Notes under the pieces: generated by a model
What the model was told of the DNA's origin: nothing
The model's database searches: none
Seen by the model: the letters and a program-made list of their open reading frames with translations, nothing else
In this document: positions 1 to 64,000 of the stretch, piece after piece
How the letters are laid out: every line of letters begins with the position of its first letter
Numbering within the stretch: the first letter of the stretch is position 1
Assembly: GCF_001999945.1 (NCBI RefSeq)
Contig: NZ_CP019650.1
Coordinates: 1,054,001-1,118,000, forward strand
Length of the DNA: 64,000 nt
From: Microbulbifer agarilyticus
GTDB lineage: Bacteria > Pseudomonadota > Gammaproteobacteria > Pseudomonadales > Cellvibrionaceae
Direction: 5' to 3'
Position numbers and translations under genes: made by a program

Positions 1-210
1 TTTTGGACGGAACCAGAGCCCGTAGACATGGCGCTGTTTCGTGCCTTTCGTACCTACCTATATGAGCAGACCCAGCTGGACGGTAGTTTTTCCAAGCATA
101 TTGACTTCACTGTTCCTCAGATGATGGCGCGCATGCTGCCATCACTTAAAGCCGCACAAGCATCTGTTGACGACGCTGTTTCTGTCGATGATGAAGTGCT
201 CGCCGCTTGA
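1..210 (+). CDS. C-terminal fragment, possibly capsule polysaccharide export protein (KpsS/LipB-like)
   Basis: An open frame enters from the left edge and stops at 208-210, leaving the last 69 codons of a larger gene. The visible end reads FWTEPEPVDMALFRAF, then YLYEQTQLDGSF and a low-complexity tail rich in Ala, Asp and Val. The aromatic TQ-x-GSF pattern near the end reminds me of the C-terminus of capsule export proteins of the KpsS/LipB type. That would fit manC and a CpsB/CapC-type phosphatase immediately downstream, but the match is from memory and the fragment is short. The first in-frame ATG at 28 is probably internal, because the frame stays open to the window edge. Any other capsule or exopolysaccharide protein is possible. 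Confidence 0.45.
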   Translation, partial: FWTEPEPVDMALFRAFRTYLYEQTQLDGSFSKHIDFTVPQMMARMLPSLKAAQASVDDAVSVDDEVLAA

Positions 211-414
211 TTCACCGCAGTCCTTGGGGTGGAAAAATGTAAACGGGGAGTGCTACAGATAGCGCTGCCCACGCATTCGAGGCGGCTCTTTACCGCTTGA
301 GAATGGTCACAGATGACTCCTAAGCGTGACATAATGGGACTTAAATGCCATCTCCTCTTATCTGGTGTTGTACGGAGGAGTACGTTAGTACTATTTCTGT
401 AGCAGAATAAGTTT

Positions 415-1830
415 ATGATTTTACCGGTAATAATGGCCGGCGGTTCAGGCTCTCGCTTGTGGCCGCTTTCGCGCAAACTTCATCCGAAACAGTTTCTGCC
501 GCTTACGGATGATGCGACTATGTTGCAGAACACCTGTGCGCGATTGGAGGGCATTGAGTCGCAACCTCCATTGCTAATATGTGGCGATGATCACCGCTTT
601 ATCGTGGCAGAGCAGTTGCGCGAGGTAGGTCAGGCGCATAGTGGGATCTTACTCGAGCCTGCAGGCCGCAATACCGCTCCGGCGGTAGCGTTGGCTGCGT
701 TAAGGGCCATGGCCGGGGGGGCGGAAGATCCGTTGCTGCTGGTATTGGCCGCAGATCACGCAATAAAAGACGTAGCGGCCTTCCAGGCTGCGGTGATGCG
801 TGCGGTTCCTCACGCCGAGGCTGGCAAACTGGTGACCTTTGGTATTGTGCCCTCGGCCGCCGAAACCGGTTACGGCTATATCAACAAGGCAAGGGCCATA
901 GATGAAGCTGAGACTGCGTTTGTGGTTCAGCAGTTTGTAGAAAAGCCTGACTTAGCTACCGCAGAGAAATACGTGAGTTCCGGTGAATTTTACTGGAACA
1001 GCGGTTTGTTCCTATTCCGCGCCAGTCGTTTCATTGAAGAATTGTCTAAATATGGCCCGGATATCCTTGAGGCTTGCGAGAAAGCTATGCAGGGCGCAAC
1101 CTTTGATGTCGACTTCGTGCGCCCCGCAAGTGAGGCTTTTCTGGCCTGTACCGATGAGTCTATTGATTATGCAGTTATGGAGCACACCCGCGATGCAGTG
1201 GTAGTGCCGATGGATTGCGGTTGGAATGATGTGGGTTCCTGGTCAGCGCTTTGGGAGGTGTCTGAGAAGGACGAACAGGGCAATACGTCGAAAGGCGATG
1301 TTATCCTGGAAGATAGCCATAATTGCTATGTGCAGAGCGATAGTAAGTTAATTGCTACTGTAGGCCTGAATGATATCGTGGTGGTAGAAAGTGATGACGC
1401 GGTGCTAGTTGCCACTAAAGATCGCGTGCAAGATATCAAGAAAGTGGTTGAACGCCTCAAGGCCGAAAATCGTTCGGAAGCGCAGTTACATCGTAAAGTC
1501 TATCGCCCATGGGGCTATTATGACTCCGTTGATTTTGGCGAGCGTTTCCAAGTGAAGCGAATTGTAGTGAACCCAGGTGCACAACTTAGTTTACAAATGC
1601 ACCATCACCGTGCGGAACATTGGATAGTGGTGTCTGGTACTGCGAACGTGACTTGTGGGGAAAAAGAGTTTTTAGTTACAGAAAATCAGAGCACGTATAT
1701 CCCGCTTGGCGTTGTCCACCGTCTTGAAAATCCTGGAACCATTCCGCTGGAACTGATCGAGGTTCAGTCCGGCTCCTATCTGGGGGAGGACGATATCGTC
1801 CGTTTTGAAGATCGGTACGCTCGTAACTAA
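415..1830 (+). CDS. manC: Mannose-1-phosphate guanylyltransferase / mannose-6-phosphate isomerase
   Basis: A bifunctional type II enzyme of 471 aa, the usual family length. It makes GDP-mannose from mannose-1-phosphate and GTP and can interconvert mannose-6-P and fructose-6-P, supplying precursors for capsule, O-antigen or alginate-like polymers in the cytoplasm. The N-terminal nucleotidyltransferase signature [13 protein letters not shown] lies at about residues 8-20, and the FVEKP motif follows near residue 173. The C-terminal third is a cupin-type isomerase domain with the metal-binding cluster MHHHRAEHW. The ATG at 415 puts the signature at its normal distance from the N-terminus. It follows a putative capsule gene fragment and precedes a CpsB/CapC phosphatase, so it is probably the last part of a polysaccharide cluster extending to the left. 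Confidence 0.95.
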
Positions 1831-1938
1831 GAAGTTCTTTTGTGCTAAGTAAGTGCCTCGGCTCAGATATGCCGAAGTTGTTCGGGTTTGTGTATATGCA
1901 CACCTTGAATGCGTAAAAGAGGACAGCGTAGTACTCGC

Positions 1939-2679
1939 ATGATCGATCTGCATTGCCACCTTCTCCCGGGTATCGACGACGGTGCCCGGGATCTCGACCA
2001 GGCGCTGGTGCTCGCCCGCGCCGCGGTTGCCGATGGCATTACCCACATCGTGGCTACCCCGCATATTCACTCTGGTCGCTTTCCCAATACCCTTTCGACC
2101 ATCTCTAAAGCGCACCGACAGCTGGTCTCCGCGTTGGATACAGCCGAGATCCCACTGCATGTGGGTATGGCGGCAGAAATTCGCCTGTCCGAAGAAATTC
2201 TGAATATGGTGATGCTGAAGCAGGTCCCATTTTTGGGCGAGTGGGGAGACGAAAAGGTGCTGCTGCTGGAACTGCCGCACAGCCATATCCCGCCGGGAAC
2301 TGAGCAGTTGATCCGCTGGTTGCGCAAGCAGAAGGTCCGTCCGATGATTGCACATCCGGAGCGCAACAAGGATGTTATCCGTGACTTTAACAAGGTTATG
2401 CCGCTGGCGGACGAGGGTTGCCTGTTCCAGGTAACTTCCGGCGCCGTATGTGGTCATTTTGGTGAGCCGGCACAGCAGCGTTCTATCGAGATGCTGGAGA
2501 ACGGGCTGGTTACCATACTAGCCACTGACGCCCATCATGAAGTGCGCCGTCCGCCAGCGTTGAAGGCTGGCCGAGAGGCTGCGGCTAAAGTAGTCGGTGA
2601 AGAGAAGGCCTGGCAGCTGGTGCGCGATAACCCAAGTAAGATCGCTGCAATGCACTTCGCCCATCACAAGACCCTTTGA
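1939..2679 (+). CDS. CpsB/CapC (YwqE-like) PHP-domain tyrosine-protein phosphatase
   Basis: A PHP-superfamily metallophosphatase of about 246 aa that dephosphorylates tyrosine residues of bacterial tyrosine kinases controlling polysaccharide chain length and export. Metal ligands are visible in the N-terminal MIDLHCHLLPGIDDGA, in ATPHIHSGRF, in IAHPERN and in the C-terminal ATDAHH, the expected order for this family. I chose the ATG at 1939 because the family begins with M-I-D-x-H-x-H. An in-frame ATG at 1909 would add ten residues, and the purine-rich GAGG near 1920 lies rather far from 1939, so the start is not certain. It sits 108 bp behind manC on the same strand. No BY-kinase is visible in the window, so its kinase partner is presumably to the left. 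Confidence 0.88.
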   Translation: MIDLHCHLLPGIDDGARDLDQALVLARAAVADGITHIVATPHIHSGRFPNTLSTISKAHRQLVSALDTAEIPLHVGMAAEIRLSEEILNMVMLKQVPFLGEWGDEKVLLLELPHSHIPPGTEQLIRWLRKQKVRPMIAHPERNKDVIRDFNKVMPLADEGCLFQVTSGAVCGHFGEPAQQRSIEMLENGLVTILATDAHHEVRRPPALKAGREAAAKVVGEEKAWQLVRDNPSKIAAMHFAHHKTL

Positions 2680-2850
2680 CCGCCATGAAGAGCGTGACCT
2701 CACTGACTACTGGGTTCGCAGGCACGTAACCGGCATGTTCATATTCTACGGTCTCGAACAAAATCTACCGGTTAAAAAATAAACTGGCCTTCTCGGACTA
2801 AACTGTTAGACTGCGCAGCCTTTTAAAGGCCAATCCGGCCCCTCAAGTAC

Positions 2851-2865
2851 CGGCGTTAGACGCCG
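2851..2865 (+). other. Small hairpin in the deaD leader
   Basis: The perfect 6-bp stem CGGCGT-TAG-ACGCCG ends 16 nt before the deaD ATG. A second palindrome, GCCTTT-T-AAAGGC, lies at 2818-2830. No Shine-Dalgarno sequence is obvious ahead of the ATG. Structured leaders are known for cold-shock helicase mRNAs, so a role in translational control is possible but inferred only. Confidence 0.4.
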
Positions 2866-2881
2866 CAAGTGATTCCCAAAT

Positions 2882-4738
2882 ATGACCGATACCCCCACGG
2901 CCACTGGCTTTGACCAGTTGGGCCTGCCCGCTGAAATCCTCGACGCTGTCACCAAACTTGGCTATGAAACCCCATCTCCGATTCAGGCAAAGACTATCCC
3001 GTCTCTGCTGGAGGGTCGCGATGTGCTGGGCCAGGCACAGACAGGAACGGGCAAAACAGCGGCATTCGCGCTCCCTCTGCTGGCGAGCCTGGACCTGAAG
3101 AACAAGCGCCCTCAGGCACTGGTGCTGGCACCCACCCGAGAACTGGCCATTCAGGTGGCCGAGGCCTGCCAGTCCTACGCGGCCAACCTCAAAGGTTTCC
3201 ACGTTGCGCCTATTTATGGCGGCGCTGACTACCGCGGCCAGATCCAACAACTGAAGCGCGGTGTGCAGCTGGTAGTGGGCACCCCGGGCCGTGTGATGGA
3301 CCACATGCGCAAAGGCACCCTGGACCTGTCTAATCTGAAGACCTTGGTCCTCGACGAAGCCGACGAAATGCTGCGCATGGGCTTTATCGATGACGTGGAG
3401 TGGGTACTGGAGCAGATTCCAGAAGAGCGCCAGATCGCGCTGTTCTCCGCCACCATGCCGCGCGAGATCGCCAAGATTGCCCGCGACCACCTGGACAACC
3501 CGGTGGACGTCAAGATCAAGGTCAAGACCGAGACCGCAGAAACCATTCGCCAGCGTTACTGGCCGGTGGGCGGCCTGCACAAGCTGGACGCACTGACCCG
3601 CATTCTCGAAGCCGAGCCGGTGGATGCCACCATCATCTTCGTGCGCACCAAGAACACCACCGTGGAACTCGCCGACAAACTGGCCGCACGTGGTTTTGCC
3701 TCTTCCGCCCTGAACGGGGATATGGCGCAGAACCTGCGTGAGCAGGTGATCGACAAGCTGAAAGCCGGCAAGCTGGATATCGTTGTGGCCACCGACGTGG
3801 CCGCCCGTGGCTTGGATGTGAAGCGCATCAGTCACGTGATCAACTACGACATCCCTTACGACACCGAAGCCTACATCCACCGTATTGGCCGTACTGGCCG
3901 TGCGGGACGTGAAGGTGATGCAATTCTGTTTGTGGCCCCGCGTGAGCGTCGCATGCTGCGCGTTATCGAGCGCGCAACCAAGAAGTCGATCGAGCGTTTA
4001 GAGTTGCCAACGGCGAAAGCGGTCAACGCATCGCGTATGGAAAAATTCCGCCAGCGTATTAGCGATACCCTCGGTGGTGAAGGTGACCTGGCGCCGTTCC
4101 GCGATTTGGTTGATCAGTTCTTGGCAGACAATGAAGTGGACCCGCTGGATGTGGCCGCGGCTCTGGCTGCCATGGCGCAGGGCGATCAGCCGCTGCTGCT
4201 GGACGAGCGTGAGCCGAAGCAGCGTGACTTTAATGATCGGAATGACCGCGACGACCGCCGCCGCGATCGCGATGGCGACCGCAAGCGCGAACGCAAAGGC
4301 GGTTACGAAAAAGACAAACGTATGCCGCCGCCTGATGAAGGCAAAGAGCGTTTCCGCATTGATGTGGGTCGTGAGCACGGCGTGCGCCCGGGCAGCGTGG
4401 TTGGTGCTATTGCCAACGAAGTAGAGCTGGACAGCTCTTACATTGGTCGCATCGAAATCTACCCGGAATACACCACCGTCGACCTGCCGGAAGGTATGCC
4501 GAAAGAGATCTTCCAACACTTGAAAAAGGTGCGGGTAAACGGTCGCCCGATGAACATTGCCAAGTACGACCCGAATACGGCAGACAGTGGAAAACCGTTC
4601 AAGAAAAGCGGTTCCTTCAAGAAACGCAAGTTTGAAGGTAAGCCTGAAGGCAAACATGGTGGTAAACACGGCGGTAAGCATGGTGATAAGCCGCACCACA
4701 AGTCTGGCAAGCCAAAGCAGCATCGCGATCGCGACTGA
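2882..4738 (+). CDS. deaD: ATP-dependent DEAD-box RNA helicase DeaD/CsdA
   Basis: A DEAD-box helicase of 618 aa that remodels RNA, typically in ribosome assembly, mRNA decay and cold adaptation. The core is complete: Q motif in the first 40 residues, Walker A AQTGTGKT at 52-59, DEAD at 158-161, SAT at 189-191 and motif VI HRIGRTGRAGR at 333-343. A charged Asp/Arg linker (about 440-475) precedes a DbpA-type RNA-binding domain starting near residue 491 (FRIDVGREHG, GSVVGAIANE). The tail is basic with KHGG repeats, as in DeaD proteins. That C-terminal architecture favours DeaD over RhlE or SrmB. The gene is preceded by about 200 nt of non-coding leader with hairpins and ends at a strong terminator shared with the convergent cytochrome b561 gene. 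Confidence 0.94.
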   Translation: MTDTPTATGFDQLGLPAEILDAVTKLGYETPSPIQAKTIPSLLEGRDVLGQAQTGTGKTAAFALPLLASLDLKNKRPQALVLAPTRELAIQVAEACQSYAANLKGFHVAPIYGGADYRGQIQQLKRGVQLVVGTPGRVMDHMRKGTLDLSNLKTLVLDEADEMLRMGFIDDVEWVLEQIPEERQIALFSATMPREIAKIARDHLDNPVDVKIKVKTETAETIRQRYWPVGGLHKLDALTRILEAEPVDATIIFVRTKNTTVELADKLAARGFASSALNGDMAQNLREQVIDKLKAGKLDIVVATDVAARGLDVKRISHVINYDIPYDTEAYIHRIGRTGRAGREGDAILFVAPRERRMLRVIERATKKSIERLELPTAKAVNASRMEKFRQRISDTLGGEGDLAPFRDLVDQFLADNEVDPLDVAAALAAMAQGDQPLLLDEREPKQRDFNDRNDRDDRRRDRDGDRKRERKGGYEKDKRMPPPDEGKERFRIDVGREHGVRPGSVVGAIANEVELDSSYIGRIEIYPEYTTVDLPEGMPKEIFQHLKKVRVNGRPMNIAKYDPNTADSGKPFKKSGSFKKRKFEGKPEGKHGGKHGGKHGDKPHHKSGKPKQHRDRD

Positions 4739-4760
4739 TTCAGGCTTGTAGGGCCAACAA

Positions 4761-4790
4761 AAAAGGGCACCAGATGGTGCCCTTTTTCTT
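4761..4790. terminator. Bidirectional rho-independent terminator, deaD / cytochrome b561
   Basis: The stem GGGCACC-AGAT-GGTGCCC (4765-4782) is flanked by an A run on the left and a T run on the right, so it can stop transcription from both convergent genes. Confidence 0.9.
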
Positions 4791-4820
4791 TGTCTGCAAT
4801 ATGCCAGTTATTTGACTCTG

Positions 4821-5369
4821 TTATTTCACTTTGCCGAACGGCAGCATCTGACGCAGGGTGTTGTCTTTGTTGTAGAAGTGATGCCACAGAGCGCCACCGA
4901 TGTGAAGCACCAGCAGTACCAGCAGGGCATTCCACAGCAGTTCTTTGTGCAGGAAGGCAAACTGCTTGGCCACATCGATATTCTTTTCAAAGAAGGCGGG
5001 CAGCTCGAACAGCCAGAACAGCGTGGTGTCACGGCCAGCGAACTGGCGCATCAACAGGCCGGTGAGCGGCATACCGATGATCAGTACATACATCAGGCTC
5101 TGGGTGAGCAGGGAAACCGGCTTTTGGAAACTGCCACCGTACAGGTTGGGGCGACCGTGGGTGGCACGGTAGTAGAGACGGAACAGGCCCAGGAACAGTA
5201 CCAGGAAGCCGAGGGAGAAGTGGAGCACCATCCACCAGCCGCGCATGTAGGAGCCTTTTTCATATTGCTCATGCAGTTCTACGGAAGCCCAGGCGAACAG
5301 GATAAAAAACGCGATCATCCAGTGCAGAGTTTTGAGCGCTTTGCTCCAGCTATTGGGTGTGGAGGCCAT
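4821..5369 (-). CDS. Cytochrome b561 family protein
   Basis: An inner-membrane di-haem cytochrome b of 182 aa, the usual length for the bacterial b561 family, which passes electrons from quinol to acceptors. Four hydrophobic segments are visible, with histidines placed as haem ligands: H in KTLHWMIAF (about 16), H in MVLHFSLG (about 50), and HKELL and LHIGGALWHH in the last two segments. It is monocistronic, ends at a terminator shared with deaD, and starts 22 bp downstream of the stop of metR, which lies on the same strand. Possible roles include superoxide oxidation (CybB-like) or electron supply to periplasmic enzymes; the sequence does not decide between them. Confidence 0.9.
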   Translation of the reverse strand: MASTPNSWSKALKTLHWMIAFFILFAWASVELHEQYEKGSYMRGWWMVLHFSLGFLVLFLGLFRLYYRATHGRPNLYGGSFQKPVSLLTQSLMYVLIIGMPLTGLLMRQFAGRDTTLFWLFELPAFFEKNIDVAKQFAFLHKELLWNALLVLLVLHIGGALWHHFYNKDNTLRQMLPFGKVK

Positions 5370-5391
5370 ACATATCCCCTTGTGTGTTTTA

Positions 5392-6327
5392 TTACTTGTT
5401 TATGTTATCGGTCGCGGCAAGCACGCCATTCAGATTGGCGAAGCAGGTATCCCGTGCTGTGGTGAAGAAGTCCCTTAAAAAAGCCTGTTCCAGCATCTCC
5501 TCGCGCACCGCAGCGTAGAGTGTACTCCACACGCCGGATTTTCCTAGTCTCAATTGGTTTACCAGCCCCTTTTGTAAATATTCGTAAAGAGCCCAGTTGG
5601 GCAGGGCGCAAACACCGCGGCCACTGACCACCAGTTGCACCATCATTACGGTAAGTTCTGCGGTGCGCACCGCGGCGGGTTCGATACCGGCCGGGTCGAG
5701 AAACTTCTGGAAGATATCCAGCCGCTCTCGTTCGACCGGGTAGGTGATTTGCACCTCATCTGCTAGATCCTGAGGAGACACCGTCTTCTTTTTCGCCAGC
5801 GCGTGCTTGCGGCTGACCGCCAGACACATCTCGAAGCTGAACAGTGGTTCGTAGTGGATACCTTTAAGAGAGGTATCCGGGTTACTGGTAACCACCAGGT
5901 CCAGGTCGCCGCGCACTAGCGCGGGTAGTGGGGCGAAGTGGAAACCACTGGAGAGGTCCAGCTCGACTTCCGGCCAGTCATCCCGGTAGGCATCGAGGGT
6001 TGGCATCAGCCACTGGTAACAGCTGTGGCATTCGATAGCGATATTCAGTCGTCCTGCCTGTCCAGATGCCAGCCGCGCCAAGTCTCTTTGTGCCACCGCC
6101 ACCCGCGGCAGCACATCGTCTGCCAGCTGCAACAGCCGCAGCCCGGCGCTGGTAAAGCGCAGGGGGCGTGACTTGCGCACAAACAGCGCCTGCGCGTGGC
6201 GGTCTTCCATCTCGCGGAACAGGTGGGAGAGCGCGGATTGGGTAAGGTGCAGTCGCTCGGACGCACGCACCATGCTGCCGGTGTCCCGCAGCACCGTCAG
6301 GGCGCGCAAATGCCTCAGCTCAATCAT
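5392..6327 (-). CDS. metR: LysR-family regulator MetR
   Basis: A LysR-type regulator of 311 aa with an N-terminal winged helix-turn-helix (MIELRHLRAL, then TQSALSHLFREME at about 29-41) and a C-terminal effector domain. The N-terminal sequence, including the LFVRKSRPLRFT strand, is close to MetR, the homocysteine-responsive activator of metE and other methionine genes. The strongest support is position: it is transcribed divergently from metE with 114 bp between the starts, the classical metR-metE arrangement. A sequence resembling a MetR box lies in that gap at 6374-6386. LysR regulators often repress their own divergent promoter, so autoregulation is likely by family precedent. Confidence 0.92.
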   Translation of the reverse strand: MIELRHLRALTVLRDTGSMVRASERLHLTQSALSHLFREMEDRHAQALFVRKSRPLRFTSAGLRLLQLADDVLPRVAVAQRDLARLASGQAGRLNIAIECHSCYQWLMPTLDAYRDDWPEVELDLSSGFHFAPLPALVRGDLDLVVTSNPDTSLKGIHYEPLFSFEMCLAVSRKHALAKKKTVSPQDLADEVQITYPVERERLDIFQKFLDPAGIEPAAVRTAELTVMMVQLVVSGRGVCALPNWALYEYLQKGLVNQLRLGKSGVWSTLYAAVREEMLEQAFLRDFFTTARDTCFANLNGVLAATDNINK

Positions 6328-6373
6328 TCGTACTTATCATCTTTAGTTAAATTCATGTTTCTGGCGAAAAATA

Positions 6374-6386
6374 TGAAATTGATTGA
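6374..6386. promoter_or_regulatory. Putative MetR-binding box in the metR-metE gap
   Basis: TGAAATTGATTGA matches the remembered MetR consensus TGAA-N2-T-N2-TTCA at all fixed positions but one. It lies 56 bp before the metE ATG and within the divergent promoter region. The assignment rests on consensus and position only. Confidence 0.5.
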
Positions 6387-6441
6387 ACATGCTGGGAGCC
6401 CCAGAATCAACCCCGAATTTTACGGACCCAGGGGAAAGGGC

Positions 6442-8676
6442 ATGGCAAAGACACATATTCTCGGATACCCGCGCATTGGCGCGCATCGCGAGCTCAAACG
6501 CGCGCAGGAAGCCTATTGGAAAGGTGACATCGACCAGCAGGCACTGCTGGCTGTCGGTGCGCAGATACGCAGTCAGAACTGGCAGGCCCAGCAGGCGGCT
6601 GGATTGGCACTCACTACCGTGGGGGACTTTGCCTGGTACGACCAGGTACTGAATCACTCGCTGATGTTTGGTGTTATTCCCGAGCGCTTTCAGAATGGTG
6701 CGGCAGACAACAGGCTGGACCAGTACTTCCGTCTCGCTCGCGGCCGCGCACCTTCCGGCGAGCCGGTGGCCGCCAGTGCCATGACCAAATGGTTTGATAC
6801 CAACTATCACTACCTTGTGCCGGAGTTCTCGGAAGATCAGCCGTTCACGCTGGATGCGGAATGGCTGCTGGCAGAAATCAAGGATGCACAGAGCCTTGGT
6901 CACAATGTTAAGCCGGTCATTATAGGTCCGCTTACCTATCTTTGGCTGGGGCGCGGTGTGGATAACGCGCTCGATTTACTGCCGGCTCTGTTGGCCTGCT
7001 ACGAGCAGTTACTGGTACAGCTGGCCGACGCCGCCGCGCAATGGGTGCAGGTCGACGAGCCAATCCTGGGGCTCGATTTGCCCGCCCAATGGCGTGATGC
7101 GTTTGCGCTTGTGTATAAAACTCTGGCAAAAGCCAGTGGCAGCAAACTATTACTCGCTACCTACTTTTCCACATTGCGGGAAAACCTGCCGCTGGTATTT
7201 GATCTGCCTGTGGATGGAATTCATATCGATGCGGTGCGCGGTGGTGAAGATCTGCAGCCTGCGTTTGAGGCGTTGCGTGGAGACCAGATACTCTCGGTCG
7301 GCGTAATCAACGGCCGCAATGTGTGGAAAACCGATTTGGCCCAGTGGCAGCAGGCTCTGAAAAAAGAAGCGGAAGTTCTCGGCGACCGTTTGTGGATATC
7401 TGCCAGCTGTTCACTGCTGCATTCGCCAGTGGACCTGGAAACCGAAACGGGATTGAGCGAAGAACACAAGAGCAAACTGGCCTATAGCCGTCAGAAACTC
7501 GATGAGCTACAGAAGCTGCAATCGGCACTCGAACCAGGGGTTGAGCCGCTGGCGGCTTTCCCTCAAACCGATAGTCGTAGCGAGGCGGATATACGTCAGC
7601 AGCTGGAAAGTACCTGGCGCCCGCAGAAGTTTTCCGAACGGGTTGAGGCTCAGCGCGAGCGCTGGCAGCTGCCACTACTGCCGACCACCACTATCGGTTC
7701 TTTTCCACAGACCGACGTTTTACGTCAGGTACGTAAACAGTTTCGCAATTCTGAAATCAGTCAGCAAGATTACCACGATCACTTGCGTGCAGAAATAACT
7801 GAAGCGATTCGCCGTCAGGAAATCCTGGGGCTGGACGTATTGGTGCACGGCGAAGCCGAGCGCAACGACATGGTGGAATACTTCGGCGAGCAACTGGACG
7901 GGTTTATCCACACTGGTAATGGCTGGGTGCAGAGTTACGGTTCCCGCTGTGTAAAGCCGCCGATTATTGCCGGTGATATCAGCCGACCCAATGCGATGAC
8001 CGTACAGTGGAGTGAATATGCCCAGAGTCTCAGTAAGCGTCCGGTAAAAGGGATGCTTACTGGCCCGGTTACTATTTTGAACTGGTCCTTCCCCCGGGAG
8101 GATATTCCACGCGCGGTAAGCTGCCTGCAGATCGCCAAAGCACTGCGTGACGAGGTTCGGGATTTGGAGGCGGCGGGTATCGGCATCATCCAGATCGACG
8201 AGCCGGCACTGCGGGAAGGTTTGCCATTGCGGCAGGCCGATCACAAGGCGTATTTCGATTGGGCGGTGGGTTGCTTCCGTTACACATGCAGTGAGGTAAA
8301 CACGCAAACCCAGATCCACACCCATATGTGTTATTCCAACTTTAACGCCATTATGGACGCGATTGTGGCGTTGGATGCGGATGTGATTACCATCGAATCT
8401 GCCCGTTCGGATCTACGTTTACTAGATGTCTTTGCCGGTGAAAATGGTGGTTATCCGAATGAAATCGGCCCAGGTATCTACGATATTCACTCGCCCAATG
8501 TGCCGGAACGTGAAGAGTTGAAAGAGCGATTGCAGCAATTACTCGAAGTGATCCCGAAGGAAAAGCTCTGGGTAAATCCAGACTGTGGATTAAAAACCCG
8601 TAATTGGGCAGAAGTAGGTTCGGCGTTGCTGAATATGGTGGAGGCGACGCGCACGGTACGCAGTGCGTTAGTTTGA
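6442..8676 (+). CDS. metE: Cobalamin-independent methionine synthase
   Basis: MetE transfers the methyl group of 5-methyltetrahydropteroyl-triglutamate to homocysteine, the last step of methionine synthesis, without vitamin B12. The protein of 744 aa has the duplicated-barrel layout. The zinc site is complete: H628 and C630 in HTHMCYSN, E652 in TIESAR, and C715 in PDCGLK. The open frame extends upstream to 6196 inside metR on the other strand, but the ATG at 6442 (MAKTHILGYPRIG) matches the family N-terminus and has a GGGGAAAGGG ribosome site just before it. It is divergent from metR and ends at a terminator shared with pepQ. I saw no SAM or cobalamin riboswitch, so control is probably by MetR. 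Confidence 0.97.
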   Translation: MAKTHILGYPRIGAHRELKRAQEAYWKGDIDQQALLAVGAQIRSQNWQAQQAAGLALTTVGDFAWYDQVLNHSLMFGVIPERFQNGAADNRLDQYFRLARGRAPSGEPVAASAMTKWFDTNYHYLVPEFSEDQPFTLDAEWLLAEIKDAQSLGHNVKPVIIGPLTYLWLGRGVDNALDLLPALLACYEQLLVQLADAAAQWVQVDEPILGLDLPAQWRDAFALVYKTLAKASGSKLLLATYFSTLRENLPLVFDLPVDGIHIDAVRGGEDLQPAFEALRGDQILSVGVINGRNVWKTDLAQWQQALKKEAEVLGDRLWISASCSLLHSPVDLETETGLSEEHKSKLAYSRQKLDELQKLQSALEPGVEPLAAFPQTDSRSEADIRQQLESTWRPQKFSERVEAQRERWQLPLLPTTTIGSFPQTDVLRQVRKQFRNSEISQQDYHDHLRAEITEAIRRQEILGLDVLVHGEAERNDMVEYFGEQLDGFIHTGNGWVQSYGSRCVKPPIIAGDISRPNAMTVQWSEYAQSLSKRPVKGMLTGPVTILNWSFPREDIPRAVSCLQIAKALRDEVRDLEAAGIGIIQIDEPALREGLPLRQADHKAYFDWAVGCFRYTCSEVNTQTQIHTHMCYSNFNAIMDAIVALDADVITIESARSDLRLLDVFAGENGGYPNEIGPGIYDIHSPNVPEREELKERLQQLLEVIPKEKLWVNPDCGLKTRNWAEVGSALLNMVEATRTVRSALV

Positions 8677-8691
8677 TTCCATTTCACAGCC

Positions 8692-8727
8692 AATAGAAAA
8701 GGGCCTGTATTCAGGCCCTTTTCTATT
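8692..8727. terminator. Bidirectional terminator, metE / pepQ
   Basis: The stem GGGCCTG-TATT-CAGGCCC (8701-8718) has an AATAGAAAA flank on the left and its complement TTTTCTATT on the right. The two genes converge here. Confidence 0.9.
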
Positions 8728-8734
8728 TTGAGAT

Positions 8735-10039
8735 TTAATAGCAATCCCGCGTCATATTTTCCACACGGTCTTTGTGCACGATCAGGTTGTCCTCGATACG
8801 TACACCACCGTAAGGCCGCAGTTTTTCCACCTTGTCCCAATTCACTTCATCCGCCAGCTGGGATTCTTTCAGGTCCGACAGCAGACTGTGGATAAAGTAC
8901 AGACCCGGTTCGATGGTGAAGACTTGGTTTTCTTCGATGGTACGGGTGGTACGCAGGAACGGGTACTCGGTCGGCGGTGGGGTGGTGCCACCTTCCGGTG
9001 CGGTCTGGTGGCCGCCTACATCGTGTACCTGCAGACCGAGGAAGTGGCCCAGGCCGTGTGGCATAAAGGTACCGGTGAGACCAGATTCCACCGCGCTTTC
9101 CGGCGATGTTTTGATCACACCAAATTGCTGTAGGAGTTGGCCGATTTTGTGGTGGCAGTCTTTGTGTAGTTCTACATAGGAGGCGCCGGGAACCAGGCCC
9201 GCAACCAGCTCCTGCTCTTTCTCGTGCATCGCCGTTACCAGGTCGGCGAATTCGCCATCGCGGTAGGCATAGGAGCGGGTGATGTCGGCACAGTAGCCGT
9301 TGCAGTCGGCACCGGCATCGATCAGGAAGCTGCGACGCTCGTTCTCCGACAGGCGCTGTGTAGATAAGTGGGTGTAGTGCAGGATGGCACCGTGCTCGTT
9401 CAGGCCCACAATATTGCCGTAGGGCATCTGGTTTTCACCCTGGCCGGCGGCATTCAGGTAAGCCAGGTTGATTTCGAACTCGCTCGCGCCACTGCGGAAG
9501 GCTTGTTCCGCGGCCTGATGGGCACGCACCGCAACGCGGTTGGCTTCGCGCAGGCAGGCAAACTCGTAAGGGGTTTTGTAGGCGCGTGCCCAGTGCAGCT
9601 GGTCGATCAGGTGCTGCGGGTTGCGCTGGCCGATCTCCCAGCCCTCAAGTTTTCCTGTCTCACCAATAAAGGCCGCGTTCTCGCCGCTGAGAAACGCTTT
9701 GGCTTCGTCCGGTTTCGACAGCAGTTCGATATCGTACTCGTCACTCCAGAAAGTCTGCGGAGCGGGCGGCACGTAGTGCCAGAAGTCTACCGGGCGGTAG
9801 AACAGCAACTTGGGCTTTTGGCCGCGACGATAGATGACCCAGCTGTGTGGGTTGTCGGTGACCGGCACCAGTGCTTTGAACTGGGGGTTAACCCGGAACG
9901 GGTAGTAGTTGTCATCCAGGAACTGTACGGACGGCGAACCGCTATACACGTTGAGGGTCTCGAACCCACATTGCTCGAGGATCTCATCGTAACGCTTGCA
10001 CAGGATGGCAAGGTGTTCACTGAAGAGTTGCTTGTCCAT
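8735..10039 (-). CDS. pepQ: Xaa-Pro dipeptidase
   Basis: A cytoplasmic metallopeptidase of 434 aa that splits dipeptides with C-terminal proline. E. coli PepQ has 443 aa. The C-terminal pita-bread domain carries the dinuclear metal ligands: LIDAGADCNGYCADITRSY (two Asp), HGLGHFLGLQVHD (His), TIEPGLY (Glu) and GGVRIEDN (Glu). The N-terminal part (YDEILEQCGFETLNVYSG, FRVNPQFKALVPV) is typical of PepQ rather than PepP. Some PepQ enzymes also hydrolyse organophosphate triesters; that activity cannot be read from the sequence. It is monocistronic and divergent from purU, with 177 bp between the two starts. Confidence 0.95.
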   Translation of the reverse strand: MDKQLFSEHLAILCKRYDEILEQCGFETLNVYSGSPSVQFLDDNYYPFRVNPQFKALVPVTDNPHSWVIYRRGQKPKLLFYRPVDFWHYVPPAPQTFWSDEYDIELLSKPDEAKAFLSGENAAFIGETGKLEGWEIGQRNPQHLIDQLHWARAYKTPYEFACLREANRVAVRAHQAAEQAFRSGASEFEINLAYLNAAGQGENQMPYGNIVGLNEHGAILHYTHLSTQRLSENERRSFLIDAGADCNGYCADITRSYAYRDGEFADLVTAMHEKEQELVAGLVPGASYVELHKDCHHKIGQLLQQFGVIKTSPESAVESGLTGTFMPHGLGHFLGLQVHDVGGHQTAPEGGTTPPPTEYPFLRTTRTIEENQVFTIEPGLYFIHSLLSDLKESQLADEVNWDKVEKLRPYGGVRIEDNLIVHKDRVENMTRDCY

Positions 10040-10216
10040 AACGCCCCTTAGTTAGGTAGATAGTTTCGGTCGAAAGTTCTGGTAGATAGGTCTGCTAAAT
10101 AAATGTCGGGTCAAAAGATAACTCGACGAATTGGTCGAAAACTAGTCATTGTCGCGGGTACACGAAAGCACATAGTGTATAGTCACTGTTCTGGATAAAT
10201 AGTCTGATTTTGGACC

Positions 10217-11053
10217 ATGGAAAAGAAGATACTGCTAACGGACTGCCCCGATGCCAAAGGGCTGATCGCGAAGATCACCAACATCTGCTACAAGCACCAA
10301 CTGAATATCACCAAGAACGACGAGTTCGTGGACCGCGCGCAGGGCCGCTTTTTTATGCGCACCGCGCTGGAAGGTATCTTTAATGATGATACCTTCCTCG
10401 AAGACTTGGACATGACACTGCCCCAAGGGGCAGAGCGCCGGCTGGTCGCCAGTGGGCGCAAGCGTGTGGTGCTGATGGTTACCAAGGAATCCCACTGCCT
10501 GGGTGATATCCTGATGAAGTGCTATTCCGGCGCCCTGGATGTTGAGATTGCCGCGGTAGTTGGCAACCACAAGGTGCTGCAGCCCCTTGTGGAAAAGTTC
10601 GATATCCCGTTCCACTGGGTACCTGCAGAAGACCTTGAACGTGCCCAGCACGAGGAGCAGGTCATTGAGATTGTGGATCGTTACGAGCCGGATTATTTGA
10701 TCCTCGCTAAATATATGCGGGTGCTCACCCCCGAATTTGTCGCCCACTTCAAAAACCGGATCATCAATATTCACCACTCTTTCCTGCCGGCATTTATCGG
10801 TGCCAAGCCTTACCTGCAGGCGTTTGAGCGCGGGGTGAAAATTATTGGTGCCACCGCGCATTTTGTCACCGATGATCTGGACGAGGGCCCGATCATTGAG
10901 CAGGATGTGATTCATGTGGATCACTTCTATTCCGCTGACGATATGGCGAGCGCCGGTCGCGATGTGGAAAAGCAGGTATTGAGCCGCGCGTTACAGCGGG
11001 TTTTGGAAGAGCGCGTGTTTATTCACGGTAACCGCACCGTGGTATTTAAGTAG
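10217..11053 (+). CDS. purU: Formyltetrahydrofolate deformylase
   Basis: PurU hydrolyses 10-formyl-THF to THF and formate, balancing one-carbon pools and supplying formate for purine synthesis. The protein has 278 aa, the family norm. An N-terminal ACT domain (residues 1-80, LTDCPDAKGLIAKITN) precedes a formyltransferase-fold domain with the catalytic Asn-His pair in NIHHSFLPAF and the Asp in DLDEGPIIEQD. In E. coli the ACT domain senses methionine and glycine. That would fit the nearby metE and gcvP genes, though they are not co-transcribed with it. The small lipoprotein gene starts 16 bp downstream, so the two probably share a transcript. Confidence 0.95.
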   Translation: MEKKILLTDCPDAKGLIAKITNICYKHQLNITKNDEFVDRAQGRFFMRTALEGIFNDDTFLEDLDMTLPQGAERRLVASGRKRVVLMVTKESHCLGDILMKCYSGALDVEIAAVVGNHKVLQPLVEKFDIPFHWVPAEDLERAQHEEQVIEIVDRYEPDYLILAKYMRVLTPEFVAHFKNRIINIHHSFLPAFIGAKPYLQAFERGVKIIGATAHFVTDDLDEGPIIEQDVIHVDHFYSADDMASAGRDVEKQVLSRALQRVLEERVFIHGNRTVVFK

Positions 11054-11069
11054 TTCTCTTGGGGGAAAG

Positions 11070-11462
11070 ATGAAACAAGCAATGGTTAAGGTCGCAGCTT
11101 TGTTGCTGATGATGCAATTACTTGGTGGTTGCGCCAGCGAACCGGCAGCCCCAAATCCTGGGATTAAAGAGTCTTTCCACACCGAGATTTCTGCTAACGG
11201 CTCCAAGCGATTTACCTACGTGCTGGAAATTGCTGCGCCCGCGTTGCGCGGACCATATACGCAGAGTGCGAGCGAGCGCGCGCGTATGGGCAAGCAGTAC
11301 GAGGGCTTCGGCCGACCGCGCCGGGTGAACTTCGACCACGCGTTACAGCTCAAACTCCAGGAAACGGGTTTCTGTCGCGACGGGTATTTTGTGATTGATC
11401 GGGCGGTTTCGCCGCAAGGTGGTGAACTGCGCGGTGAATGTCGGGAAGGTGCAGAGAGATAG
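11070..11462 (+). CDS. Small predicted lipoprotein of unknown function
   Basis: I do not recognise a family in this 130-aa protein. The N-terminus is a clear lipoprotein signal: a Lys-containing start, a hydrophobic stretch VAALLLMMQLL, and the lipobox LGGC with the acylated Cys at residue 21. The mature part is small, with a FTYVLEIAAPALRG strand and two more Cys (CRDGYFVID and GECREG near the end) that could pair in the periplasm. Residue 22 is Ala, so outer-membrane sorting is likely under the Lol rule. It follows purU by 16 bp, has a good GGGGGAAAG ribosome site and ends before a strong terminator. A functional link with purU is not suggested by its content. Confidence 0.8.
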   Translation: MKQAMVKVAALLLMMQLLGGCASEPAAPNPGIKESFHTEISANGSKRFTYVLEIAAPALRGPYTQSASERARMGKQYEGFGRPRRVNFDHALQLKLQETGFCRDGYFVIDRAVSPQGGELRGECREGAER

Positions 11463-11500
11463 TGGGCGAATGGCTTGGCGCCTTTTGCTGAGGCCCAATC

Positions 11501-11531
11501 AAAAATGCCGGAGCATTGCTCCGGCATTTTT
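11501..11531. terminator. Bidirectional terminator, purU-lipoprotein / gcvP
   Basis: The stem AATGCCGGAGC-ATT-GCTCCGGCATT has A and T tails on the two sides. It separates the convergent lipoprotein gene and gcvP. Confidence 0.92.
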
Positions 11532-11558
11532 GTTTCTGGGTTACTTATTCCTGGCTAT

Positions 11559-14450
11559 TTAGTCCATGTAGCTCTCAACCGGCGGACAGGAACAGATCAG
11601 GTTCCGGTCGCCGTAGACGTTGTCTATACGGTTGGACGCTGGCCACACCTTGTGGTGCTTCAACCAGGCTGCCGGGCGACCGGCAATTTCGCGGCTGTAC
11701 GGGTGGGTCCAATCGTCGGTCATCACGTCGTCTTGAGTGTGCGGCGCATTGTGCAGTGGGTTGTCGTCTGCACTGTATTTGCCGCTGGCCACATCATCGG
11801 CCTCCTGGCGAATGGTCGCCATGGCTTGTACAAAGCGATCGAGTTCTTCCTGCGCTTCCGATTCGGTCGGCTCGATCATCAGGGTACCGGCTACTGGGAA
11901 TGACATGGTCGGCGCGTGGAAGCCGAAATCCATCAGGCGCTTGGCGATGTCTTCTTCGGTAATACCGCTCACTTCTTTCAGCGGGCGCAGATCGATCAGA
12001 CACTCGTGGGCGATAAAACCGTTACTGCCTTTGTACAGCAGCGGGTAGTGTTCGCTCAGTTTCTTGGCCACGTAGTTGGCATTCAGGATCGCGGTTTCGG
12101 TGGCGAGCTTCATGCCTTTTTTGCCCATCATACGAATGTACATCCAGCTGATTGGCAGAATGCTGGCGGAACCCCAGGGCGCAGCAGAAATGGTGCCGTT
12201 GACCGGATCGTTGCCCGGTACCTCGGTTACCGGGTGGCCTGCCAGGTAAGGCTTCAGGTGTTCGCCGACCGCAATCGGACCCATGCCCGGGCCGCCACCA
12301 CCGTGGGGAATACAGAAGGTCTTATGCAGGTTCAGGTGGGATACGTCACCACCGAATTTACCCGGTGCGGCTACGCCAATCAGCGCATTCATGTTGGCGC
12401 CGTCGATGTACACCTGGCCGCCGGCGTTGTGGATAAGCTCGCAGATCTCGCGGATGCCTTCCTCAAATACACCGTGGGTGGAGGGGTAGGTCACCATCAG
12501 CGCCGCGACGCGGTCGCCATGCTCTTCCACTTTTGCTTTCAGGTCGGCGATGTCCACGTTGCCGTTGTTGTCACAGGCAACCACCACAACCTTCATGCTC
12601 ACCATCATCGCCGAGGCGGGGTTGGTGCCGTGGGCGGAGGCCGGGATCAGGCAGATATCGCGCTGGCCTTCACCTTTCGCTTCCAGGTATTTCTTGATTG
12701 CTACCAAGCCCGCGTACTCACCCTGGGAGCCGGCATTAGGCTGCAGGCTCACGGCGTCGTAACCGGTACATTCCGCCAGCATGGTCTCCAGCTGGGTGAA
12801 CATCTCGCGGTAGCCCTGCGCCTGGTCGGCTGGGGCAAACGGGTGCAGCTTACCGAACTCCGGCCAGGTCACCGGGATCATTTCGGCAGTTGCGTTCAGC
12901 TTCATGGTGCAGGAACCCAGCGGAATCATGCTGTGGTTCAGGGCGATATCTTTGGACTCAAGGGTCTTCAGGTAACGCAGCATTTCGGTTTCGGAATGAT
13001 GCGTATTGAACACCGGGTGGGTCATGAATTCACTGGTGCGCTGCAGGCTTGCGGGTACGCCGGCGGGGCCTTTCGCGGCCAGCTCCGCATCTACCGCATT
13101 CAGGTCGAGACCGTGCTCTGCACCGATGAAAATGTTCAGCAGTTCGGAAACATCTTCCAGCTTGGTGGTTTCGTTCAGGCTCACACCCAGCGCGTCTGCA
13201 CCCACTTTGCGCAGGTTGATCTCGGCGGCAATGGCGCGCTCGAAGATTTCAGATTGCTTGTCACCTACGGAGACGGTGAGGGTATCGAACCAGCTGTCGT
13301 GGGTGAGGCTCAGGCCTTTTTCTTTCAGGCCGGAAGCGAGGATGTCGGCGAGGCGCTGGATACGCGCGGCGATGGTCTTCAGACCTTCCGGGCCGTGGTA
13401 AATGGCGTAGAAGGCGCTCATCACTGCCAGCAGTACCTGGGAAGTACAGATGTTGGAGTTGGCCTTTTCACGGCGGATATGCTGCTCGCGCGTCTGCATG
13501 GCCATACGCAGTGCACGCTTGCCCTTGCTGTCCACGGAAACACCGATGATGCGGCCGGGCGCGGAGCGCTTGTAGGCTTCGCGGAAGGCGAAGAAGCCGG
13601 CGTGCGGGCCACCGTAACCCATGGGGATGCCGAAACGCTGGTTACAGCCAACCACCACGTCCGCTCCCATTTCACCCGGCGCTTTCAGAGCCACCAGGCT
13701 CATCAGGTCTGCGGCCACAGTTACCAGCGCATTGGCTTCGTGCACCTTGGCAATCAGGTCGGTGAGGTCGCGTACCACACCGGTAGAGCCCGGGTACTGG
13801 AACAGGGCGCCGAACAGTTCTTCCGGCAGGTCGGTTTCCGGGTTGCCCACAACCACTTCAAAGCCGAAGTGCTCCGCGCGGGTCTGTACCACCGCGATGG
13901 TTTGCGGGTGGCAGTCTGCGTCCACAAAGAAGACGTTGGATTTATTCCGCTTTACCTGGCGCTTACACATGGCCATGGCTTCCGCCGCAGCGGTGCCTTC
14001 GTCCAGCATGGAGGCGTTGGCCAGGTCCATACCGGTCAGGTCCATGATCATCTGCTGGAAGTTCAGCAGGCCTTCCAGGCGACCCTGGGCAATTTCCGGC
14101 TGGTACGGGGTGTAGGCGGTGTACCAGCCCGGGTTTTCCAGCACGTTGCGCAGGATTACGTTGGGGGTGATGGTGTCGTGGTAACCCATACCGATAAAGG
14201 TACGGAAAATCTTGTTGCGGCTTGCCAGCGCTTTCAGCTCCGCCAGCGCCTCCTGTTCGTCCACCGCATCTGCCAGGTTCAGGTCATCGGATTTGCGGAT
14301 GGCGGCAGGCACGGTCTTTTCAATCAGTTCGTCCAGGGTGGCGACACCGAGGGTGTCGAGCATGGCCTGGGTCTGCGCGGCGTCCGGGCCTATATGGCGG
14401 CGGATAAAGGCGTCGTGCTGTTCCAACTGCTTGAGGGAAGGCTGGGTCAT
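11559..14450 (-). CDS. gcvP: Glycine dehydrogenase (decarboxylating), P protein
   Basis: The P protein of the glycine cleavage system decarboxylates glycine with pyridoxal phosphate and passes the aminomethyl group to lipoyl-GcvH. The single 963-aa chain is the fused form found in enteric and marine gammaproteobacteria (E. coli 957 aa). The PLP lysine lies in [19 protein letters not shown] in the C-terminal half, at about residue 705. The N-terminal catalytic-like half is also complete ([45 protein letters not shown], shown in parts). gcvT and gcvH are not in the window, so P is encoded apart here. I looked for a glycine riboswitch in the leader and did not find one. Confidence 0.97.
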
Positions 14451-14952
14451 GGTGGTCGGATTCCTGTAAACGCTGAGGGCACTCGGGGACAGATTCCCGG
14501 AATGCGTTAACGCTCAAAAATAGCAAAGTGGATCGGACGAACGGATCCGTATTCATTCTGGGGCGGCGTGGCGGATGACCAGCCGTTCCCGCATTCGACG
14601 TTCAGTAATAATGGTGTGGCAAAGTGAACTTGCCCAATTGCCGGCGCGACACCGTCGTTGTGACCCCACCGACAGTTCGAGTCTGTGGGGGCGCCAGTCG
14701 GCGCGCATCTTAGCAACAGCAGTGTTTACGGGCAATTCACGGGTTTGGGGGGCGAAATGTACTGGAGTGATCGTATTTTTGTGAGATATATCCTGTTTCA
14801 GCCAGCTTGGCGCTATTTTTTCCTGTGAGTTGGGACGTCGGGCGGGCCAGATTGGGGATTTGCGCCATACTCCTTGAATAGTCAAATAATGCGACAGGGC
14901 CCGAAGGACCGCGGCCGTGTGTATCTGCTCCCAGGGAATAGGGGATTTCACC
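14451..14952. other. Divergent intergenic region, gcvP / diguanylate cyclase
   Basis: About 500 bp between divergent starts. It holds a hairpin-forming stretch CCCCACC...GTGGGG at 14664-14690 and a short GGATC...GATCC repeat near 14531-14547. I found no glycine riboswitch core, no tRNA and no credible gene. A 183-codon reverse-strand frame covers part of it but has neither family resemblance nor a ribosome site. Confidence 0.5.
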
Positions 14953-16692
14953 GTGTTGCCACAGGCAAATTTCAACTCGCTGCGCGTTAAGGCCTGCCTC
15001 TCTTCGGCAATGCTGGTCGTAGCGGTTTGCCTGTTCTTTATCCTACTGGGCAATGGCAGCCTGCAGTCCCTGATGTCCAAAAACCGCGAACAGCGGCACC
15101 TCAATTTTCAGTTTCAGGTTTCCGGCCTGCTGCAGCAATCTCGCGAGGAGCTGGTGCGCCTTGCCGAGTTGATCGCGCTCAGCCCCCGTGGGCGAATTTC
15201 ATCTCAGGAAGAATTGGGTAAGGCGCTGGACCGGCAGTGGGAGCTGTTGCAGCAAAGCTGGGTACTGCACTCGCTCAAGGTCTACGACGCCGACAGCCAG
15301 CTGGTAGACAGCTGGGGTGCGCCGCAGCGTAAGTTGCGGCCGGGGCAGGTGGCACAGGTGCTACTGGGCGGGCAGCCGTTGGAGCTGGTGCACTGTGAAC
15401 CGGTATGTGTGCAAAGTCTCGCGCTGCCCATGCGCGCGCGCGGCGGCGACTACGTGTTGCAGTTGGAACGACCACTGGGCAAAGCCTTGCAGCGATTTCG
15501 CGAAATGACGGGTACCGATATCGGTATTCTTTCCGCGGTGCGGGAGCAGACGCCTGCGAATAGCGGCGTTTTTTACCTCGCGAATTGGCAACGTGAAATT
15601 CTGTCCCTGACTTCCCGCGAGCGAGTACTACCTCTGCTTGAACGCGTTGCTTCGGATGTGCCGCACCTGTCGGGACTGAAGCGGAAGAGGGTGTATGAAC
15701 TGGACGAGCGTCAATTTGATATTCGCACCATGCGTATGGATGCGCACGATGAAGGCCCACAGTTTGTCTTTATTGAAGATGTGTCGACGCAAGTGGAGCA
15801 CATCAGTGAGTCGATAAAGGTCCTATTTCTGTTCGCAGTGCTGGGAGCACTGATTTTCAGCGCGGCGGTGGCGGGGACTTTGTGGGGGCCAATTGTCCGT
15901 TTACGCCGCCTGGCGCAGGCGCTGCCGCTGCTGACCAATGGGCGCTTCAGCGACGCCCGCCAGTTAATTCGGCCAGTGCAAAAAAATCTGGAAAAATTCG
16001 ACGAGTTGGATGTTCTGGATACAACCGGCCACGCGGTGTGTGACCAGTTGGAAGACATGAACGACATGGTCACCCGTAAAACCGCTCAGCTCGAGCAAAT
16101 CGCCATGCACGATAGCCTTACCGGCCTGGATAACCGGTACAGTTTGATCGAACAACTGGAATTTCATCTGGAGCTCGCGCGGCATCAACCGGATACTTTG
16201 CAGCAGTTAGGACATTTATTTTTTATTGACCTGGATGACTTCAAGCAGGTGAATGACACTCTGGGGCATCAGGGCGGTGACGAGCTGTTGTGTGTGATTG
16301 CCCGCCGCTTGCTCAGTGTGATGCGCTCCAGCGATATCGTAGCGCGCCTCAGTGGCGATGAATTCTGTGTATTTGTGCGCGATGCAGAGGGCGATAGTTG
16401 CCGTGTTCTCGCAGAAAAACTGCTGAATACGGTGGCCCAGCCAGTGAAGATTTGCGACAACTTGGTGACAGTTACCATGAGTATTGGTGTTGTTGCGGTC
16501 GACGGTAAGGCTGAGACGCTCGAGGCAATTTTACAAAAAGCTGACATGGCGATGTACCACGCCAAGCGCCACGGGAAAAACAAATTCCAAATCTACGATG
16601 CATCACTGCCAACACTGGCCGCTGATGTGCAAGGTGGTACCAAAGGTGATGTGGTGCGTCCGCTGGAGCTGGTGAATTCCACTAAAAATTAA
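14953..16692 (+). CDS. Membrane-bound diguanylate cyclase (GGDEF) with periplasmic sensor region
   Basis: A predicted inner-membrane enzyme that makes cyclic di-GMP from two GTP. With the GTG at 14953, which has AGGGGA about 8 nt upstream, the protein has 579 aa; an in-frame ATG at 14917 would add twelve residues. A first membrane segment lies at about residues 17-37 (AMLVVAVCLFFILLG). A periplasmic sensor domain of about 240 residues follows, then a second segment (LFLFAVLGALIFSAAVAG), a HAMP-like linker and a GGDEF domain. The signature is SGDEF at 467-471 rather than GGDEF, and an inhibitory-site motif RSSD stands at 458-461. The FFIDLDDFKQVNDTLGH and GLDNRYSL motifs are intact, so activity is plausible. 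The sensed signal is unknown; two cysteines in the sensor part (VHCEPVCVQ) are notable. Confidence 0.88.
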   Translation: MLPQANFNSLRVKACLSSAMLVVAVCLFFILLGNGSLQSLMSKNREQRHLNFQFQVSGLLQQSREELVRLAELIALSPRGRISSQEELGKALDRQWELLQQSWVLHSLKVYDADSQLVDSWGAPQRKLRPGQVAQVLLGGQPLELVHCEPVCVQSLALPMRARGGDYVLQLERPLGKALQRFREMTGTDIGILSAVREQTPANSGVFYLANWQREILSLTSRERVLPLLERVASDVPHLSGLKRKRVYELDERQFDIRTMRMDAHDEGPQFVFIEDVSTQVEHISESIKVLFLFAVLGALIFSAAVAGTLWGPIVRLRRLAQALPLLTNGRFSDARQLIRPVQKNLEKFDELDVLDTTGHAVCDQLEDMNDMVTRKTAQLEQIAMHDSLTGLDNRYSLIEQLEFHLELARHQPDTLQQLGHLFFIDLDDFKQVNDTLGHQGGDELLCVIARRLLSVMRSSDIVARLSGDEFCVFVRDAEGDSCRVLAEKLLNTVAQPVKICDNLVTVTMSIGVVAVDGKAETLEAILQKADMAMYHAKRHGKNKFQIYDASLPTLAADVQGGTKGDVVRPLELVNSTKN

Positions 16693-16882
16693 ACGCAAAC
16701 AAATCAGCGCCATTGAGTGATTAGTGCCGCGTATTTCACCCTCATCACGCGGCGCCTCCTGCCCCTCTAGTCTATCTTTTTATTATGCCATTCCGATTTG
16801 CACGCCGGTGCCAGAAAGGGACACTGGGCCCCTGGCGGGGAATGGTAAATTCCACGAAATATCATTTCAGAATTTGGGTAAG

Positions 16883-16912
16883 ACTCGAAGTCGGACCAAA
16901 AGTCCGCCGAGT
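16883..16912 (+). other. Two-tier hairpin upstream of the DUF2007 gene
   Basis: The outer arms ACTCG/CGAGT enclose the inner stem CGGAC-CAAAA-GTCCG with a small asymmetric internal loop. It ends 28 nt before the chosen start codon. The stretch could also be read as coding if translation began at 16785, which weakens the RNA interpretation. Confidence 0.35.
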
Positions 16913-16940
16913 AGGGATTGCAAGGTTACTCACTCGCATC

Positions 16941-17180
16941 ATGGCGCGAAAAATATACACCACGGATGATCAATTACTGGGCAGCTATCTGCAGAACCTT
17001 TTGCAGTCCGCGGGCTATTCGGTCTTGACGCAGAAAACACGGGTAGAGTCTGCACAGGGTGGGCACGGCTTTGGGGCGGGGAACCTGAATTGGAATTCCG
17101 AGCTCTGGCTGATCCGCGACGCAGATCTCGCCAGTGCCCAGCAGGTGTTGCAGCAGGCACTTTCCAGAGAAAGCGCCTGA
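16941..17180 (+). CDS. DUF2007-type small protein (putative signal-transducing protein)
   Basis: A 79-aa soluble protein beginning MARKIYTTDDQLLGSYLQNLLQSAG. DUF2007 proteins start in this way, with a short alpha/beta fold related to the PII/ACT type; their role is not established. The C-terminal part LWLIRDADLASAQQVLQQAL matches the second half of the fold. The frame is open from 16785, but the ATG at 16941 gives the family N-terminus. No good ribosome site precedes it, and a hairpin lies just upstream. It converges on argS with about 40 bp between the genes. In other gammaproteobacteria such genes are often single, so no partner can be inferred. Confidence 0.75.
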   Translation: MARKIYTTDDQLLGSYLQNLLQSAGYSVLTQKTRVESAQGGHGFGAGNLNWNSELWLIRDADLASAQQVLQQALSRESA

Positions 17181-17206
17181 CGCCGTTCTTCTTTTTCTTT
17201 TTACGA

Positions 17207-17234
17207 GTTACATCTTCTCGCGTTACATCTTCTC
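17207..17234. repeat. Tandem 13-bp repeat across the argS stop codon
   Basis: GTTACATCTTCTC occurs twice with a 15-bp period (17207-17219 and 17222-17234). On the argS strand it encodes the final Glu-Lys-Met-stop and then repeats Glu-Lys-Met-stop in frame. Confidence 0.8.
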
Positions 17235-18959
17235 AAGTGTCTCGATACCCAGCAGGCCCAGGCCGGTAGACAGGGTACGCGCTACCAGGTCACACAACTG
17301 CAAGCGGCTCTGCTTCTCTTCTTCGGTCACACCTTCTTTCAGCACCGGGCAGGCCTCGTAGAAGGCCATGTAGGCGCTGGCCAATTCATACAAGTAGGTG
17401 CACAGCACGTGCGGGAAGGTGTCTTTCGCCACCTGATCCAGAACTTCACCAAACTGATTCAGCTTGATGGCCAGCGTACGCTCCGCATCGGTACCCAGGG
17501 TAATGGCACCGCTCAGCGCGGATGGCTCGACTCCGGCGCGGCGGAAGATGCTGCGTACGCGGGTGTAGGCGTATTGCAGGTAGGGTGCGGTATTGCCCTC
17601 GAACGCCAGCATGGCATTCCAGTTGAACACGTAATCGTTGGTGCGGGTTTTGCTCAGGTCTGCGTACTTCACCGCGCCGATACCCACTACGCGGCCTATC
17701 TCGGCCTGTTTCTCGGCACTCAGCTCCGGGTTTTTGCCGGCGACCAGTGCGGTGGCACGCTCCACCGCTTCGTCCAGCAGCGCGGCCAACTTCACGGTGC
17801 CACCGCTACGGGTTTTAAATGGCTTGCCGTCGTCGCCCATCATGGTGCCGAAGGCACAGTGTTCCAGAGTTTGGCTGTCGGCGATGTAGTCGGCCTTGCG
17901 CGCTACGGTAAAGGCCTGCTGCAGGTGCAGGGACTGGCGCGCGTCCACTACGTACAAGATACGATTGGCCTCCAGGATATTGGCGCGATAGCGGATAGCC
18001 GCCAGGTCGGTGGTAGCGTAAAGGTAGCCACCGCCTTTTTTCTGGATAATCACCACGCTCGGGTTGCCTTCCTTGTCGGCCATTTCCGGCAGGAAGGCCA
18101 CAATTGCGCCCTGGTCTTCCACTGCGATACCGCGGTCCAGCAGGTCTTTCACCAGCACCGGCAGGTCGTCGTTGTACTGGCTCTCGGCGTATACATCTTC
18201 CCGCTTCAGGGTGACACCCAGCTTCTCGTAGATTTCTTCCGCGTGGCTGATAGAGATGTCGATGAAACGCTGCCACAGCTTCAGGCAGTCGGCGTCGCCA
18301 CCCTGCAGTTTCACTACGTATTCGCGCGCGCGGTCGGCAAAGCCTTCCTCTTCATCGAAGCGCACCTTGGCTTCGCGGTAGAAGACTTCCAGGTCCGCCA
18401 GCGCTACTTCCGCGTCCTGGTTTTCCATCTGGTCTGCCAGGTGGGCCAGCAGCATGCCGAACTGGGTGCCCCAGTCGCCCATATGGTTCTGGCGAACCAC
18501 CTGGTGCCCCTGGAACTCCAGCAGGCGGGCGAGGGCGTCGCCGATGATGGTGGTGCGCAGGTGGCCCACGTGCATCTCTTTGGCGAGGTTGGGGTGTGAG
18601 TAATCCAGTACCACGGTTTCGGGGCTGGCGACGGCGGCGATGTTCAGGCGCTCATCGGCACGCGCAGCGGCCAGAGTTTCACCCAGCCAGGCTTCATTCA
18701 GGTGAATATTGATAAAGCCGGGTCCCGCGACCTCGACCTTCTCGATCATGGGCTGTTCGCCCAGATTGTTGATGATCTTGCCGGCCAGCTCGCGTGGGTT
18801 AGTGCCCACTTTCTTGGCGGCTGCCATGGCACCGTTGGCCTGATAGTCGCCAAAGCCCGCCTTTTTGGCCGGGGCGACCGCCGGGCCGCATTCCGCGGGA
18901 ATGCCCGCGTTGGTCATGGCGGTTTGGAAAATGTCGTTAAGCTGCTGGCGAATATTCAT
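17223..18959 (-). CDS. argS: Arginyl-tRNA synthetase
   Basis: A class I aminoacyl-tRNA synthetase of 578 aa that charges tRNA-Arg. The N-terminal Add-1 tRNA-recognition domain is present ([15 protein letters not shown]). The HIGH-type motif is HVGH within [17 protein letters not shown], at about residues 130-133. The KMSK position is degenerate, KTRSGG in [14 protein letters not shown], as is normal in many bacterial ArgS enzymes. The C-terminal DALR anticodon-binding domain ends in [13 protein letters not shown]. The gene is monocistronic and convergent with the DUF2007 gene, and its last codons are part of a short tandem duplication that supplies a second in-frame stop. Confidence 0.97.
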
Positions 18960-19098
18960 AGATGGGCGTTATCCCGTGGACGTTCTGGACAATATAGAAG
19001 AAGGCGGGATTTTAATGGGCAGCGAAGGCTTTGCAACCTGCGCGGTGCACTCCAGCTGGGGTAACATGGCGCGCAGTTGAAGGAATTTGGGGGAAGAC

Positions 19099-20550
19099 AT
19101 GTCCGGCAAACCGTCTGGCACCACGCTGTACTGGCACGATTACGAGACCTGGGGCGTAGATCCGGGTGCGGATAAACCCTCCCAGTTCGCCGGTATTCGC
19201 ACCGATGAGGAGCTGAATATCGTTGGCGACCCGCTGATGATTTACGCCAAGCCCACCAGTGATTGCCTGCCCCAGCCCATGGCTGCGCTGGTGACCGGGC
19301 TGGCACCGCAAAAGGCGTTTGCGGAAGGCCTGCCGGAAATCGAGTTTATCCAGAAGATCCTCAATGAGCTGGGCGCGCCGGGTACCTGCGGTGTGGGTTA
19401 CAACAGCCTGCGCTTTGACGATGAAGTGACCCGCCACACCCTGTACCGCAATCTGCTCGACCCCTACGAGCGCGAGTGGAAGTCCGGCAACAGCCGCTGG
19501 GATATCATCGATATGGTGCGCCTCACCTATGCGCTGCGCCCCGAGGGCATCGACTGGCCAGAGCGCGATGGTGCCGACGGTACCCGCGTACCTTCCTTCC
19601 GCCTGGAAGAACTGACCGCCGCCAACGGCATCAGCCACGAAGGGGCGCACGATGCACTCTCCGATGTGCGCGCCACCATCGATATGGCGCGGCTGATTCG
19701 CGAGAAGCAGCCCAAGCTTTACGATTATGTTTACAAGCTGCGCCGCAAGCAGAAAGTGGCGAAGATCCTCAATCCGCGCGAGCGTAAGCCCTTGCTCCAC
19801 ATCTCTGGCAAGGTGCCCGCCAGCCACGGCCACCTGACCTACGTGCTGCCTCTGGCCATGCACCCGGTGAACCGCAACGCGGTCATCTGTGCCAACCTGG
19901 CCATGGACCCGCAACCGATCTTGGACCTGGATGCGGAGGCGCTGCGCGAGCGCCTGTACACCTCGCGAGATAAGCTCGTGGAAGGGGAGCTGCCTGCGGG
20001 CCTGAAACTGATCCATATGAACCGCTGCCCGGTGCTGGCGCCGGCCAACATGCTGTCCGATGAGCGCGCAGTCGAACTCAAGATCGACAAGGAGGCCTGC
20101 CGTGCTAACTGGCAGGCGCTGCAGGGGCTGGACCTGACGGAAAAACTCCATCAGGTGTTTCTCGATGGCGATTTCCCGAAGAAGGATGTGGAGGCAAGGC
20201 TCTACGACGGCTTTATGAACGACGCCGACCGCGATACCTGCCGGCAGCTGCACAATGCGCTGACCAGCCGTGGCCCGGAATCGCTGGCGACAGAGGTGCC
20301 ATTTTCCGATGCGCGCCTGCCGGAGCTACTCTTCCGCCTGCGTGCGCGCAACTTCCCGCAGACCCTGAATGAGGAAGAGCAGGGGCGCTGGGAAGAGTGG
20401 CGCTACCAGCGCCTGACGGACCCGCAGTTTGGTGCCAGCATTACCATGGAGCCGTACTTTGAGGAGATTGCGCGCCTGCGGGAGGAGCACCCGGACCGCA
20501 ATGCGCTGCTGGATCAGCTGGAAGCCTGGGGCGACGCGCTGCTGGGCTAA
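19099..20550 (+). CDS. sbcB: Exodeoxyribonuclease I
   Basis: ExoI degrades single-stranded DNA 3' to 5' and acts in mismatch repair and recombination; it also binds the SSB C-terminus. The protein has 483 aa (E. coli 475). The DEDDh exonuclease residues are visible: Asp and Glu in WHDYETWG near the start, Asp in GYNSLRFDDE, and His-Asp in HEGAHDALSDV. The SH3-like and helical C-terminal regions continue to LDQLEAWGDALLG. I chose the ATG at 19099, which has GGGGGAAG just upstream; the open frame reaches back to a TTG at 19087. It is divergent from argS, with 139 bp between the two starts. Confidence 0.95.
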   Translation: MSGKPSGTTLYWHDYETWGVDPGADKPSQFAGIRTDEELNIVGDPLMIYAKPTSDCLPQPMAALVTGLAPQKAFAEGLPEIEFIQKILNELGAPGTCGVGYNSLRFDDEVTRHTLYRNLLDPYEREWKSGNSRWDIIDMVRLTYALRPEGIDWPERDGADGTRVPSFRLEELTAANGISHEGAHDALSDVRATIDMARLIREKQPKLYDYVYKLRRKQKVAKILNPRERKPLLHISGKVPASHGHLTYVLPLAMHPVNRNAVICANLAMDPQPILDLDAEALRERLYTSRDKLVEGELPAGLKLIHMNRCPVLAPANMLSDERAVELKIDKEACRANWQALQGLDLTEKLHQVFLDGDFPKKDVEARLYDGFMNDADRDTCRQLHNALTSRGPESLATEVPFSDARLPELLFRLRARNFPQTLNEEEQGRWEEWRYQRLTDPQFGASITMEPYFEEIARLREEHPDRNALLDQLEAWGDALLG

Positions 20551-20662
20551 GTTGTGGCTACTATTCCAGACGTACTATTCCAAACAGGGCCCGCCGCGTA
20601 GAATACCGCCCGCTAAGCCGCCGGCGATCCCGGCGCAAACCTGTGCATAAAGTGGAGCATCA

Positions 20663-21679
20663 ATGGACTTTATCGGCGCCAATATCCTTTCCGTCAGCCA
20701 GTTTGAGCGTGGCGACATCGACCGAATCTTTACCGTAGCGGACACCATGGTCCCCTACGCGCGCCGGGAAAAAGTGACCCGGGTTCTCGAGGGCGCGATC
20801 CTCGGCAACATGTTTCTCGAGCCAAGCACCCGCACCCGGGTAAGCTTCGGCTGTGCTTTCAACCTGCTCGGCGGCACCGTGCGCGAGACCGTGGGGGTTT
20901 CTGCCAGTGCCATGGCCAAGGGCGAGTCCCTTTATGACACTGCACGGGTGCTGTCGGGCTATTCCGATGTGATCTGTATGCGCCATCCGCAGGCGGGTTC
21001 GGTTGCCGAGTTTGCTGCTGCCAGCCGAGTGCCGGTGGTGAATGGCGGTGACGGTGCCAATGAACACCCCACCCAGGCGCTGCTGGACCTGTACACCATC
21101 CGCAAGGAGCTGGAAGGCAAGGGCGGTTCACTGGATAACTTCCGCATCGCCATGATTGGCGATCTCAAATACGGCCGTACCGTGCACTCCCTGTGCAAGC
21201 TGCTGTGCCTGTTTAAAAACGTACAGCTGGTATTTGTTTCTCCGGAAGAGCTGGCAATGCCTCCGGTGGTAATCGAAAAACTGCGCGAGGCCGGCCACCA
21301 GGTGACGGTTTCCGACCAGCTGGAGCAGTCCATCAAGGCGGTGGATATTGTGTACTCCACCCGCATCCAGGAAGAGCGCTTCGAATCCCAGGAAGAGGCA
21401 GATCGCTATCGCGGGCGCTTCCGTTTGAACCGGGATATTTTCACTCGTCATGCCGAGCCCAATACGGTCATCATGCATCCGCTGCCACGGGATTCCCGCG
21501 CGGAAGCCAATGAACTCGACCCGGATCTGAACGAGCACCCGAGCCTGGCCATTTTCCGTCAGACCGATAATGGTTTGCTGGTGCGTATGGCGTTGTTTGC
21601 GATGCTGCTGGGGGTGGAAGACAAGGTGGATCAGTACGCGCGGCCGATTACCTGGCAGACGCGACGGAACCAGATTTGA
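20663..21679 (+). CDS. pyrB: Aspartate carbamoyltransferase, catalytic chain
   Basis: PyrB joins carbamoyl phosphate and aspartate, the first committed step of pyrimidine synthesis. The protein has 338 aa, longer than E. coli PyrB (311). The carbamoyl-phosphate loop EPSTRTRVSF is near residue 55, and NGGDGANEHPTQALLDLYT and the C-terminal HPLPR are intact. No pyrI or dihydroorotase-like partner follows; the gene ends at a terminator and is probably transcribed alone. Proteins of this length without pyrI occur in several proteobacteria and are expected not to show E. coli-type nucleotide control, though that is inference. No pyrimidine attenuator hairpin with a U run is apparent in the 112 bp upstream. 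Confidence 0.95.
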   Translation: MDFIGANILSVSQFERGDIDRIFTVADTMVPYARREKVTRVLEGAILGNMFLEPSTRTRVSFGCAFNLLGGTVRETVGVSASAMAKGESLYDTARVLSGYSDVICMRHPQAGSVAEFAAASRVPVVNGGDGANEHPTQALLDLYTIRKELEGKGGSLDNFRIAMIGDLKYGRTVHSLCKLLCLFKNVQLVFVSPEELAMPPVVIEKLREAGHQVTVSDQLEQSIKAVDIVYSTRIQEERFESQEEADRYRGRFRLNRDIFTRHAEPNTVIMHPLPRDSRAEANELDPDLNEHPSLAIFRQTDNGLLVRMALFAMLLGVEDKVDQYARPITWQTRRNQI

Positions 21680-21732
21680 CGTATGTAGATTTGACCCAAA
21701 CAGATTTATTACTGGCGTAGAAAATCAGAAAT

Positions 21733-21762
21733 AAAAAAACCGGCAATTTGCCGGTTTTTTTA
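21733..21762. terminator. Bidirectional terminator, pyrB / aminotransferase
   Basis: The stem CCGGCA-ATT-TGCCGG has seven A on the left and seven T on the right. It lies between the convergent pyrB and aminotransferase genes. Confidence 0.92.
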
Positions 21763-21789
21763 TTTTTTCATGAAGGGTGCGTTGGGCGA

Positions 21790-23064
21790 TCAAGCGTTGG
21801 CCAGTGCCTCGCGCACGGTGGCCAGTTTCACACATAGGGTGAAAACCGCCATCGCCGTATCTAGCTCTTCTAGCGGTGGGAAGCTTGGGGCGATACGGAT
21901 ATTGGTGTTTTCCGGATCTTTGCCGTACGGGAAGGTGGCGCCGGCAGGGGTCAGCTTCACACCCGCTTCTGCGGACAGGCGAATCACTTCAGAGGCAACG
22001 CCCGGACGGGTGTTGAAGGAAACAAAGTAGCCGCCCTGCGGTTTTTCCCACTCGCCCAGATCGGTATCGGCGAAGTTTTTGTCCAGGTGCTCGAGCACAC
22101 AGGCAAACTTCGGGCGCAGGATTTCTGCGTGCTTCTGCATGTGTTCTTTCAGCTGGGTCAGCTCCGGGAACAGGCGCGAGTGGCGCAGCTGGTTCACCTT
22201 GTCGGGGCCGATAGTCATGGCAGACATTTGCTGCTTGATGGACGCCAGGTTAGCCGGGCTCGCACTTACAAAGGCCACACCAGCACCGGCGTGCGTTACC
22301 TTAGAGGTGGAGGCGAACTGCAGTACTGAATCCGCGGTGTCGTTGCTCAGTGCCGCTTCGCGGATATTCGGCAGGATTACTTGGTGGTCCAGATCGTGGA
22401 TCGCGTAAGCGTTGTCCCAGAAGATACGGAAGCCCGGGTTGGCAATTTTGCCCAGCTGCGCGAGGCGGTTCACGGCGTCTTCGTCGTAGGTTACGCCGGT
22501 GGGGTTGGAGAACTTGGGTACACACCACAGGCCAATGATCTGGTCGTCTTCACGAATCTTCTGTTCCAGCACATCCATGTCCGGACCGGTGGCGGTCATG
22601 GGCACGGTGTCCATGGTGATACCCAGTTGCTCACAAATGGTGAAGTGGCGGTCGTAGCCGGGCACCGGGCACAGGAACTTGGGCGCGCTCATGTCTTTCC
22701 ACGGCTGGTTGCCGGCAAAGCCGAACAGGTAGCCGGTGAGCACGGCGTGGTACATCAAGGTCAGCGAGCTGTTGCCGCCGGCGAGCACTTCTTCAAACGG
22801 TACCTGCAGGATGTCCGCACCCAGTTCGCGGGATGCAGCGATACCTTCCAGGCCGCCGTAATTGCGGGTATCGGTGCCGTCGGGGGCGCGGTAATCACCG
22901 GTCAGAATACCGTCGAGGCTGTCGGAAAGGGAAAGCTGATCTGCCGCCGGTTTACCGCGGGTCAGGTCCAGGCTCAGGTTGTGTTGGCAAATTCGCTGGT
23001 ACTGTTGCTCCAGGTCTTTTTCCCACTGTTGCAGCTGGTCGCGATGAGCGGTTTCGATACGCAC
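21790..23064 (-). CDS. PLP-dependent aminotransferase, class I (Asp aminotransferase-like)
   Basis: A fold-type I aminotransferase of 424 aa related to the aspartate/alanine aminotransferase-like group of PF12897 type; substrate not determined here. Visible features are LDLTRGKPAADQL near residue 30, AGGNSSLTLMYHAV for the phosphate-binding region, and WCVPKFSNPTGVTYDEDAV. The Schiff-base lysine probably lies in the FASTSKVTHAGAGVAF segment, and an arginine near FVSFNTRPGV is typical of substrate carboxylate binding. The start is GTG at 23064, preceded by AAGGGGAAAG; the protein begins MRIETAHRDQL. It is monocistronic, and a strong inverted repeat lies about 85-105 bp upstream in its promoter region. 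Confidence 0.85.
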   Translation of the reverse strand: MRIETAHRDQLQQWEKDLEQQYQRICQHNLSLDLTRGKPAADQLSLSDSLDGILTGDYRAPDGTDTRNYGGLEGIAASRELGADILQVPFEEVLAGGNSSLTLMYHAVLTGYLFGFAGNQPWKDMSAPKFLCPVPGYDRHFTICEQLGITMDTVPMTATGPDMDVLEQKIREDDQIIGLWCVPKFSNPTGVTYDEDAVNRLAQLGKIANPGFRIFWDNAYAIHDLDHQVILPNIREAALSNDTADSVLQFASTSKVTHAGAGVAFVSASPANLASIKQQMSAMTIGPDKVNQLRHSRLFPELTQLKEHMQKHAEILRPKFACVLEHLDKNFADTDLGEWEKPQGGYFVSFNTRPGVASEVIRLSAEAGVKLTPAGATFPYGKDPENTNIRIAPSFPPLEELDTAMAVFTLCVKLATVREALANA

Positions 23065-23146
23065 GGACTTTCCCCTTCTCTAGCCAAAATATTTGGCGAT
23101 TAAATTCGGAGCGGGAGCTTATCAGCAGTGGGTGGAAGCCGTCATG

Positions 23147-23171
23147 TTTTCTGTAATTTTTTTACAGAAAA
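23147..23171. promoter_or_regulatory. Perfect 10-bp inverted repeat upstream of the aminotransferase gene
   Basis: The arms TTTTCTGTAA and TTACAGAAAA are separated by five T. The inner 15 bp, TGTAATTTTTTTACA, has the length and ends of the remembered HexR box TGTAATTAAATTACA. No gene in the window encodes HexR, so the binding factor is a guess; an operator function is likely from symmetry and position. Confidence 0.5.
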
Positions 23172-23310
23172 AACGTCAAAATACACGGGGATTCGGCAGA
23201 AAATTTGTTGCAGTTGAAACGGACTGTAACAATGTCCATTCAGTGCTGATTGGCGGGGGCGGAGCCGTTGCTCTCCGTCGACGTCCGGAGTTAATTACCC
23301 ATGTTGTTTA

Positions 23311-24180
23311 TCAGTGCTTCTGGGCTGCCAGGTGGCGGAAGTCAGACGCGAATTCCAGCAGGGTTTCTTTCATGTGCGCGCGCTGCTCGGGGGTGGTGCT
23401 TTCCAATATCCCGATGGCCAGGGTTCTTGCTTGGTCGCGCAACGCATCCTGCATCTCACGGTAATCTTTTGGCCACAGGGCCTGAGGGTCGATTAGTAAT
23501 TCACGCAGTGCGCGCTCGTAACCTTGTGGCTTGTTGCGCAAGGTATTGAGGAAGGTTGTAGTCCAGAGCTCACGCTGCGCGATGCGGCGTGCGGGGTCAA
23601 ACTTGGTATTGGCTACCTGCTCGTCGATCATGGCTTGCTGCCCGGCGGTAAGGTCTCCCAGCCAGCGCTCCGCCTGTTTGCGGAACTGCTTCTCGCGTTT
23701 GCGCTGCGATTTATCCCATTTCTTTAGCGACTTTTCCCGCTCTTTGCGTGCGTTTTCGGATAGCTGATTAATTTGACTGTCGTCCAGCTGTACCAGGATG
23801 GGCAACAGTAGATCACTGAGCATGACCACGGAGGAATGCCAGAATTCATCGACCTGTTTTTCGATTCTTTCCAGGTTTTCAGGACTGGCGTCGGGAGAAT
23901 CAACCTGCGCGGCCAATTGTTCCATGTAGTCGGCGTAGCGCGGTAATTGCGTCTGGCGATGCCAGCGGTGGAATTCGTCGACCCGCTGGGACAGAAGTTC
24001 TTTTTGCGGGCCTTCCAGGTCCAAATATTTGTTGAGCGTGCGGTCCATCCACCAATCGAGGTGGCCGTAAACCAGGCGTACACTGGAACATCCGGACAGC
24101 GACAACAGAAGCAGGGCAAGCACCAGCGTGATGATGCGTGCGCAGCAGTTGGTTCTGTTTGGCAAAATCGCTGTGGTCAT
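23311..24180 (-). CDS. Predicted lipoprotein, DUF6279-like
   Basis: A periplasm-facing lipoprotein of 289 aa from the ATG at 24180; an ATG at 24216 would add twelve residues. The signal peptide IITLVLALLLLSLSGC ends in the lipobox LSGC, followed by SSVRLVYGHLDWWMDRTLNKYLDLEGPQ in the mature N-terminus (abridged). The rest is strongly helical and charged, with many Lys/Arg/Glu runs such as KSLKKWDKSQRKREKQFRK. The YxHLDWW...Y-LDL pattern is what I associate with DUF6279 lipoproteins of gammaproteobacteria, whose role is unknown. It ends 246 bp before the aminotransferase start and lies 58 bp downstream of the PstS-OmpA gene on the same strand, so it may be co-transcribed with the latter. Confidence 0.72.
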   Translation of the reverse strand: MTTAILPNRTNCCARIITLVLALLLLSLSGCSSVRLVYGHLDWWMDRTLNKYLDLEGPQKELLSQRVDEFHRWHRQTQLPRYADYMEQLAAQVDSPDASPENLERIEKQVDEFWHSSVVMLSDLLLPILVQLDDSQINQLSENARKEREKSLKKWDKSQRKREKQFRKQAERWLGDLTAGQQAMIDEQVANTKFDPARRIAQRELWTTTFLNTLRNKPQGYERALRELLIDPQALWPKDYREMQDALRDQARTLAIGILESTTPEQRAHMKETLLEFASDFRHLAAQKH

Positions 24181-24238
24181 GGCGTTAAATATAGTTGCTA
24201 TGCTCCGCCACCGCATTGCTTATGTGCTAAAGGGCCGC

Positions 24239-25597
24239 CTAATTAATCCAGACTTCGACACGGCTGTTTTTTACCGGCCCCTGCTCGCTATCGGCGGTAA
24301 GCGGCGCGAAGGCGCCTACCGACATGATCTGGCTGTCGCCCATCTGATGGTCACGCAGTAGGGCGCCCTGAACCTTGAGTGCACGGAAACGGGAGATAAG
24401 GTCGGAAATCGTTTCATTGGCCTTGCGATCCGAAAAACCTACCAGTGTCAGGGAAAGGTCGCGGTTTTCCTCTTGCGCCATGTAGTCTTGCAATCGGTGC
24501 AGGTCGCGCAATGCGCGGTTATCGAGCTCGGTGCTGCCGTTGGCAAACCGGAACGAAATACTGAGACGCGATCCGTTCTCCATCAGCGCGCGATAATTCT
24601 CCGGCGCATTGGCAAACGGTGCCATTTGCAGGGCAACCGGGGTCAAATTGATAAAGCCGATGTCCTCGACGATTAGCTGCCCGGCGTGGGATTCAGCGAA
24701 GTGCAGGAAGGCGTCGACCTGCGGATTGTAGCGGCCCGGATTGCGGTACAGATACAGCCGGCGGGTGAGGGGAAAGTCTTCGGTCGCGATGATGCCGCGG
24801 TCGGGCACCACCGCGGCCAGTTCCCCGGATTTGATCGCGACCTTGTGCAGGCCCGCGGCATCGGCAAATGGCAGGTAGCCAATGGCGGCTCTGTCCCGCA
24901 GTACCAGCCCGCGGGTCTCGTGGTTGCCGGATACTTCGTATACGAAGGGTTTGGCCGGCCGGCTGCCACCAAAAATTTCACTGTCAAACGTGGAGCGGGT
25001 ACCGGACTCAATATCCCGGTGCAGTGGCCGAATCGGTAGGTCGTCACCGCCCAGCTGTGCCCAGTTACGGATCTCACCCCGGTAAATCTGCGCCAGTTGT
25101 ACAAGACTTAGCCGCTTGATGGGGTTGTCTTTGTGCACCGCGATCACCAGCGCATCCAATCCGATAACGTGCTCCGCTTGGGGGCCGGTAAAGTCGCCGA
25201 AGCGCGCCAGCATTTCGACTTCTTTAGCTTTGACGCGGCGCGAGGCCATACCGATGTCAGCGGTATCTCCGTCAAGTGCCTTGAAGCCAGTACTGGAGCC
25301 CAGTGCAATAATGGGCACAACCACCTGCTCATTCTGCAGGCGAGCATCGATCCAGTGTTTTTCGCCCTGGGTGCGTTGACTGATCTCGGTGGCGCCCAGG
25401 GAGTGCAGATATTGTTTCACCAGTGCCGGTGCCAGATCAGCGCCGACGGTATTGGAGCCAGTCATACGAAACAGAACCTGCGCCTGGCTATTTTCGGTGG
25501 CCTCCGCAAAGCAGGCTGGCAGCAAGCCTGCCAGAGCTGTCATAAGCAGCAGAGTTACTGCGAAAAAATTTCCCTTGCGTGTTTGAGCGAGTTCCAT
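24239..25597 (-). CDS. PstS-like substrate-binding protein fused to an OmpA-type C-terminal domain
   Basis: An exported protein of 452 aa. The ATG at 25597 has AGGAGA five bases upstream; a GTG at 25612 is in frame. A signal peptide (FFAVTLLLMTALAGLLPACFA) is followed by a periplasmic phosphate-binding-type domain: FRMTGSNTVGADLAPAL at about 45-60, IALGSSTGFKAL, DIGMASRR and the RDIESGTRSTFD loop, which resembles the phosphate-contacting SGT/R loop of PstS. From about residue 345 an OmpA/MotB-like domain begins (SISFRFANGSTELDNRALRDL), with GFSD, SRFRALKVQGAL and NSRVEVWIN, which are the positions that bind peptidoglycan. The combination suggests a cell-wall-tethered ligand sensor. No pst transport genes are adjacent. 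Confidence 0.85.
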   Translation of the reverse strand: MELAQTRKGNFFAVTLLLMTALAGLLPACFAEATENSQAQVLFRMTGSNTVGADLAPALVKQYLHSLGATEISQRTQGEKHWIDARLQNEQVVVPIIALGSSTGFKALDGDTADIGMASRRVKAKEVEMLARFGDFTGPQAEHVIGLDALVIAVHKDNPIKRLSLVQLAQIYRGEIRNWAQLGGDDLPIRPLHRDIESGTRSTFDSEIFGGSRPAKPFVYEVSGNHETRGLVLRDRAAIGYLPFADAAGLHKVAIKSGELAAVVPDRGIIATEDFPLTRRLYLYRNPGRYNPQVDAFLHFAESHAGQLIVEDIGFINLTPVALQMAPFANAPENYRALMENGSRLSISFRFANGSTELDNRALRDLHRLQDYMAQEENRDLSLTLVGFSDRKANETISDLISRFRALKVQGALLRDHQMGDSQIMSVGAFAPLTADSEQGPVKNSRVEVWIN

Positions 25598-25928
25598 CCT
25601 GTCTCCTATCACTGCATTTGGCTCCTCGAATGACGTCCCGCACGACCTACGGTTGCTTGTAATGAGGTGTGGGCGCGCGCTTTATCGCAAAAAAATGTGA
25701 CAGATTTGTTTCAGCTGAATTGAACTGCTGCACATTTGTATCTGGCTGGTTTGTGGGGGCGGGCGAGTGGCGGGAAATAGTACGGGTGGTCGCTCTTATG
25801 CACCGATGTGCGGCTCTATCTAACGTTCAATCTAACCCTTTCGGGTGAATTAGCGGGTTTTATCACCAATCAGGTCGTAATACAGACATATAATGAAAAG
25901 AATCTTTGTAGATTTTTTGAAAAAAGGC

Positions 25929-25944
25929 ATGACAACGCTGTCAT
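25929..25944. promoter_or_regulatory. LacI-family operator before nagK
   Basis: ATGACAACGCTGTCAT is a near-perfect palindrome centred on CG, the form expected for LacI-family regulators. Three more copies of the same pattern occur at 34982, 44722 and 44747. It overlaps the likely -35 element of nagK, so repression by blocking RNA polymerase is the simplest reading. Confidence 0.8.
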
Positions 25945-25958
25945 TTGTCTTGTACTAT
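25929..25958 (+). promoter_or_regulatory. Likely nagK promoter
   Basis: The -35-like ATGACA (25929-25934) and -10-like TACTAT (25953-25958) are 18 bp apart, giving a leader of about 115 nt. The -35 element is part of the operator palindrome. Confidence 0.45.
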
Positions 25959-26081
25959 TTCCTCATACACAGATTGGTACAGGCGTCACTGGCGTCTCAC
26001 CGGAATCCCCTGGGGCGCAGACGATGCGGTGGGGAGGTCCGGTAAGGAAACATAACAATAGAAATCTTAGGGGCCGGTTAG

Positions 26082-27032
26082 ATGGTTGCTTTGAGAGACA
26101 GCAGGGACATACTCTTTATTGGCGTCGATGGTGGTGGCAGCAAATGCCGCGCATCCATCTTCGATGCCGACAATCGCCTGCTTGGTACCGGGGTCTCTGG
26201 GCCCGCAAACCCCCTTCATGGTTACGCTCAAACCATTGATTCAATCGTGCGTTCTGCCGCCCTCGCGGTGACAGATGCTGGTCTGCCCGCCGAAACCCTT
26301 GGCGAGTTGGTGGCTGGTGTTGGTCTTGCCGGGCTCAACATGCCTCGTCTTTACAACGAGATGAATGCCTGGGCGCACCCGTTCAAACAAATGTTCCTCA
26401 CTACCGATCAGCACTCCGCGTGCCTGGGCGCCCATCGCGGCGGCGACGGCGCGGTGATTATTGCTGGCACCGGCTCTGTCGGTTACTCGTGGGTCAATGG
26501 CCGCAGTGAGATTATCGGTGGTCACGGTTTCCCTCACGGTGACAAAGGTAGTGGTGCCTGGCTGGGTATGGAGGCGGTGAAGTACCTGCTGATGGCAATG
26601 GAAGGACTCGCCGAAGACTCCATGCTCAAACGCGAGCTGGAATCAGCGCTCGATACCAGTGATCCCTACGATGTAATTGAAATGATGGCCGGTAAACCGT
26701 CCAGCCAGTACGCCAAGCTGGCCGTGCCCGTGGTGGAATGTGCCGAGGCAGACTGTCCGGTTGCTGCATCGATCATGCGCGATGGTGCGGCCTACATCAG
26801 TGATCTTGCGGATAAGTTGATGGAAGGCAAGTCGCCTCGTCTGGCCATGATAGGTGGCCTGGCACCGCGCTTGAAGCCCTGGCTGAAACCGCATGTAGCG
26901 GAGCAGGTTGCCGACCCGCTGGACCCGCCGGAACTGGGCTGTGTGTACTTTGCGCAGCACTCTCTCGCGGCTCTGGGCGGCAATGATTCCGGTTCTGGTG
27001 ATGAGGTTGAGGCCAAAGCGCTCTTTGGATGA
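26082..27032 (+). CDS. nagK: N-acetylglucosamine kinase, BadF/BadG/BcrA/BcrD ATPase family
   Basis: A sugar kinase of the ASKHA fold, 316 aa, that phosphorylates GlcNAc to GlcNAc-6-phosphate. It is unrelated to the ROK-type NagK of E. coli and resembles the eukaryote-type GlcNAc kinase described for Shewanella-like pathways. The phosphate-1 motif FIGVDGGGSKCRASIFD is at about residues 12-28, and GTGSVGYSWVNG gives the phosphate-2 region. Because uptake here is through NagP and not a PTS, a cytoplasmic kinase is required, and gene order nagK-nagB-nagA-nagP supports the assignment. The gene heads the operon behind a LacI-type operator. Confidence 0.9.
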   Translation: MVALRDSRDILFIGVDGGGSKCRASIFDADNRLLGTGVSGPANPLHGYAQTIDSIVRSAALAVTDAGLPAETLGELVAGVGLAGLNMPRLYNEMNAWAHPFKQMFLTTDQHSACLGAHRGGDGAVIIAGTGSVGYSWVNGRSEIIGGHGFPHGDKGSGAWLGMEAVKYLLMAMEGLAEDSMLKRELESALDTSDPYDVIEMMAGKPSSQYAKLAVPVVECAEADCPVAASIMRDGAAYISDLADKLMEGKSPRLAMIGGLAPRLKPWLKPHVAEQVADPLDPPELGCVYFAQHSLAALGGNDSGSGDEVEAKALFG

Positions 27033-27119
27033 GCGCTGTAAGTCGTTAGAACACACAGGTTGTCGGAAGGCCGCAGGCTGTCTGAAGACACGGTCAGATA
27101 TAAGTTACGGATAGATTTT

Positions 27120-28163
27120 ATGAGTGCAGTGACCTCTGGTGAGGCCAACAAGGTGGATGCTTCTATGGCGATGACAGTAATGGAGCGCGAGGCCCGTGAA
27201 GCCCCGAGCCGGGTTGCCGAGCAACTGAAAAACAATGCGCCGATTATGGAAGCGCTGGGTGAGCGCTTGCGGAGCAAGCCGCCGCGTTTCGTGATGATCG
27301 TCGGCCGTGGCTCTTCCGATCACGCTGGTGTTTTCGCCAAGTACCTGATCGAAATTGAGACCGGTACCCCGACGTTCGCTGCGGCGCCTTCGGTGTCCAG
27401 TGTGTATGGCAAAAAACTGAAGCTGGAAGATGCACTGGTTATCGTCATCTCCCAGTCTGGCCGTAGCCCGGACATCCTCGCGCAGGCGCAAATGGCGAAA
27501 GACGCCGGTGCCTATACCATCGCGCTGGTAAATGATGAGTCTGCACCGATTAAAGATATCGTTGACCAGGTTGTGCCGCTAAAGGCCGGCCCGGAATTGG
27601 CCGTTGCTGCGACCAAGAGCTATCTGTGCACCCTCTCTGCGGTGCTGCAGCTGGTAGCCAACTGGACGCAGGATGCCGAGCTGATGGCCGGTGTTGAGAT
27701 GCTGCCGCAAACCCTTACCGATGCAATTGAGTCCGATGTGCAGCTGCGCCCGGAAGATCTGGCCGCTGTAAAGAACTTGGTTGTTCTCGGTCGCGGCCCT
27801 GGCTACGGCATTACCCGCGAGCTGGCGCTGAAGCTGAAGGAAGTGTGCAGTGTGCACGCAGAATCTTTCTCCAGTGCGGAATTCCTGCACGGCCCGGTAA
27901 CTCTGGTAGAGCAAAAGCTCACCGTGGTGAATGTCCCGATTGAAGATGAATCCTATCAGGCGCACAGCGAACAGATCGCTGACATTATCCGTCGCGGCGG
28001 TACCCTGATTAATCTGCATGTGCCGAGTAAAGGTGTGCACCCGCGGGTTGCTCCGCTGGCCTTGCTGCAGCGCTTCTATATCGATGTTGCCCACGTGGCG
28101 GTGAGCCGTGGTATCAACCCAGACGAGCCGGCGGGTCTGAAAAAAGTTACTCAAACCGTGTAA
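27120..28163 (+). CDS. nagB-II: SIS-domain glucosamine-6-phosphate deaminase (NagB-II type)
   Basis: A protein of 347 aa with two sugar-isomerase (SIS) domains, related to the C-terminal half of GlmS. In Shewanella-type pathways this family replaces the classical NagB and converts glucosamine-6-phosphate to fructose-6-phosphate and ammonia. SIS motifs are visible at VGRGSSDHAGVFAKYLIE (about residue 60), VISQSGRSPDILAQ (about 110) and VLGRGPGYGITRELALKLKE (about 222), with the AESF-SSAEFLHGP segment near 250. The glutaminase domain of GlmS is absent, which argues for the catabolic role. The frame is open from a TTG at 27060, but the ATG at 27120 gives the normal start. It lies 87 bp after nagK. 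Confidence 0.9.
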   Translation: MSAVTSGEANKVDASMAMTVMEREAREAPSRVAEQLKNNAPIMEALGERLRSKPPRFVMIVGRGSSDHAGVFAKYLIEIETGTPTFAAAPSVSSVYGKKLKLEDALVIVISQSGRSPDILAQAQMAKDAGAYTIALVNDESAPIKDIVDQVVPLKAGPELAVAATKSYLCTLSAVLQLVANWTQDAELMAGVEMLPQTLTDAIESDVQLRPEDLAAVKNLVVLGRGPGYGITRELALKLKEVCSVHAESFSSAEFLHGPVTLVEQKLTVVNVPIEDESYQAHSEQIADIIRRGGTLINLHVPSKGVHPRVAPLALLQRFYIDVAHVAVSRGINPDEPAGLKKVTQTV

Positions 28164-28206
28164 CTAGACCGTTTAATTGCAGTAATCCAGGACGCGGGGC
28201 AAAACA

Positions 28207-29334
28207 GTGGCACAGGCATATATCGCCGAACAGCTTTTTGATGGAGAGCAGTTGCGCAAGGACGTGGCGCTTACCATCGACGGCGGCAAGATTGTCTCCT
28301 TGGGTGGTGCGCCTGTTGCTGATGCAACCCGCCTGCGCGGATTGTTGGCGCCGGGCTTGATTGATGTTCAGGTGAACGGTGGCGGTGGTGCCCTGTTTAA
28401 CAACGACACCACCGTGAATGCCCTGGGCAAAATGTCGACGGCCCACGCGCGCTTTGGCACCACGGGTTTTGTGCCCACCCTGATTACCGATCAGGTGGAT
28501 GTAATGCAGAAGGCCGCGGATGCGGTGAGCGCGGCGCTGAAAGAAGGTGTGCCCGGCGTGCTGGGTGTGCACTTTGAAGGACCGCACTTGAGTGCACCGA
28601 AGAAGGGTACGCACGAAGAGCGGTTTATCCGTCCACTCAGCGATGAAGAGTTGGCGATTTATGCCCGCGATGACCTCGGTCTGAAAGTGGTGACCCTGGC
28701 GCCGGAAAATGTAGCGCCGGAAGATATCGCCAAGTTGGTATCGCTGGGTGTGAAGGTTTGTCTTGGGCATTCCAATGCCGACGGCAAGACCGCGGCGGCA
28801 GCCGTCGCTGCTGGCGCGACCGGATTTACCCATTTATACAACGCCATGTCGCCGTTGCATTCTCGCGATCCAGGCATGGTCGGCACTGCACTGATCAGTG
28901 ACGGTTGCTGGTGCGGCTTGATTGCCGATGGCCACCACGTAAGTGCGGAAGCCATGACGCTGGCGCTGAAAGCCAAGCCGCGCGGCAAGATTATGCTGGT
29001 GACCGATGCGATGTCGCTGGTTGGCAGTGACGAGATGAGTTTTCCGTTGTTCGATCGCGTGGTAACGCGCGATGGCGACAAGCTGACTTCGACGACCGGT
29101 GAGCTGGCCGGGTCGCACCTGGATATGATTGGTGCGGTGCGCAACATTCGCGACTGGTGTGGCGTCGAGCTGAGTGAAGCCTTGCGTATGGCGGGTTTGT
29201 ATCCCGCTCAGTTCCTTGGCTTTGACGGCGGACGCATTGCGGAGGGGAGTGCGGCCGACATGATTTTACTGGGTGGCGATGGCCAGATGCGCAAAACCTG
29301 GATCAGCGGACAGGAAGTGTTTTCCGCAGACTGA
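28207..29334 (+). CDS. nagA: N-acetylglucosamine-6-phosphate deacetylase
   Basis: An amidohydrolase-superfamily enzyme of 375 aa (E. coli 382) that removes acetate from GlcNAc-6-phosphate to give glucosamine-6-phosphate. Conserved pieces include GLIDVQVNGGGG, VHFEGPHLS with the metal-binding Glu, CLGHSNAD and GFTHLYNAMSPLHSR with metal and substrate histidines, LIADGHHV, and VTDAMSLVG with the catalytic Asp. The start is GTG at 28207 with GGGG seven bases upstream; no ATG is suitably placed. It stands between nagB-II and nagP and completes the intracellular steps from GlcNAc to fructose-6-phosphate. Confidence 0.95.
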   Translation: MAQAYIAEQLFDGEQLRKDVALTIDGGKIVSLGGAPVADATRLRGLLAPGLIDVQVNGGGGALFNNDTTVNALGKMSTAHARFGTTGFVPTLITDQVDVMQKAADAVSAALKEGVPGVLGVHFEGPHLSAPKKGTHEERFIRPLSDEELAIYARDDLGLKVVTLAPENVAPEDIAKLVSLGVKVCLGHSNADGKTAAAAVAAGATGFTHLYNAMSPLHSRDPGMVGTALISDGCWCGLIADGHHVSAEAMTLALKAKPRGKIMLVTDAMSLVGSDEMSFPLFDRVVTRDGDKLTSTTGELAGSHLDMIGAVRNIRDWCGVELSEALRMAGLYPAQFLGFDGGRIAEGSAADMILLGGDGQMRKTWISGQEVFSAD

Positions 29335-29405
29335 CCATCTGCATGCATACAAAAATTGATGACGAAATTTATTAACGCTAGATAACGATAATTAAAGGTG
29401 ACTCT

Positions 29406-30737
29406 ATGAATACCGCAGTTATTAGCCAGAGCGAAACGCGCAGTAGCGTTTTGCCGATGGTAATCATCGGCCTGCTATTTTTCATTTTTGGTTTTGTTAC
29501 CTGGCTGAACGGTGCTCTGATTCCGTTCCTGCAAACCATTTGTGAGCTGAGTGCCTTTGAGGCCATGCTCGTAGCTTCCGCCTTTTATATCGCCTATACC
29601 GTAATGGCGTTGCCCATGGCTGCGATCATTGAGCGCACCGGTTACAAAACTGGTATGGCACTGGGACTTGCCCTGGTTGCTGTGGGTGCCCTGATCTTTA
29701 TTCCGGCGGCTTATAGCCGTATGTTCGGTATCTTCTTGCTCGCGCAGTTTGTTGTGGGCTCTGGTCTCACCATTCTGCAGACTGCCTCTAACCCGTACGT
29801 AGTAAAAGTTGGTTCTCCGGATACTGCGGCGGTGCGCATTTGCATCATGGGTCTGTTGAACAAAGGTGCCGGTATTGTTGCGCCGCTGGTATTTACCGCG
29901 CTGGTTATGTCTGGCATCAGCGGTGTAAGTGACGCAGAACTGGCTGCACTTGCCGCAACTGCGAAAGATGCCAAGCTGGACGAGCTGGCGGGTCAGCTGG
30001 TTACTCCGTACATCGGCATGGCAATTCTCGGATTTATCCTGGCCGTTGCGATGATGTTCGCACCGCTGCCGGATATTGAAGACGAAGCCATCGAAGGCCA
30101 GGAAGAGATGGCGGTAAACCTGCCTGCGCTGCTGAAGTTCCCGCAGCTGATCCTAGGTTCCATTGCGCTGTTCTTCTACGTAGGTGTTGAGGTGATTGCC
30201 GGCGATGCGATTGGTCTGCTGGGTAAGCAGGCGGGTCTGGATACCGCGGTGGCTTCTGTGCTGACGTCTTACACCATGGTATTTATGGTATTGGGCTACC
30301 TCTGGGGCACCGTTGCGATCCCGCGCTTTATCAGCCAGCAAACCGCGCTGCTGCTCTCCGCTGTGCTGGGAATCCTGTTTACTATTGCGGTAATGACCGG
30401 TTCTCTTGAGAGCACCGTGATGTCCTCTGCAACCCTGGCTATCTTCGGTCTGCCTGAAATTCCCAACGCAGTTTACTTCGTAGCATTGCTGGGCTTTGCC
30501 AACGCCATGTGCTGGCCGGCAATCTGGCCGCTGGCGCTGGATGGTCTGGGCAAGTTCACCTCCAAGGGTGCCGCGCTGCTGATTATGGGCATCTCTGGTG
30601 GTGCGATTCTGCCGCCGCTGTACGGCCACTTTGCCGACACCGGTGACGGCCAGCTGGCATACGCCATCGCCATTCCGGCTTACCTGTTTATTCTTTTCTA
30701 TGCTCTGAAAGGGCACAAAATGCGCAGCTGGAAGTAA
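29406..30737 (+). CDS. nagP: N-acetylglucosamine permease of the MFS (FucP/GluP-like)
   Basis: An inner-membrane transporter of 443 aa with about twelve predicted membrane segments. It belongs to the fucose/glucose-galactose permease group of the major facilitator superfamily. The opening VIIGLLFFIFGFVTWLNGALIPFLQ and the segment QTASNPYVVKVGSP are typical of this group (both shown in part of longer conserved stretches). The same family member in Shewanella nag clusters is NagP, a proton-coupled GlcNAc importer, and the position after nagA supports that substrate. It closes the operon, with a terminator about 65 bp downstream. Substrate assignment is by context. Confidence 0.9.
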   Translation: MNTAVISQSETRSSVLPMVIIGLLFFIFGFVTWLNGALIPFLQTICELSAFEAMLVASAFYIAYTVMALPMAAIIERTGYKTGMALGLALVAVGALIFIPAAYSRMFGIFLLAQFVVGSGLTILQTASNPYVVKVGSPDTAAVRICIMGLLNKGAGIVAPLVFTALVMSGISGVSDAELAALAATAKDAKLDELAGQLVTPYIGMAILGFILAVAMMFAPLPDIEDEAIEGQEEMAVNLPALLKFPQLILGSIALFFYVGVEVIAGDAIGLLGKQAGLDTAVASVLTSYTMVFMVLGYLWGTVAIPRFISQQTALLLSAVLGILFTIAVMTGSLESTVMSSATLAIFGLPEIPNAVYFVALLGFANAMCWPAIWPLALDGLGKFTSKGAALLIMGISGGAILPPLYGHFADTGDGQLAYAIAIPAYLFILFYALKGHKMRSWK

Positions 30738-30801
30738 CCCTTCCCGCTGTTGTTATCGCAACAGTCAGTTTTATGCTTTCTCTTTGGTTCTCGTCATCTT
30801 T

Positions 30802-30826
30802 GCCCTCCTAGTGAGGGCTTTTTTTT
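30802..30826 (+). terminator. Terminator of the nag operon
   Basis: Stem GCCCTC-CTAGT-GAGGGC followed by eight T. Confidence 0.88.
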
Positions 30827-30830
30827 GACC

Positions 30831-30855
30831 AAAAAAGCCCGCTCAATGAGCGGGC
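30831..30855 (-). terminator. Terminator of the first TonB receptor gene
   Basis: Stem GCCCGCTC-AAT-GAGCGGGC (30837-30855); on the minus strand it is followed by six T (30831-30836). Confidence 0.88.
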
Positions 30856-30879
30856 TTCATTAGGTCGTCAGCTTGTCCG

Positions 30880-33345
30880 TCAGAATTCGTAACGGGTGCG
30901 GAGGTAGTAGAAGCCACCTTCAAAGCCGAAAGGTGAGAACTGGCTATAGCGGTTGCCTACACCGCCTGCCGCACCTGGGTTTTCTTCTGGAGTTTGATCC
31001 AGAATATTTTGCGCACCCAGAATGACAGAGGCCTGTTCGTTGAATGCGTAAGATACTTCGGCATCAACAATGACTTCACCACTGTATTTCTGGTCATCTT
31101 CCGAATCGTACCAGTCATCGTAGTAGCTAGCGCGCGCCAGGAAGCGCCAGTCGCCAACGAAGGTAGTGCTGGAAAGATTCCAGCGTGTTTCCGGCAGACC
31201 CTCTTCCAGTTCACGGATTCGCGTCGCATCGATAGTTTCAGGGGTGAAGCTGTCTACCGAAGTTTGCGTTTGGTTAAAGGCCAGGCTGATGTCAGTACTA
31301 TCGCCAATGGCATCGGTACCGTAGGTCGCGACAATGTCGAAACCTTTGGTGGTGGTGTCGAAGTCATTGGTGAAGAAACGGAAGTTCTGCAGGTTTGCAG
31401 CGCTGGTTACGCCAGAGGCGACCAGGGTGTCTACTTCCGTCTGGGTGAGGGAGTAAAGCTGCGAAGGTGCAATACGTCCTTCCAGTTCAATGTTGAAGTA
31501 GTCGACGGTCACGTCGATAGGACCGGCACTGAATACCGCACCAATAGTCCAGTTAGTGGATTCTTCCGGGTCCAGCGCCTCACCGCCACGCAGCTGCGCA
31601 ACCGGGTTGGTGGAAGGGATGGTGCCGTTGTTCACAAGGTCATTGAGTGCAACATCAAACTCGGTGGAGACGTTGAACGCGTTGGACTGCCCTGGAGTTG
31701 GTGCACGGAATCCAGTACTCCACGAGGCGCGCAGGGAAACCGCTTCGCTTAGTTCCAGATTGGTCGCCAGCTTTCCGTTGACGGTGGTACCGAAGTCTTC
31801 GAAATCCTCAAAGCGCAACGCCCCCGCCATTAACCAGCCATCTACGATGTCGGCTTCCATATCGATATAGGTAGCTAGGTTGGAGCGGCTCCACTGACCG
31901 CCAGCGAGAGGGCCAAAGCCTGGGAATCCGTTCGACGCCGCACTAAAGCCTTGTGCGGCCAGAGGGCCAATTTCATAAGACGCCTGGTCGCCAGTGGTAA
32001 TCTCGAAGGTTTCGTCGCGCCATTCGAAACCGGTGGCAACACTCAGTTCAGAAGCGAGGCCAACTTCGAACCCTTTAATCAGGTCGATATTGAAGTTCTT
32101 TTCAAGCTGGGTGTAAGCGCCCGGATTGAAGCTCGTCGGGGATTGTGGGCCCAAGGACGCGTTAACGGTGTTGTAGATAAAGAAGTCGACATCGTTATAA
32201 CCGAGCGAGGCACTTACGTCGTAAGCCCAGCCATTGTCGAGTTCGCCACGAACACCGGCGAGGCCGGACAAGTCGGTTACGTAACCACCGAAACGGGGGG
32301 TGAAGCCGCCCGGGAACATTTCCTGGAAGGAAAAGCATTCATCGCTGGCGATGGCCTGGGCATGGGTGAAGCCCGCACAGCTGTCCAGGCCATTGTCTGG
32401 GTTCAGGTCGCCAATAAGCGGGCCTGATCCATCACTGAATACAGCGCTGCGTGTTTCGGGGTTACGGAAGTAGAAACCACCATCAACAGTTTTGCTGCCA
32501 TAGTTACCAAAGGCGTAGAACTCTTTGCCACCACCAAGCTCGAGTCCGAGGTTAACAACCGACTTGAAATCGTCTTTGATTTCAGGGCTGCCCCACACTT
32601 GTGCCGGCGTGGCTACCGCGGTGTTACCTGCGGCAATCAGCCCGGCGGCGTCATCCCTTTGTACGCTGCGATCGGTATCTTGCTTGCTGCCTGCTTCAAA
32701 ACTGACGTTTACAAAGCCTTGGTCGGTAAACGGCATACCGTAATTACCGGCGACGGTAAACTGGCGTCCGTCACCCTCGTAGAACTGACCCGCTTTGACT
32801 TCGATGGCTCCGCCGTCGCTGTCATCTTTTAGTTGGAAGTTGATGACGCCAGCAATCGCGTCAGAACCGTATTGTGCTGCTGCACCATCGCGCAGTACTT
32901 CAACTTGTTGCAGGGCGATCGAGGGAATCTGTGAGATGTCCGGGCCCTGTGCACCGTCAGAAACACCGTTGCCCAGCCAGGCAATTACGGCGGCACGGTG
33001 ACGGCGCTTGCCGTTGACCAGAACCAGAGTGTGGTCGGGCGCAAGACCGCGCAGGTTGGCGGGGCGAACCAGGCTGGCAGCGTCACTGATGGGTTGGGTG
33101 TTGACGTTGTAGGAGGGTACAACGTTGCGCAAAAGGGAGTTCAGATCGGAGTCGCCCTGATTGACGAAGTCTTCTCCGGTAATGATGTCGATAGGGACGG
33201 CGGAGTCTGCGGCGGAACGGCCCTCGACTCGCGTACCAATGGTGATTACCTCTTCGATAATTTCACTTTCTTCCGCGACAACGGGCGTCGATGCAGCGGC
33301 AATAGCGATAGCCAGAAGCGATTGTTTTTTAAGCGTTTCGATCAT
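30880..33345 (-). CDS. TonB-dependent outer-membrane receptor
   Basis: A 22-stranded barrel receptor of 821 aa from the ATG at 33345; a TTG at 33351 has slightly better spacing to AAGGA and would add two residues. A signal peptide ends after STPVVA (about residue 25). A TonB-box-like EEVITIGTRV follows, then the plug domain (VPIDIITGEDF, NLRGLAPDHTLVLVNGKRRH, QVEVLRDGAAAQYGSDAIAGVIN in parts) and the beta-barrel, ending in the aromatic YEF typical of outer-membrane proteins. The plug pattern with LVLVNGKRRH and DGAAAQYGSDAIAG is that of receptors often found beside carbohydrate genes, but the ligand is not readable. It lies between nagP (convergent) and lacI. Its upstream region lacks the 16-bp operator found elsewhere and has other repeats. 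Confidence 0.9.
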   Translation of the reverse strand: MIETLKKQSLLAIAIAAASTPVVAEESEIIEEVITIGTRVEGRSAADSAVPIDIITGEDFVNQGDSDLNSLLRNVVPSYNVNTQPISDAASLVRPANLRGLAPDHTLVLVNGKRRHRAAVIAWLGNGVSDGAQGPDISQIPSIALQQVEVLRDGAAAQYGSDAIAGVINFQLKDDSDGGAIEVKAGQFYEGDGRQFTVAGNYGMPFTDQGFVNVSFEAGSKQDTDRSVQRDDAAGLIAAGNTAVATPAQVWGSPEIKDDFKSVVNLGLELGGGKEFYAFGNYGSKTVDGGFYFRNPETRSAVFSDGSGPLIGDLNPDNGLDSCAGFTHAQAIASDECFSFQEMFPGGFTPRFGGYVTDLSGLAGVRGELDNGWAYDVSASLGYNDVDFFIYNTVNASLGPQSPTSFNPGAYTQLEKNFNIDLIKGFEVGLASELSVATGFEWRDETFEITTGDQASYEIGPLAAQGFSAASNGFPGFGPLAGGQWSRSNLATYIDMEADIVDGWLMAGALRFEDFEDFGTTVNGKLATNLELSEAVSLRASWSTGFRAPTPGQSNAFNVSTEFDVALNDLVNNGTIPSTNPVAQLRGGEALDPEESTNWTIGAVFSAGPIDVTVDYFNIELEGRIAPSQLYSLTQTEVDTLVASGVTSAANLQNFRFFTNDFDTTTKGFDIVATYGTDAIGDSTDISLAFNQTQTSVDSFTPETIDATRIRELEEGLPETRWNLSSTTFVGDWRFLARASYYDDWYDSEDDQKYSGEVIVDAEVSYAFNEQASVILGAQNILDQTPEENPGAAGGVGNRYSQFSPFGFEGGFYYLRTRYEF

Positions 33346-33441
33346 CTTCAAATGCGTCCTTGAATTATTATTTTGGGCAACGGCAAAAAGCCTTCCTGCC
33401 GCCCGAGAATTTGAATGTAAATCGTTGGTTGTCTCTCCTAG

Positions 33442-33458
33442 ACGCCGATATACGGCGT
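33442..33458. promoter_or_regulatory. 17-bp palindrome upstream of the first TonB receptor
   Basis: ACGCCG-ATATA-CGGCGT is a perfect inverted repeat about 100 bp before the receptor start. It is unlike the 16-bp LacI operator. An operator is plausible; the factor is unknown. Confidence 0.45.
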
Positions 33459-33641
33459 AATTCCCCTCCCTGTGATCTTGAAAATTAGTGGAGTACTCGC
33501 CGAAGCAGTTTGTGTGACTGGCGAGAGGTTCATATTCTCGTAAATTCCGGGCTCAGGTGAGAACTGTGTCACATTGGGTGCGGGGTGACGCTGAAATCAT
33601 TCTGACGTGATCTAGGTATCAAGCTCGGTGGAAGATTGTTG

Positions 33642-33690
33642 GAGAGAAGAGAGAAGAGAGAAGAGAGAAGAGAGAAGAGAGAAGAGAGAA
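33642..33690. repeat. Heptanucleotide microsatellite, (GAGAGAA) x 7
   Basis: Seven perfect tandem copies of GAGAGAA between the end of lacI and the promoter region of the receptor gene. On the receptor strand it reads as a polypyrimidine TTCTCTC tract. Copy number may vary by slippage. Confidence 0.95.
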
Positions 33691-33697
33691 GGAGAGA

Positions 33698-33713
33698 GGG
33701 GCTTAATAGCCCC
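33698..33713 (-). terminator. Hairpin downstream of lacI, possible terminator
   Basis: Stem GGGGCT-TAAT-AGCCCC lies 34 bp beyond the lacI stop. On the minus strand it is followed by CTCTCTCC and not a T run, so intrinsic termination would be weak. Confidence 0.4.
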
Positions 33714-33746
33714 GATAGGAGAAATTAGGAAAGGCTGGGGGTAACG

Positions 33747-34796
33747 TTAGCCCGCTGGTGAATCGCCAGTAGAGTCACGTACCAGCAGTTCCGGCACAAA
33801 TACCTTAGTAATACCGGCCTCTTTGTTTGCCGCAGCGCTTTCCGCAGCCCCTTTGCTTCGGGCTTTATTCAATACCAGCGCGGCCGCGCACTTGGCGATT
33901 TCACTGTTGGGCTGGTGCGCGGTAGTGAGTTTCGGCCACGTCTGACGGGAGAAGGGGCTGTCCTCGAAGCCGACAATAGAGAGTTGCTCCGGGATCTCGA
34001 TATGCATCAGGCGTGCGGCAAACAGTGCCCCCGCCGCCATTTCATCGTTACTCGCAAAGATGGCGGTGGGTGGGTTGTCGCTTTCGAGTAGTGCCTTAGC
34101 GCCGGCCACACCGGAGTCAAAGGAATACTCGCCAGGGATGACCAGCTCTGGCGCCAAGTTGATGCCAGCCTGCTGCAAGGCTTGCTTGTAGCCGTCCAGG
34201 CGCCCGTGGGTGGAAACGTGCTCCTCGCCACCGGACAGGAAGCCGATGCGCTGGTGGCCATGCTCAATCAGGTGCTTGGTGATATCGAAGGCTGCCGCAG
34301 TATCGTCAACCTGAATACAGTTGTCTTCGTCGCCTTCGGCGGCGCCGCTGGAGACGATACGGACATAGTCGAGGTTGAGCTTGTTTACTTCATCAATGAC
34401 CGACTGGGTCTCGGAGAAGGGCGGGGTCAGTACTACGCCGGCAACCTTGGAGTGCTCCACCAGGGCCCGCAACTCGTCGTTAACCGTATCGGACTTTGAA
34501 TTGCTGGGGTGGATCAGTAGCTCGTAGCCACGCGCCTTACACGCCTCGAGAATACCGTTCTGCATGTCGATCACGTAGTAGGCGTTCGGGTTGTCGTAGA
34601 TCAGCGCAATGGTGTAACTGCGGGTGCCCGCAAGGTTACGGGCCGCCAGGTTTGGTTGGTAGTGAAGCTCTTCAACCGCATCCATCACTTTCTTGCGGGT
34701 GGCGGGCCGTACCGAGGGTTCATTATTGATCACCCGGGAAACGGTCTTGATCGACACCCCGGCCCGTGCAGCCACGTCGTTGATGGTGCTTTTCAT
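33747..34796 (-). CDS. LacI-family transcriptional regulator of sugar catabolism
   Basis: A regulator of 349 aa. The N-terminal helix-turn-helix (TINDVAARAGVSIKTVSRVINNE) and the hinge (LHYQPNLAARNLAGTRS) are intact, and the rest is a periplasmic-binding-protein-like effector domain (IALIYDNPNAYYVIDMQNGIL, FASNDEMAAGALFAA, SIVGFEDSPFSRQTWPKLTT in parts). The gene is divergent from pgi, and the gap holds a 16-bp palindrome with central CG, the classical LacI-family operator form. The same palindrome precedes nagK and the second receptor gene. I infer that this protein binds all four sites, senses a sugar or sugar phosphate of the GlcNAc/Entner-Doudoroff route, and may control its own gene. The effector is unknown. 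Confidence 0.88.
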   Translation of the reverse strand: MKSTINDVAARAGVSIKTVSRVINNEPSVRPATRKKVMDAVEELHYQPNLAARNLAGTRSYTIALIYDNPNAYYVIDMQNGILEACKARGYELLIHPSNSKSDTVNDELRALVEHSKVAGVVLTPPFSETQSVIDEVNKLNLDYVRIVSSGAAEGDEDNCIQVDDTAAAFDITKHLIEHGHQRIGFLSGGEEHVSTHGRLDGYKQALQQAGINLAPELVIPGEYSFDSGVAGAKALLESDNPPTAIFASNDEMAAGALFAARLMHIEIPEQLSIVGFEDSPFSRQTWPKLTTAHQPNSEIAKCAAALVLNKARSKGAAESAAANKEAGITKVFVPELLVRDSTGDSPAG

Positions 34797-35107
34797 GTCT
34801 GGCGTTTTCCTTGTCTTTGCCTAACCCGCAAGTTTAACCGGTTCCGGGCTGCGCGACGATGGCCTGACAGTCATTCACGCTTTTGTTGTGCCTAGTTCAG
34901 TGCGCGCCGCACTGGCGCCTGTGGAAAAAAACTACAAGCCCGATTGACAGCTTCCACCAACTATGTGACTCTCTCGCCAATTTGACAGCGTTGTCATTTT
35001 GCTCGGTGGTTCTCGCTCAGGGGGTGTGAAAGCAGCGAGATAAACGGGTAAATAACAATAACCGGTGCCCGCAACCCCAGTGCTGGCATCACTTTCCGGG
35101 GGTCGCT
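34797..35107. other. Divergent intergenic region, lacI / pgi
   Basis: About 310 bp. It contains a LacI-type operator at 34982-34997 and a TTGACA at 34944-34949 that could be a -35 element, with no clear -10 partner. A GGGGTCGC ribosome site precedes pgi. No further gene is visible. Confidence 0.55.
34982..34997. promoter_or_regulatory. LacI-family operator between lacI and pgi
   Basis: TTGACAGCGTTGTCAT matches the nagK operator in 12 of 16 positions on the plus strand and in 15 of 16 when one is read on the opposite strand. It is 111 bp before the pgi start and 186 bp before the lacI start, so it may control both. Confidence 0.78.
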
Positions 35108-36841
35108 ATGCACTCTGACACTTCTTCATCTCAACCACTAGCACATTCACCTATCTGGCAGGCGCTGCAGGCGCAAGCCGCCGAGTTCAAGCAGGCGTCG
35201 CTGAAGGGCCTGTTTGCTGTAGATCCGCAGCGGGCCGAGCGTTTTTCGCTCGAGCTGCCGGAGTTCCTGCTGGATTTCTCGAAAAACCTGCTCGACCAAG
35301 AAGTTTTTGTAAATTTATTACGCTTGGCGGAAGAGGCGGAATTGCCCCGCTGGTGCGCAGATTTCTTCGCCGGCAAGCCAATTAATGCAACTGAGGGCCG
35401 GGCAGTGCTGCATCCCGCGCTGCGTGGGGGTTTACAAGAAGATATCGAGATCGATGGGGATTTCGTCACGGCCCAGGTCGAGGCTGAATTGGAGCGCTTG
35501 AAAAAGTTTGTAGTTTTACTACATAATGGGGCCCTGACTGGCTATCGGGGTAAAAGGTTTACCGATGTAGTCAATCTTGGGGTAGGTGGCTCCCATCTCG
35601 GGCCGCAAACCACCATCGAAGCGCTGCGAGCCCACCGGAAGGGCGATGTCGCAGTGCATTTCGTTTCCAACGTGGATGGAACTCAGCTCACGGATGTGCT
35701 GGCCGGCCTGGATGCCGATTCGACACTATTTATTGTCTCGTCCAAGACGTTTACGACCAGCGAGACAATGACCAATGCCCGCAGCGCACATGCGTGGCTG
35801 CAGCGGGCGATGCCGGAAGTGGATGGGGAGGTGTTACTACAGCAGCACTTTGCTGCGGTGACCTCCAGTCCCGATAAGGCGCAGCAGTTTGGGGTATTGC
35901 CAGAGCGGACCTTCCGGTTCTGGGATTGGGTTGGGGGGCGCTTTTCACTCTGGTCCTCCATCGGCTTGCCAATTGCGATCGCCTGCGGCTTTGAGAACTT
36001 CCGCGCGCTGCTGGATGGCGCTGCGAGCATGGACAAGCACTTCCGCGAAGCGCCGCTGGAAACCAATGCGCCGGTGATTATGGCGCTGCTGAGTGTCTGG
36101 TATTGCACCTTTATGGGCTACCCGGCACACGCCGTACTGCCCTACGAGCAGGCACTGCATATGTTGCCTTCGTATTTGCAGCAAGCGGATATGGAGAGCA
36201 ATGGCAAATCAACCACCCGCGCCGGGGTGGCGGTGGATTACCCCACCGGCCCTCTGATCTGGGGGCAGACGGGTATTAATGGGCAGCATGCGTTTTATCA
36301 GTATCTGCACCAGAGCCCGGAAGTGGTGCCGGCGGACTTTATTGGCAGCGTGGCACCCGGGCACGACCTGGATGGTCACCACGAAATTTTGCTGGCCAAC
36401 ATGTTTGCCCAGAGCCAGGCGCTGATGAACGGTGTGGATGCCGAGTCAGTGGCTAGCGAGCTGGCAGCCAAGGGGCTGTCGCAAGAAGAGATAAAAAGGC
36501 TCACCTCATTCAAAGTACACAGGGGTGGAAAGCCAAGTAACACAATACTCTTGAAAGAGTTGGACCCCCGATCACTGGGAGCGCTGATCGCACTCTATGA
36601 GCACAAAATTTTTGCGCAGGGTGTGATTTTGCAAATTTATTCTTTTGATCAGTGGGGAGTGGAACTGGGTAAGGGCCTGGCGAATAAACTGGAGCCGAAA
36701 CTGGCTGCGGGAGATTTGTCGGGCGAAGACAGTTCTACGACTCAACTGATCGAATACTACCGCCGGAAAAAGAACGGCGCGGTTATGTCCACGGAGCTAC
36801 CGGAAGTTGCGGTGGCTGAGTCTGCTGGAGAACAGGCTTAA
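35108..36841 (+). CDS. pgi: Glucose-6-phosphate isomerase
   Basis: Pgi interconverts fructose-6-phosphate and glucose-6-phosphate. The protein has 577 aa, slightly longer than E. coli Pgi (549). Conserved segments are VGVGGSHLGP (appearing as LGVGGSHLGPQ), VSSKTFTTSETM, the GGRFSLWSSIGLPIA signature, the YEQALHMLPSYLQQ region, and FDQWGVELGK with the C-terminal active-site part. Here its likely job is to carry fructose-6-phosphate from amino-sugar breakdown into glucose-6-phosphate for the zwf step, since edd, zwf, pgl and eda follow on the same strand. It is the first gene of that run, and a LacI-type operator lies upstream. Confidence 0.96.
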   Translation: MHSDTSSSQPLAHSPIWQALQAQAAEFKQASLKGLFAVDPQRAERFSLELPEFLLDFSKNLLDQEVFVNLLRLAEEAELPRWCADFFAGKPINATEGRAVLHPALRGGLQEDIEIDGDFVTAQVEAELERLKKFVVLLHNGALTGYRGKRFTDVVNLGVGGSHLGPQTTIEALRAHRKGDVAVHFVSNVDGTQLTDVLAGLDADSTLFIVSSKTFTTSETMTNARSAHAWLQRAMPEVDGEVLLQQHFAAVTSSPDKAQQFGVLPERTFRFWDWVGGRFSLWSSIGLPIAIACGFENFRALLDGAASMDKHFREAPLETNAPVIMALLSVWYCTFMGYPAHAVLPYEQALHMLPSYLQQADMESNGKSTTRAGVAVDYPTGPLIWGQTGINGQHAFYQYLHQSPEVVPADFIGSVAPGHDLDGHHEILLANMFAQSQALMNGVDAESVASELAAKGLSQEEIKRLTSFKVHRGGKPSNTILLKELDPRSLGALIALYEHKIFAQGVILQIYSFDQWGVELGKGLANKLEPKLAAGDLSGEDSSTTQLIEYYRRKKNGAVMSTELPEVAVAESAGEQA

Positions 36842-36887
36842 CAACAACGTGTGGCGGGCCGATAAAAAAACGAAGAGTTGATCAAAA

Positions 36888-38720
36888 ATGGCAAACCAAA
36901 CAGCGGTAAACAGTCGCATACAGGCGGTGACCGACAGGATCATTCGCCGCAGTGAAGAAACCCGGGCCAAGTACCTGGCCCAGGTTGAACGCGCGCAAGG
37001 CAAAGGCCGGGCACGTCACAACCTTGCTTGCGGGAACATAGCGCATGCAATGGCGGCTTCCAGCGATCACGATAAAAATCTGATCGCATCCGGACAGGGT
37101 CCAAACCTGGCCATCATCAATGCCTACAACGATATGTTGTCTGCGCACCAGCCGTACGGCGCCTATCCCGATATGTTGAAGGCCGAAGCGCTGCGCAACG
37201 GCGCAACAGCACAGGTTGCCGGTGGCGTGCCGGCAATGTGCGACGGGGTGACTCAGGGGCAGCCGGGCATGGAATTGTCACTGTTTTCCCGTGACGTCAT
37301 TGCCATGGCTACAGCCATTTCCCTGTCCCACGACATGTTCGATGGTGGCCTGTATCTCGGTATTTGCGACAAGATTGTTCCTGGACTGGTAATTGGTGCG
37401 CTGTCATTCGGCCACCTGCCTGCGGTATTTGTGCCCGCAGGCCCAATGCCCACCGGCCTGTCAAATTCGGAAAAGGTTCGCGTTCGACAGTTGTATGCAG
37501 AGGGCAAAGTTGGTCGTAAAGAACTGCTGGAAGCCGAGAGTGCTTCTTATCACAGTGCCGGTACCTGCACCTTCTACGGCACCGCCAACAGTAATCAGAT
37601 GCTCGTGGAGATCATGGGCCTGCAGTTGCCGGGCAGCTCCTTCGTTAATCCGGGTACGGAATTGCGCGACGCGCTGAATCAAACTGCAGTGAAGCAGCTG
37701 GTGCAAATTTCCGAGCCCAGCAACTACACCCCAATTGCCAAAATTCTTACCGAAAAAGCGTTTGTGAATGGCATTGTCGGCCTGCATGCCACCGGTGGTT
37801 CTACCAACCACACCATGCATTTGATTGCGATGGCGCGCGCCGCCGGTATCCAGATTACCTGGCAGGATATGGCTGAGTTGTCTGAAGTAGTACCGCTGCT
37901 GTGTCACGTGTACCCGAATGGTACTGCCGACATCAACCACTTTGCGGCCGCAGGTGGTATGCAATACCTGATTCGCGAGTTGCTGGGTGCAGGTTTGCTG
38001 CACAACGACGTGAGCACCGTGCTCGGCGACTCCGGTATGGAGTCTTATACCTACGACCCATTCCTAAACGATGACAAGACTGGCCTGGTGTGGCGCCCGA
38101 CTGCGGAAGAGTCCGGGAATCCTGACATTATTCGCCCGGCGAACGATCCGTTCTCTAGTCATGGCGGCCTGCAGTTGTTGAAAGGCAATTTGGGTAATAG
38201 CGTGATCAAGGTGTCTGCGCTGAAATCTCCACAGCTGAAAGTTACTGCTCCGGCAGTGGTGTTTAACAGCCAGAATGATCTGCTGGATGCGTTCAAAGCG
38301 GGCGAGCTGGAAAAGGACTTTGTCGCAGTGGTGCGCTTCCAGGGGCCGCAAGCGAACGGCATGCCGGAACTGCACAAGCTGACGCCTTCGCTCGGCGTTC
38401 TGCAGGATCGAGGCTTCAAAGTAGCGCTTGTTACTGACGGCCGTATGTCTGGTGCCTCCGGCAAGGTACCAGCGGCAATCCATCTGTCTCCAGAAGCTCT
38501 GGAAGGCGGCATGGTAGCCAAAATTCAAGATGGCGACCTCATCGAGCTCGATGCGGAAGCCGGTGTTCTCAAAGTACATGTAAGTGATGAAGAGCTGGCG
38601 GCAAGAGCGCCAGCGGAATGCGATTTGTCTGGCAATGACACAGGCATGGGCCGCGATCTCTTTACCAATATGCGCAAGCTCGCAAGCGGCGCGGAAACCG
38701 GTGGCAGCATTCTTTTTTAA
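36888..38720 (+). CDS. edd: 6-phosphogluconate dehydratase
   Basis: Edd converts 6-phosphogluconate to 2-keto-3-deoxy-6-phosphogluconate (KDPG), the first reaction specific to the Entner-Doudoroff pathway. The protein has 610 aa (E. coli 603), of the IlvD/Edd family. Cysteines expected to hold the iron-sulfur cluster are in [27 protein letters not shown] and [16 protein letters not shown]. The C-terminal substrate region with [16 protein letters not shown] is present. It starts 46 bp after pgi and is followed 60 bp later by zwf, so a common transcript is likely. Confidence 0.97.
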
Positions 38721-38780
38721 CTGAAATTCACGCGGGGTCTGCAAAAAAAGATACCCGCGTCTTTGTTTGAGAGCAGAACA

Positions 38781-40238
38781 ATGGCAAAAGCATTCGACAT
38801 GGTACTGTTTGGTGGCGGCGGAGATCTGTCACTGCGCAAATTGATTCCCGCGTTGTACCGCGCATTTATCGAAGGTGGCCTCGACAAGGGCACCCGCATT
38901 TTCCCGGTGTGTCGTCGCCAGGAAGATGCCGATGCGTACATGAATACCGCTCAGCAGGCGCTGAAAACCCACCTGCGTGACGGTGAGTATTCGGATAAGC
39001 AGTGGAAAGCTTTCAGCCCGCTGCTACGCGCGGTGTCTTTGGATATTTCCAAGCCCGACGAGCAATGGGATGTATTGGTAGATTTGCTGGGCAACGATGT
39101 CGAGCGCACTCGTCTGTTTTATCTGGCGATTCCTCCGGCAGTTTTCGGCCCCTGCTGTGAAAACCTGTCTGTTAAAGGTTTGATCCACGAAAACTCCCGC
39201 GTCGTGGTAGAGAAGCCGCTGGGCTACAACGCCAAAACTTCCGACGAAATTAACAGCAAAATCGCAGAGTACTTCCGCGAAGAAAGTATTTTCCGTATCG
39301 ACCACTACCTGGGTAAGGAAACGGTTCAAAACTTGCTGGCGCTGCGCTTTAGCAATGTGCTGTTTGAGCACCTGTGGGATGCCAAGACCATTGATCAGAT
39401 CCAGATCAGCATTAATGAAACCGTGGGTCTTGAAGGGCGCGCCGGTTTCTACGATGACACTGGCGCAATGCGGGACATGGTTCAGAACCACCTGCTGCAG
39501 TTGCTGTGCCTGATTGCGATGGAATCGCCCAACAGCATGTCCGCCCGCAATATCCGCTCCGAGAAAATCAAGGTGTTGGAAGCCCTGCGTCCGCTGACAG
39601 ACGACGATGTAGATGAAAATATCGTGCGCGGCCAGTATGTGGCCGGTGGCCTGGGCGAAGAGCTGGTGCCCGGTTACCTGGAAGAATTGAAAGCACCGAA
39701 TAGCACCACCGAAACATTCGTCGCGATTCGTGCGCACATCGACAACTGGCGTTGGACCGGTGTGCCGTTCTACTTGCGCACCGGCAAACGTATGGAAAAG
39801 CGTTGTGCGGAAATTGTTATTCAATACAAGAACGTTTCCCATAGTGTGTATCAGCCGGAAGCCGGCGAGGTGTTGCCCAACCGCCTGGTGATTCGCCTGC
39901 AGCCGGAAGAGAGTATCAAGCTGGTGCTGATGGCGAAGAAAATGGACAGCCTGACCATGGAGCTGCAACCAGTTGAGCTGAACCTGTCGCTGTCTGAAAC
40001 CTACGACAGCTTCAAGAGTGACGCCTACAAGCGCCTGATGCTGGATGCGGCGGCGAATAACTCGGCGCTGTTTATTCACCGCGATGAAGTCGCTGCGGCC
40101 TGGGCATGGGTCGACCCCATCATGGACCGCTGGCGCGAAACCAACAACCAGCCGCAGCTTTATCGCGCGGGCACCTGGGGGCCACAAGCCTCTAACCAAC
40201 TGCTGGCGGAAAATGGTCACCACTGGTTTAACCCTTAA
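38781..40238 (+). CDS. zwf: Glucose-6-phosphate 1-dehydrogenase
   Basis: Zwf oxidises glucose-6-phosphate to 6-phosphoglucono-lactone, making NAD(P)H. The protein has 485 aa. The N-terminal dinucleotide fold shows FGGGGDLSLRKLIPALY, and the active-site signature FRIDHYLGKETVQN lies near residue 175-188. A TTG at 38763 is in frame, but the ATG at 38781 gives the standard start and has GAGAGC upstream. It lies between edd and pgl. With pgl and edd it supplies KDPG to eda. Confidence 0.96.
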   Translation: MAKAFDMVLFGGGGDLSLRKLIPALYRAFIEGGLDKGTRIFPVCRRQEDADAYMNTAQQALKTHLRDGEYSDKQWKAFSPLLRAVSLDISKPDEQWDVLVDLLGNDVERTRLFYLAIPPAVFGPCCENLSVKGLIHENSRVVVEKPLGYNAKTSDEINSKIAEYFREESIFRIDHYLGKETVQNLLALRFSNVLFEHLWDAKTIDQIQISINETVGLEGRAGFYDDTGAMRDMVQNHLLQLLCLIAMESPNSMSARNIRSEKIKVLEALRPLTDDDVDENIVRGQYVAGGLGEELVPGYLEELKAPNSTTETFVAIRAHIDNWRWTGVPFYLRTGKRMEKRCAEIVIQYKNVSHSVYQPEAGEVLPNRLVIRLQPEESIKLVLMAKKMDSLTMELQPVELNLSLSETYDSFKSDAYKRLMLDAAANNSALFIHRDEVAAAWAWVDPIMDRWRETNNQPQLYRAGTWGPQASNQLLAENGHHWFNP

Positions 40239-40284
40239 ACGAATTATTCAGTAAAAGAATTAATTTCAAAATCGGTCATAAGAC

Positions 40285-40995
40285 ATGGTTGAAGAAAAGT
40301 TTTTTGCAGATCGAGAGCGCCTGACGCTGGCGCTCGCCAATGAGTGCGCTGCTGCTCTGCATGAAGGTATCAAAGAGAACGGTCAGGCGACGTTCCTGGT
40401 AAGTGGCGGTAGCTCGCCCGAGCCGGTTTATCGCGAACTGTCCCGTCGCCCGCTCCCATGGGAGAAGGTAAATGTAGCGCTGGTTGATGAGCGCTGGGTA
40501 GAGAAAGACGAATCGGGCAGCAATCTGGCATTTATTTCTAATACCTTGCTGCAAAACGAAGCGGCCAAGGCGCCGTGTCTGGGTATGAAAAATGCCGCAG
40601 CCACGCCATCCGCAGGCGAAGCAGATTGTGAGCGCGCTTTTCAAGAGTTGCCACGCCCTTTCGACGTGTGTGTATTGGGTATGGGTAACGATGGCCATAC
40701 CGCTTCCTTCTTCCCGTACGCGGAAGGATTGGAAGAAGCGCTCGATCCGAAGAGTGAAAAGCTGTGCAAAGCCATTACTGCCAAACAAAGCGCAGTCACC
40801 GGTGTGCACACCGAGCGTATGACGCTGACACTTGCGGCAATTTTGCAGGCAAAAGAAATTAAATTGCTGATCTCTGGCGAAGAGAAGCTGAAAGTGTATC
40901 GCCAGGCTCTGCTGGGCGATGACGTGCTGGAAATGCCCGTTCGCAGCATTCTCAAGCAGGGATCAAAGCCGGTCACTGTGTACTGGGCACCTTAA
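40285..40995 (+). CDS. pgl: 6-phosphogluconolactonase (DevB type)
   Basis: Pgl hydrolyses 6-phosphogluconolactone to 6-phosphogluconate. The protein has 236 aa and belongs to the NagB-like fold family of DevB lactonases. Typical segments are FLVSGGSSPEPVYRELS near residue 37, VNVALVDERWVEKDESGSN, and VLGMGNDGHTASFFPYAEGLEEAL (given in part), where the His lies in the catalytic GHTAS motif. The related fold is shared with classical NagB, but the GMGNDGHTAS and DERWV motifs and the position between zwf and eda favour lactonase. Confidence 0.95.
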   Translation: MVEEKFFADRERLTLALANECAAALHEGIKENGQATFLVSGGSSPEPVYRELSRRPLPWEKVNVALVDERWVEKDESGSNLAFISNTLLQNEAAKAPCLGMKNAAATPSAGEADCERAFQELPRPFDVCVLGMGNDGHTASFFPYAEGLEEALDPKSEKLCKAITAKQSAVTGVHTERMTLTLAAILQAKEIKLLISGEEKLKVYRQALLGDDVLEMPVRSILKQGSKPVTVYWAP

Positions 40996-41054
40996 TTTAT
41001 CGGGCCCTAGGCCATTTAAATAACAACGAATTAGACGAGATTTAGGAATTGACC

Positions 41055-41684
41055 ATGCAAGAGACTCTTGTACCCGTATTGGAACAGGCTGGCGTTGTGC
41101 CGGTAATCGTGATCGATAACGTGAGTGATGCACTGCCGCTGGCGCAGGCGTTGGTAGAAGGCGGCCTGAACGTACTGGAAGTCACTCTGCGCACAGAGGC
41201 AGCGCTGGCTGCGGTTGAAGAGATTGCCAAGCACCTGCCAGATGCACACGTAGGTACCGGTACGGTGTTGAATGCTGGCGACATCCGTCGCTCCGTGGAT
41301 GCCGGCGCGACCTTTATGGTGAGCCCGGGCGCGACCGACGCTTTGCTGGATGCCGCTGCCGATGTATCGGTACCCATGTTGCCGGGCGCTGCTAACCCCT
41401 CAGATGTTATGCGTCTGCTGGAACGTGGCTATGGCTACCAGAAGTTCTTCCCTGCGGAAGCGGCCGGTGGTGTGCCGATGCTGAAATCCATCGGCGGCCC
41501 GCTGGGCCAGGTTAAGTTCTGTCCTACCGGCGGTATTGGACCGAAGAACGCGATGGATTATCTGAACCTGTCCAACGTTGTTTGTGTTGGCGGTTCCTGG
41601 ATGGCGGCTCCGAAATTGGTAGCAGAAAAGAACTGGGCTGAGATCACGCGTCTCGCGAAAGAGGCTTCCCAGTTAAAAGGCTGA
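41055..41684 (+). CDS. eda: KDPG/KHG aldolase
   Basis: Eda cleaves KDPG to pyruvate and glyceraldehyde-3-phosphate, completing the Entner-Doudoroff pathway. The protein has 209 aa, near the E. coli length of 213. It is a class I aldolase: the Schiff-base lysine lies in GYQKFFPAEAAGG, the catalytic Glu in LEVTLRTEAAL, and GTGTVL and FCPTGGIGPKN hold the phosphate and substrate loops. I chose the ATG at 41055 with AGGAA seven bases upstream rather than the TTG at 41049. It is followed by a small TCAAGATTGA-centred hairpin and then gap. Confidence 0.96.
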   Translation: MQETLVPVLEQAGVVPVIVIDNVSDALPLAQALVEGGLNVLEVTLRTEAALAAVEEIAKHLPDAHVGTGTVLNAGDIRRSVDAGATFMVSPGATDALLDAAADVSVPMLPGAANPSDVMRLLERGYGYQKFFPAEAAGGVPMLKSIGGPLGQVKFCPTGGIGPKNAMDYLNLSNVVCVGGSWMAAPKLVAEKNWAEITRLAKEASQLKG

Positions 41685-41707
41685 TTCAGCCTGAATGGAT
41701 TCCAAAA

Positions 41708-41721
41708 TCTCAAGATTGAGA
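41708..41721 (+). other. Hairpin TCTCA-AGAT-TGAGA after eda
   Basis: A perfect 5-bp stem with the core TCAAGATTGA, 24 bp after the eda stop. The same core recurs in a hairpin at the pyk stop (44425-44440). There is no T run, so it is not an intrinsic terminator. Confidence 0.5.
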
Positions 41722-41798
41722 CAACGCGCTGGGGGGGATTTGCACTCAGCGTCGCGATACAAAATTCATAAACTTTACAAGACAAAGGGTGTAGCGAT

Positions 41799-42812
41799 AT
41801 GAAACTCAAAATTGCTATTAACGGATATGGTCGTATTGGCCGCAATGTCACTCGTGCAATTTACGAGTCTGGCTATAACGACCGTATCCAACTGGTTGCG
41901 ATTAACGATCTGGCACCGGTGGAAGCCAATGCCCATCTGACCCGCTTCGATACCGTACACGGCCGCTTCAATACCGAAGTTGTGGTTGAGGGTGAGAACC
42001 TGGTTATTGGTGGTGACACTGTGAAAGTTTGCCAGGAGCGCGATCCTGCCGCCTTGCCATGGGCGGAACTGGAAGTGGATCTGGTACTTGAGTGTACCGG
42101 TCTGTTCACTGATAAAGCTGCAGCGTCCAAGCACATGGAAGCTGGTGCAAAAGCGGTACTGATTTCTGCTCCGTCCAAAGACGCAGATCTGACCGTGGTT
42201 TACGGTGTGAACGACGACAAGCTGACGGCAGAGCACAAAGTTGTGTCCAACGCTTCCTGTACCACTAACTGTCTGGCACCGGTTGCCAAGGTGCTGAATG
42301 AAGCGATTGGTATCGAGCGCGGCTTTATGACCACCGTTCACGCTTACACCAACGATCAGAACACCCAGGATGCGGTGCACAAAGATATCTATCGTGCACG
42401 TGCAGCCGCAGACAACATGATTCCGACCAAGACTGGCGCGGCTGCCGCGGTAGGTCTGGTGCTGCCGGAACTGCAGGGCAAGCTGGACGGTATGGCGGTA
42501 CGTGTACCAGTGAACAATGTTTCCCTGGTGGACTGCCAGTTTATTGCTAGCCGCGAAACCACTGCAGACGAAATCAATGCGATTCTGCAGGACGCTGCCG
42601 GTACCATGAAAGGCGGTGTGCTGTCCTACTGCGATCAGCCTCTGGTTTCTGTGGACTTTAACCACACCGCAGCTTCCAGCCACTTTGACGCCAACCACAC
42701 CCGTGTAAACGGTAACCTGGTGAAAGTGATGTCCTGGTACGACAACGAGTGGGGCTTCTCTCACCGTATGCTCGACACCAGTCTGGCCATGGCCAAAGCC
42801 CAGGGTCTGTAA
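41799..42812 (+). CDS. gap: Glyceraldehyde-3-phosphate dehydrogenase, type I
   Basis: Gap oxidises glyceraldehyde-3-phosphate with phosphate to 1,3-bisphosphoglycerate. The protein has 337 aa. The NAD-binding start [20 protein letters not shown], the catalytic [13 protein letters not shown] with Cys at residue 154, and the His in [14 protein letters not shown] are intact. The [16 protein letters not shown] loop is of the TGDQ type common in Gram-positive and plastid-like enzymes and differs from the E. coli GapA loop, so it may be a distinct paralogue acting after the aldolase step. Asp in VAINDL is consistent with NAD use. It lies 114 bp after eda and 177 bp before pyk. Confidence 0.93.
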
Positions 42813-42852
42813 TTACTTCTGTAATAGCAGCCGGATAACCTTGCGTTATCCC

Positions 42853-42881
42853 GCCCGGGTGAGTGCAAGACTCACTCGGGC
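42853..42881 (+). terminator. Hairpin between gap and pyk, possible partial terminator
   Basis: A 12-bp stem GCCCGGGTGAGT/ACTCACTCGGGC with one G-T pair and a GCAAG loop, followed by CTGTTCTT. The tail is poor in T, so some transcripts may read through into pyk. Confidence 0.6.
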
Positions 42882-42989
42882 CTGTTCTTGACCTTGCTAG
42901 CGGGTTTGGTAGCGAGGTAAGCGGTCAACGATGACTGCGATCACAATGAATCGGTCTCACTTCACATTCAAATACAAAAAACCACCACT

Positions 42990-44426
42990 ATGATTCGCCA
43001 TACAAAAATTGTTGCCACACTCGGCCCGGGCACGGACAAGCCGCGTGTAATTGACGAGATTATCCGCGCCGGCGTAAATGTTGTACGCCTGAACTTTTCC
43101 CACGGCAGTGCCGATGACCACCGCAAACGTGTGGAAGAAGTGCGCCGCGCCGCTGCAGAGCAAAACAAACTGGTTGCTGTTCTGGGCGACCTGCAGGGCC
43201 CGAAAATTCGAATTGCCCGTTTTGCGGAAGGCAGTATCTTCCTGGAAAACAACGCCGAGTTCACCCTCGACGCCGATTGCCCGAAAGAGGGTGGTAACCA
43301 GCAGCGTGTGGGTGTCGATTACCCTTCACTGATCGCAGACTGTAAGCCCGGTAATATTCTGCTGTTGGACGATGGCAAGATTCGCCTGGAAGTCACCGGT
43401 GGTACCAATAGCAAGCTGTTCTGTCGTGTACTGCAGGGCGGCAAGCTGTCCAATAACAAGGGTATTAACCTGTTAGGCGGTGGCCTTTCCGCGCCGGCGC
43501 TTACCGAAAAAGACTACGGCGATATCAAACTCGCTGCTGAATTGGATGTGGACTTCCTCGCTGTGAGCTTCCCGCGCAGCGGTGAAGACCTGGATATCGC
43601 GCGCAAGGCGATGCGTGAAGCGGGTAGCAATGCCGCGATCGTTGCCAAGGTGGAGCGCGCTGAAGCGGTCAACGATGATGCGCAGATGGACGGTATTATT
43701 CTGGCGTCTGATGTGATCATGGTGGCCCGTGGTGACCTGGGTGTAGAAATCGGTGATTCGGCGCTGGTAGGCGTGCAGAAGAAACTGATCAACCGAGCCA
43801 ATGAACTGAACCGCGGTGTGATCACTGCGACTCAAATGATGGAATCCATGATCACCAACCCGACCCCGACCCGCGCCGAAGTGATGGACGTGGCCAACGC
43901 GGTTCTGGATGGCACCGATGCAGTGATGCTGTCTGCGGAAACCGCCGCTGGCGACTTCCCGGTAGCGGCGGTAGAGTCCATGGCGGAAGTAGTTGTTGGT
44001 GCGGAGCAGTACCTGGGTACTACCTCTCGCCCGGCTGCTGATCGCTCTTCTTCCGAGACCATCGATACCGTGATTGCTCAGGCAGCAATTGAGTCTGCGG
44101 CCCGCGTTGAGAACCTGTGTGCGGTAGCAGCACTGACCGAGTCTGGCCGTACCCCACGTATCATGTCTCGTGCCACCAGTCAGTTGCCGATCTTTGCAAT
44201 GACTCGCCACTCGCGTGTTGCCCGTCAGTTGGTACTGCTGCGTGGTGTGGAGCCGATTGAGTTTGACCCGGCGTCTGTGCCGCTCGGCCACCTGACCGAC
44301 GCGATCGTTGAGGTATTGGGTTCCCGTATCGATCTGGAAAAAGGCCAGCGTATCCTGATTACCCAGGGTGAGCGCCTGAACATGGGCGGTGGTACCAGCT
44401 CCATGCGCATCAAGGAAATCGAATAG
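42990..44426 (+). CDS. pyk: Pyruvate kinase
   Basis: Pyruvate kinase makes ATP and pyruvate from phosphoenolpyruvate. The protein has 478 aa, the PykA/II length. The family opening TKIVATLGPGT, the NFSHGS motif, LGDLQGPKIRI, VMVARGDLGVEIG and the signature ITATQMMESMITNPTPTRAE (in part) are all present, followed by the allosteric C-terminal domain ending in QGERLNMGGGTSSMRIKEIE. It is the last gene of the sugar run and ends at a strong terminator. With gap, it allows glyceraldehyde-3-phosphate from the aldolase step to reach pyruvate, though phosphoglycerate enzymes must come from elsewhere. Confidence 0.96.
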   Translation: MIRHTKIVATLGPGTDKPRVIDEIIRAGVNVVRLNFSHGSADDHRKRVEEVRRAAAEQNKLVAVLGDLQGPKIRIARFAEGSIFLENNAEFTLDADCPKEGGNQQRVGVDYPSLIADCKPGNILLLDDGKIRLEVTGGTNSKLFCRVLQGGKLSNNKGINLLGGGLSAPALTEKDYGDIKLAAELDVDFLAVSFPRSGEDLDIARKAMREAGSNAAIVAKVERAEAVNDDAQMDGIILASDVIMVARGDLGVEIGDSALVGVQKKLINRANELNRGVITATQMMESMITNPTPTRAEVMDVANAVLDGTDAVMLSAETAAGDFPVAAVESMAEVVVGAEQYLGTTSRPAADRSSSETIDTVIAQAAIESAARVENLCAVAALTESGRTPRIMSRATSQLPIFAMTRHSRVARQLVLLRGVEPIEFDPASVPLGHLTDAIVEVLGSRIDLEKGQRILITQGERLNMGGGTSSMRIKEIE

Positions 44427-44450
44427 GTCAAGATTGACCTGTCGTTTGAA

Positions 44451-44476
44451 AACCCCGGTCTTGCCGGGGTTTTTTT
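44451..44476 (+). terminator. Terminator after pyk
   Basis: Stem AACCCCGG-TCTTG-CCGGGGTT followed by a T run. A separate hairpin AGGTCA-AGAT-TGACCT overlaps the pyk stop at 44425-44440. Confidence 0.9.
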
Positions 44477-44599
44477 ATGGGTGGTTGTTTTACATTCTGC
44501 CCTGTGTGGTCAAGGGGCATGAGCCAGTCGGCCTCTCATGTGGGGTCCGCCCAAAAAGTTTGTACAAATTTTGTACTGCACCTGCCCGAAATTAGAGTA

Positions 44600-44640
44600 A
44601 ATCTCACTTCGAACTGTCATAAATGACAGTTAGTGAGATT
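44600..44640. promoter_or_regulatory. Large nested inverted repeat
   Basis: The outer arms AATCTCAC/GTGAGATT (44600-44607 and 44633-44640) enclose the inner arms AACTGTCAT/ATGACAGTT (44612-44620 and 44623-44631) around a 2-bp centre. The inner arms contain operator half-sites ATGACAG in the everted orientation. There is no T run, so it is not a terminator. Confidence 0.7.
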
Positions 44641-44721
44641 AGAAAGACGGCAATTACCCAGATATTTTCCTTCCCGAGCGGTAGCTTTTTCTTTCCAGAG
44701 TGTGTATTGTCGATCGTGAGA

Positions 44722-44737
44722 ATGACAGCGCTATCAA
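44722..44737. promoter_or_regulatory. LacI-family operator, distal copy, before the second receptor
   Basis: ATGACAGCGCTATCAA keeps the left half of the nagK operator and the CG centre; the right half has TATCA in place of TGTCA. It lies 96 bp from the receptor start. Confidence 0.72.
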
Positions 44738-44746
44738 AGCTATCAA

Positions 44747-44762
44747 ATGACAGCGCTATCAT
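44747..44762. promoter_or_regulatory. LacI-family operator, proximal copy, before the second receptor
   Basis: ATGACAGCGCTATCAT is identical to the distal copy except for the last base, and starts exactly 25 bp after it. The repeated sequence AGCTATCAA lies between the two. Confidence 0.75.
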
Positions 44763-44832
44763 TTGGCGGTACAAGGTGAATAAAAAATTTCTAACCAAAC
44801 CTTTATATCTATAAAAAAGGAAGGGGAAATCG

Positions 44833-47376
44833 ATGCTTAAGCGCAACAAACTCGCTCTCTCGATCAGTGCGGCTGTACTGAGTGGTGGCCTGATGGCTCC
44901 GCTGGCAGTTGCTCAAACTGATGCTCTCGAAGAAGTTACCGTTACCGGTATTCGTGGAGCTCTACAGGATGCAATCAGCACCAAACGCGATTCCTACTCT
45001 ATTGTGGACGCGATCTCTGCAGAAGATATTGGCAAGTTCCCAGACAAAAACGTTGCAGAATCACTGCAGCGCGTTCCTGGTGTAACTATCCAGCGCCAGT
45101 TCGGTGAAGGCGCAGCGGTATCTATCCGTGGTGCCGGTAATGACCTGACTCTTACCACGCTGAACGGCCAGAACGTTGCGTCTACCGGTTGGTTTGTACT
45201 GGAGCCTGCCAAGCGTAGCTTCAACTATGAACTGCTGCCGTCCGAGCTGGTTGGAAACATCGAAGTGTACAAAACTTCCCAGGCTGACCTTGCTGAAGGC
45301 GGCGTGGGCGGTACCGTAGTTATTAATACTCGCAAGCCTCTGGATCTCGATCCGCTGACTCTTCAGGCTTCAGTCGAAGCTTCTCGTCAGTCTGATTCCG
45401 ACTCTACCGACCCGCAGTTCTCCGGTCTGGCGAGCTGGAAAAATGATTCCGAAACTTTCGGTGTTCTGGTTTCCGCTGTTTCCCAAGAGCGTCTGCTGCA
45501 GCGTCAAGGTAACGAAGCGTTCTGGGAGTGGGGTGCCGGCCCAGTTGCATTTGAGCAGGAGCGTAAGCGCTCTGCGTTGAACGCAACTTTCCAGTACCAG
45601 CCTACTGAAAACCTGGATATCGTGCTGAATGCCATCGATATGCAGATGGAGGCAGACAACACCAACTACGCACTGTGGCTGACTCAGGGTAACTGTGGCT
45701 GGTGTGGTGTTGATGTCGATCCGGCAGACCAGCTGAATGGCACCACTGCACGTGGTCCGTTGAACGTGGCGTTCCTGCAGGCGCGTCCGCGTGAAGCAAC
45801 CATGAATTCCGACGTGTTTGACCTGTCTGTCACCTATTCTGGTGAAGGTTACGAAGCGAGCTTCCAGGCTGGTTCGACTTCTTCAACCGGTGGAACCGAC
45901 TTTGAAATGGCTGTCGACGACGGCTCTGGTGGCTTTGCACTGGACGGCGCTAGCTACGACTTCTTCGGTGGCGGTCAATCCTGGGATCTGAACGGTTTCG
46001 ACTTGGGTAGCTACGATCCAGGTTCCCTGTCTATGCAGACTGGAGCTAACTTCAATGCGACCCCGAAAACCGACGAAGAAACTTACTTCCAGGCGGACGT
46101 AGAGTTTGACGTGGAATTTGGTGCGATTAACGCAATCAAGACCGGTATTAAAACTGCTGATCACAACTCCACCAGCCGTCGCTTTGAGTTCACCCAGGTA
46201 GATGGCTTTGATCCGATTATCTCCACCGACGGCATTATCAACGGCACAATCGATGCGGGTGCTGGTAGTTACCAGATTCCTCGCCTGAATGACGATGCGC
46301 TGAAAGCGTGGGCCAAAGCTTCCGTTACCGGTAAGGTTGAGGATCTCGGCTCTTACAGTGAGATCGATGAGACCAATTCTTCGGTCTACGCTATGGCTAC
46401 CTACGAGGTTGGTGATGTACGCGGTAACTTCGGTCTGCGCTACGTAACCACAGATGCCACTTCTGTCTACTACATTGACGGTGTGCGCACCGAAACTGAC
46501 GCTGACTACTCTGTTGTTCTGCCGAGCTTTAACCTGGCATACAACTTGAGCGACGATGTGGTTGTCCGCGCTGCAGCCGCCAAGGTAATGGCTCGTCCGC
46601 AATACGTAGACATGTACGTAAACCCGAGCCCCATCGGTGCCAACGACGAAATCGACAATAACCAGTTCTGGGTGGTTGGTAACGTTGGTCTTGAGCCTTT
46701 CCTGGCTAACCAGTTTGATCTGGGCTTGGAGTACTACTTCGCAGAGGGCTCTCTGATTTCTGGTGGTGTTTTCTACAAAGACGTTAGTAACTTTGTAACC
46801 ATCAGTGAGTACAGTGCTTCCGCGAGCGAGGTTCCGTTTGAATTGCCTGCTAGTGAGCAGCCATTTGGCTGGACTGTTCAGGAAAAAGACAACGGTGAAA
46901 GCGCAACAATTACCGGTATCGAGCTGGGTTATCAGCAAGACTTCGGTAACGGTTTCGGCGCTATCGTGAACTACACCTGGACCGACACTGATACCGATGA
47001 GGCAACTTTCACCGACGGTAACCCGTTCCTGAGCGATAGTTCCGAGAATGTGTATAACCTGACTGGTTACTACGAAAACGACATGTTCTCTGCTCGTATT
47101 GCATACAACTGGCGCAGTGAGTACATGCTCCGTGAGTCGGGCTCATACGGAAACCGTTTGCACGACGATTTCGGTAGTCTGGATCTGAGCGCGGTTTGGT
47201 ATGCCACTGAGAACCTGGATGTTAAGCTCGACGTGAACAACCTGCTGGCAGAAGAATCTGTTCAGCTGGGTAATAATGCTCAGCCCGCTCCGGGAAGTGG
47301 TTTCACTGGCGGCTTCCCGCTGTACGAGTACGAAACCGCTCGCCGCATCAACATTGGAGCTTCTTACAAGTTCTAA
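44833..47376 (+). CDS. TonB-dependent receptor, Xanthomonas/Caulobacter carbohydrate type
   Basis: An outer-membrane receptor of 847 aa. The signal peptide ends near residue 27 (PLAVAQ), followed by a TonB-box-like ALEEVTVTGIRGAL. The plug begins SIVDAISAEDIGKFPDKNVAESLQRVPGV (abridged), which is characteristic of the large family of receptors found beside sugar catabolic genes in Xanthomonas, Caulobacter and Alteromonadales. The barrel ends in RRINIGASYKF with terminal Phe. The gene follows two LacI-type operators shared with nagK and the pgi run, so uptake of chitin- or GlcNAc-derived oligosaccharides is a reasonable guess, not shown. A terminator separates it from sapC, but sapC and the halogenase genes continue on the same strand. 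Confidence 0.92.
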   Translation: MLKRNKLALSISAAVLSGGLMAPLAVAQTDALEEVTVTGIRGALQDAISTKRDSYSIVDAISAEDIGKFPDKNVAESLQRVPGVTIQRQFGEGAAVSIRGAGNDLTLTTLNGQNVASTGWFVLEPAKRSFNYELLPSELVGNIEVYKTSQADLAEGGVGGTVVINTRKPLDLDPLTLQASVEASRQSDSDSTDPQFSGLASWKNDSETFGVLVSAVSQERLLQRQGNEAFWEWGAGPVAFEQERKRSALNATFQYQPTENLDIVLNAIDMQMEADNTNYALWLTQGNCGWCGVDVDPADQLNGTTARGPLNVAFLQARPREATMNSDVFDLSVTYSGEGYEASFQAGSTSSTGGTDFEMAVDDGSGGFALDGASYDFFGGGQSWDLNGFDLGSYDPGSLSMQTGANFNATPKTDEETYFQADVEFDVEFGAINAIKTGIKTADHNSTSRRFEFTQVDGFDPIISTDGIINGTIDAGAGSYQIPRLNDDALKAWAKASVTGKVEDLGSYSEIDETNSSVYAMATYEVGDVRGNFGLRYVTTDATSVYYIDGVRTETDADYSVVLPSFNLAYNLSDDVVVRAAAAKVMARPQYVDMYVNPSPIGANDEIDNNQFWVVGNVGLEPFLANQFDLGLEYYFAEGSLISGGVFYKDVSNFVTISEYSASASEVPFELPASEQPFGWTVQEKDNGESATITGIELGYQQDFGNGFGAIVNYTWTDTDTDEATFTDGNPFLSDSSENVYNLTGYYENDMFSARIAYNWRSEYMLRESGSYGNRLHDDFGSLDLSAVWYATENLDVKLDVNNLLAEESVQLGNNAQPAPGSGFTGGFPLYEYETARRINIGASYKF

Positions 47377-47403
47377 TAGCGAAGTAATTTCGTGATGTGA
47401 CGG

Positions 47404-47432
47404 AAAAAGGGAAGTTTTTGCTTCCCTTTTTT
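47404..47432 (+). terminator. Terminator between the second receptor gene and sapC
   Basis: Stem GGGAAG-TTTTTG-CTTCCC with five A before it and six T after it. It should lower transcription of the downstream genes relative to the receptor. Confidence 0.85.
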
Positions 47433-47492
47433 CGTATGAAAAATATACTAGGCGGGCTTTTTAGAATAACTTCCAATTGAATAAGGTGTTGT

Positions 47493-48209
47493 ATGGCCAC
47501 TGTAGAAGCCCCAAAAATCGTACCACTACGCAGTGACGTTCACGGTAAGCTGAAAGTTCGTGAATTGGGGACCTTTGAGCACGTTAAAGAGGCTCACATG
47601 GTGCCGGTAACTGCCCATGAGTTCTCTCGCCTGGGTGCTGAGTACCCGATCGTTTTCGTGAAGAACTCCGATACTGGACAATTCCAATCTGTTGCGCTTC
47701 TGAGCCTTAAAGTAGGTGAAAACCTGTTTGTTGATGGCGAAAACTGGAAAGGTGTTTTCGTTCCGGGTGCTGTGCGCAACCATCCTTTCGTTCTGGCTCC
47801 TGCCGGCGAAGATCAAGAGAAACTGATGGTTGGCTTGGTAGAGAACAGCCCCGTTGTCGGCGAAGAAGAGGGTAATGCCCTGTTCGACGACGCAGGCGAA
47901 GAGTCTGAGTACCTGAAGGCGAAGAAAGAGTCTCTGGTGGGCTACCTGGAAAGTGATCAGATGACTAAAGCTTTCATCGCGATTCTTGCCGAGAAGGACC
48001 TGCTGACCACTCAGAATGTTGCTGTTAATGCTGGTGGTGAGAAGATCAACCTGACCGGTATTTACATGATCGATGAGAAGAAGCTGAACGAGCTGAGCGA
48101 AGAAGACTTTGCGGACTTCCGTAAGCGTGGCTTCCTGCCGCCGCTGTACGCGCAGCTGGGTTCCATGCATCAGTTCTCCCGACTGGCCAAAATGCAGGCT
48201 GGTGTTTAA
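47493..48209 (+). CDS. SapC family protein
   Basis: A protein of 238 aa resembling the SapC family (PF07277 type), named after a Campylobacter S-layer-associated protein but common beside TonB receptors and halogenase-like genes in Alteromonadales and Caulobacterales. No signal peptide or membrane segment is visible. Recognisable parts are VPVTAHEFSRLGAEYPIVFVK, FVDGENWKGVFVPGAVRNHPF and the C-terminal SMHQFSRLAKMQ (given in part). Its function is unknown; linkage to receptors suggests a role in the same uptake system. It begins 60 bp after the terminator that follows the receptor gene and ends 22 bp before the first halogenase-like gene. Confidence 0.85.
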   Translation: MATVEAPKIVPLRSDVHGKLKVRELGTFEHVKEAHMVPVTAHEFSRLGAEYPIVFVKNSDTGQFQSVALLSLKVGENLFVDGENWKGVFVPGAVRNHPFVLAPAGEDQEKLMVGLVENSPVVGEEEGNALFDDAGEESEYLKAKKESLVGYLESDQMTKAFIAILAEKDLLTTQNVAVNAGGEKINLTGIYMIDEKKLNELSEEDFADFRKRGFLPPLYAQLGSMHQFSRLAKMQAGV

Positions 48210-48231
48210 TTTTTGAACTTAGTTCAATAGC

Positions 48232-49797
48232 ATGACTATCGATAGTAGTGAGCAAATCAAACGCGTATTGATAGTCGGAGGTGGCACAGCTGGCTGGTTG
48301 TCAGCTTGCCACCTTGCTAAAAAGCTAGCCTCCTCCTCCCCAGCTGGCGTTCAGGTTACGCTGGTTGAGTCTGAAAATATCCCCACAATTGGTGTTGGTG
48401 AAGGTACGGTTCCGGCGATTAGGGATTCCCTCCGTTACCTCGGCATCAGTGAAACCGAATTCATACGTGAGTGTGATGCCACATTCAAGCAGGGTATCAA
48501 GTTTGCGAATTGGGTCCGCCCTCCCGGAACCTCTGGAGCAGACTACTACCACCATATTTTTGATTACCCGGATAATCAGTTTGGCGATTTAACACCTTAC
48601 TGGTTGCAAGGTGCGGCAGACGGCAGTTATGTGGATACCGTAGCCGTACAGGGTGCGGTCTGTGATAGCGGGCTTGGCCCCAAAGATATGACGGTACCCG
48701 AGTACGAGGGACATACCAGTTATGCTTATCATTTGGATGCTGCCAAGTTTGCGCGCTTACTCACACGTCACGGTGTAAAGAAGCTGGGTGTAAAACACCT
48801 GCTCGCTGATGTTCAGAGTGTTTTGCGCGATGAGTCTGGTGATATTACTGCGGTTAAAACGGTCGCGGGTGAGCAGCTGGAAGCTGATTTATTCGTCGAC
48901 TGTACGGGATTCGCCTCACTTCTGCTTGGGCAGTCGTTAGGGGTGAAGTTCGTAGATAAGCGCGATGTATTGTTTGCGGACTATGCGTTGGCTGCACAAA
49001 TACCCAACCAGAGCAAAGACGCCCCAATTCCAAGCTTTACTATATCCACTGCTCAAGAAAGCGGGTGGATATGGGACATTGGTCTATCCGAACGTCGTGG
49101 TACCGGGTATGTCTATTCAAGCGATCACACGAGCCATGACAGGGCTGAATCCGTTTTTCGGGATTATCTGGACGATAAGACGGGTGATCTGTCTATTCGA
49201 AGAATTCCGATGCGAGTGGGATATCGCGAAACTTTTTGGCAAAACAATTGTGTGGCTATTGGTTTGTCCCAGGGGTTTGTTGAGCCTTTAGAGGCAACCG
49301 GCATACTTGTTTATGATGCCGCAGCACGAATGCTCGCAGATATTTTCCCGGCAAATAAATCGGCGATGCCGATAGTCGCGAAACAGTTTAATCAGGCTGT
49401 GCAGTACTCATGGGATTGTGTAATTGACTTTATCAAATTGCACTATTGCATTAGTGGTCGTCGAGATCATGCGTTTTGGGTTGATAACTGTGACACACGC
49501 TCAATTCCTGATTCGCTCCAGGAAAAATTAGCTCTCTGGAAATTCCAGCCGCCAAGTGCATATGATTTTCCGAGTAAATTCGGAATTTTTAATTTGGCAA
49601 ACTATCAGTACGTTCTATACGGAATGGAATTTGAGACGACGCTGTCCGCAGGAAGTTCTGGGTGGTACACGCGTATGTCAGAAGCTGTAAGCAGAATTCA
49701 AGAAATTTCGATGTTCTCTAAGCAGTTGCTAGGTGCGTTGCCTGAGCATCGGGTGCTTATTGAACGTATTAAAAAATACGGTCTACAAAAAATTTAG
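48232..49797 (+). CDS. Flavin-dependent tryptophan-halogenase-like protein, copy 1
   Basis: A 521-aa protein of the flavin-dependent halogenase fold. The FAD-binding GGGTAGW is at 16-22, GVGEGTVPAI at about 54-63, and a lysine (K86 in ATFKQGIKF) stands where PrnA has its catalytic Lys79. The second hallmark, WxWxIP, reads W279-I-W281-D-I283-G, so the proline is missing. Known halogenases use FADH2, oxygen and halide; whether this protein halogenates anything is open, and the many homologues beside sugar receptors suggest another substrate than tryptophan. It lies 22 bp after sapC and 6 bp before a second homologue. Its codons look richer in A and T than those of the flanking genes. Confidence 0.85.
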   Translation: MTIDSSEQIKRVLIVGGGTAGWLSACHLAKKLASSSPAGVQVTLVESENIPTIGVGEGTVPAIRDSLRYLGISETEFIRECDATFKQGIKFANWVRPPGTSGADYYHHIFDYPDNQFGDLTPYWLQGAADGSYVDTVAVQGAVCDSGLGPKDMTVPEYEGHTSYAYHLDAAKFARLLTRHGVKKLGVKHLLADVQSVLRDESGDITAVKTVAGEQLEADLFVDCTGFASLLLGQSLGVKFVDKRDVLFADYALAAQIPNQSKDAPIPSFTISTAQESGWIWDIGLSERRGTGYVYSSDHTSHDRAESVFRDYLDDKTGDLSIRRIPMRVGYRETFWQNNCVAIGLSQGFVEPLEATGILVYDAAARMLADIFPANKSAMPIVAKQFNQAVQYSWDCVIDFIKLHYCISGRRDHAFWVDNCDTRSIPDSLQEKLALWKFQPPSAYDFPSKFGIFNLANYQYVLYGMEFETTLSAGSSGWYTRMSEAVSRIQEISMFSKQLLGALPEHRVLIERIKKYGLQKI

Positions 49798-49803
49798 CAA
49801 CCT

Positions 49804-51318
49804 ATGAAGTCTCGCGCGATCAAAACATTGAATATTGTAGGTGGTGGTAGTGCGGGATGGATGACCGCAATTTACCTCAATCGCTATTTTAATCGCGATG
49901 TCAAGAACTATCAGATCAATGTCATAGAAAGCCCAGATATTGGAATTATCGGGGTTGGTGAAGCTACCGTTCACAGCATTCGTTTCTTTTTTGCTGCCAT
50001 GGGGTTGGATGAACGTGAGTTAATGGCAGAGACGAATGCAACCATCAAGTCGGGGATCATGTTCCGTAACTGGATGAAGCCGGTTGATGGTAATACCCAT
50101 GAATATTTCCATCCATTTGATCAGCAGCAACCCGGTGGCTCGGTAGATATCTCTACGGCATGGTTCGTCGGGGGGCGGTCTGATCGGCAGCGTTATGATG
50201 AAGGTGTCAGCTTAAATTCTCACCTAATTAAATCGGGGCAGTGTCCTAAAAGTGGCTCCTCTCCCCAGTTTCAAGCCATTGCGCCTTATGGATACCATCT
50301 CGACGCAACGCTTTTGGCGCGTTTTCTGCGTCGAAAAGCGGTCGAGCAAGGCGTTTGCCATATTGAAGCAACTGTTCTCGATGCTGAGGTTGAGCAGGGG
50401 GAGATTCTTTCTGTAGCAACGGATCAGGGAAGTTTTTCCGGGGATTTCTTTGTTGATTGCACAGGGTTTCGCGGTTTATTAATCGATAAGCTTCAGAAAG
50501 ATAATTGGGAGTCATTCTCTGGCGTTTTGCCTTGCGACAAGGCTGTCGCTATTCAGCGGGAGATGCCAGAAGGTGCGACTCCGCGTCCGTATACGGTTGC
50601 TACAGCGCTATCCAGTGGTTGGGCTTGGCAAATCGATTTGGTTAATCGGCAGGGTAGTGGCTATGTCTATGACAGTAGCCGGCTGTCGCCGGAGCAGGCC
50701 GAAAGTGAGTTGCGGAGCTTTTTGGGGACTGATGCTAGCGTAATCAAGTGTACGCATTTGGATATGAAAGTTGGCTGCCGAAAAGATACTTGGGTTGGAA
50801 ACTGTGTTGCAGTTGGGTTGTCGGGGGGCTTTATCGAGCCTTTGGAGTCTACAGGCCTGCACATGATTCACTTGGGCGTGAGTTTGCTGGCAACGCACTT
50901 GGCAGGCGATGACGGAAGTGCTGTGTTACGCGCTTCATACAATGAAAAAATGCGGGGCTTCTACCAAGACCTAAAGCAGTTCATCGTCTTGCACTACTGC
51001 CTGTCTAATCGTGATGATTCTGAATTCTGGCGCAATGCTCCTGCGACCGTTGAGGGGTGTCACTGGTTGAACTCCAGATTGCCACTGTGGAAGCACAAGA
51101 TCTGTGAATACCAGGATTTTGCTGGTAGCTATGCGAGTATCTTTACGGATACGAATTATCGTTATGTGCTGTACGGGATGCAGCATTATCCCTCTCCCCG
51201 TTTTTCCATGTCTGATACGGAAGTTGGCACCATCTTTGGGCGGTTTGAGCAGCTTGTGGGTCGTGCGAAAACTGCCTCAATGGAACATGACAAATTTCTA
51301 AAGCTTGTACACGGCTAA
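49804..51318 (+). CDS. Flavin-dependent tryptophan-halogenase-like protein, copy 2
   Basis: A 504-aa relative of the preceding protein, clearly diverged from it. The FAD motif GGGSAGW is at 13-19, GVGEATVHSI near 50-59, and a lysine (K82 in NATIKSGIMF) corresponds to the catalytic lysine. The WxWxIP hallmark reads W273-A-W275-Q-I277-D, again without the proline. The C-terminal parts of both copies share patterns such as the YVLYGM near the end and a FIEPLEST/FVEPLEAT segment. Two tandem copies suggest either a heteromeric enzyme or two substrates. It starts 6 bp after copy 1 and so is surely co-transcribed. A flavin reductase partner is not seen in the window. Confidence 0.85.
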   Translation: MKSRAIKTLNIVGGGSAGWMTAIYLNRYFNRDVKNYQINVIESPDIGIIGVGEATVHSIRFFFAAMGLDERELMAETNATIKSGIMFRNWMKPVDGNTHEYFHPFDQQQPGGSVDISTAWFVGGRSDRQRYDEGVSLNSHLIKSGQCPKSGSSPQFQAIAPYGYHLDATLLARFLRRKAVEQGVCHIEATVLDAEVEQGEILSVATDQGSFSGDFFVDCTGFRGLLIDKLQKDNWESFSGVLPCDKAVAIQREMPEGATPRPYTVATALSSGWAWQIDLVNRQGSGYVYDSSRLSPEQAESELRSFLGTDASVIKCTHLDMKVGCRKDTWVGNCVAVGLSGGFIEPLESTGLHMIHLGVSLLATHLAGDDGSAVLRASYNEKMRGFYQDLKQFIVLHYCLSNRDDSEFWRNAPATVEGCHWLNSRLPLWKHKICEYQDFAGSYASIFTDTNYRYVLYGMQHYPSPRFSMSDTEVGTIFGRFEQLVGRAKTASMEHDKFLKLVHG

Positions 51319-51339
51319 CGTTGAGTGTGGGTCAAGTTT

Positions 51340-52380
51340 ATGAAACGCGCCTTATCCCGTTATTTGCCCTGGCTGCTGTGGCTCGGTGTGTTCTATTCGC
51401 TATGGGCTGTTTACGTCTTCGGCAATAATTTCTGGCCTCTTGTCACTGAACACTGGCCCATGGCTCTGTCTATGGCTGTTGGCAGCTATGCTGCCGGCTC
51501 TACCCCTATGGGTGGTGGTACGGTGGGATTTCCGGTTCTGGTGCTGTTATTTGATATGCCCGCGAGTCTAGGACGGGATTTCAGTTTTGCCGTACAGTCC
51601 ATCGGCATGGTCAGTGCCAGTATCTATATATTTTGTCGTCGGCAGGCGCTTGCCTGGGCGATGTTGCGCGGTGCCCTGCTCGGCAGTCTGATCGCTACGC
51701 CGCTGGGGATATTGTTTTTTGCCCCACTGGTACCGGATTTGTGGGTAAAGCTGACCTTTGCGGTGATCTGGGGAAGTTTTGGTCTGCTGCACCTCTATCG
51801 TCTCCGCGAGATTACCGCTCATGACCACCATGGTGACCCCCGGTGCCCGAAGGATTTCCGCATCGGTGTGCTGCTTGGTGCTGCTTCCGGATTTGTCGCT
51901 GTGTCGGTGACCGGTGTCGGTATTGATATGGTGGTGTATGCGGCGCTGGTTCTGCTATCCCGTGTGGATCTGAAGGTGGCCATCCCCACTTCTGTAGTCA
52001 TCATGGCGTTTTCTTCCGTGGTCGGAGTGGCGGTCAAGAGTGTCGCTGGCGACTGGCAGCCGGGGGTGCTGGACAATTGGCTCGCTGCGGCGCCTGTGGT
52101 GGCCCTTGGGGCGCCGTTAGGGGTGTTTGTGGTGGGTTTAATAGGCCGCACGCCCACACTGCTGGTGGTGGCGCTATTGTGCGTGGTTCAGTTCGTGTGG
52201 ACCTGTGTGTCTGAGTGGGGCTCTTTGGGTGCATCCGGGGTGGCGCTGGCGCTTCTCGGAATGGTGGCGTGTCTGGCGGGCTTTGAGGCGCTCAGATTGC
52301 TTGGGCTGCGCCGGGAGCAGCTGCGCAAGCGCAACTTTACTGCGTCTTCCGAGACTGAGGGCGTTGTTGCTGCGACTTGA
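51340..52380 (+). CDS. TauE/SafE family membrane permease
   Basis: A predicted inner-membrane protein of 346 aa with about eight or nine membrane segments, of the TauE/SafE (DUF81) family. Members are proposed exporters or importers of sulfite, sulfoacetate and other small anions. The family motifs GSYAAGSTPMGGGTVGFPVLVLLF and GAASGFVAVSVTGVGIDM (in part) repeat in the two halves. The ATG at 51340 is 21 bp after the second halogenase-like gene, so it is likely in the same operon. A GTG at 51325 is in frame. An anion carrier beside halogenase-like proteins could supply halide, but that is speculation. Its G+C content looks higher than that of the two preceding genes. Confidence 0.85.
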   Translation: MKRALSRYLPWLLWLGVFYSLWAVYVFGNNFWPLVTEHWPMALSMAVGSYAAGSTPMGGGTVGFPVLVLLFDMPASLGRDFSFAVQSIGMVSASIYIFCRRQALAWAMLRGALLGSLIATPLGILFFAPLVPDLWVKLTFAVIWGSFGLLHLYRLREITAHDHHGDPRCPKDFRIGVLLGAASGFVAVSVTGVGIDMVVYAALVLLSRVDLKVAIPTSVVIMAFSSVVGVAVKSVAGDWQPGVLDNWLAAAPVVALGAPLGVFVVGLIGRTPTLLVVALLCVVQFVWTCVSEWGSLGASGVALALLGMVACLAGFEALRLLGLRREQLRKRNFTASSETEGVVAAT

Positions 52381-52441
52381 TAGGGGTGAATCTGGCAGGC
52401 TTGGATGAGTGAGCAGAGGGCGGGTCAGATAGACGGCAAAT

Positions 52442-52475
52442 AAAAAAGGCGATTCCCTAGGGAATCGCCTTTTTT
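52442..52475. terminator. Perfect 34-bp palindromic terminator
   Basis: A completely self-complementary stretch: six A, GGCGATTCCC, TA, GGGAATCGCC, six T. It can terminate the TauE/SafE transcript and the oppositely directed tRNA transcript. Confidence 0.93.
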
Positions 52476-52482
52476 ATAAAGA

Positions 52483-52557
52483 TGGCTGGGGTGGAAGGAT
52501 TCGAACCTTCGCATGACGGGATCAAAACCCGCTGCCTTACCGCTTGGCTACACCCCA
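52483..52557 (-). tRNA. tRNA-Gln (anticodon TTG)
   Basis: On the minus strand the 75-nt sequence folds as a tRNA: acceptor TGGGGTG/CACCCCA with encoded GCCA end, anticodon loop TTTTGAT with TTG in the middle, and T-arm GGTTCGAATCC. It is identical to the gene at 57698-57772. It lies 36 bp from tRNA-Met and is probably co-transcribed with it. Confidence 0.95.
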
Positions 52558-52593
52558 GTGGTGTTCCGTGATGCTGGAATCACGAGAAGAAAA

Positions 52594-52670
<77 letters not shown>

Positions 52671-52798
52671 ACAAATAATCTCGGCTAACCGAGGGCGCGC
52701 ATTATCGGGCGACCTAGGGGGGCTGTCAACACCTTTTTGGTAAATTAATCAGTAGCTTAGCGCGCTATGCACTTTTACCACAGATTCCCGTGAGTGGA

Positions 52799-53713
52799 TC
52801 AGCGGCCACGCCCAATGGCAGCTAGCAGAGAGCCGAGCACAACGGTTATGGCGCCAACCCAGCTGATCCAGTTCATCGGCTCCATATCGATGTAACCCGG
52901 CCATATTGCGCCGATAATCGTGCTCAGTCCGAGGGTCATTAGCGGTACCAGCGCGAGTGTCGCGCTGACTCTTGAGGCCTCCCATACCTCCATGGCTTTG
53001 GCGAAAGCGCCATAGGCGATGAGGGTATTGGCAGTGAGGAACAGGAGGAGACCCCAGCCCAGCCAGTCCAGCTGTAGCGCGGTGCCCGGGTGGGAAACCG
53101 GCAGGAAGCAGAGGGTACCGGCTACATAGATCAGTGTAAGAAGGTTCTGCGGGCGGGATTGGGCGACGATCTTTTTCTGGAAGAGTCCGTACACTGCCCA
53201 GGTAATTGCCGCGATTACCACCAGGCCCACGCCAATCAGGTATTCACGATCTTCTCCGGCCCAGAGCTCTCCGAGGCGCTGATTGAAGAACATCAGCAGG
53301 CCGGCGCAGACTAGAACAACCCCCATCCACTGGCGGGGTGAGAAGCGTTCGCCGAGCCAAAACACGCTGAAAATCAGCAGGAGTAGCGGGGCCAGCTGAA
53401 TAAGGACCTGGAGTGCTCCCGGCGTAATGTAATTGAGGCCGGTGGCATAGGCGATGTAGTTCGCCAGCAGGCCGCCTACTGCCAGCACTGTATAGGGCAG
53501 AAGTTTGCCGCTAAACAGGTTTTTCAGTTCCAGCTCCTGACGCCATCCATACCAGGTCACCGCAAACAATGCGGCACCAAAGAACCGGTACCAGGTCACC
53601 GTGGTGGAATCCATGTCCTCGATCAGTCCCTTCATGGCGATGGGCAGCAGGCCCCAGAGAAAGGCAGTGGTGAGGGCGAGTGGAAGACCAACTCTCCAGT
53701 TGGATTGGTGCAT
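52799..53713 (-). CDS. EamA/DMT-family inner-membrane transporter
   Basis: A drug/metabolite transporter-type permease of 304 aa with two EamA repeats and about ten membrane segments (GLPLALTTAFLWGLLPIAMKG at the start, ITWAVYGLFQKK opening the second repeat). The substrate cannot be read; family members export amino acids or other small metabolites. It ends 128 bp before the tRNA-Met gene and is preceded by ychF on the same strand, with two hairpins between them. I see no regulatory motif specific to it. Confidence 0.85.
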   Translation of the reverse strand: MHQSNWRVGLPLALTTAFLWGLLPIAMKGLIEDMDSTTVTWYRFFGAALFAVTWYGWRQELELKNLFSGKLLPYTVLAVGGLLANYIAYATGLNYITPGALQVLIQLAPLLLLIFSVFWLGERFSPRQWMGVVLVCAGLLMFFNQRLGELWAGEDREYLIGVGLVVIAAITWAVYGLFQKKIVAQSRPQNLLTLIYVAGTLCFLPVSHPGTALQLDWLGWGLLLFLTANTLIAYGAFAKAMEVWEASRVSATLALVPLMTLGLSTIIGAIWPGYIDMEPMNWISWVGAITVVLGSLLAAIGRGR

Positions 53714-53783
53714 GGCAACCTTCGGTGTTGGTTATGGTGCTGCTATTGCAGTCGGGGGCTGCGGGTGGCGAGTTATCCCGGCA

Positions 53784-53839
53784 GGCGCTTGCATTGAGTG
53801 GTCAAGCGCCCACCGGAAATCGGCTAGCGGGAGTAGCCG
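53784..53839 (-). terminator. Two hairpins downstream of ychF
   Basis: GGCGCTTG...CAAGCGCC (53784-53810) and CGGCTA-GCGGGAG-TAGCCG (53821-53839) lie just after the ychF stop. Neither has a T run, so termination is likely weak or rho-assisted. Confidence 0.4.
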
Positions 53840-53849
53840 GAGAGGGAGC

Positions 53850-54941
53850 TTAAACGTTAAAGCGGAAGTGGACTACGTCGCCGTCGGCAACGATATATTC
53901 CTTGCCTTCAAGGCGCCACTTGCCCGCTTCCTTGGCACCGGCCTCGCCATTGTTGTCCACGAAGTCGGTGTAGCTGACAACTTCCGCGCGAATAAAGCCT
54001 TTTTCGAAGTCGGTGTGGATCTTGCCCGCCGCCTGCGGTGCGGTTGCGCCGAGCGGGATGGTCCAGGCGCGCACTTCTTTTACCCCGGCAGTGAAGTAGG
54101 TGTGCAGGCCCAGCAGCTCGTAGCCCGCGCGGATTACGCGGTTCAGGCCGGGTTCTTCCATGCCCAGTTCTTCCAGAAACTCCAGCTTTTCATCGTCGTC
54201 GAGTTCGGCGATCTCGGATTCCAACTTGTTGCAGATGGGCACCAGTACCGCGTTTTCTTCCGTGGCGATAGCGGCAACCGCGTCCAGGTGTGCGTTACCT
54301 TCAAACCCGTCTTCATCCACGTTGGCGATGTACATGGTGGGCTTTACGGTAAGCAGGCTCAGCTCGCGCAGGTCCGCCAGTTCATCTTCGCTCAGACTGA
54401 AGGAGCGCAGCGGCTTGGCTTCGTCCAGATGTGGCTGAATTTTCTCCAGCAGCGCTTTCATTTTGATCGCGTGCTTGTCCTGGCCTTTGGCGGCGCGGGT
54501 GTAGCGTTGCAACGCTTTTTCCACGGTATCTAGGTCGGCCAGAGCCAGCTCGGTGTTGATCACTTCAATGTCGGCAACCGGATTTACCTGGTTGGCTACG
54601 TGAATGACGTTGTCGTTGTCGAAGCAGCGCACCACGTGGGCGATGGCGTCGGTCTCGCGGATATTGGCGAGGAACTTGTTGCCCAGACCTTCACCCTTGG
54701 AAGCGCCGGCCACGAGGCCCGCGATATCGGTGAATTCCATGGTGGTGGGAATCAGCTTCTGCGGATTGACGATCTCCGCCAGTTTGTCCAGGCGCGTATC
54801 CGGTACCGGTACGATACCCGCGTTGGGTTCAATTGTGCAGAAGGGGAAGTTCTCTGCATCGATACCCGCTTTGGTCAGGGCATTGAACAGAGTGGATTTG
54901 CCCACATTGGGCAGGCCGACGATGCCGCAAGTAAAACCCAT
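53850..54941 (-). CDS. ychF: Obg-family ATPase YchF
   Basis: A P-loop protein of 363 aa that binds ATP in preference to GTP and is linked to the ribosome and oxidative stress responses. The Walker [16 protein letters not shown] lies at about residues 8-22; [17 protein letters not shown] and the [10 protein letters not shown] segment follow, and the C-terminal TGS domain ends the protein ([17 protein letters not shown] in part). The order ispE-prs-rplY-pth-ychF is common in gammaproteobacteria. It lies 77 bp after pth. Confidence 0.95.
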
Positions 54942-55018
54942 GGTCTGAATCCTGTTGGTGTGGTCGGTACGTCTGCGCGTGCCGCCTTTCGTTGAATGTG
55001 TTTCGCAGCGAAATGCCG

Positions 55019-55618
55019 CTACTTGGAGTTGGTATGCAGTGTTTTCATGGCCCCGTTCCAGTCGCCAGTAGCGGCGGTGGGTAGTGCGTCCACCGCGCGG
55101 TCGATGGCTTCCGCCAGCTGGTCCTGTTCGGTGCGGGGCGCGCGCTGCAAAACGTACTTGGCTACATCGCGGGCGTTACCCGGGTGGTCAATACCGAGAC
55201 GCAGGCGCATGAATTCACGATTGTTTCCCAGTGCCGCGATGATATCGCGCAAGCCATTGTGGCCTCCGTGGCCGCCACCTTTTTTCAGGCGCGCGGTGCC
55301 GCAGGGCAGGTCCAGCTCGTCGTGAGCGACCAGAATAGCTTCGGCGGGAATCTTGAAGAAGTTCGCCAGTGGGCCCACTGCTTGGCCACTGCGATTCATA
55401 TAGGTGGTGGGAATCAGCAGGCGGATATCCTGCCCGCCGATCCGCACACGGCCAGAGTGGCCGTGATACTTGCTGTCTGGCGCGAGTTGGGTGCCGTGAA
55501 TACGGGCCAGCTCGGAGACAAAGTCGGCCCCGGCGTTGTGTCGCGTCCGGTCGTATTCCGGGCCTGGATTACCCAGGCCCACAATCAACTGGATGGGCGT
55601 GTCCGGAGCCTTACTCAA
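55019..55618 (-). CDS. pth: Peptidyl-tRNA hydrolase
   Basis: Pth recycles tRNA from peptidyl-tRNA released by stalled ribosomes. The protein has 199 aa. The catalytic His is in [13 protein letters not shown], the Asp in [11 protein letters not shown], and Asn residues in [12 protein letters not shown] and GGHNGLRDI complete the site. The start appears to be TTG at 55618 with CAGGAT upstream; no in-frame ATG lies before the family core. It follows rplY by 39 bp, the usual order, and probably belongs to the same transcript. Confidence 0.93.
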
Positions 55619-55657
55619 GGTGCTGATCCTGAGAAGAAGTCGACTTGGAGAGTCGGC

Positions 55658-56290
55658 TTATTCTTCGCCGGACTCTTCGCCTTCTGCAGCTTCAGCGTCG
55701 GCTTCAACAGCGCCGCGTGGCTTGTGTACAGAGGCAACAACCAGATCGTGGGATTCACCGTGGGCCAGATCCACAGACTCAACGCCAGCAGGCAGTTTGA
55801 TGTCGGAAATGTGGATGGTGTCGTCCAGTTCCAGGTCCGCCAGGTCTACTTCGATGAACTCGGGCAGCTTGGAAGCCGGTGCAGTGATGTCCAGCTCATT
55901 CAGGGTGTGAGACACGATGCCGCCAGCTTTAACGCCTGCACAGGACTCTTCGTTCAGGAAGTGCAGAGGTACTTTTACGTTTACCTTGGTGTTGGCAGAA
56001 ACGCGCTGGAAGTCAGCGTGCAGCAGGATGGCTTTGGCCGGGTGACGCTGCAGGTCGCGCAGGATTACGGTCTCATCTTTGCCGTCAACACTCAGGGTAA
56101 CAACGGAAGAGAAGAAAGATTCGCTTTCCAGAGCCTTGAACAGGTCTTTCTGCAGCAGGGATACGGACTGCGGCTCAGCTTTGCCACCGTAGATGATGGC
56201 CGGTACTTTTGCTTCCAGGCGACGCAGGCGGCGGCTCGCACCTTTCCCTTCGTCGGAGCGGAGGCTGGCATTCAGTTTGAAATCAGACAT
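55658..56290 (-). CDS. rplY: 50S ribosomal protein L25/general stress protein Ctc
   Basis: Ribosomal protein bL25 of the long Ctc form, 210 aa, which binds 5S rRNA. E. coli L25 has only the N-terminal domain (94 aa); here a second beta domain and an acidic tail (EADAEAAEGEESGEE) follow. The N-terminal region has LNASLRSDEGKGASRRLRR and VPAIIYGG. The frame is open upstream to 56542, but the ATG at 56290 gives the conserved start. It lies 255 bp after prs with a hairpin between them, so it may have its own promoter. Confidence 0.93.
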   Translation of the reverse strand: MSDFKLNASLRSDEGKGASRRLRRLEAKVPAIIYGGKAEPQSVSLLQKDLFKALESESFFSSVVTLSVDGKDETVILRDLQRHPAKAILLHADFQRVSANTKVNVKVPLHFLNEESCAGVKAGGIVSHTLNELDITAPASKLPEFIEVDLADLELDDTIHISDIKLPAGVESVDLAHGESHDLVVASVHKPRGAVEADAEAAEGEESGEE

Positions 56291-56389
56291 GGGGTAAACC
56301 TCAGGTTGTCTGTCCAGAAGGACCTGCGACCGGAACCTTCTGGCGTTGCTATAAGTCAGGCGTAAGCTATTGAAACGCCCAATAGTAAA

Positions 56390-56408
56390 CGCCCGGCAGT
56401 GCCGGGCG
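56390..56408 (-). terminator. Hairpin between prs and rplY
   Basis: CGCCCGGC-AGT-GCCGGGCG; on the minus strand it is followed by TTTACTATT. Possible partial terminator of prs. Confidence 0.5.
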
Positions 56409-56545
56409 GGCGCGTATTCTAAGTGTAAGCGCCGGCGAATGCCAGCGCTTATGGGGAGAAGATCGCGGGGGAGCCAGGGCCGGCTCTTAATAGGTGCTGT
56501 AAGAGCGGAGCCCTTAGGTAGGGCCGGAACTCTTAGGGGCAACCC

Positions 56546-57490
56546 TTAAGATCTAAACATCGCCGACAGTGATTCTTCGTTGCTGATGCGGCGCATGGAT
56601 TCGGCCAGCATGGCGGACAGGGTGAGCTGGCGGATCTTGGGGGCTTTCTCCATTTTGTCGCCCAGTGGGATGGAGTCGGTGACTACCAGTTCATCCATTA
56701 CCGAGTTGTTCAGGTTGTCGATGGCCTTGCCGGACAGAACCGGGTGGGTACAGTAGGCAACAACCTTCTTGGCGCCGTGGTCTTTCAGGGCTTTGGCGGC
56801 GTTACACAGAGTGCCGGCGGTGTCGACCATATCGTCCACCAGTAGGCAGGTGCGGCCGCTGACTTCACCGATGATGTTCATCACTTCCGCCACGTTGGCT
56901 GCGGGGCGACGTTTGTCGATGATCGCCAGTTCGCAGTCGAGGCTTTTCGCTACCGCACGCGCGCGCACAACACCGCCGATATCCGGGGAAACAACCACCA
57001 GGTCTTCGTATTTCTGGCGCTCGATATCGTCGAGCAGCACGGAGGAGCCGTAAACGTTATCCACTGGCACATCGAAGAAGCCCTGGATCTGCTCTGCGTG
57101 CAGGTCAACGGTCAGCACGCGGTCGATGCCCACGCTCACCATCATGTCGGCTACAACCTTGGCGGAAATCGGCACACGCTGGGAGCGAACACGGCGATCC
57201 TGGCGGGCGTAACCAAAGTAGGGGACTACCGCGGTAATACGGCCGGCAGAAGCGCGGCGCAGTGCGTCAACCAGCAGGATCAGTTCCATGATGTTGCGGT
57301 TGGTCGGCTGGCAGGTGGACTGAACGACGAAAACGTCGCGGCCGCGCACGTTATCGGTAATCTCCACAGCAATTTCGCCATCGGAGAAGCGCTTAACCAC
57401 TGCTTCCCCGAGGGGTATCGCCATATGCTCAACAACCTTTTGTGCCAGTTCCGGGTTTGCGTTGCCGGTGAAGACCATTAAGTCAGCCAC
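56546..57490 (-). CDS. prs: Ribose-phosphate pyrophosphokinase
   Basis: Prs makes PRPP from ribose-5-phosphate and ATP for nucleotide, histidine and tryptophan synthesis. The protein has 314 aa. The start is GTG at 57490 with AAGG upstream, giving [17 protein letters not shown], which aligns with the E. coli N-terminus; an ATG at 57478 is less likely. [29 protein letters not shown] and the PRPP-binding [13 protein letters not shown] are all present. It lies downstream of tRNA-Gln and ispE. Confidence 0.96.
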
Positions 57491-57697
57491 TGCGAGTACC
57501 TTTTTCGTCGGGATAGAAGATAGTAGTAAAAATTAGGCGGAATACGGAGCGGGAACTGCTTGCAGGGTGTTGTATTGCCAATTCATTGGGCGACCGTTGT
57601 GCAAGTGTCGTGTTGTGGCTGGGTTGCCAGTTTTTCCGGCTGGGCCGGAGGCTCCGTCTGTACCCCAAGGTGGTAGGGATACCTATAAATAAGGAAA

Positions 57698-57772
57698 TGG
57701 CTGGGGTGGAAGGATTCGAACCTTCGCATGACGGGATCAAAACCCGCTGCCTTACCGCTTGGCTACACCCCA
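57698..57772 (-). tRNA. tRNA-Gln (anticodon TTG), second copy
   Basis: The 75-nt sequence is identical base for base to the gene at 52483-52557, in the same orientation 5.2 kb away. It sits between ispE and prs, a usual place for tRNA-Gln in gammaproteobacteria. Confidence 0.95.
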
Positions 57773-57793
57773 GCAAAGTTGCAGTTAGTCAAT

Positions 57794-58699
57794 TTAGACA
57801 GTTGCTGCAAAATTCGCGAGTTGCCGGTGTGTGAGTGATTCATCTGCACCTTTGGCAACAAAACCTTCCCACCCATCTGGTCGTGCTTCAAGCACTTGTC
57901 GTGCAGTCGCTTCCGACTCAAATCCGGCAAAAACACAAGCGCCAGTTCCGGTCAAAAATGCGTCTGCATATTGCGCAAGCCACTCTCTGGCTTCGCGCAC
58001 CTCAGGGTAGAGGTCTTCAACGAGCGGCTGAAAATCGTTGCCGGCATATTGGGTTAGCCAGTCGCTATTCAGCTGCCTGTCGCGAAGGGCCGCTAATGTA
58101 ATTGCGGCGGAATCTCTTGTCAAACGCGGATTGGAAAAAAGCGCTGCGGTGCTGACATGGCAGGCAGGTTTGAGCACGACGTACCAGCGGGGCTCGATGG
58201 ATACCGGGGTGAGCTTTTCGCCAACACCTTCGGCAAATGCGGAAGCGCCACGCACGAAGACGGGAATATCTGCGCCCAGTTGCCGGCCCAGTTCCGCCAG
58301 AGCGTCCAGGTCCAGTTCACACTGCCACAGGTGATTCAGGGCCAGCAGGGTGGTGGCGGCATCGCTACTGCCTCCGCCAATGCCGCCGCCGGCCGGAAGT
58401 ACCTTGTCGACCGATATCTTCACCCCGATGTTTTGCCGGCTAATGTTCTGCTGCAGTGCTGCCTCTTGCAGTAACCGGGAAGCGCGCACAATCAGATTTT
58501 GCTCCGGGGGAACGTCGACGCCGGGACAATGAAGATGGATTTGTCGATCATTCGTGGGGGTAAAGCTCAGGGTGTCACCGACATCCAGCAATTGAAATAC
58601 CGTCTGTAGCTCGTGATAGCCGTCTTCGCGGCGCCCAAGGATACGCAGCATCAAGTTCAGTTTTGCGGGTGCGGTAAGAGTGAGGGGAGGCGTATTCAT
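57794..58699 (-). CDS. ispE: 4-diphosphocytidyl-2-C-methyl-D-erythritol kinase
   Basis: IspE phosphorylates CDP-methylerythritol in the MEP route to isoprenoids. The protein has 301 aa and belongs to the GHMP kinases. The opening PAKLNLMLRILGRREDGYH and the ATP loop LPAGGGIGGGSSDAATTLLALN (both abridged) carry the catalytic Lys and Asp. It lies 82 bp after lolB on the same strand and ends 21 bp before tRNA-Gln. The lolB-ispE order is standard in gammaproteobacteria. Confidence 0.96.
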   Translation of the reverse strand: MNTPPLTLTAPAKLNLMLRILGRREDGYHELQTVFQLLDVGDTLSFTPTNDRQIHLHCPGVDVPPEQNLIVRASRLLQEAALQQNISRQNIGVKISVDKVLPAGGGIGGGSSDAATTLLALNHLWQCELDLDALAELGRQLGADIPVFVRGASAFAEGVGEKLTPVSIEPRWYVVLKPACHVSTAALFSNPRLTRDSAAITLAALRDRQLNSDWLTQYAGNDFQPLVEDLYPEVREAREWLAQYADAFLTGTGACVFAGFESEATARQVLEARPDGWEGFVAKGADESLTHRQLANFAATV

Positions 58700-58781
58700 T
58701 TCGCTGGAGGGAATGTAGAAACCAGCGGCCAGTTTACCAGCCGCCAGTTTTTTTGGCAGGGAATTAGGGGGGTACCTGTGA

Positions 58782-59435
58782 TTACTTCGGAATCCACTCC
58801 TTGACCACGACGGTAACGCTCACCGGGCCGGCGGGATTTGAGCTGGCCGCTTTGATACGGCTTGGCAGCTTGTAGGGGCCCACTACCTGATAATCGCTAA
58901 AGTTCAATTGCCAGCCGGCCTGTTGCAGGCTTTGCAGTAGTCCTTCGGCATTCTTCTGCTGACCACTTACTGCACCAGGTGCCGCCAGACCACGCACCCA
59001 GTAAAACATTTCGGAGACCGGCAGCGGCCAGCCCATGATTTGCTCGGTGAGTTGCGCAGGATTGGATGCAAACACGGCGGGGTCGCTGCCTTTCTGCAGG
59101 CTGACACCGTTGGGCGCACCGGTGATGGTGGTGGACCCGGCACCGAGAGGCCCGCTCAGGTGAATACGGTAATTGGTGTTGGCTTGTTGCCAAACCAGAT
59201 TTGCGCTGCCGTTTTCTCTCGGTGAGCGCACGCCCAGTTTTCCTTTGACCTCCCAGCGCTGAAGCGCCGCCGCCGACTGTTGCTGGGTGCTGTGAGAGGG
59301 TGTTTGCTGCGGTTGTGGTTTCTGCGCGCTACACGCGGCGAGCGTGAATAGCAAAGCTGCGCCCAGTACTTTCAGGGCGCGGTGTGCGGTTGCTTCATAT
59401 GAGGTGAAAGAGAGAACGTCAGCTTTCCGTAACAT
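58782..59435 (-). CDS. lolB: Outer-membrane lipoprotein LolB
   Basis: LolB receives lipoproteins from LolA and inserts them into the outer membrane. The protein has 217 aa from the ATG at 59435; the frame is open upstream, but that would overlap the TPR gene heavily. The signal peptide (ALKVLGAALLFTLAAC) ends in the lipobox LAAC. The mature domain shows RWEVKGKLGVRSPRENGSANLVWQQ (in part), the GPLGAGSTTITG strand and GWPLPVSEMFYWVRGL, all typical of LolB. It overlaps the end of the TPR lipoprotein gene by 17 bp, so translation is coupled. Confidence 0.92.
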   Translation of the reverse strand: MLRKADVLSFTSYEATAHRALKVLGAALLFTLAACSAQKPQPQQTPSHSTQQQSAAALQRWEVKGKLGVRSPRENGSANLVWQQANTNYRIHLSGPLGAGSTTITGAPNGVSLQKGSDPAVFASNPAQLTEQIMGWPLPVSEMFYWVRGLAAPGAVSGQQKNAEGLLQSLQQAGWQLNFSDYQVVGPYKLPSRIKAASSNPAGPVSVTVVVKEWIPK

Positions 59436-61377
59436 GCTGTTCCAGTCTTTGTTGATCCTGAAGCCGCTGCATGGCTTCTGGAATAAGTTTACTTTCCGGG
59501 TTTTGCTGCAATCCTTGCTCCCACACCTGCATGGCCTGTTGGTGTTCGCCGAGGGCCCAAAGGGCTTCTCCAAGGTGCGCGGCAATTTCATGGTCTTGCA
59601 GCAAGCTCAATGCTTTTTGCAAGTAGGTGACTGCTTCGGTGTAGTTGCCAAGGCGGTAATGCGCCCAGCCCATACTGTCGATGATTGCAGGATCATCCGG
59701 GCTGAGTTCAATGGCCTTGGAAATAAGCACCATCGCTTCTTCGACGCGGTCATCGTAAGAAAGCAGTTTGTAACCCAATGTGTTTAGCAGGTTCGCATTA
59801 TCCGGGTCGCGGGACAATAGCTTGCGTAAACCCTGTTCAAAGTTTTCCACATCGCCTAACTGTTCGCTGGCCATAGCGTGTGCATAAATCAGGCGATTGC
59901 TGTCCTCGTTTTCTTTTATCGCGTCAGCCAACAGGGTCTGCGCTTCTTCCAAATACCCATTTTTTGTTAGCAGGTCGGTCTGCATTAAATAAAACTGCTC
60001 CTGCTGGGTCGAGTGGCGCTGGCGCAGTTCAGAGAACCATTTGTGCACTTCTTCGGTTTCCCCGAGCTTGGCGAGCAGGCTCGTACCGCGGGTGATGGCC
60101 TGCACATAGTCACTGCCTGGGCGCACTAGGCGGTAGTGAATCACCGCTTGCTGTGGGTTGTCTGTTTGCTCGGCAATGCCGCCCAGGTAAAAGTGTGCGA
60201 TGGATTCGTGATCCTCCAGCTTGAGCAGCTTGTTGAGCAGCGGTGCGGCCTTATCGAATTGCTTAGTTTCGTAGTGAATAAGTGCCAGGGAGAGGATGAG
60301 GTTGCCATCGTTGGGGCGCTGCTTTACCAGCTCGGCAAACTGTTGTTGCGCCAGATCCAGATCCTGGCGAATAAGAAGTCGGGCGTATTGCAGGCGCAGT
60401 CGGCTCTCTTTGGGGTAAAGTTCTACCAGGTTTTCCAGCAGGCGGCGGGCCTCATTTTCTCGGCCCATGTCGATCAGGGCGTGAGACTCAAGCAGTGGCG
60501 CATCCAGGTTTGATGGGTCGCGTTCCTGCACCTGACGCGTAATTTTCAAGGCCTCCTGAGAGCGCTTGTTTGCGCGTAATAGCATGGCATAGGCTAGCGA
60601 GACTTCAGAATTCCCTGGGTATTTTAGATGGAGGCGCTCGAACTCTGGCAATACTTTTGCCGCGAGCTCTTCGTTATCAACTGCGGTAGCGGCCACCGAC
60701 TGCAATGGCGCGTTACCGCCGAGCGCCAGTGCCAGTTCCGCATGGTGCAGGGCCTCATCCAGCTTGCCGGCAAGGGTTAGTTCGGCGGTTGCCGCCAATT
60801 GTGCGTCGGCACTGTCTGGTGCCAGTTTTACCCACAATTGCGCCGAGCGCAGCGCGGCGCGGCGCGCATTGAGATAGCGGGCTATGCGAGTAGCGCGGGC
60901 AGCAACGCCCGCGTCCTTGGTGCGCTCGGCCTGAAAGTAGTAGTTTGCCAGGGCCAAATCGTATTGCTCTCTATTGCCCGCAATCTCGGCGACGAGCAGC
61001 GTATAAAGCGTTTCGATGGGGAAGGGTTTGGCTTTTGCATCCGCTGTGGTCGCGGCCGTGTCTGGCTGGTCGGACGCATCGGCAGTTGCAGAGGTCTCTG
61101 CGGGCTCGGATGCGCCGTCCTCTCCGCTGTCTTGTGCGGGAGTCTGAGTGCCGGCTTCGCTGACTGCTTCGGTCTCCCACTGGTCGCGCCAGTCGCCCTG
61201 TTCCTCGTTTGCAACCTGTGGTTGCTGTGCGCACGCACAGAGAATGGCAAGTGAGGAGGCCATGGCGGCCCCGCGCAGGTGGCGCCTGAGGTTCGCCGGC
61301 TGGCTGTAAGCCAGGGCGGTTTCGAGGGCCTTGTGGGGTTGGCGGCAGGCGAGCAAAAAGGGAAGGAGCAGCTGCAT
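59419..61377 (-). CDS. TPR-repeat lipoprotein
   Basis: A predicted lipoprotein of 652 aa from the ATG at 61377; the frame is open to 61464, and an ATG at 61263 (MASSLAILCAC) is also possible. A Cys in AILCACAQQ follows a hydrophobic stretch, giving a likely lipobox. An acidic and Ala/Thr-rich linker is followed by many tetratricopeptide repeats from about residue 130 to the end, such as NLLNTLGYKLLSYDDRVEEA and IDSMGWAHYRLGNYTEAV. TPR genes in this place, between hemA and lolB, are frequent in Pseudomonas and relatives; the role is not established, though TPR lipoproteins often act in envelope assembly. The gene is divergent from hemA. Confidence 0.82.
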   Translation of the reverse strand: MQLLLPFLLACRQPHKALETALAYSQPANLRRHLRGAAMASSLAILCACAQQPQVANEEQGDWRDQWETEAVSEAGTQTPAQDSGEDGASEPAETSATADASDQPDTAATTADAKAKPFPIETLYTLLVAEIAGNREQYDLALANYYFQAERTKDAGVAARATRIARYLNARRAALRSAQLWVKLAPDSADAQLAATAELTLAGKLDEALHHAELALALGGNAPLQSVAATAVDNEELAAKVLPEFERLHLKYPGNSEVSLAYAMLLRANKRSQEALKITRQVQERDPSNLDAPLLESHALIDMGRENEARRLLENLVELYPKESRLRLQYARLLIRQDLDLAQQQFAELVKQRPNDGNLILSLALIHYETKQFDKAAPLLNKLLKLEDHESIAHFYLGGIAEQTDNPQQAVIHYRLVRPGSDYVQAITRGTSLLAKLGETEEVHKWFSELRQRHSTQQEQFYLMQTDLLTKNGYLEEAQTLLADAIKENEDSNRLIYAHAMASEQLGDVENFEQGLRKLLSRDPDNANLLNTLGYKLLSYDDRVEEAMVLISKAIELSPDDPAIIDSMGWAHYRLGNYTEAVTYLQKALSLLQDHEIAAHLGEALWALGEHQQAMQVWEQGLQQNPESKLIPEAMQRLQDQQRLEQHVTES

Positions 61378-61747
61378 AGAAACGTGTCCGTACGTTCGCG
61401 CCTCATGAATCGCGTGTTGCTCAGGGTGTCGGTCCAGGCCTCGCTTGGTAAGCGGGGCGCGCACTGGGGTATTTGGCCAGATACGCTGGAAACCGTGGCA
61501 ATTTGGCTAACGAGGCGCCTATTGGCGTATTTTTCCGGGTTATCGCCGTATAATTCTAGTTCTGAATTTGCCCCCCGTTGCCAGCAGGCCGGGTCCGGTG
61601 ACAAAGTCAGCATCTATTTAAACTAGGAAGATTTTGTGCGTCGCCGGATTCCGCTTGCACCAGCCGCGGCGGGCCCGGACAATATGCGGCCATTTTTGCA
61701 CCGCGCTCGCTTGTTGCGTTGGCGCGTGGAAGTAGTGACGAGAATCT
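61378..61747. other. Divergent intergenic region, TPR lipoprotein / hemA
   Basis: About 370 bp. It contains a perfect -10-type TATAAT at 61549-61554 with a possible TTGGCG at 61522-61527, 21 bp apart and hence too far for a good -35. This could be the hemA promoter with a leader near 190 nt. No conserved RNA or gene was seen. Confidence 0.4.
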
Positions 61748-63064
61748 ATGCCAATCCTTGCCCTGGGAATCAATCATGACAGCGCGCCGGTCGCCGTGCG
61801 CGAGCGGGTGGCCTTTGCCCCCGAAGTGATGCCCAGTGCCCTGGCAGAGGCGCGAATTGCCCTTGAGTGCCCGGAATTGGCCATTCTTTCTACCTGCAAC
61901 CGCACCGAAATCTACGGTGAAGTGGCTTCGGAAGCCGTTTTGGCCTGGATTGCCGAGTACCACTCGGTCACTCTGGAGGAGCTGACCAGCTGTTACTACC
62001 AGTTTACGGATGAAGCCGCCGTACGGCATATGATGCGGGTGGCCTGCGGACTGGATTCCCTGGTGCTGGGTGAGCCGCAGATCCTCGGGCAAATCAAGTC
62101 TGCCTACGCGGTGGCCCGTGAATCCGGCAGTGTGGGTCCCACGTTACATAATGTCTTTCAACAGGTGTTCTCGGTGGCCAAGAAGGTGCGTACCGAGACC
62201 GCCATTGGTGAAAACCCGGTATCCGTTGCCTTTGCTGCGGTGTCGCTCGCTTCGCGCATCTTTACCGACCTGGCTGAACAGACCGCTCTGTTGATCGGCG
62301 CCGGTGAGACGATCGAGCTGGTGGCCCGCCATTTGCTTGATAAAGGCGTCAAGCGGTTGATCGTGGCCAACCGGACTTTGAAGCGAGCCCAGTCTCTGGC
62401 GGAAGACTTTGGTGCTGAAGCGATTTTGCTGGCAGATATTCCCGAGCATTTGCCCCGTGCAGACATTGTTATCAGCTCTACCGCCAGTCAGTTGCCGATT
62501 CTCGGCAAAGGTGCGGTGGAAACTGCGTTGAAAGAGCGTCGCCATCGCCCCGTTTTCATGGTCGACATTGCGGTACCGCGGGATATTGAGCCGCAAGTCG
62601 GTGAACTCGACGATATCTACCTCTATACCGTGGATGACTTGCGCGGTGTGATTGACGAGGGCAAACGCCTGCGGGAGCAGGCCGCCCAGGCGGCGGATGA
62701 GATTGTAAATGTAGCTGCCTCGGCATTTATGCGCGAGCACCGCAGTCTGCGCGCCGTGGACTCCATTCGCAGTTACCGCCAACAGGCCCAGGCGATCAGC
62801 AAAGATGAACTGGAAAAAGCGCTGATTCAATTGCGTGCGGGCAGTGAGCCGGAGCAATTGCTGGAGCAGCTCGCACGCACATTAACCAATAAACTGATTC
62901 ACGCTCCTACTGTGGCCTTGCGACAGGCCACTGCGGAGGGTGATCTGGAACGATTGCGTCTGGCCCGACAGATCATCGGGTTAAGCCCGGATGACGCGGG
63001 TTCGGACGCGTCCGCAGGAACCGAGGGTTCCGCGGACAAGCAGGACAAGAAGAAACTCAAGTAA
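61748..63064 (+). CDS. hemA: Glutamyl-tRNA reductase
   Basis: HemA reduces glutamyl-tRNA-Glu to glutamate-1-semialdehyde, starting tetrapyrrole synthesis. The protein has 438 aa (E. coli 418). The catalytic Cys is in [12 protein letters not shown] near residue 50, the signature [15 protein letters not shown] follows at about 105-119, and the NADPH domain shows [19 protein letters not shown]. The C-terminus has an added polar tail ([20 protein letters not shown]) beyond the dimerisation domain. Its stop codon shares one base with the prfA start codon (TAATG), so the two are translationally coupled, the common hemA-prfA order. Confidence 0.96.
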
Positions 63065-64000
63065 TGAAAGCTTCGGTACAAAGCAAACTCGACAATCTGG
63101 TGGAGCGTCACGAAGAAGTATCTGCCCTGTTGGGCGATGCGGAAATCATTAGTGACCAGGATAAATTCCGCGACCTTTCGCGCGAGTATTCCGAGCTCGA
63201 AGAAGTGGTCAGCTGTTATGGCCGCTACAAGATCCTGCTGGACGATATGGCCGGCGCGCGCGAAATGCTGGATGAGAACGACGCAGAAATGCGCGAGATG
63301 GCCCAGGAAGAACTGCGCGAAGCGGAAGCACAACTGGAGCCGTTGGAAAAAGAGCTGCAGACGTTGCTGCTACCTCGCGACCCCAACGATCGCAAAAACG
63401 TTTATCTGGAAATTCGCGCCGGTACCGGTGGTGACGAAGCGGCGATATTCTCCGGCGACCTGTTCCGTATGTATTCCCGCTATGCGGAGAAGCAGGGCTG
63501 GCGCATTGAAATCATCAGCGAAAACGCCGGTGAACACGGCGGCTACAAGGAAATTATTACCCGCGTCGCGGGTGAAGATGTGTACGCAAAGCTGAAATTT
63601 GAATCCGGTGCGCACCGCGTGCAGCGAGTGCCGGAAACCGAATCCCAGGGGCGTATTCACACTTCCGCGTGTACCGTGGCGGTGATGCCGGAGCCCGACG
63701 AGCGCGACGCGATCGAAATTAATAAAGCGGACCTGCGTGTGGATACCTACCGCGCCTCCGGTGCCGGTGGCCAGCACGTGAACAAGACGGATTCAGCGGT
63801 GCGCCTTACCCATATCCCTACCGGTATTGTGGTGGAGTGTCAGGATGAGCGCTCCCAGCATAAAAACAAGGCCAAGGCGATGGCGTTGCTGCAGGCAAAG
63901 CTCAACAGCGCCCAAGAATCTGCCGCTGCCCAGGAAATCTCCGATGCGCGCCGCAACCTGGTAGGCAGCGGTGACCGCTCCGAGCGTATTCGCACCTATA
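63064..64000 (+). CDS. prfA: Peptide chain release factor 1, 5' part
   Basis: RF1 ends translation at UAA and UAG. The window shows the first 312 codons of about 360; the 3' end lies beyond the right edge. The coiled N-terminal domain, the stop-codon-reading region, and the catalytic GGQ in [18 protein letters not shown] are visible, as are [16 protein letters not shown] and the [19 protein letters not shown] segment (abridged). It begins at ATG 63064, overlapping the hemA stop by one base. Confidence 0.96.

Follow-up and report, generated by a model that had tools for sequence, protein, structure and literature searches.

NagR of Shewanella (SO3516), a member of the LacI family, is associated with the same genes as the operators described here, namely nagK-nagBII-nagA, nagP, an outer-membrane receptor, a hexosaminidase, and chitin genes, and in S. 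oneidensis the EMSA shift of nagK DNA was suppressed by GlcNAc, while zwf was the negative control in Shewanella qPCR (PMC3223726; this and the other papers cited are represented here by partial texts). In contrast to Shewanella NagR, the boxes in Microbulbifer agarilyticus are also found at the front of pgk-fba, of acs, and of the run of pgi and the Entner-Doudoroff genes. A GlcNAc regulator reaching into central metabolism is likewise known from Vibrionales, where NagC extends to gapA, gapB, fbaA, pgk, and eno, but NagC is described as a ROK-family protein (PMC5343134), whereas here a LacI-family protein and an Entner-Doudoroff run are concerned. Central carbon genes are also the targets of the RpiR-family, KDPG-responsive HexR and RccR of Pseudomonas, of which RccR binds 15-bp sites of the same sequence before aceE (PMC5489143); in the present locus, however, such a box also lies within the pgi coding sequence. 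In Alphaproteobacteria, the LacI-family regulators GluR, GapR, and PckR control zwf-pgl-edd and similar genes, although with other motifs, in other lineages, and with no GlcNAc genes named in the partial text (PMC4052901). As for the name itself, "nagR" in PMC3338528 denotes a LysR-type naphthalene regulator, and PMC2996990 mentions NagR, with pgi, halogenase, and SapC not mentioned in its partial text.

The window, by which we mean the entire 64,000-nucleotide stretch analysed, carries on its forward strand nagK (26082..27032; NF046058 above cut-off), nagB-II (27060..28163; NF046059 above cut-off), nagA (28207..29334; TIGR00221 above cut-off), and a nagP-like MFS transporter gene (29406..30737; NF046060 with 524 bits, under its cut-off of 625, and the gluP family above cut-off), whereas nagR (33747..34796), encoding a LacI-family protein of 349 aa and assigned by orthologs and shared neighbourhoods, lies on the reverse strand. 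Again on the forward strand, there follow pgi (35108..36841), a second copy that shares 47% identity with its counterpart at G000:C1:3061645, edd (36888..38720; TIGR01196), zwf (38763..40238; TIGR00871), pgl (40285..40995; TIGR01198), eda (41049..41684; TIGR01182), gap (41799..42812; TIGR01534), and pyk (42990..44426; TIGR01064). Profile searches upheld these gene calls as well as those of the TonB receptor, SapC, and two Trp-halogenase homologues further on. Whether the run forms one unit "down to pyruvate", as the initial annotation had it, is unsure: a NagR box heads the run, but a terminator-like hairpin (42853-42881) separates gap from pyk, which is perhaps a separate unit, and pyk is preceded by a weak promoter-like site of a kind not above shuffle frequency. 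An obligatory Pgi route for want of phosphofructokinase was rejected, since the genome has a PFK-family gene and fructose-6-P therefore does not have to go by way of Pgi.

The four palindromes on which the initial annotation had built are real, as confirmed by checking their letters directly: the NagR box of the nag operon (25929..25944, ATGACAACGCTGTCAT), the box between nagR and pgi in promoter region P1 (34982..34997, TTGACAGCGTTGTCAT), and a twin before the TonB receptor gene (44722..44737, ATGACAGCGCTATCAA, and, 25 bp further on, 44747..44762, ATGACAGCGCTATCAT). They are the sole copies in the window with at most one mismatch; the statement that no other intergenic region holds one stands for the window, but the genome holds further copies. 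The palindrome at 25929 has arms that pair over 6 bp, the one at 34982 arms that pair over 5 bp, and both receptor palindromes (44722 and 44747) have a TGACA/TGATA mismatch between the arms. Of the 16 Microbulbifer loci listed, 15 have the twin at a spacing of 24-26 bp and one, L058, at 21 bp. When up to three mismatches were allowed, ATGACANCGNTNTCAT gave 36 strand-matches in the window versus 13.0 (sd 4.4) in shuffles, palindromes being scored on both strands. The ATGACA of the box at 25929 also stands 18 bp upstream of a -10-like TACTAT (25953-25958), which reads TAGTAT in most relatives shown.

A second candidate promoter, P2, lies inside the pgi coding sequence and has the sigma-70-like form TTGAAA-18-CATAAT (35498..35527, forward strand), with a HexR/RccR-type box, TGTAGTTTTACTACA, in its spacer and within pgi codons (35509..35523). 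This box is identical to the 15-bp aceE site of PMC5489143: in P. fluorescens, aceE is preceded by two RccR sites, one of which has this 15-mer (TGTAGTAAAACTACA when read on the opposite strand), and the affinity of RccR for the 15-bp aceE site is lowered by KDPG (PMC5489143). The genome encodes a HexR-type protein (L118:1486-2340; NF008451 with 309.1 bits, cut-off 296) and has three other exact boxes, before ppc, gap, and aceE; with at most one mismatch, the pattern occurs at 8 places versus 2 for a control pattern, and the four one-mismatch sites had no tie to central metabolism among the surroundings examined. A weaker HexR/RccR-like box (35308..35322), 201 bp before the main one, also lies in pgi and is not conserved in all species. 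Since a promoter scan returned 2 matches versus 6.2 in shuffles, the hexamers alone are no proof of P2. In 23/23 genomes, synonymous conservation within pgi is highest over the codons of this element, which include uncommon leucine codons: the synonymous identity over 6 codons is 1.00 there (median 0.54), a tie for the two highest ranks among 571 such codon windows. Both the NagR box and the in-pgi box accompany all 23 pgi genes of the cluster type, and neither occurs at the 7 other pgi loci. A transcript from P2 would bear more than 1.3 kb of pgi as leader.

Intact pgi is missing at the locus in 17 of 40 Microbulbifer genomes, and the P2 element is kept in all 40, positions 12-15, 18-28, and 30 of its 30 being invariant and the -35 varying more than the box and the -10. 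Of the 11 pgi-less genomes searched by blastn, with the element masked and targets reaching 90 bp past the pgi end, 8 had decayed pgi remnants beside the element (all but G148, G150, and G152); tblastn on all 17 found remnants in 7 and none in 10, one of which, G144, had one by blastn. While these remnants are down to 70-88% identity, the element shows none or two changes in 30 and is conserved beyond the identity of the remnants; G144 alone gives a P of 0.06, and in the combined P the near relatives G165 and G176 were counted as independent and the best of six element variants was taken. On the edd tree, pgi changes state 9 times, at least six of the changes being forced by starred branches. 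Coding constraint alone was rejected for the element, because the constraint falls on synonymous positions and the element persists in genomes whose pgi has decayed.

The claim that a single regulator controls the run was rejected on account of P2, a candidate promoter whose HexR/RccR-type box is conserved inside pgi, and the genome also has a gene for a HexR-type protein. Positions, conservation, co-occurrence, and the survival of P2 after pgi decay were computed; from them we infer binding, ligands, direction, and transcription, and the best explanation is very probably that a NagR-type LacI repressor uses the palindromes as operators and that the run has, in addition, P2 with its HexR/RccR-type box in pgi. 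Without inducer, which by analogy with Shewanella NagR would be GlcNAc, NagR would block nagK-B-A-P, the TonB receptor cluster, and P1 of pgi-edd-zwf-pgl-eda-gap, and elsewhere it would also repress chitinases, a hexosaminidase, pgk-fba, and acs. Acetate freed by NagA would be reclaimed by Acs, and fructose-6-P from NagB would be carried by Pgi to the Entner-Doudoroff entrance. P2, which lies within pgi codons over its whole length and has its putative operator between -35 and -10, would be freed by KDPG and so supply edd to gap without pgi, while a protein bound at the in-pgi box might block P1 transcripts too. We further think it likely that transcription control within a coding sequence is here a working part of the network: an operon already under NagR would have gained a KDPG-controlled promoter inside its pgi gene; this promoter would have allowed the Entner-Doudoroff genes to be expressed without pgi and been kept at each decay of pgi (at least six changes of state), becoming an ordinary upstream promoter. 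Such repeated loss of the carrier gene amounts to a natural experiment in which a codon-hidden regulatory element is exposed, and comparative study could show how costly and how long-lived promoters embedded in coding sequence are.

The position of the in-pgi box, in the first gene and some 510 bp past the NagR box, would also suit a roadblock site at which a HexR/RccR-type protein only stops P1 transcripts, the box not being a promoter operator; this seems unlikely to us, as pgi-less genomes keep the box together with the -10 and, less strictly, the -35, and 12 of the 17 retain no NagR box (at most one mismatch) between nagR and edd. Still less probable is control of the run by NagR alone from P1, with the pgi stretch conserved for the protein or for some other reason and no promoter there. 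A NagR box does precede pgi in 53/55 loci, three genomes of other families (L310-L312) have the same gene order and box with no HexR-type box in pgi, and the promoter scan did not exceed shuffles, but neither the constraint on synonymous positions nor the near-intact element beside decayed remnants fits such a scheme. It is highly improbable that the boxes belong to another regulator, be it the second LacI gene or a member of another family: although no box lies near the divergent NagR paralogues L059-L062, which share the recognition helix, the box tracks the NagR ortholog over 145 genomes and stands at most 430 bp upstream of nagR in 66/79 loci, and the second LacI gene lies among unrelated genes and shares 34% identity with NagR.

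The preferred reading, in which NagR binds the palindromes, draws on the protein itself and on its distribution. NagR has the LacI HTH and the sugar-binding core (PF00356 and PF13377 above cut-off) and is 57-58% identical to two Shewanella proteins, both of whose loci (L103 and L113) have the same box; L113 combines nagK, a hexosaminidase, a TonB receptor, and boxes beside the LacI gene. This similarity and the shared neighbourhood identify it, by sequence comparison, as the predicted ortholog of Shewanella NagR, and a common operator is found at nag, receptor, and chitin genes. Among 145 genomes of the order, exact boxes occur in 14/14 with a NagR match above 300 bits (49 sites) versus 13/131 others (14 sites; Fisher P 1.8e-12), a threshold chosen after the scores had been seen; with all matches at E 1e-40 instead, the counts are 17/29 versus 10/116. 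This co-occurrence makes the local protein the best candidate regulator of the palindromes. The genome's only other LacI-family gene, whose neighbours encode an SMP-30/gluconolactonase, an FAA-hydrolase-like protein, and an aldehyde dehydrogenase, was judged an unlikely binder. Of the functions for which one LacI-type regulator had been proposed, NagR is the best candidate for outer-membrane uptake and GlcNAc breakdown and, within the trunk, for the head of the pgi-Entner-Doudoroff run; a role as sole regulator of the trunk is not supported.

Beyond the window, the stricter TGACARCGYTGTCA occurs at 6 places in the genome and its backwards control at none, whereas with two mismatches there were 93 and 101 places versus 78 and 83 in the control, and the analysis was therefore confined to sites with no more than one mismatch. 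In related loci the motif precedes nagK in 24/26, pgi in 53/55, and TonB receptors in 42/46, is rare within operons (edd 1/27, nagP 0/22, zwf 0/44, pgl 0/44, gap 0/16, pyk 0/19), and accompanies just 7/20 hexosaminidase-like genes; counted were BLAST-labelled genes whose locus included 430 bp upstream of them, many of the loci being close relatives of one another. The regulon first outlined was broadly right but too small, because boxes also precede chitinases, a hexosaminidase, pgk-fba, and acs. Of 30 Microbulbifer acs loci, 27 have an exact box before the gene and 3 have none; for pgk, 25 of 30 loci have a box and 5 do not, both sets being the best 30 of 40 genus genomes and leaning toward nearer relatives, whereas edd covers all 40. 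A chitin regulator is thereby suggested to reach core sugar metabolism and acetate recovery.

Behind the twin boxes lie the TonB-dependent receptor gene (44833..47376; TIGR01782 above cut-off), SapC (47493-48209), the two Trp-halogenase homologues (48232-49797 and 49804-51318), and a TauE/SafE-like protein gene (51325-52380), all on the forward strand. The region, earlier termed the halogenase locus, is better read as a TonB-receptor-associated cluster, because a Trp-halogenase homologue is present in 31 of 55 NagR loci outside Microbulbifer. The partial text of PMC5945002 has nothing on TonB or SapC. Placing such receptor-associated homologues in a GlcNAc or chitin regulon offers a lead for their substrates.

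Further one-mismatch boxes, which may be chance occurrences, have neighbours such as a bioD-like gene and a LuxR pair. The Microbulbifer GH18 chitinase gene, found in 25 of 40 genomes, all of which were used, has a second NagR box inside the gene, about 380-410 bp past the first, with which it may pair by looping.

Scanning with what we take to be the HexR consensus located TGTAGTTTTACTACA at 35509-35523, within pgi (35108..36841). When 34780-45000 was scanned mechanically for promoters, two matches emerged vs 6.2 in shuffles, i.e. fewer than chance, and the better of them (10/12), TTGAAA-18-CATAAT at 35498-35527, about 130 codons into the gene, holds this HexR/RccR-type box in its spacer. Among cluster pgi loci of the genus Microbulbifer, such a box (exact or with one mismatch) occurred together with the NagR box, a 16-bp CG-centred palindrome, in 23/23; loci of the other pgi had neither in 7/7 among the matches listed. 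Synonymous identity over the box codons reached 1.00, with the median at 0.54, which places this stretch, in a tie, among the top two of 571 windows. Its leucine codons, TTA and CTA, each make up only ~5% of leucine codons in these pgi genes. The sequence points to a candidate reader of HexR/RccR type, which may be either HexR or RccR. One protein encoded in the genome exceeds the NCBIfam threshold for HexR type, and the genome's three other exact boxes lie upstream of ppc, gap and aceE. In P. fluorescens, according to PMC5489143, RccR has two 15-bp sites upstream of aceE, one being TGTAGTAAAACTACA, and KDPG reduces its affinity for a site of this kind.

An intact cluster pgi was missing from 17 of the 40 genus genomes, all 17 of which retained the element, 205 to 719 bp upstream of edd. 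With the element masked, blastn recovered pgi remnants in eight of them (G157, G145, G144, G165, G176, G173, G164, G149), at 70-88% identity and in pgi order where a genome held several; none were found by this search in G152, G148 and G150, or by tblastn in G172, G147, G156, G179, G151 and G015. In the eight remnant genomes the element shows 0 or 2 changes in 30 bases relative to the closest copy carried within a pgi. Compared with remnant identity, this gives a combined P of 7e-15, treating the near relatives G165 and G176 as independent and taking the best of six element variants (G144 alone, P 0.06). Positions 12-15, 18-28 and 30 are invariant across 40/40 genomes. The edd tree contains nine changes of pgi state, of which well-supported branches require at least six, and does not by itself tell gain from loss; since remnants persist and both Aliikangiella outgroups carry pgi, we favour repeated loss. 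A NagR box (≤1 mismatch) between nagR and edd is kept in 5/17 pgi-less genomes (G144, G145, G165, G176, G164) and lacking in 12/17. Loss of pgi would thus mostly have been accompanied by loss of NagR control over the run, while the HexR/RccR-type element stayed.

The four palindromes of the initial annotation, at 25929 (nagK), 34982 (pgi), 44722 and 44747 (TonB receptor), were borne out in position and CG centre when the window was read directly: arms pair in full at 25929 and over 5 bp at 34982, and both receptor copies have a single C/T mismatch. The 64-kb window holds no further place at ≤1 mismatch, the upstream region of the first TonB receptor (30880-33351) included. An inverted repeat at 44601-44639, 5' of the twin boxes (ATCTCACT..AACTGTCAT-AA-ATGACAGTT..AGTGAGAT), has NagR-like half sites pointing outward, and an AG-rich short tandem repeat (gagaaga units) lies at 33646-33700, downstream of nagR.

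Using the LacI protein (99% identical to that of M. agarilyticus; nearest named relatives Microbulbifer) as query, we obtained 80 named loci with flanks up to 10 kb. Among genes that could be judged, the proposed conservation of boxes (≤1 mismatch) held upstream of nagK (24/26), pgi (53/55) and TonB receptors (42/46). Hexosaminidase-like genes had one in 7/20, operon-internal genes rarely or never (edd 1/27, nagP 0/22, zwf 0/44, pgl 0/44, gap 0/16, pyk 0/19), and nagR had one within 430 bp upstream in 66/79. Across 145 genomes of the order, exact TGACARCGYTGTCA occurred in 14/14 genomes with a NagR match above 300 bits (49 sites) and in 13/131 without (14 sites; Fisher P 1.8e-12); read backwards, it gave 13 sites over all 145 and none in the 14. 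Shewanella loci L103 and L113 carry the box at receptor and hexosaminidase, L113 also at nagK, and S. oneidensis NagR, according to PMC3223726, binds such targets, GlcNAc suppressing binding to nagK DNA. Because of this co-occurrence, conservation and agreement with Shewanella, we name the protein NagR. Three genomes from outside the family (L310-L312) share the order nagR-box-pgi-edd-zwf-pgl-eda, and therefore NagR control of the Entner-Doudoroff run looks older than the genus. A second NagR-like protein (L059-L062), ~65% identical with an unchanged recognition helix, has no NagR box close by; edd, nagA-nagB and the HexR/RccR-type element lie beside it. L055 and L061 both come from M. variabilis ATCC 700307.

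In the host genome (4.26 Mb, single contig, two LacI-family genes), a pattern search followed by inspection of surrounding genes placed exact or one-mismatch boxes upstream of three GH18 chitinases, a GH19 chitinase, a GH20 hexosaminidase, another TonB receptor, acs and pgk, the last followed by a class II aldolase; with two mismatches allowed, match counts were close to control. In the best 30 of 40 genus genomes, acs had an exact box in 27/30 loci and pgk a box in 25/30. Chance may account for further one-mismatch sites, those at a bioD-like gene and a LuxR pair among them. A DUF882 gene adjoining L,D-transpeptidases (L022, G000:C1:591599) has TGACAACGTTGTCA upstream, with a counterpart at the same place in G144 (L280).

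GlcNAc breakdown yields fructose-6-P and acetate. We propose that NagR would jointly release the nag genes, the uptake genes, pgi and the Entner-Doudoroff run behind it (from P1, the promoter region at the 34982 box), pgk-fba and acs. The in-pgi element, P2, would make the run without Pgi, since it sits after ~130 codons of pgi; KDPG, the Edd product, would open P2 in a feed-forward loop, and the P2-bound protein might also block transcripts from P1, so that the two inputs would act as an AND gate. With another pgi (47% identical) elsewhere in the genome and a PFK-family gene present, loss of the cluster copy should be tolerable, which fits repeated decay and NagR box loss. The literature searched, with supplements and most subscription papers outside it, held no report of a promoter inside pgi or, RegPrecise also lying outside, of NagR controlling pgi or the run. 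The parts are of known kinds; new are their arrangement and a promoter apparently outliving its gene.

One GH18 chitinase (L027:6360-9605; L281-L305) carries a box before its start and a second inside the coding sequence in 25/25 genus orthologues, 378-410 bp apart in 24/25 and 548 bp in L302, resembling the lac O1/O2 layout; among the gene's 1067 windows, synonymous conservation peaks at the inner box. Another GH18-type gene (L030, G000:C1:1776023) has a one-mismatch box within its Big_7 domain and none found upstream. Instead of an exact WxWxIP motif, the two Trp-halogenase homologues (48232-51318) read WIWDIG and WAWQID.
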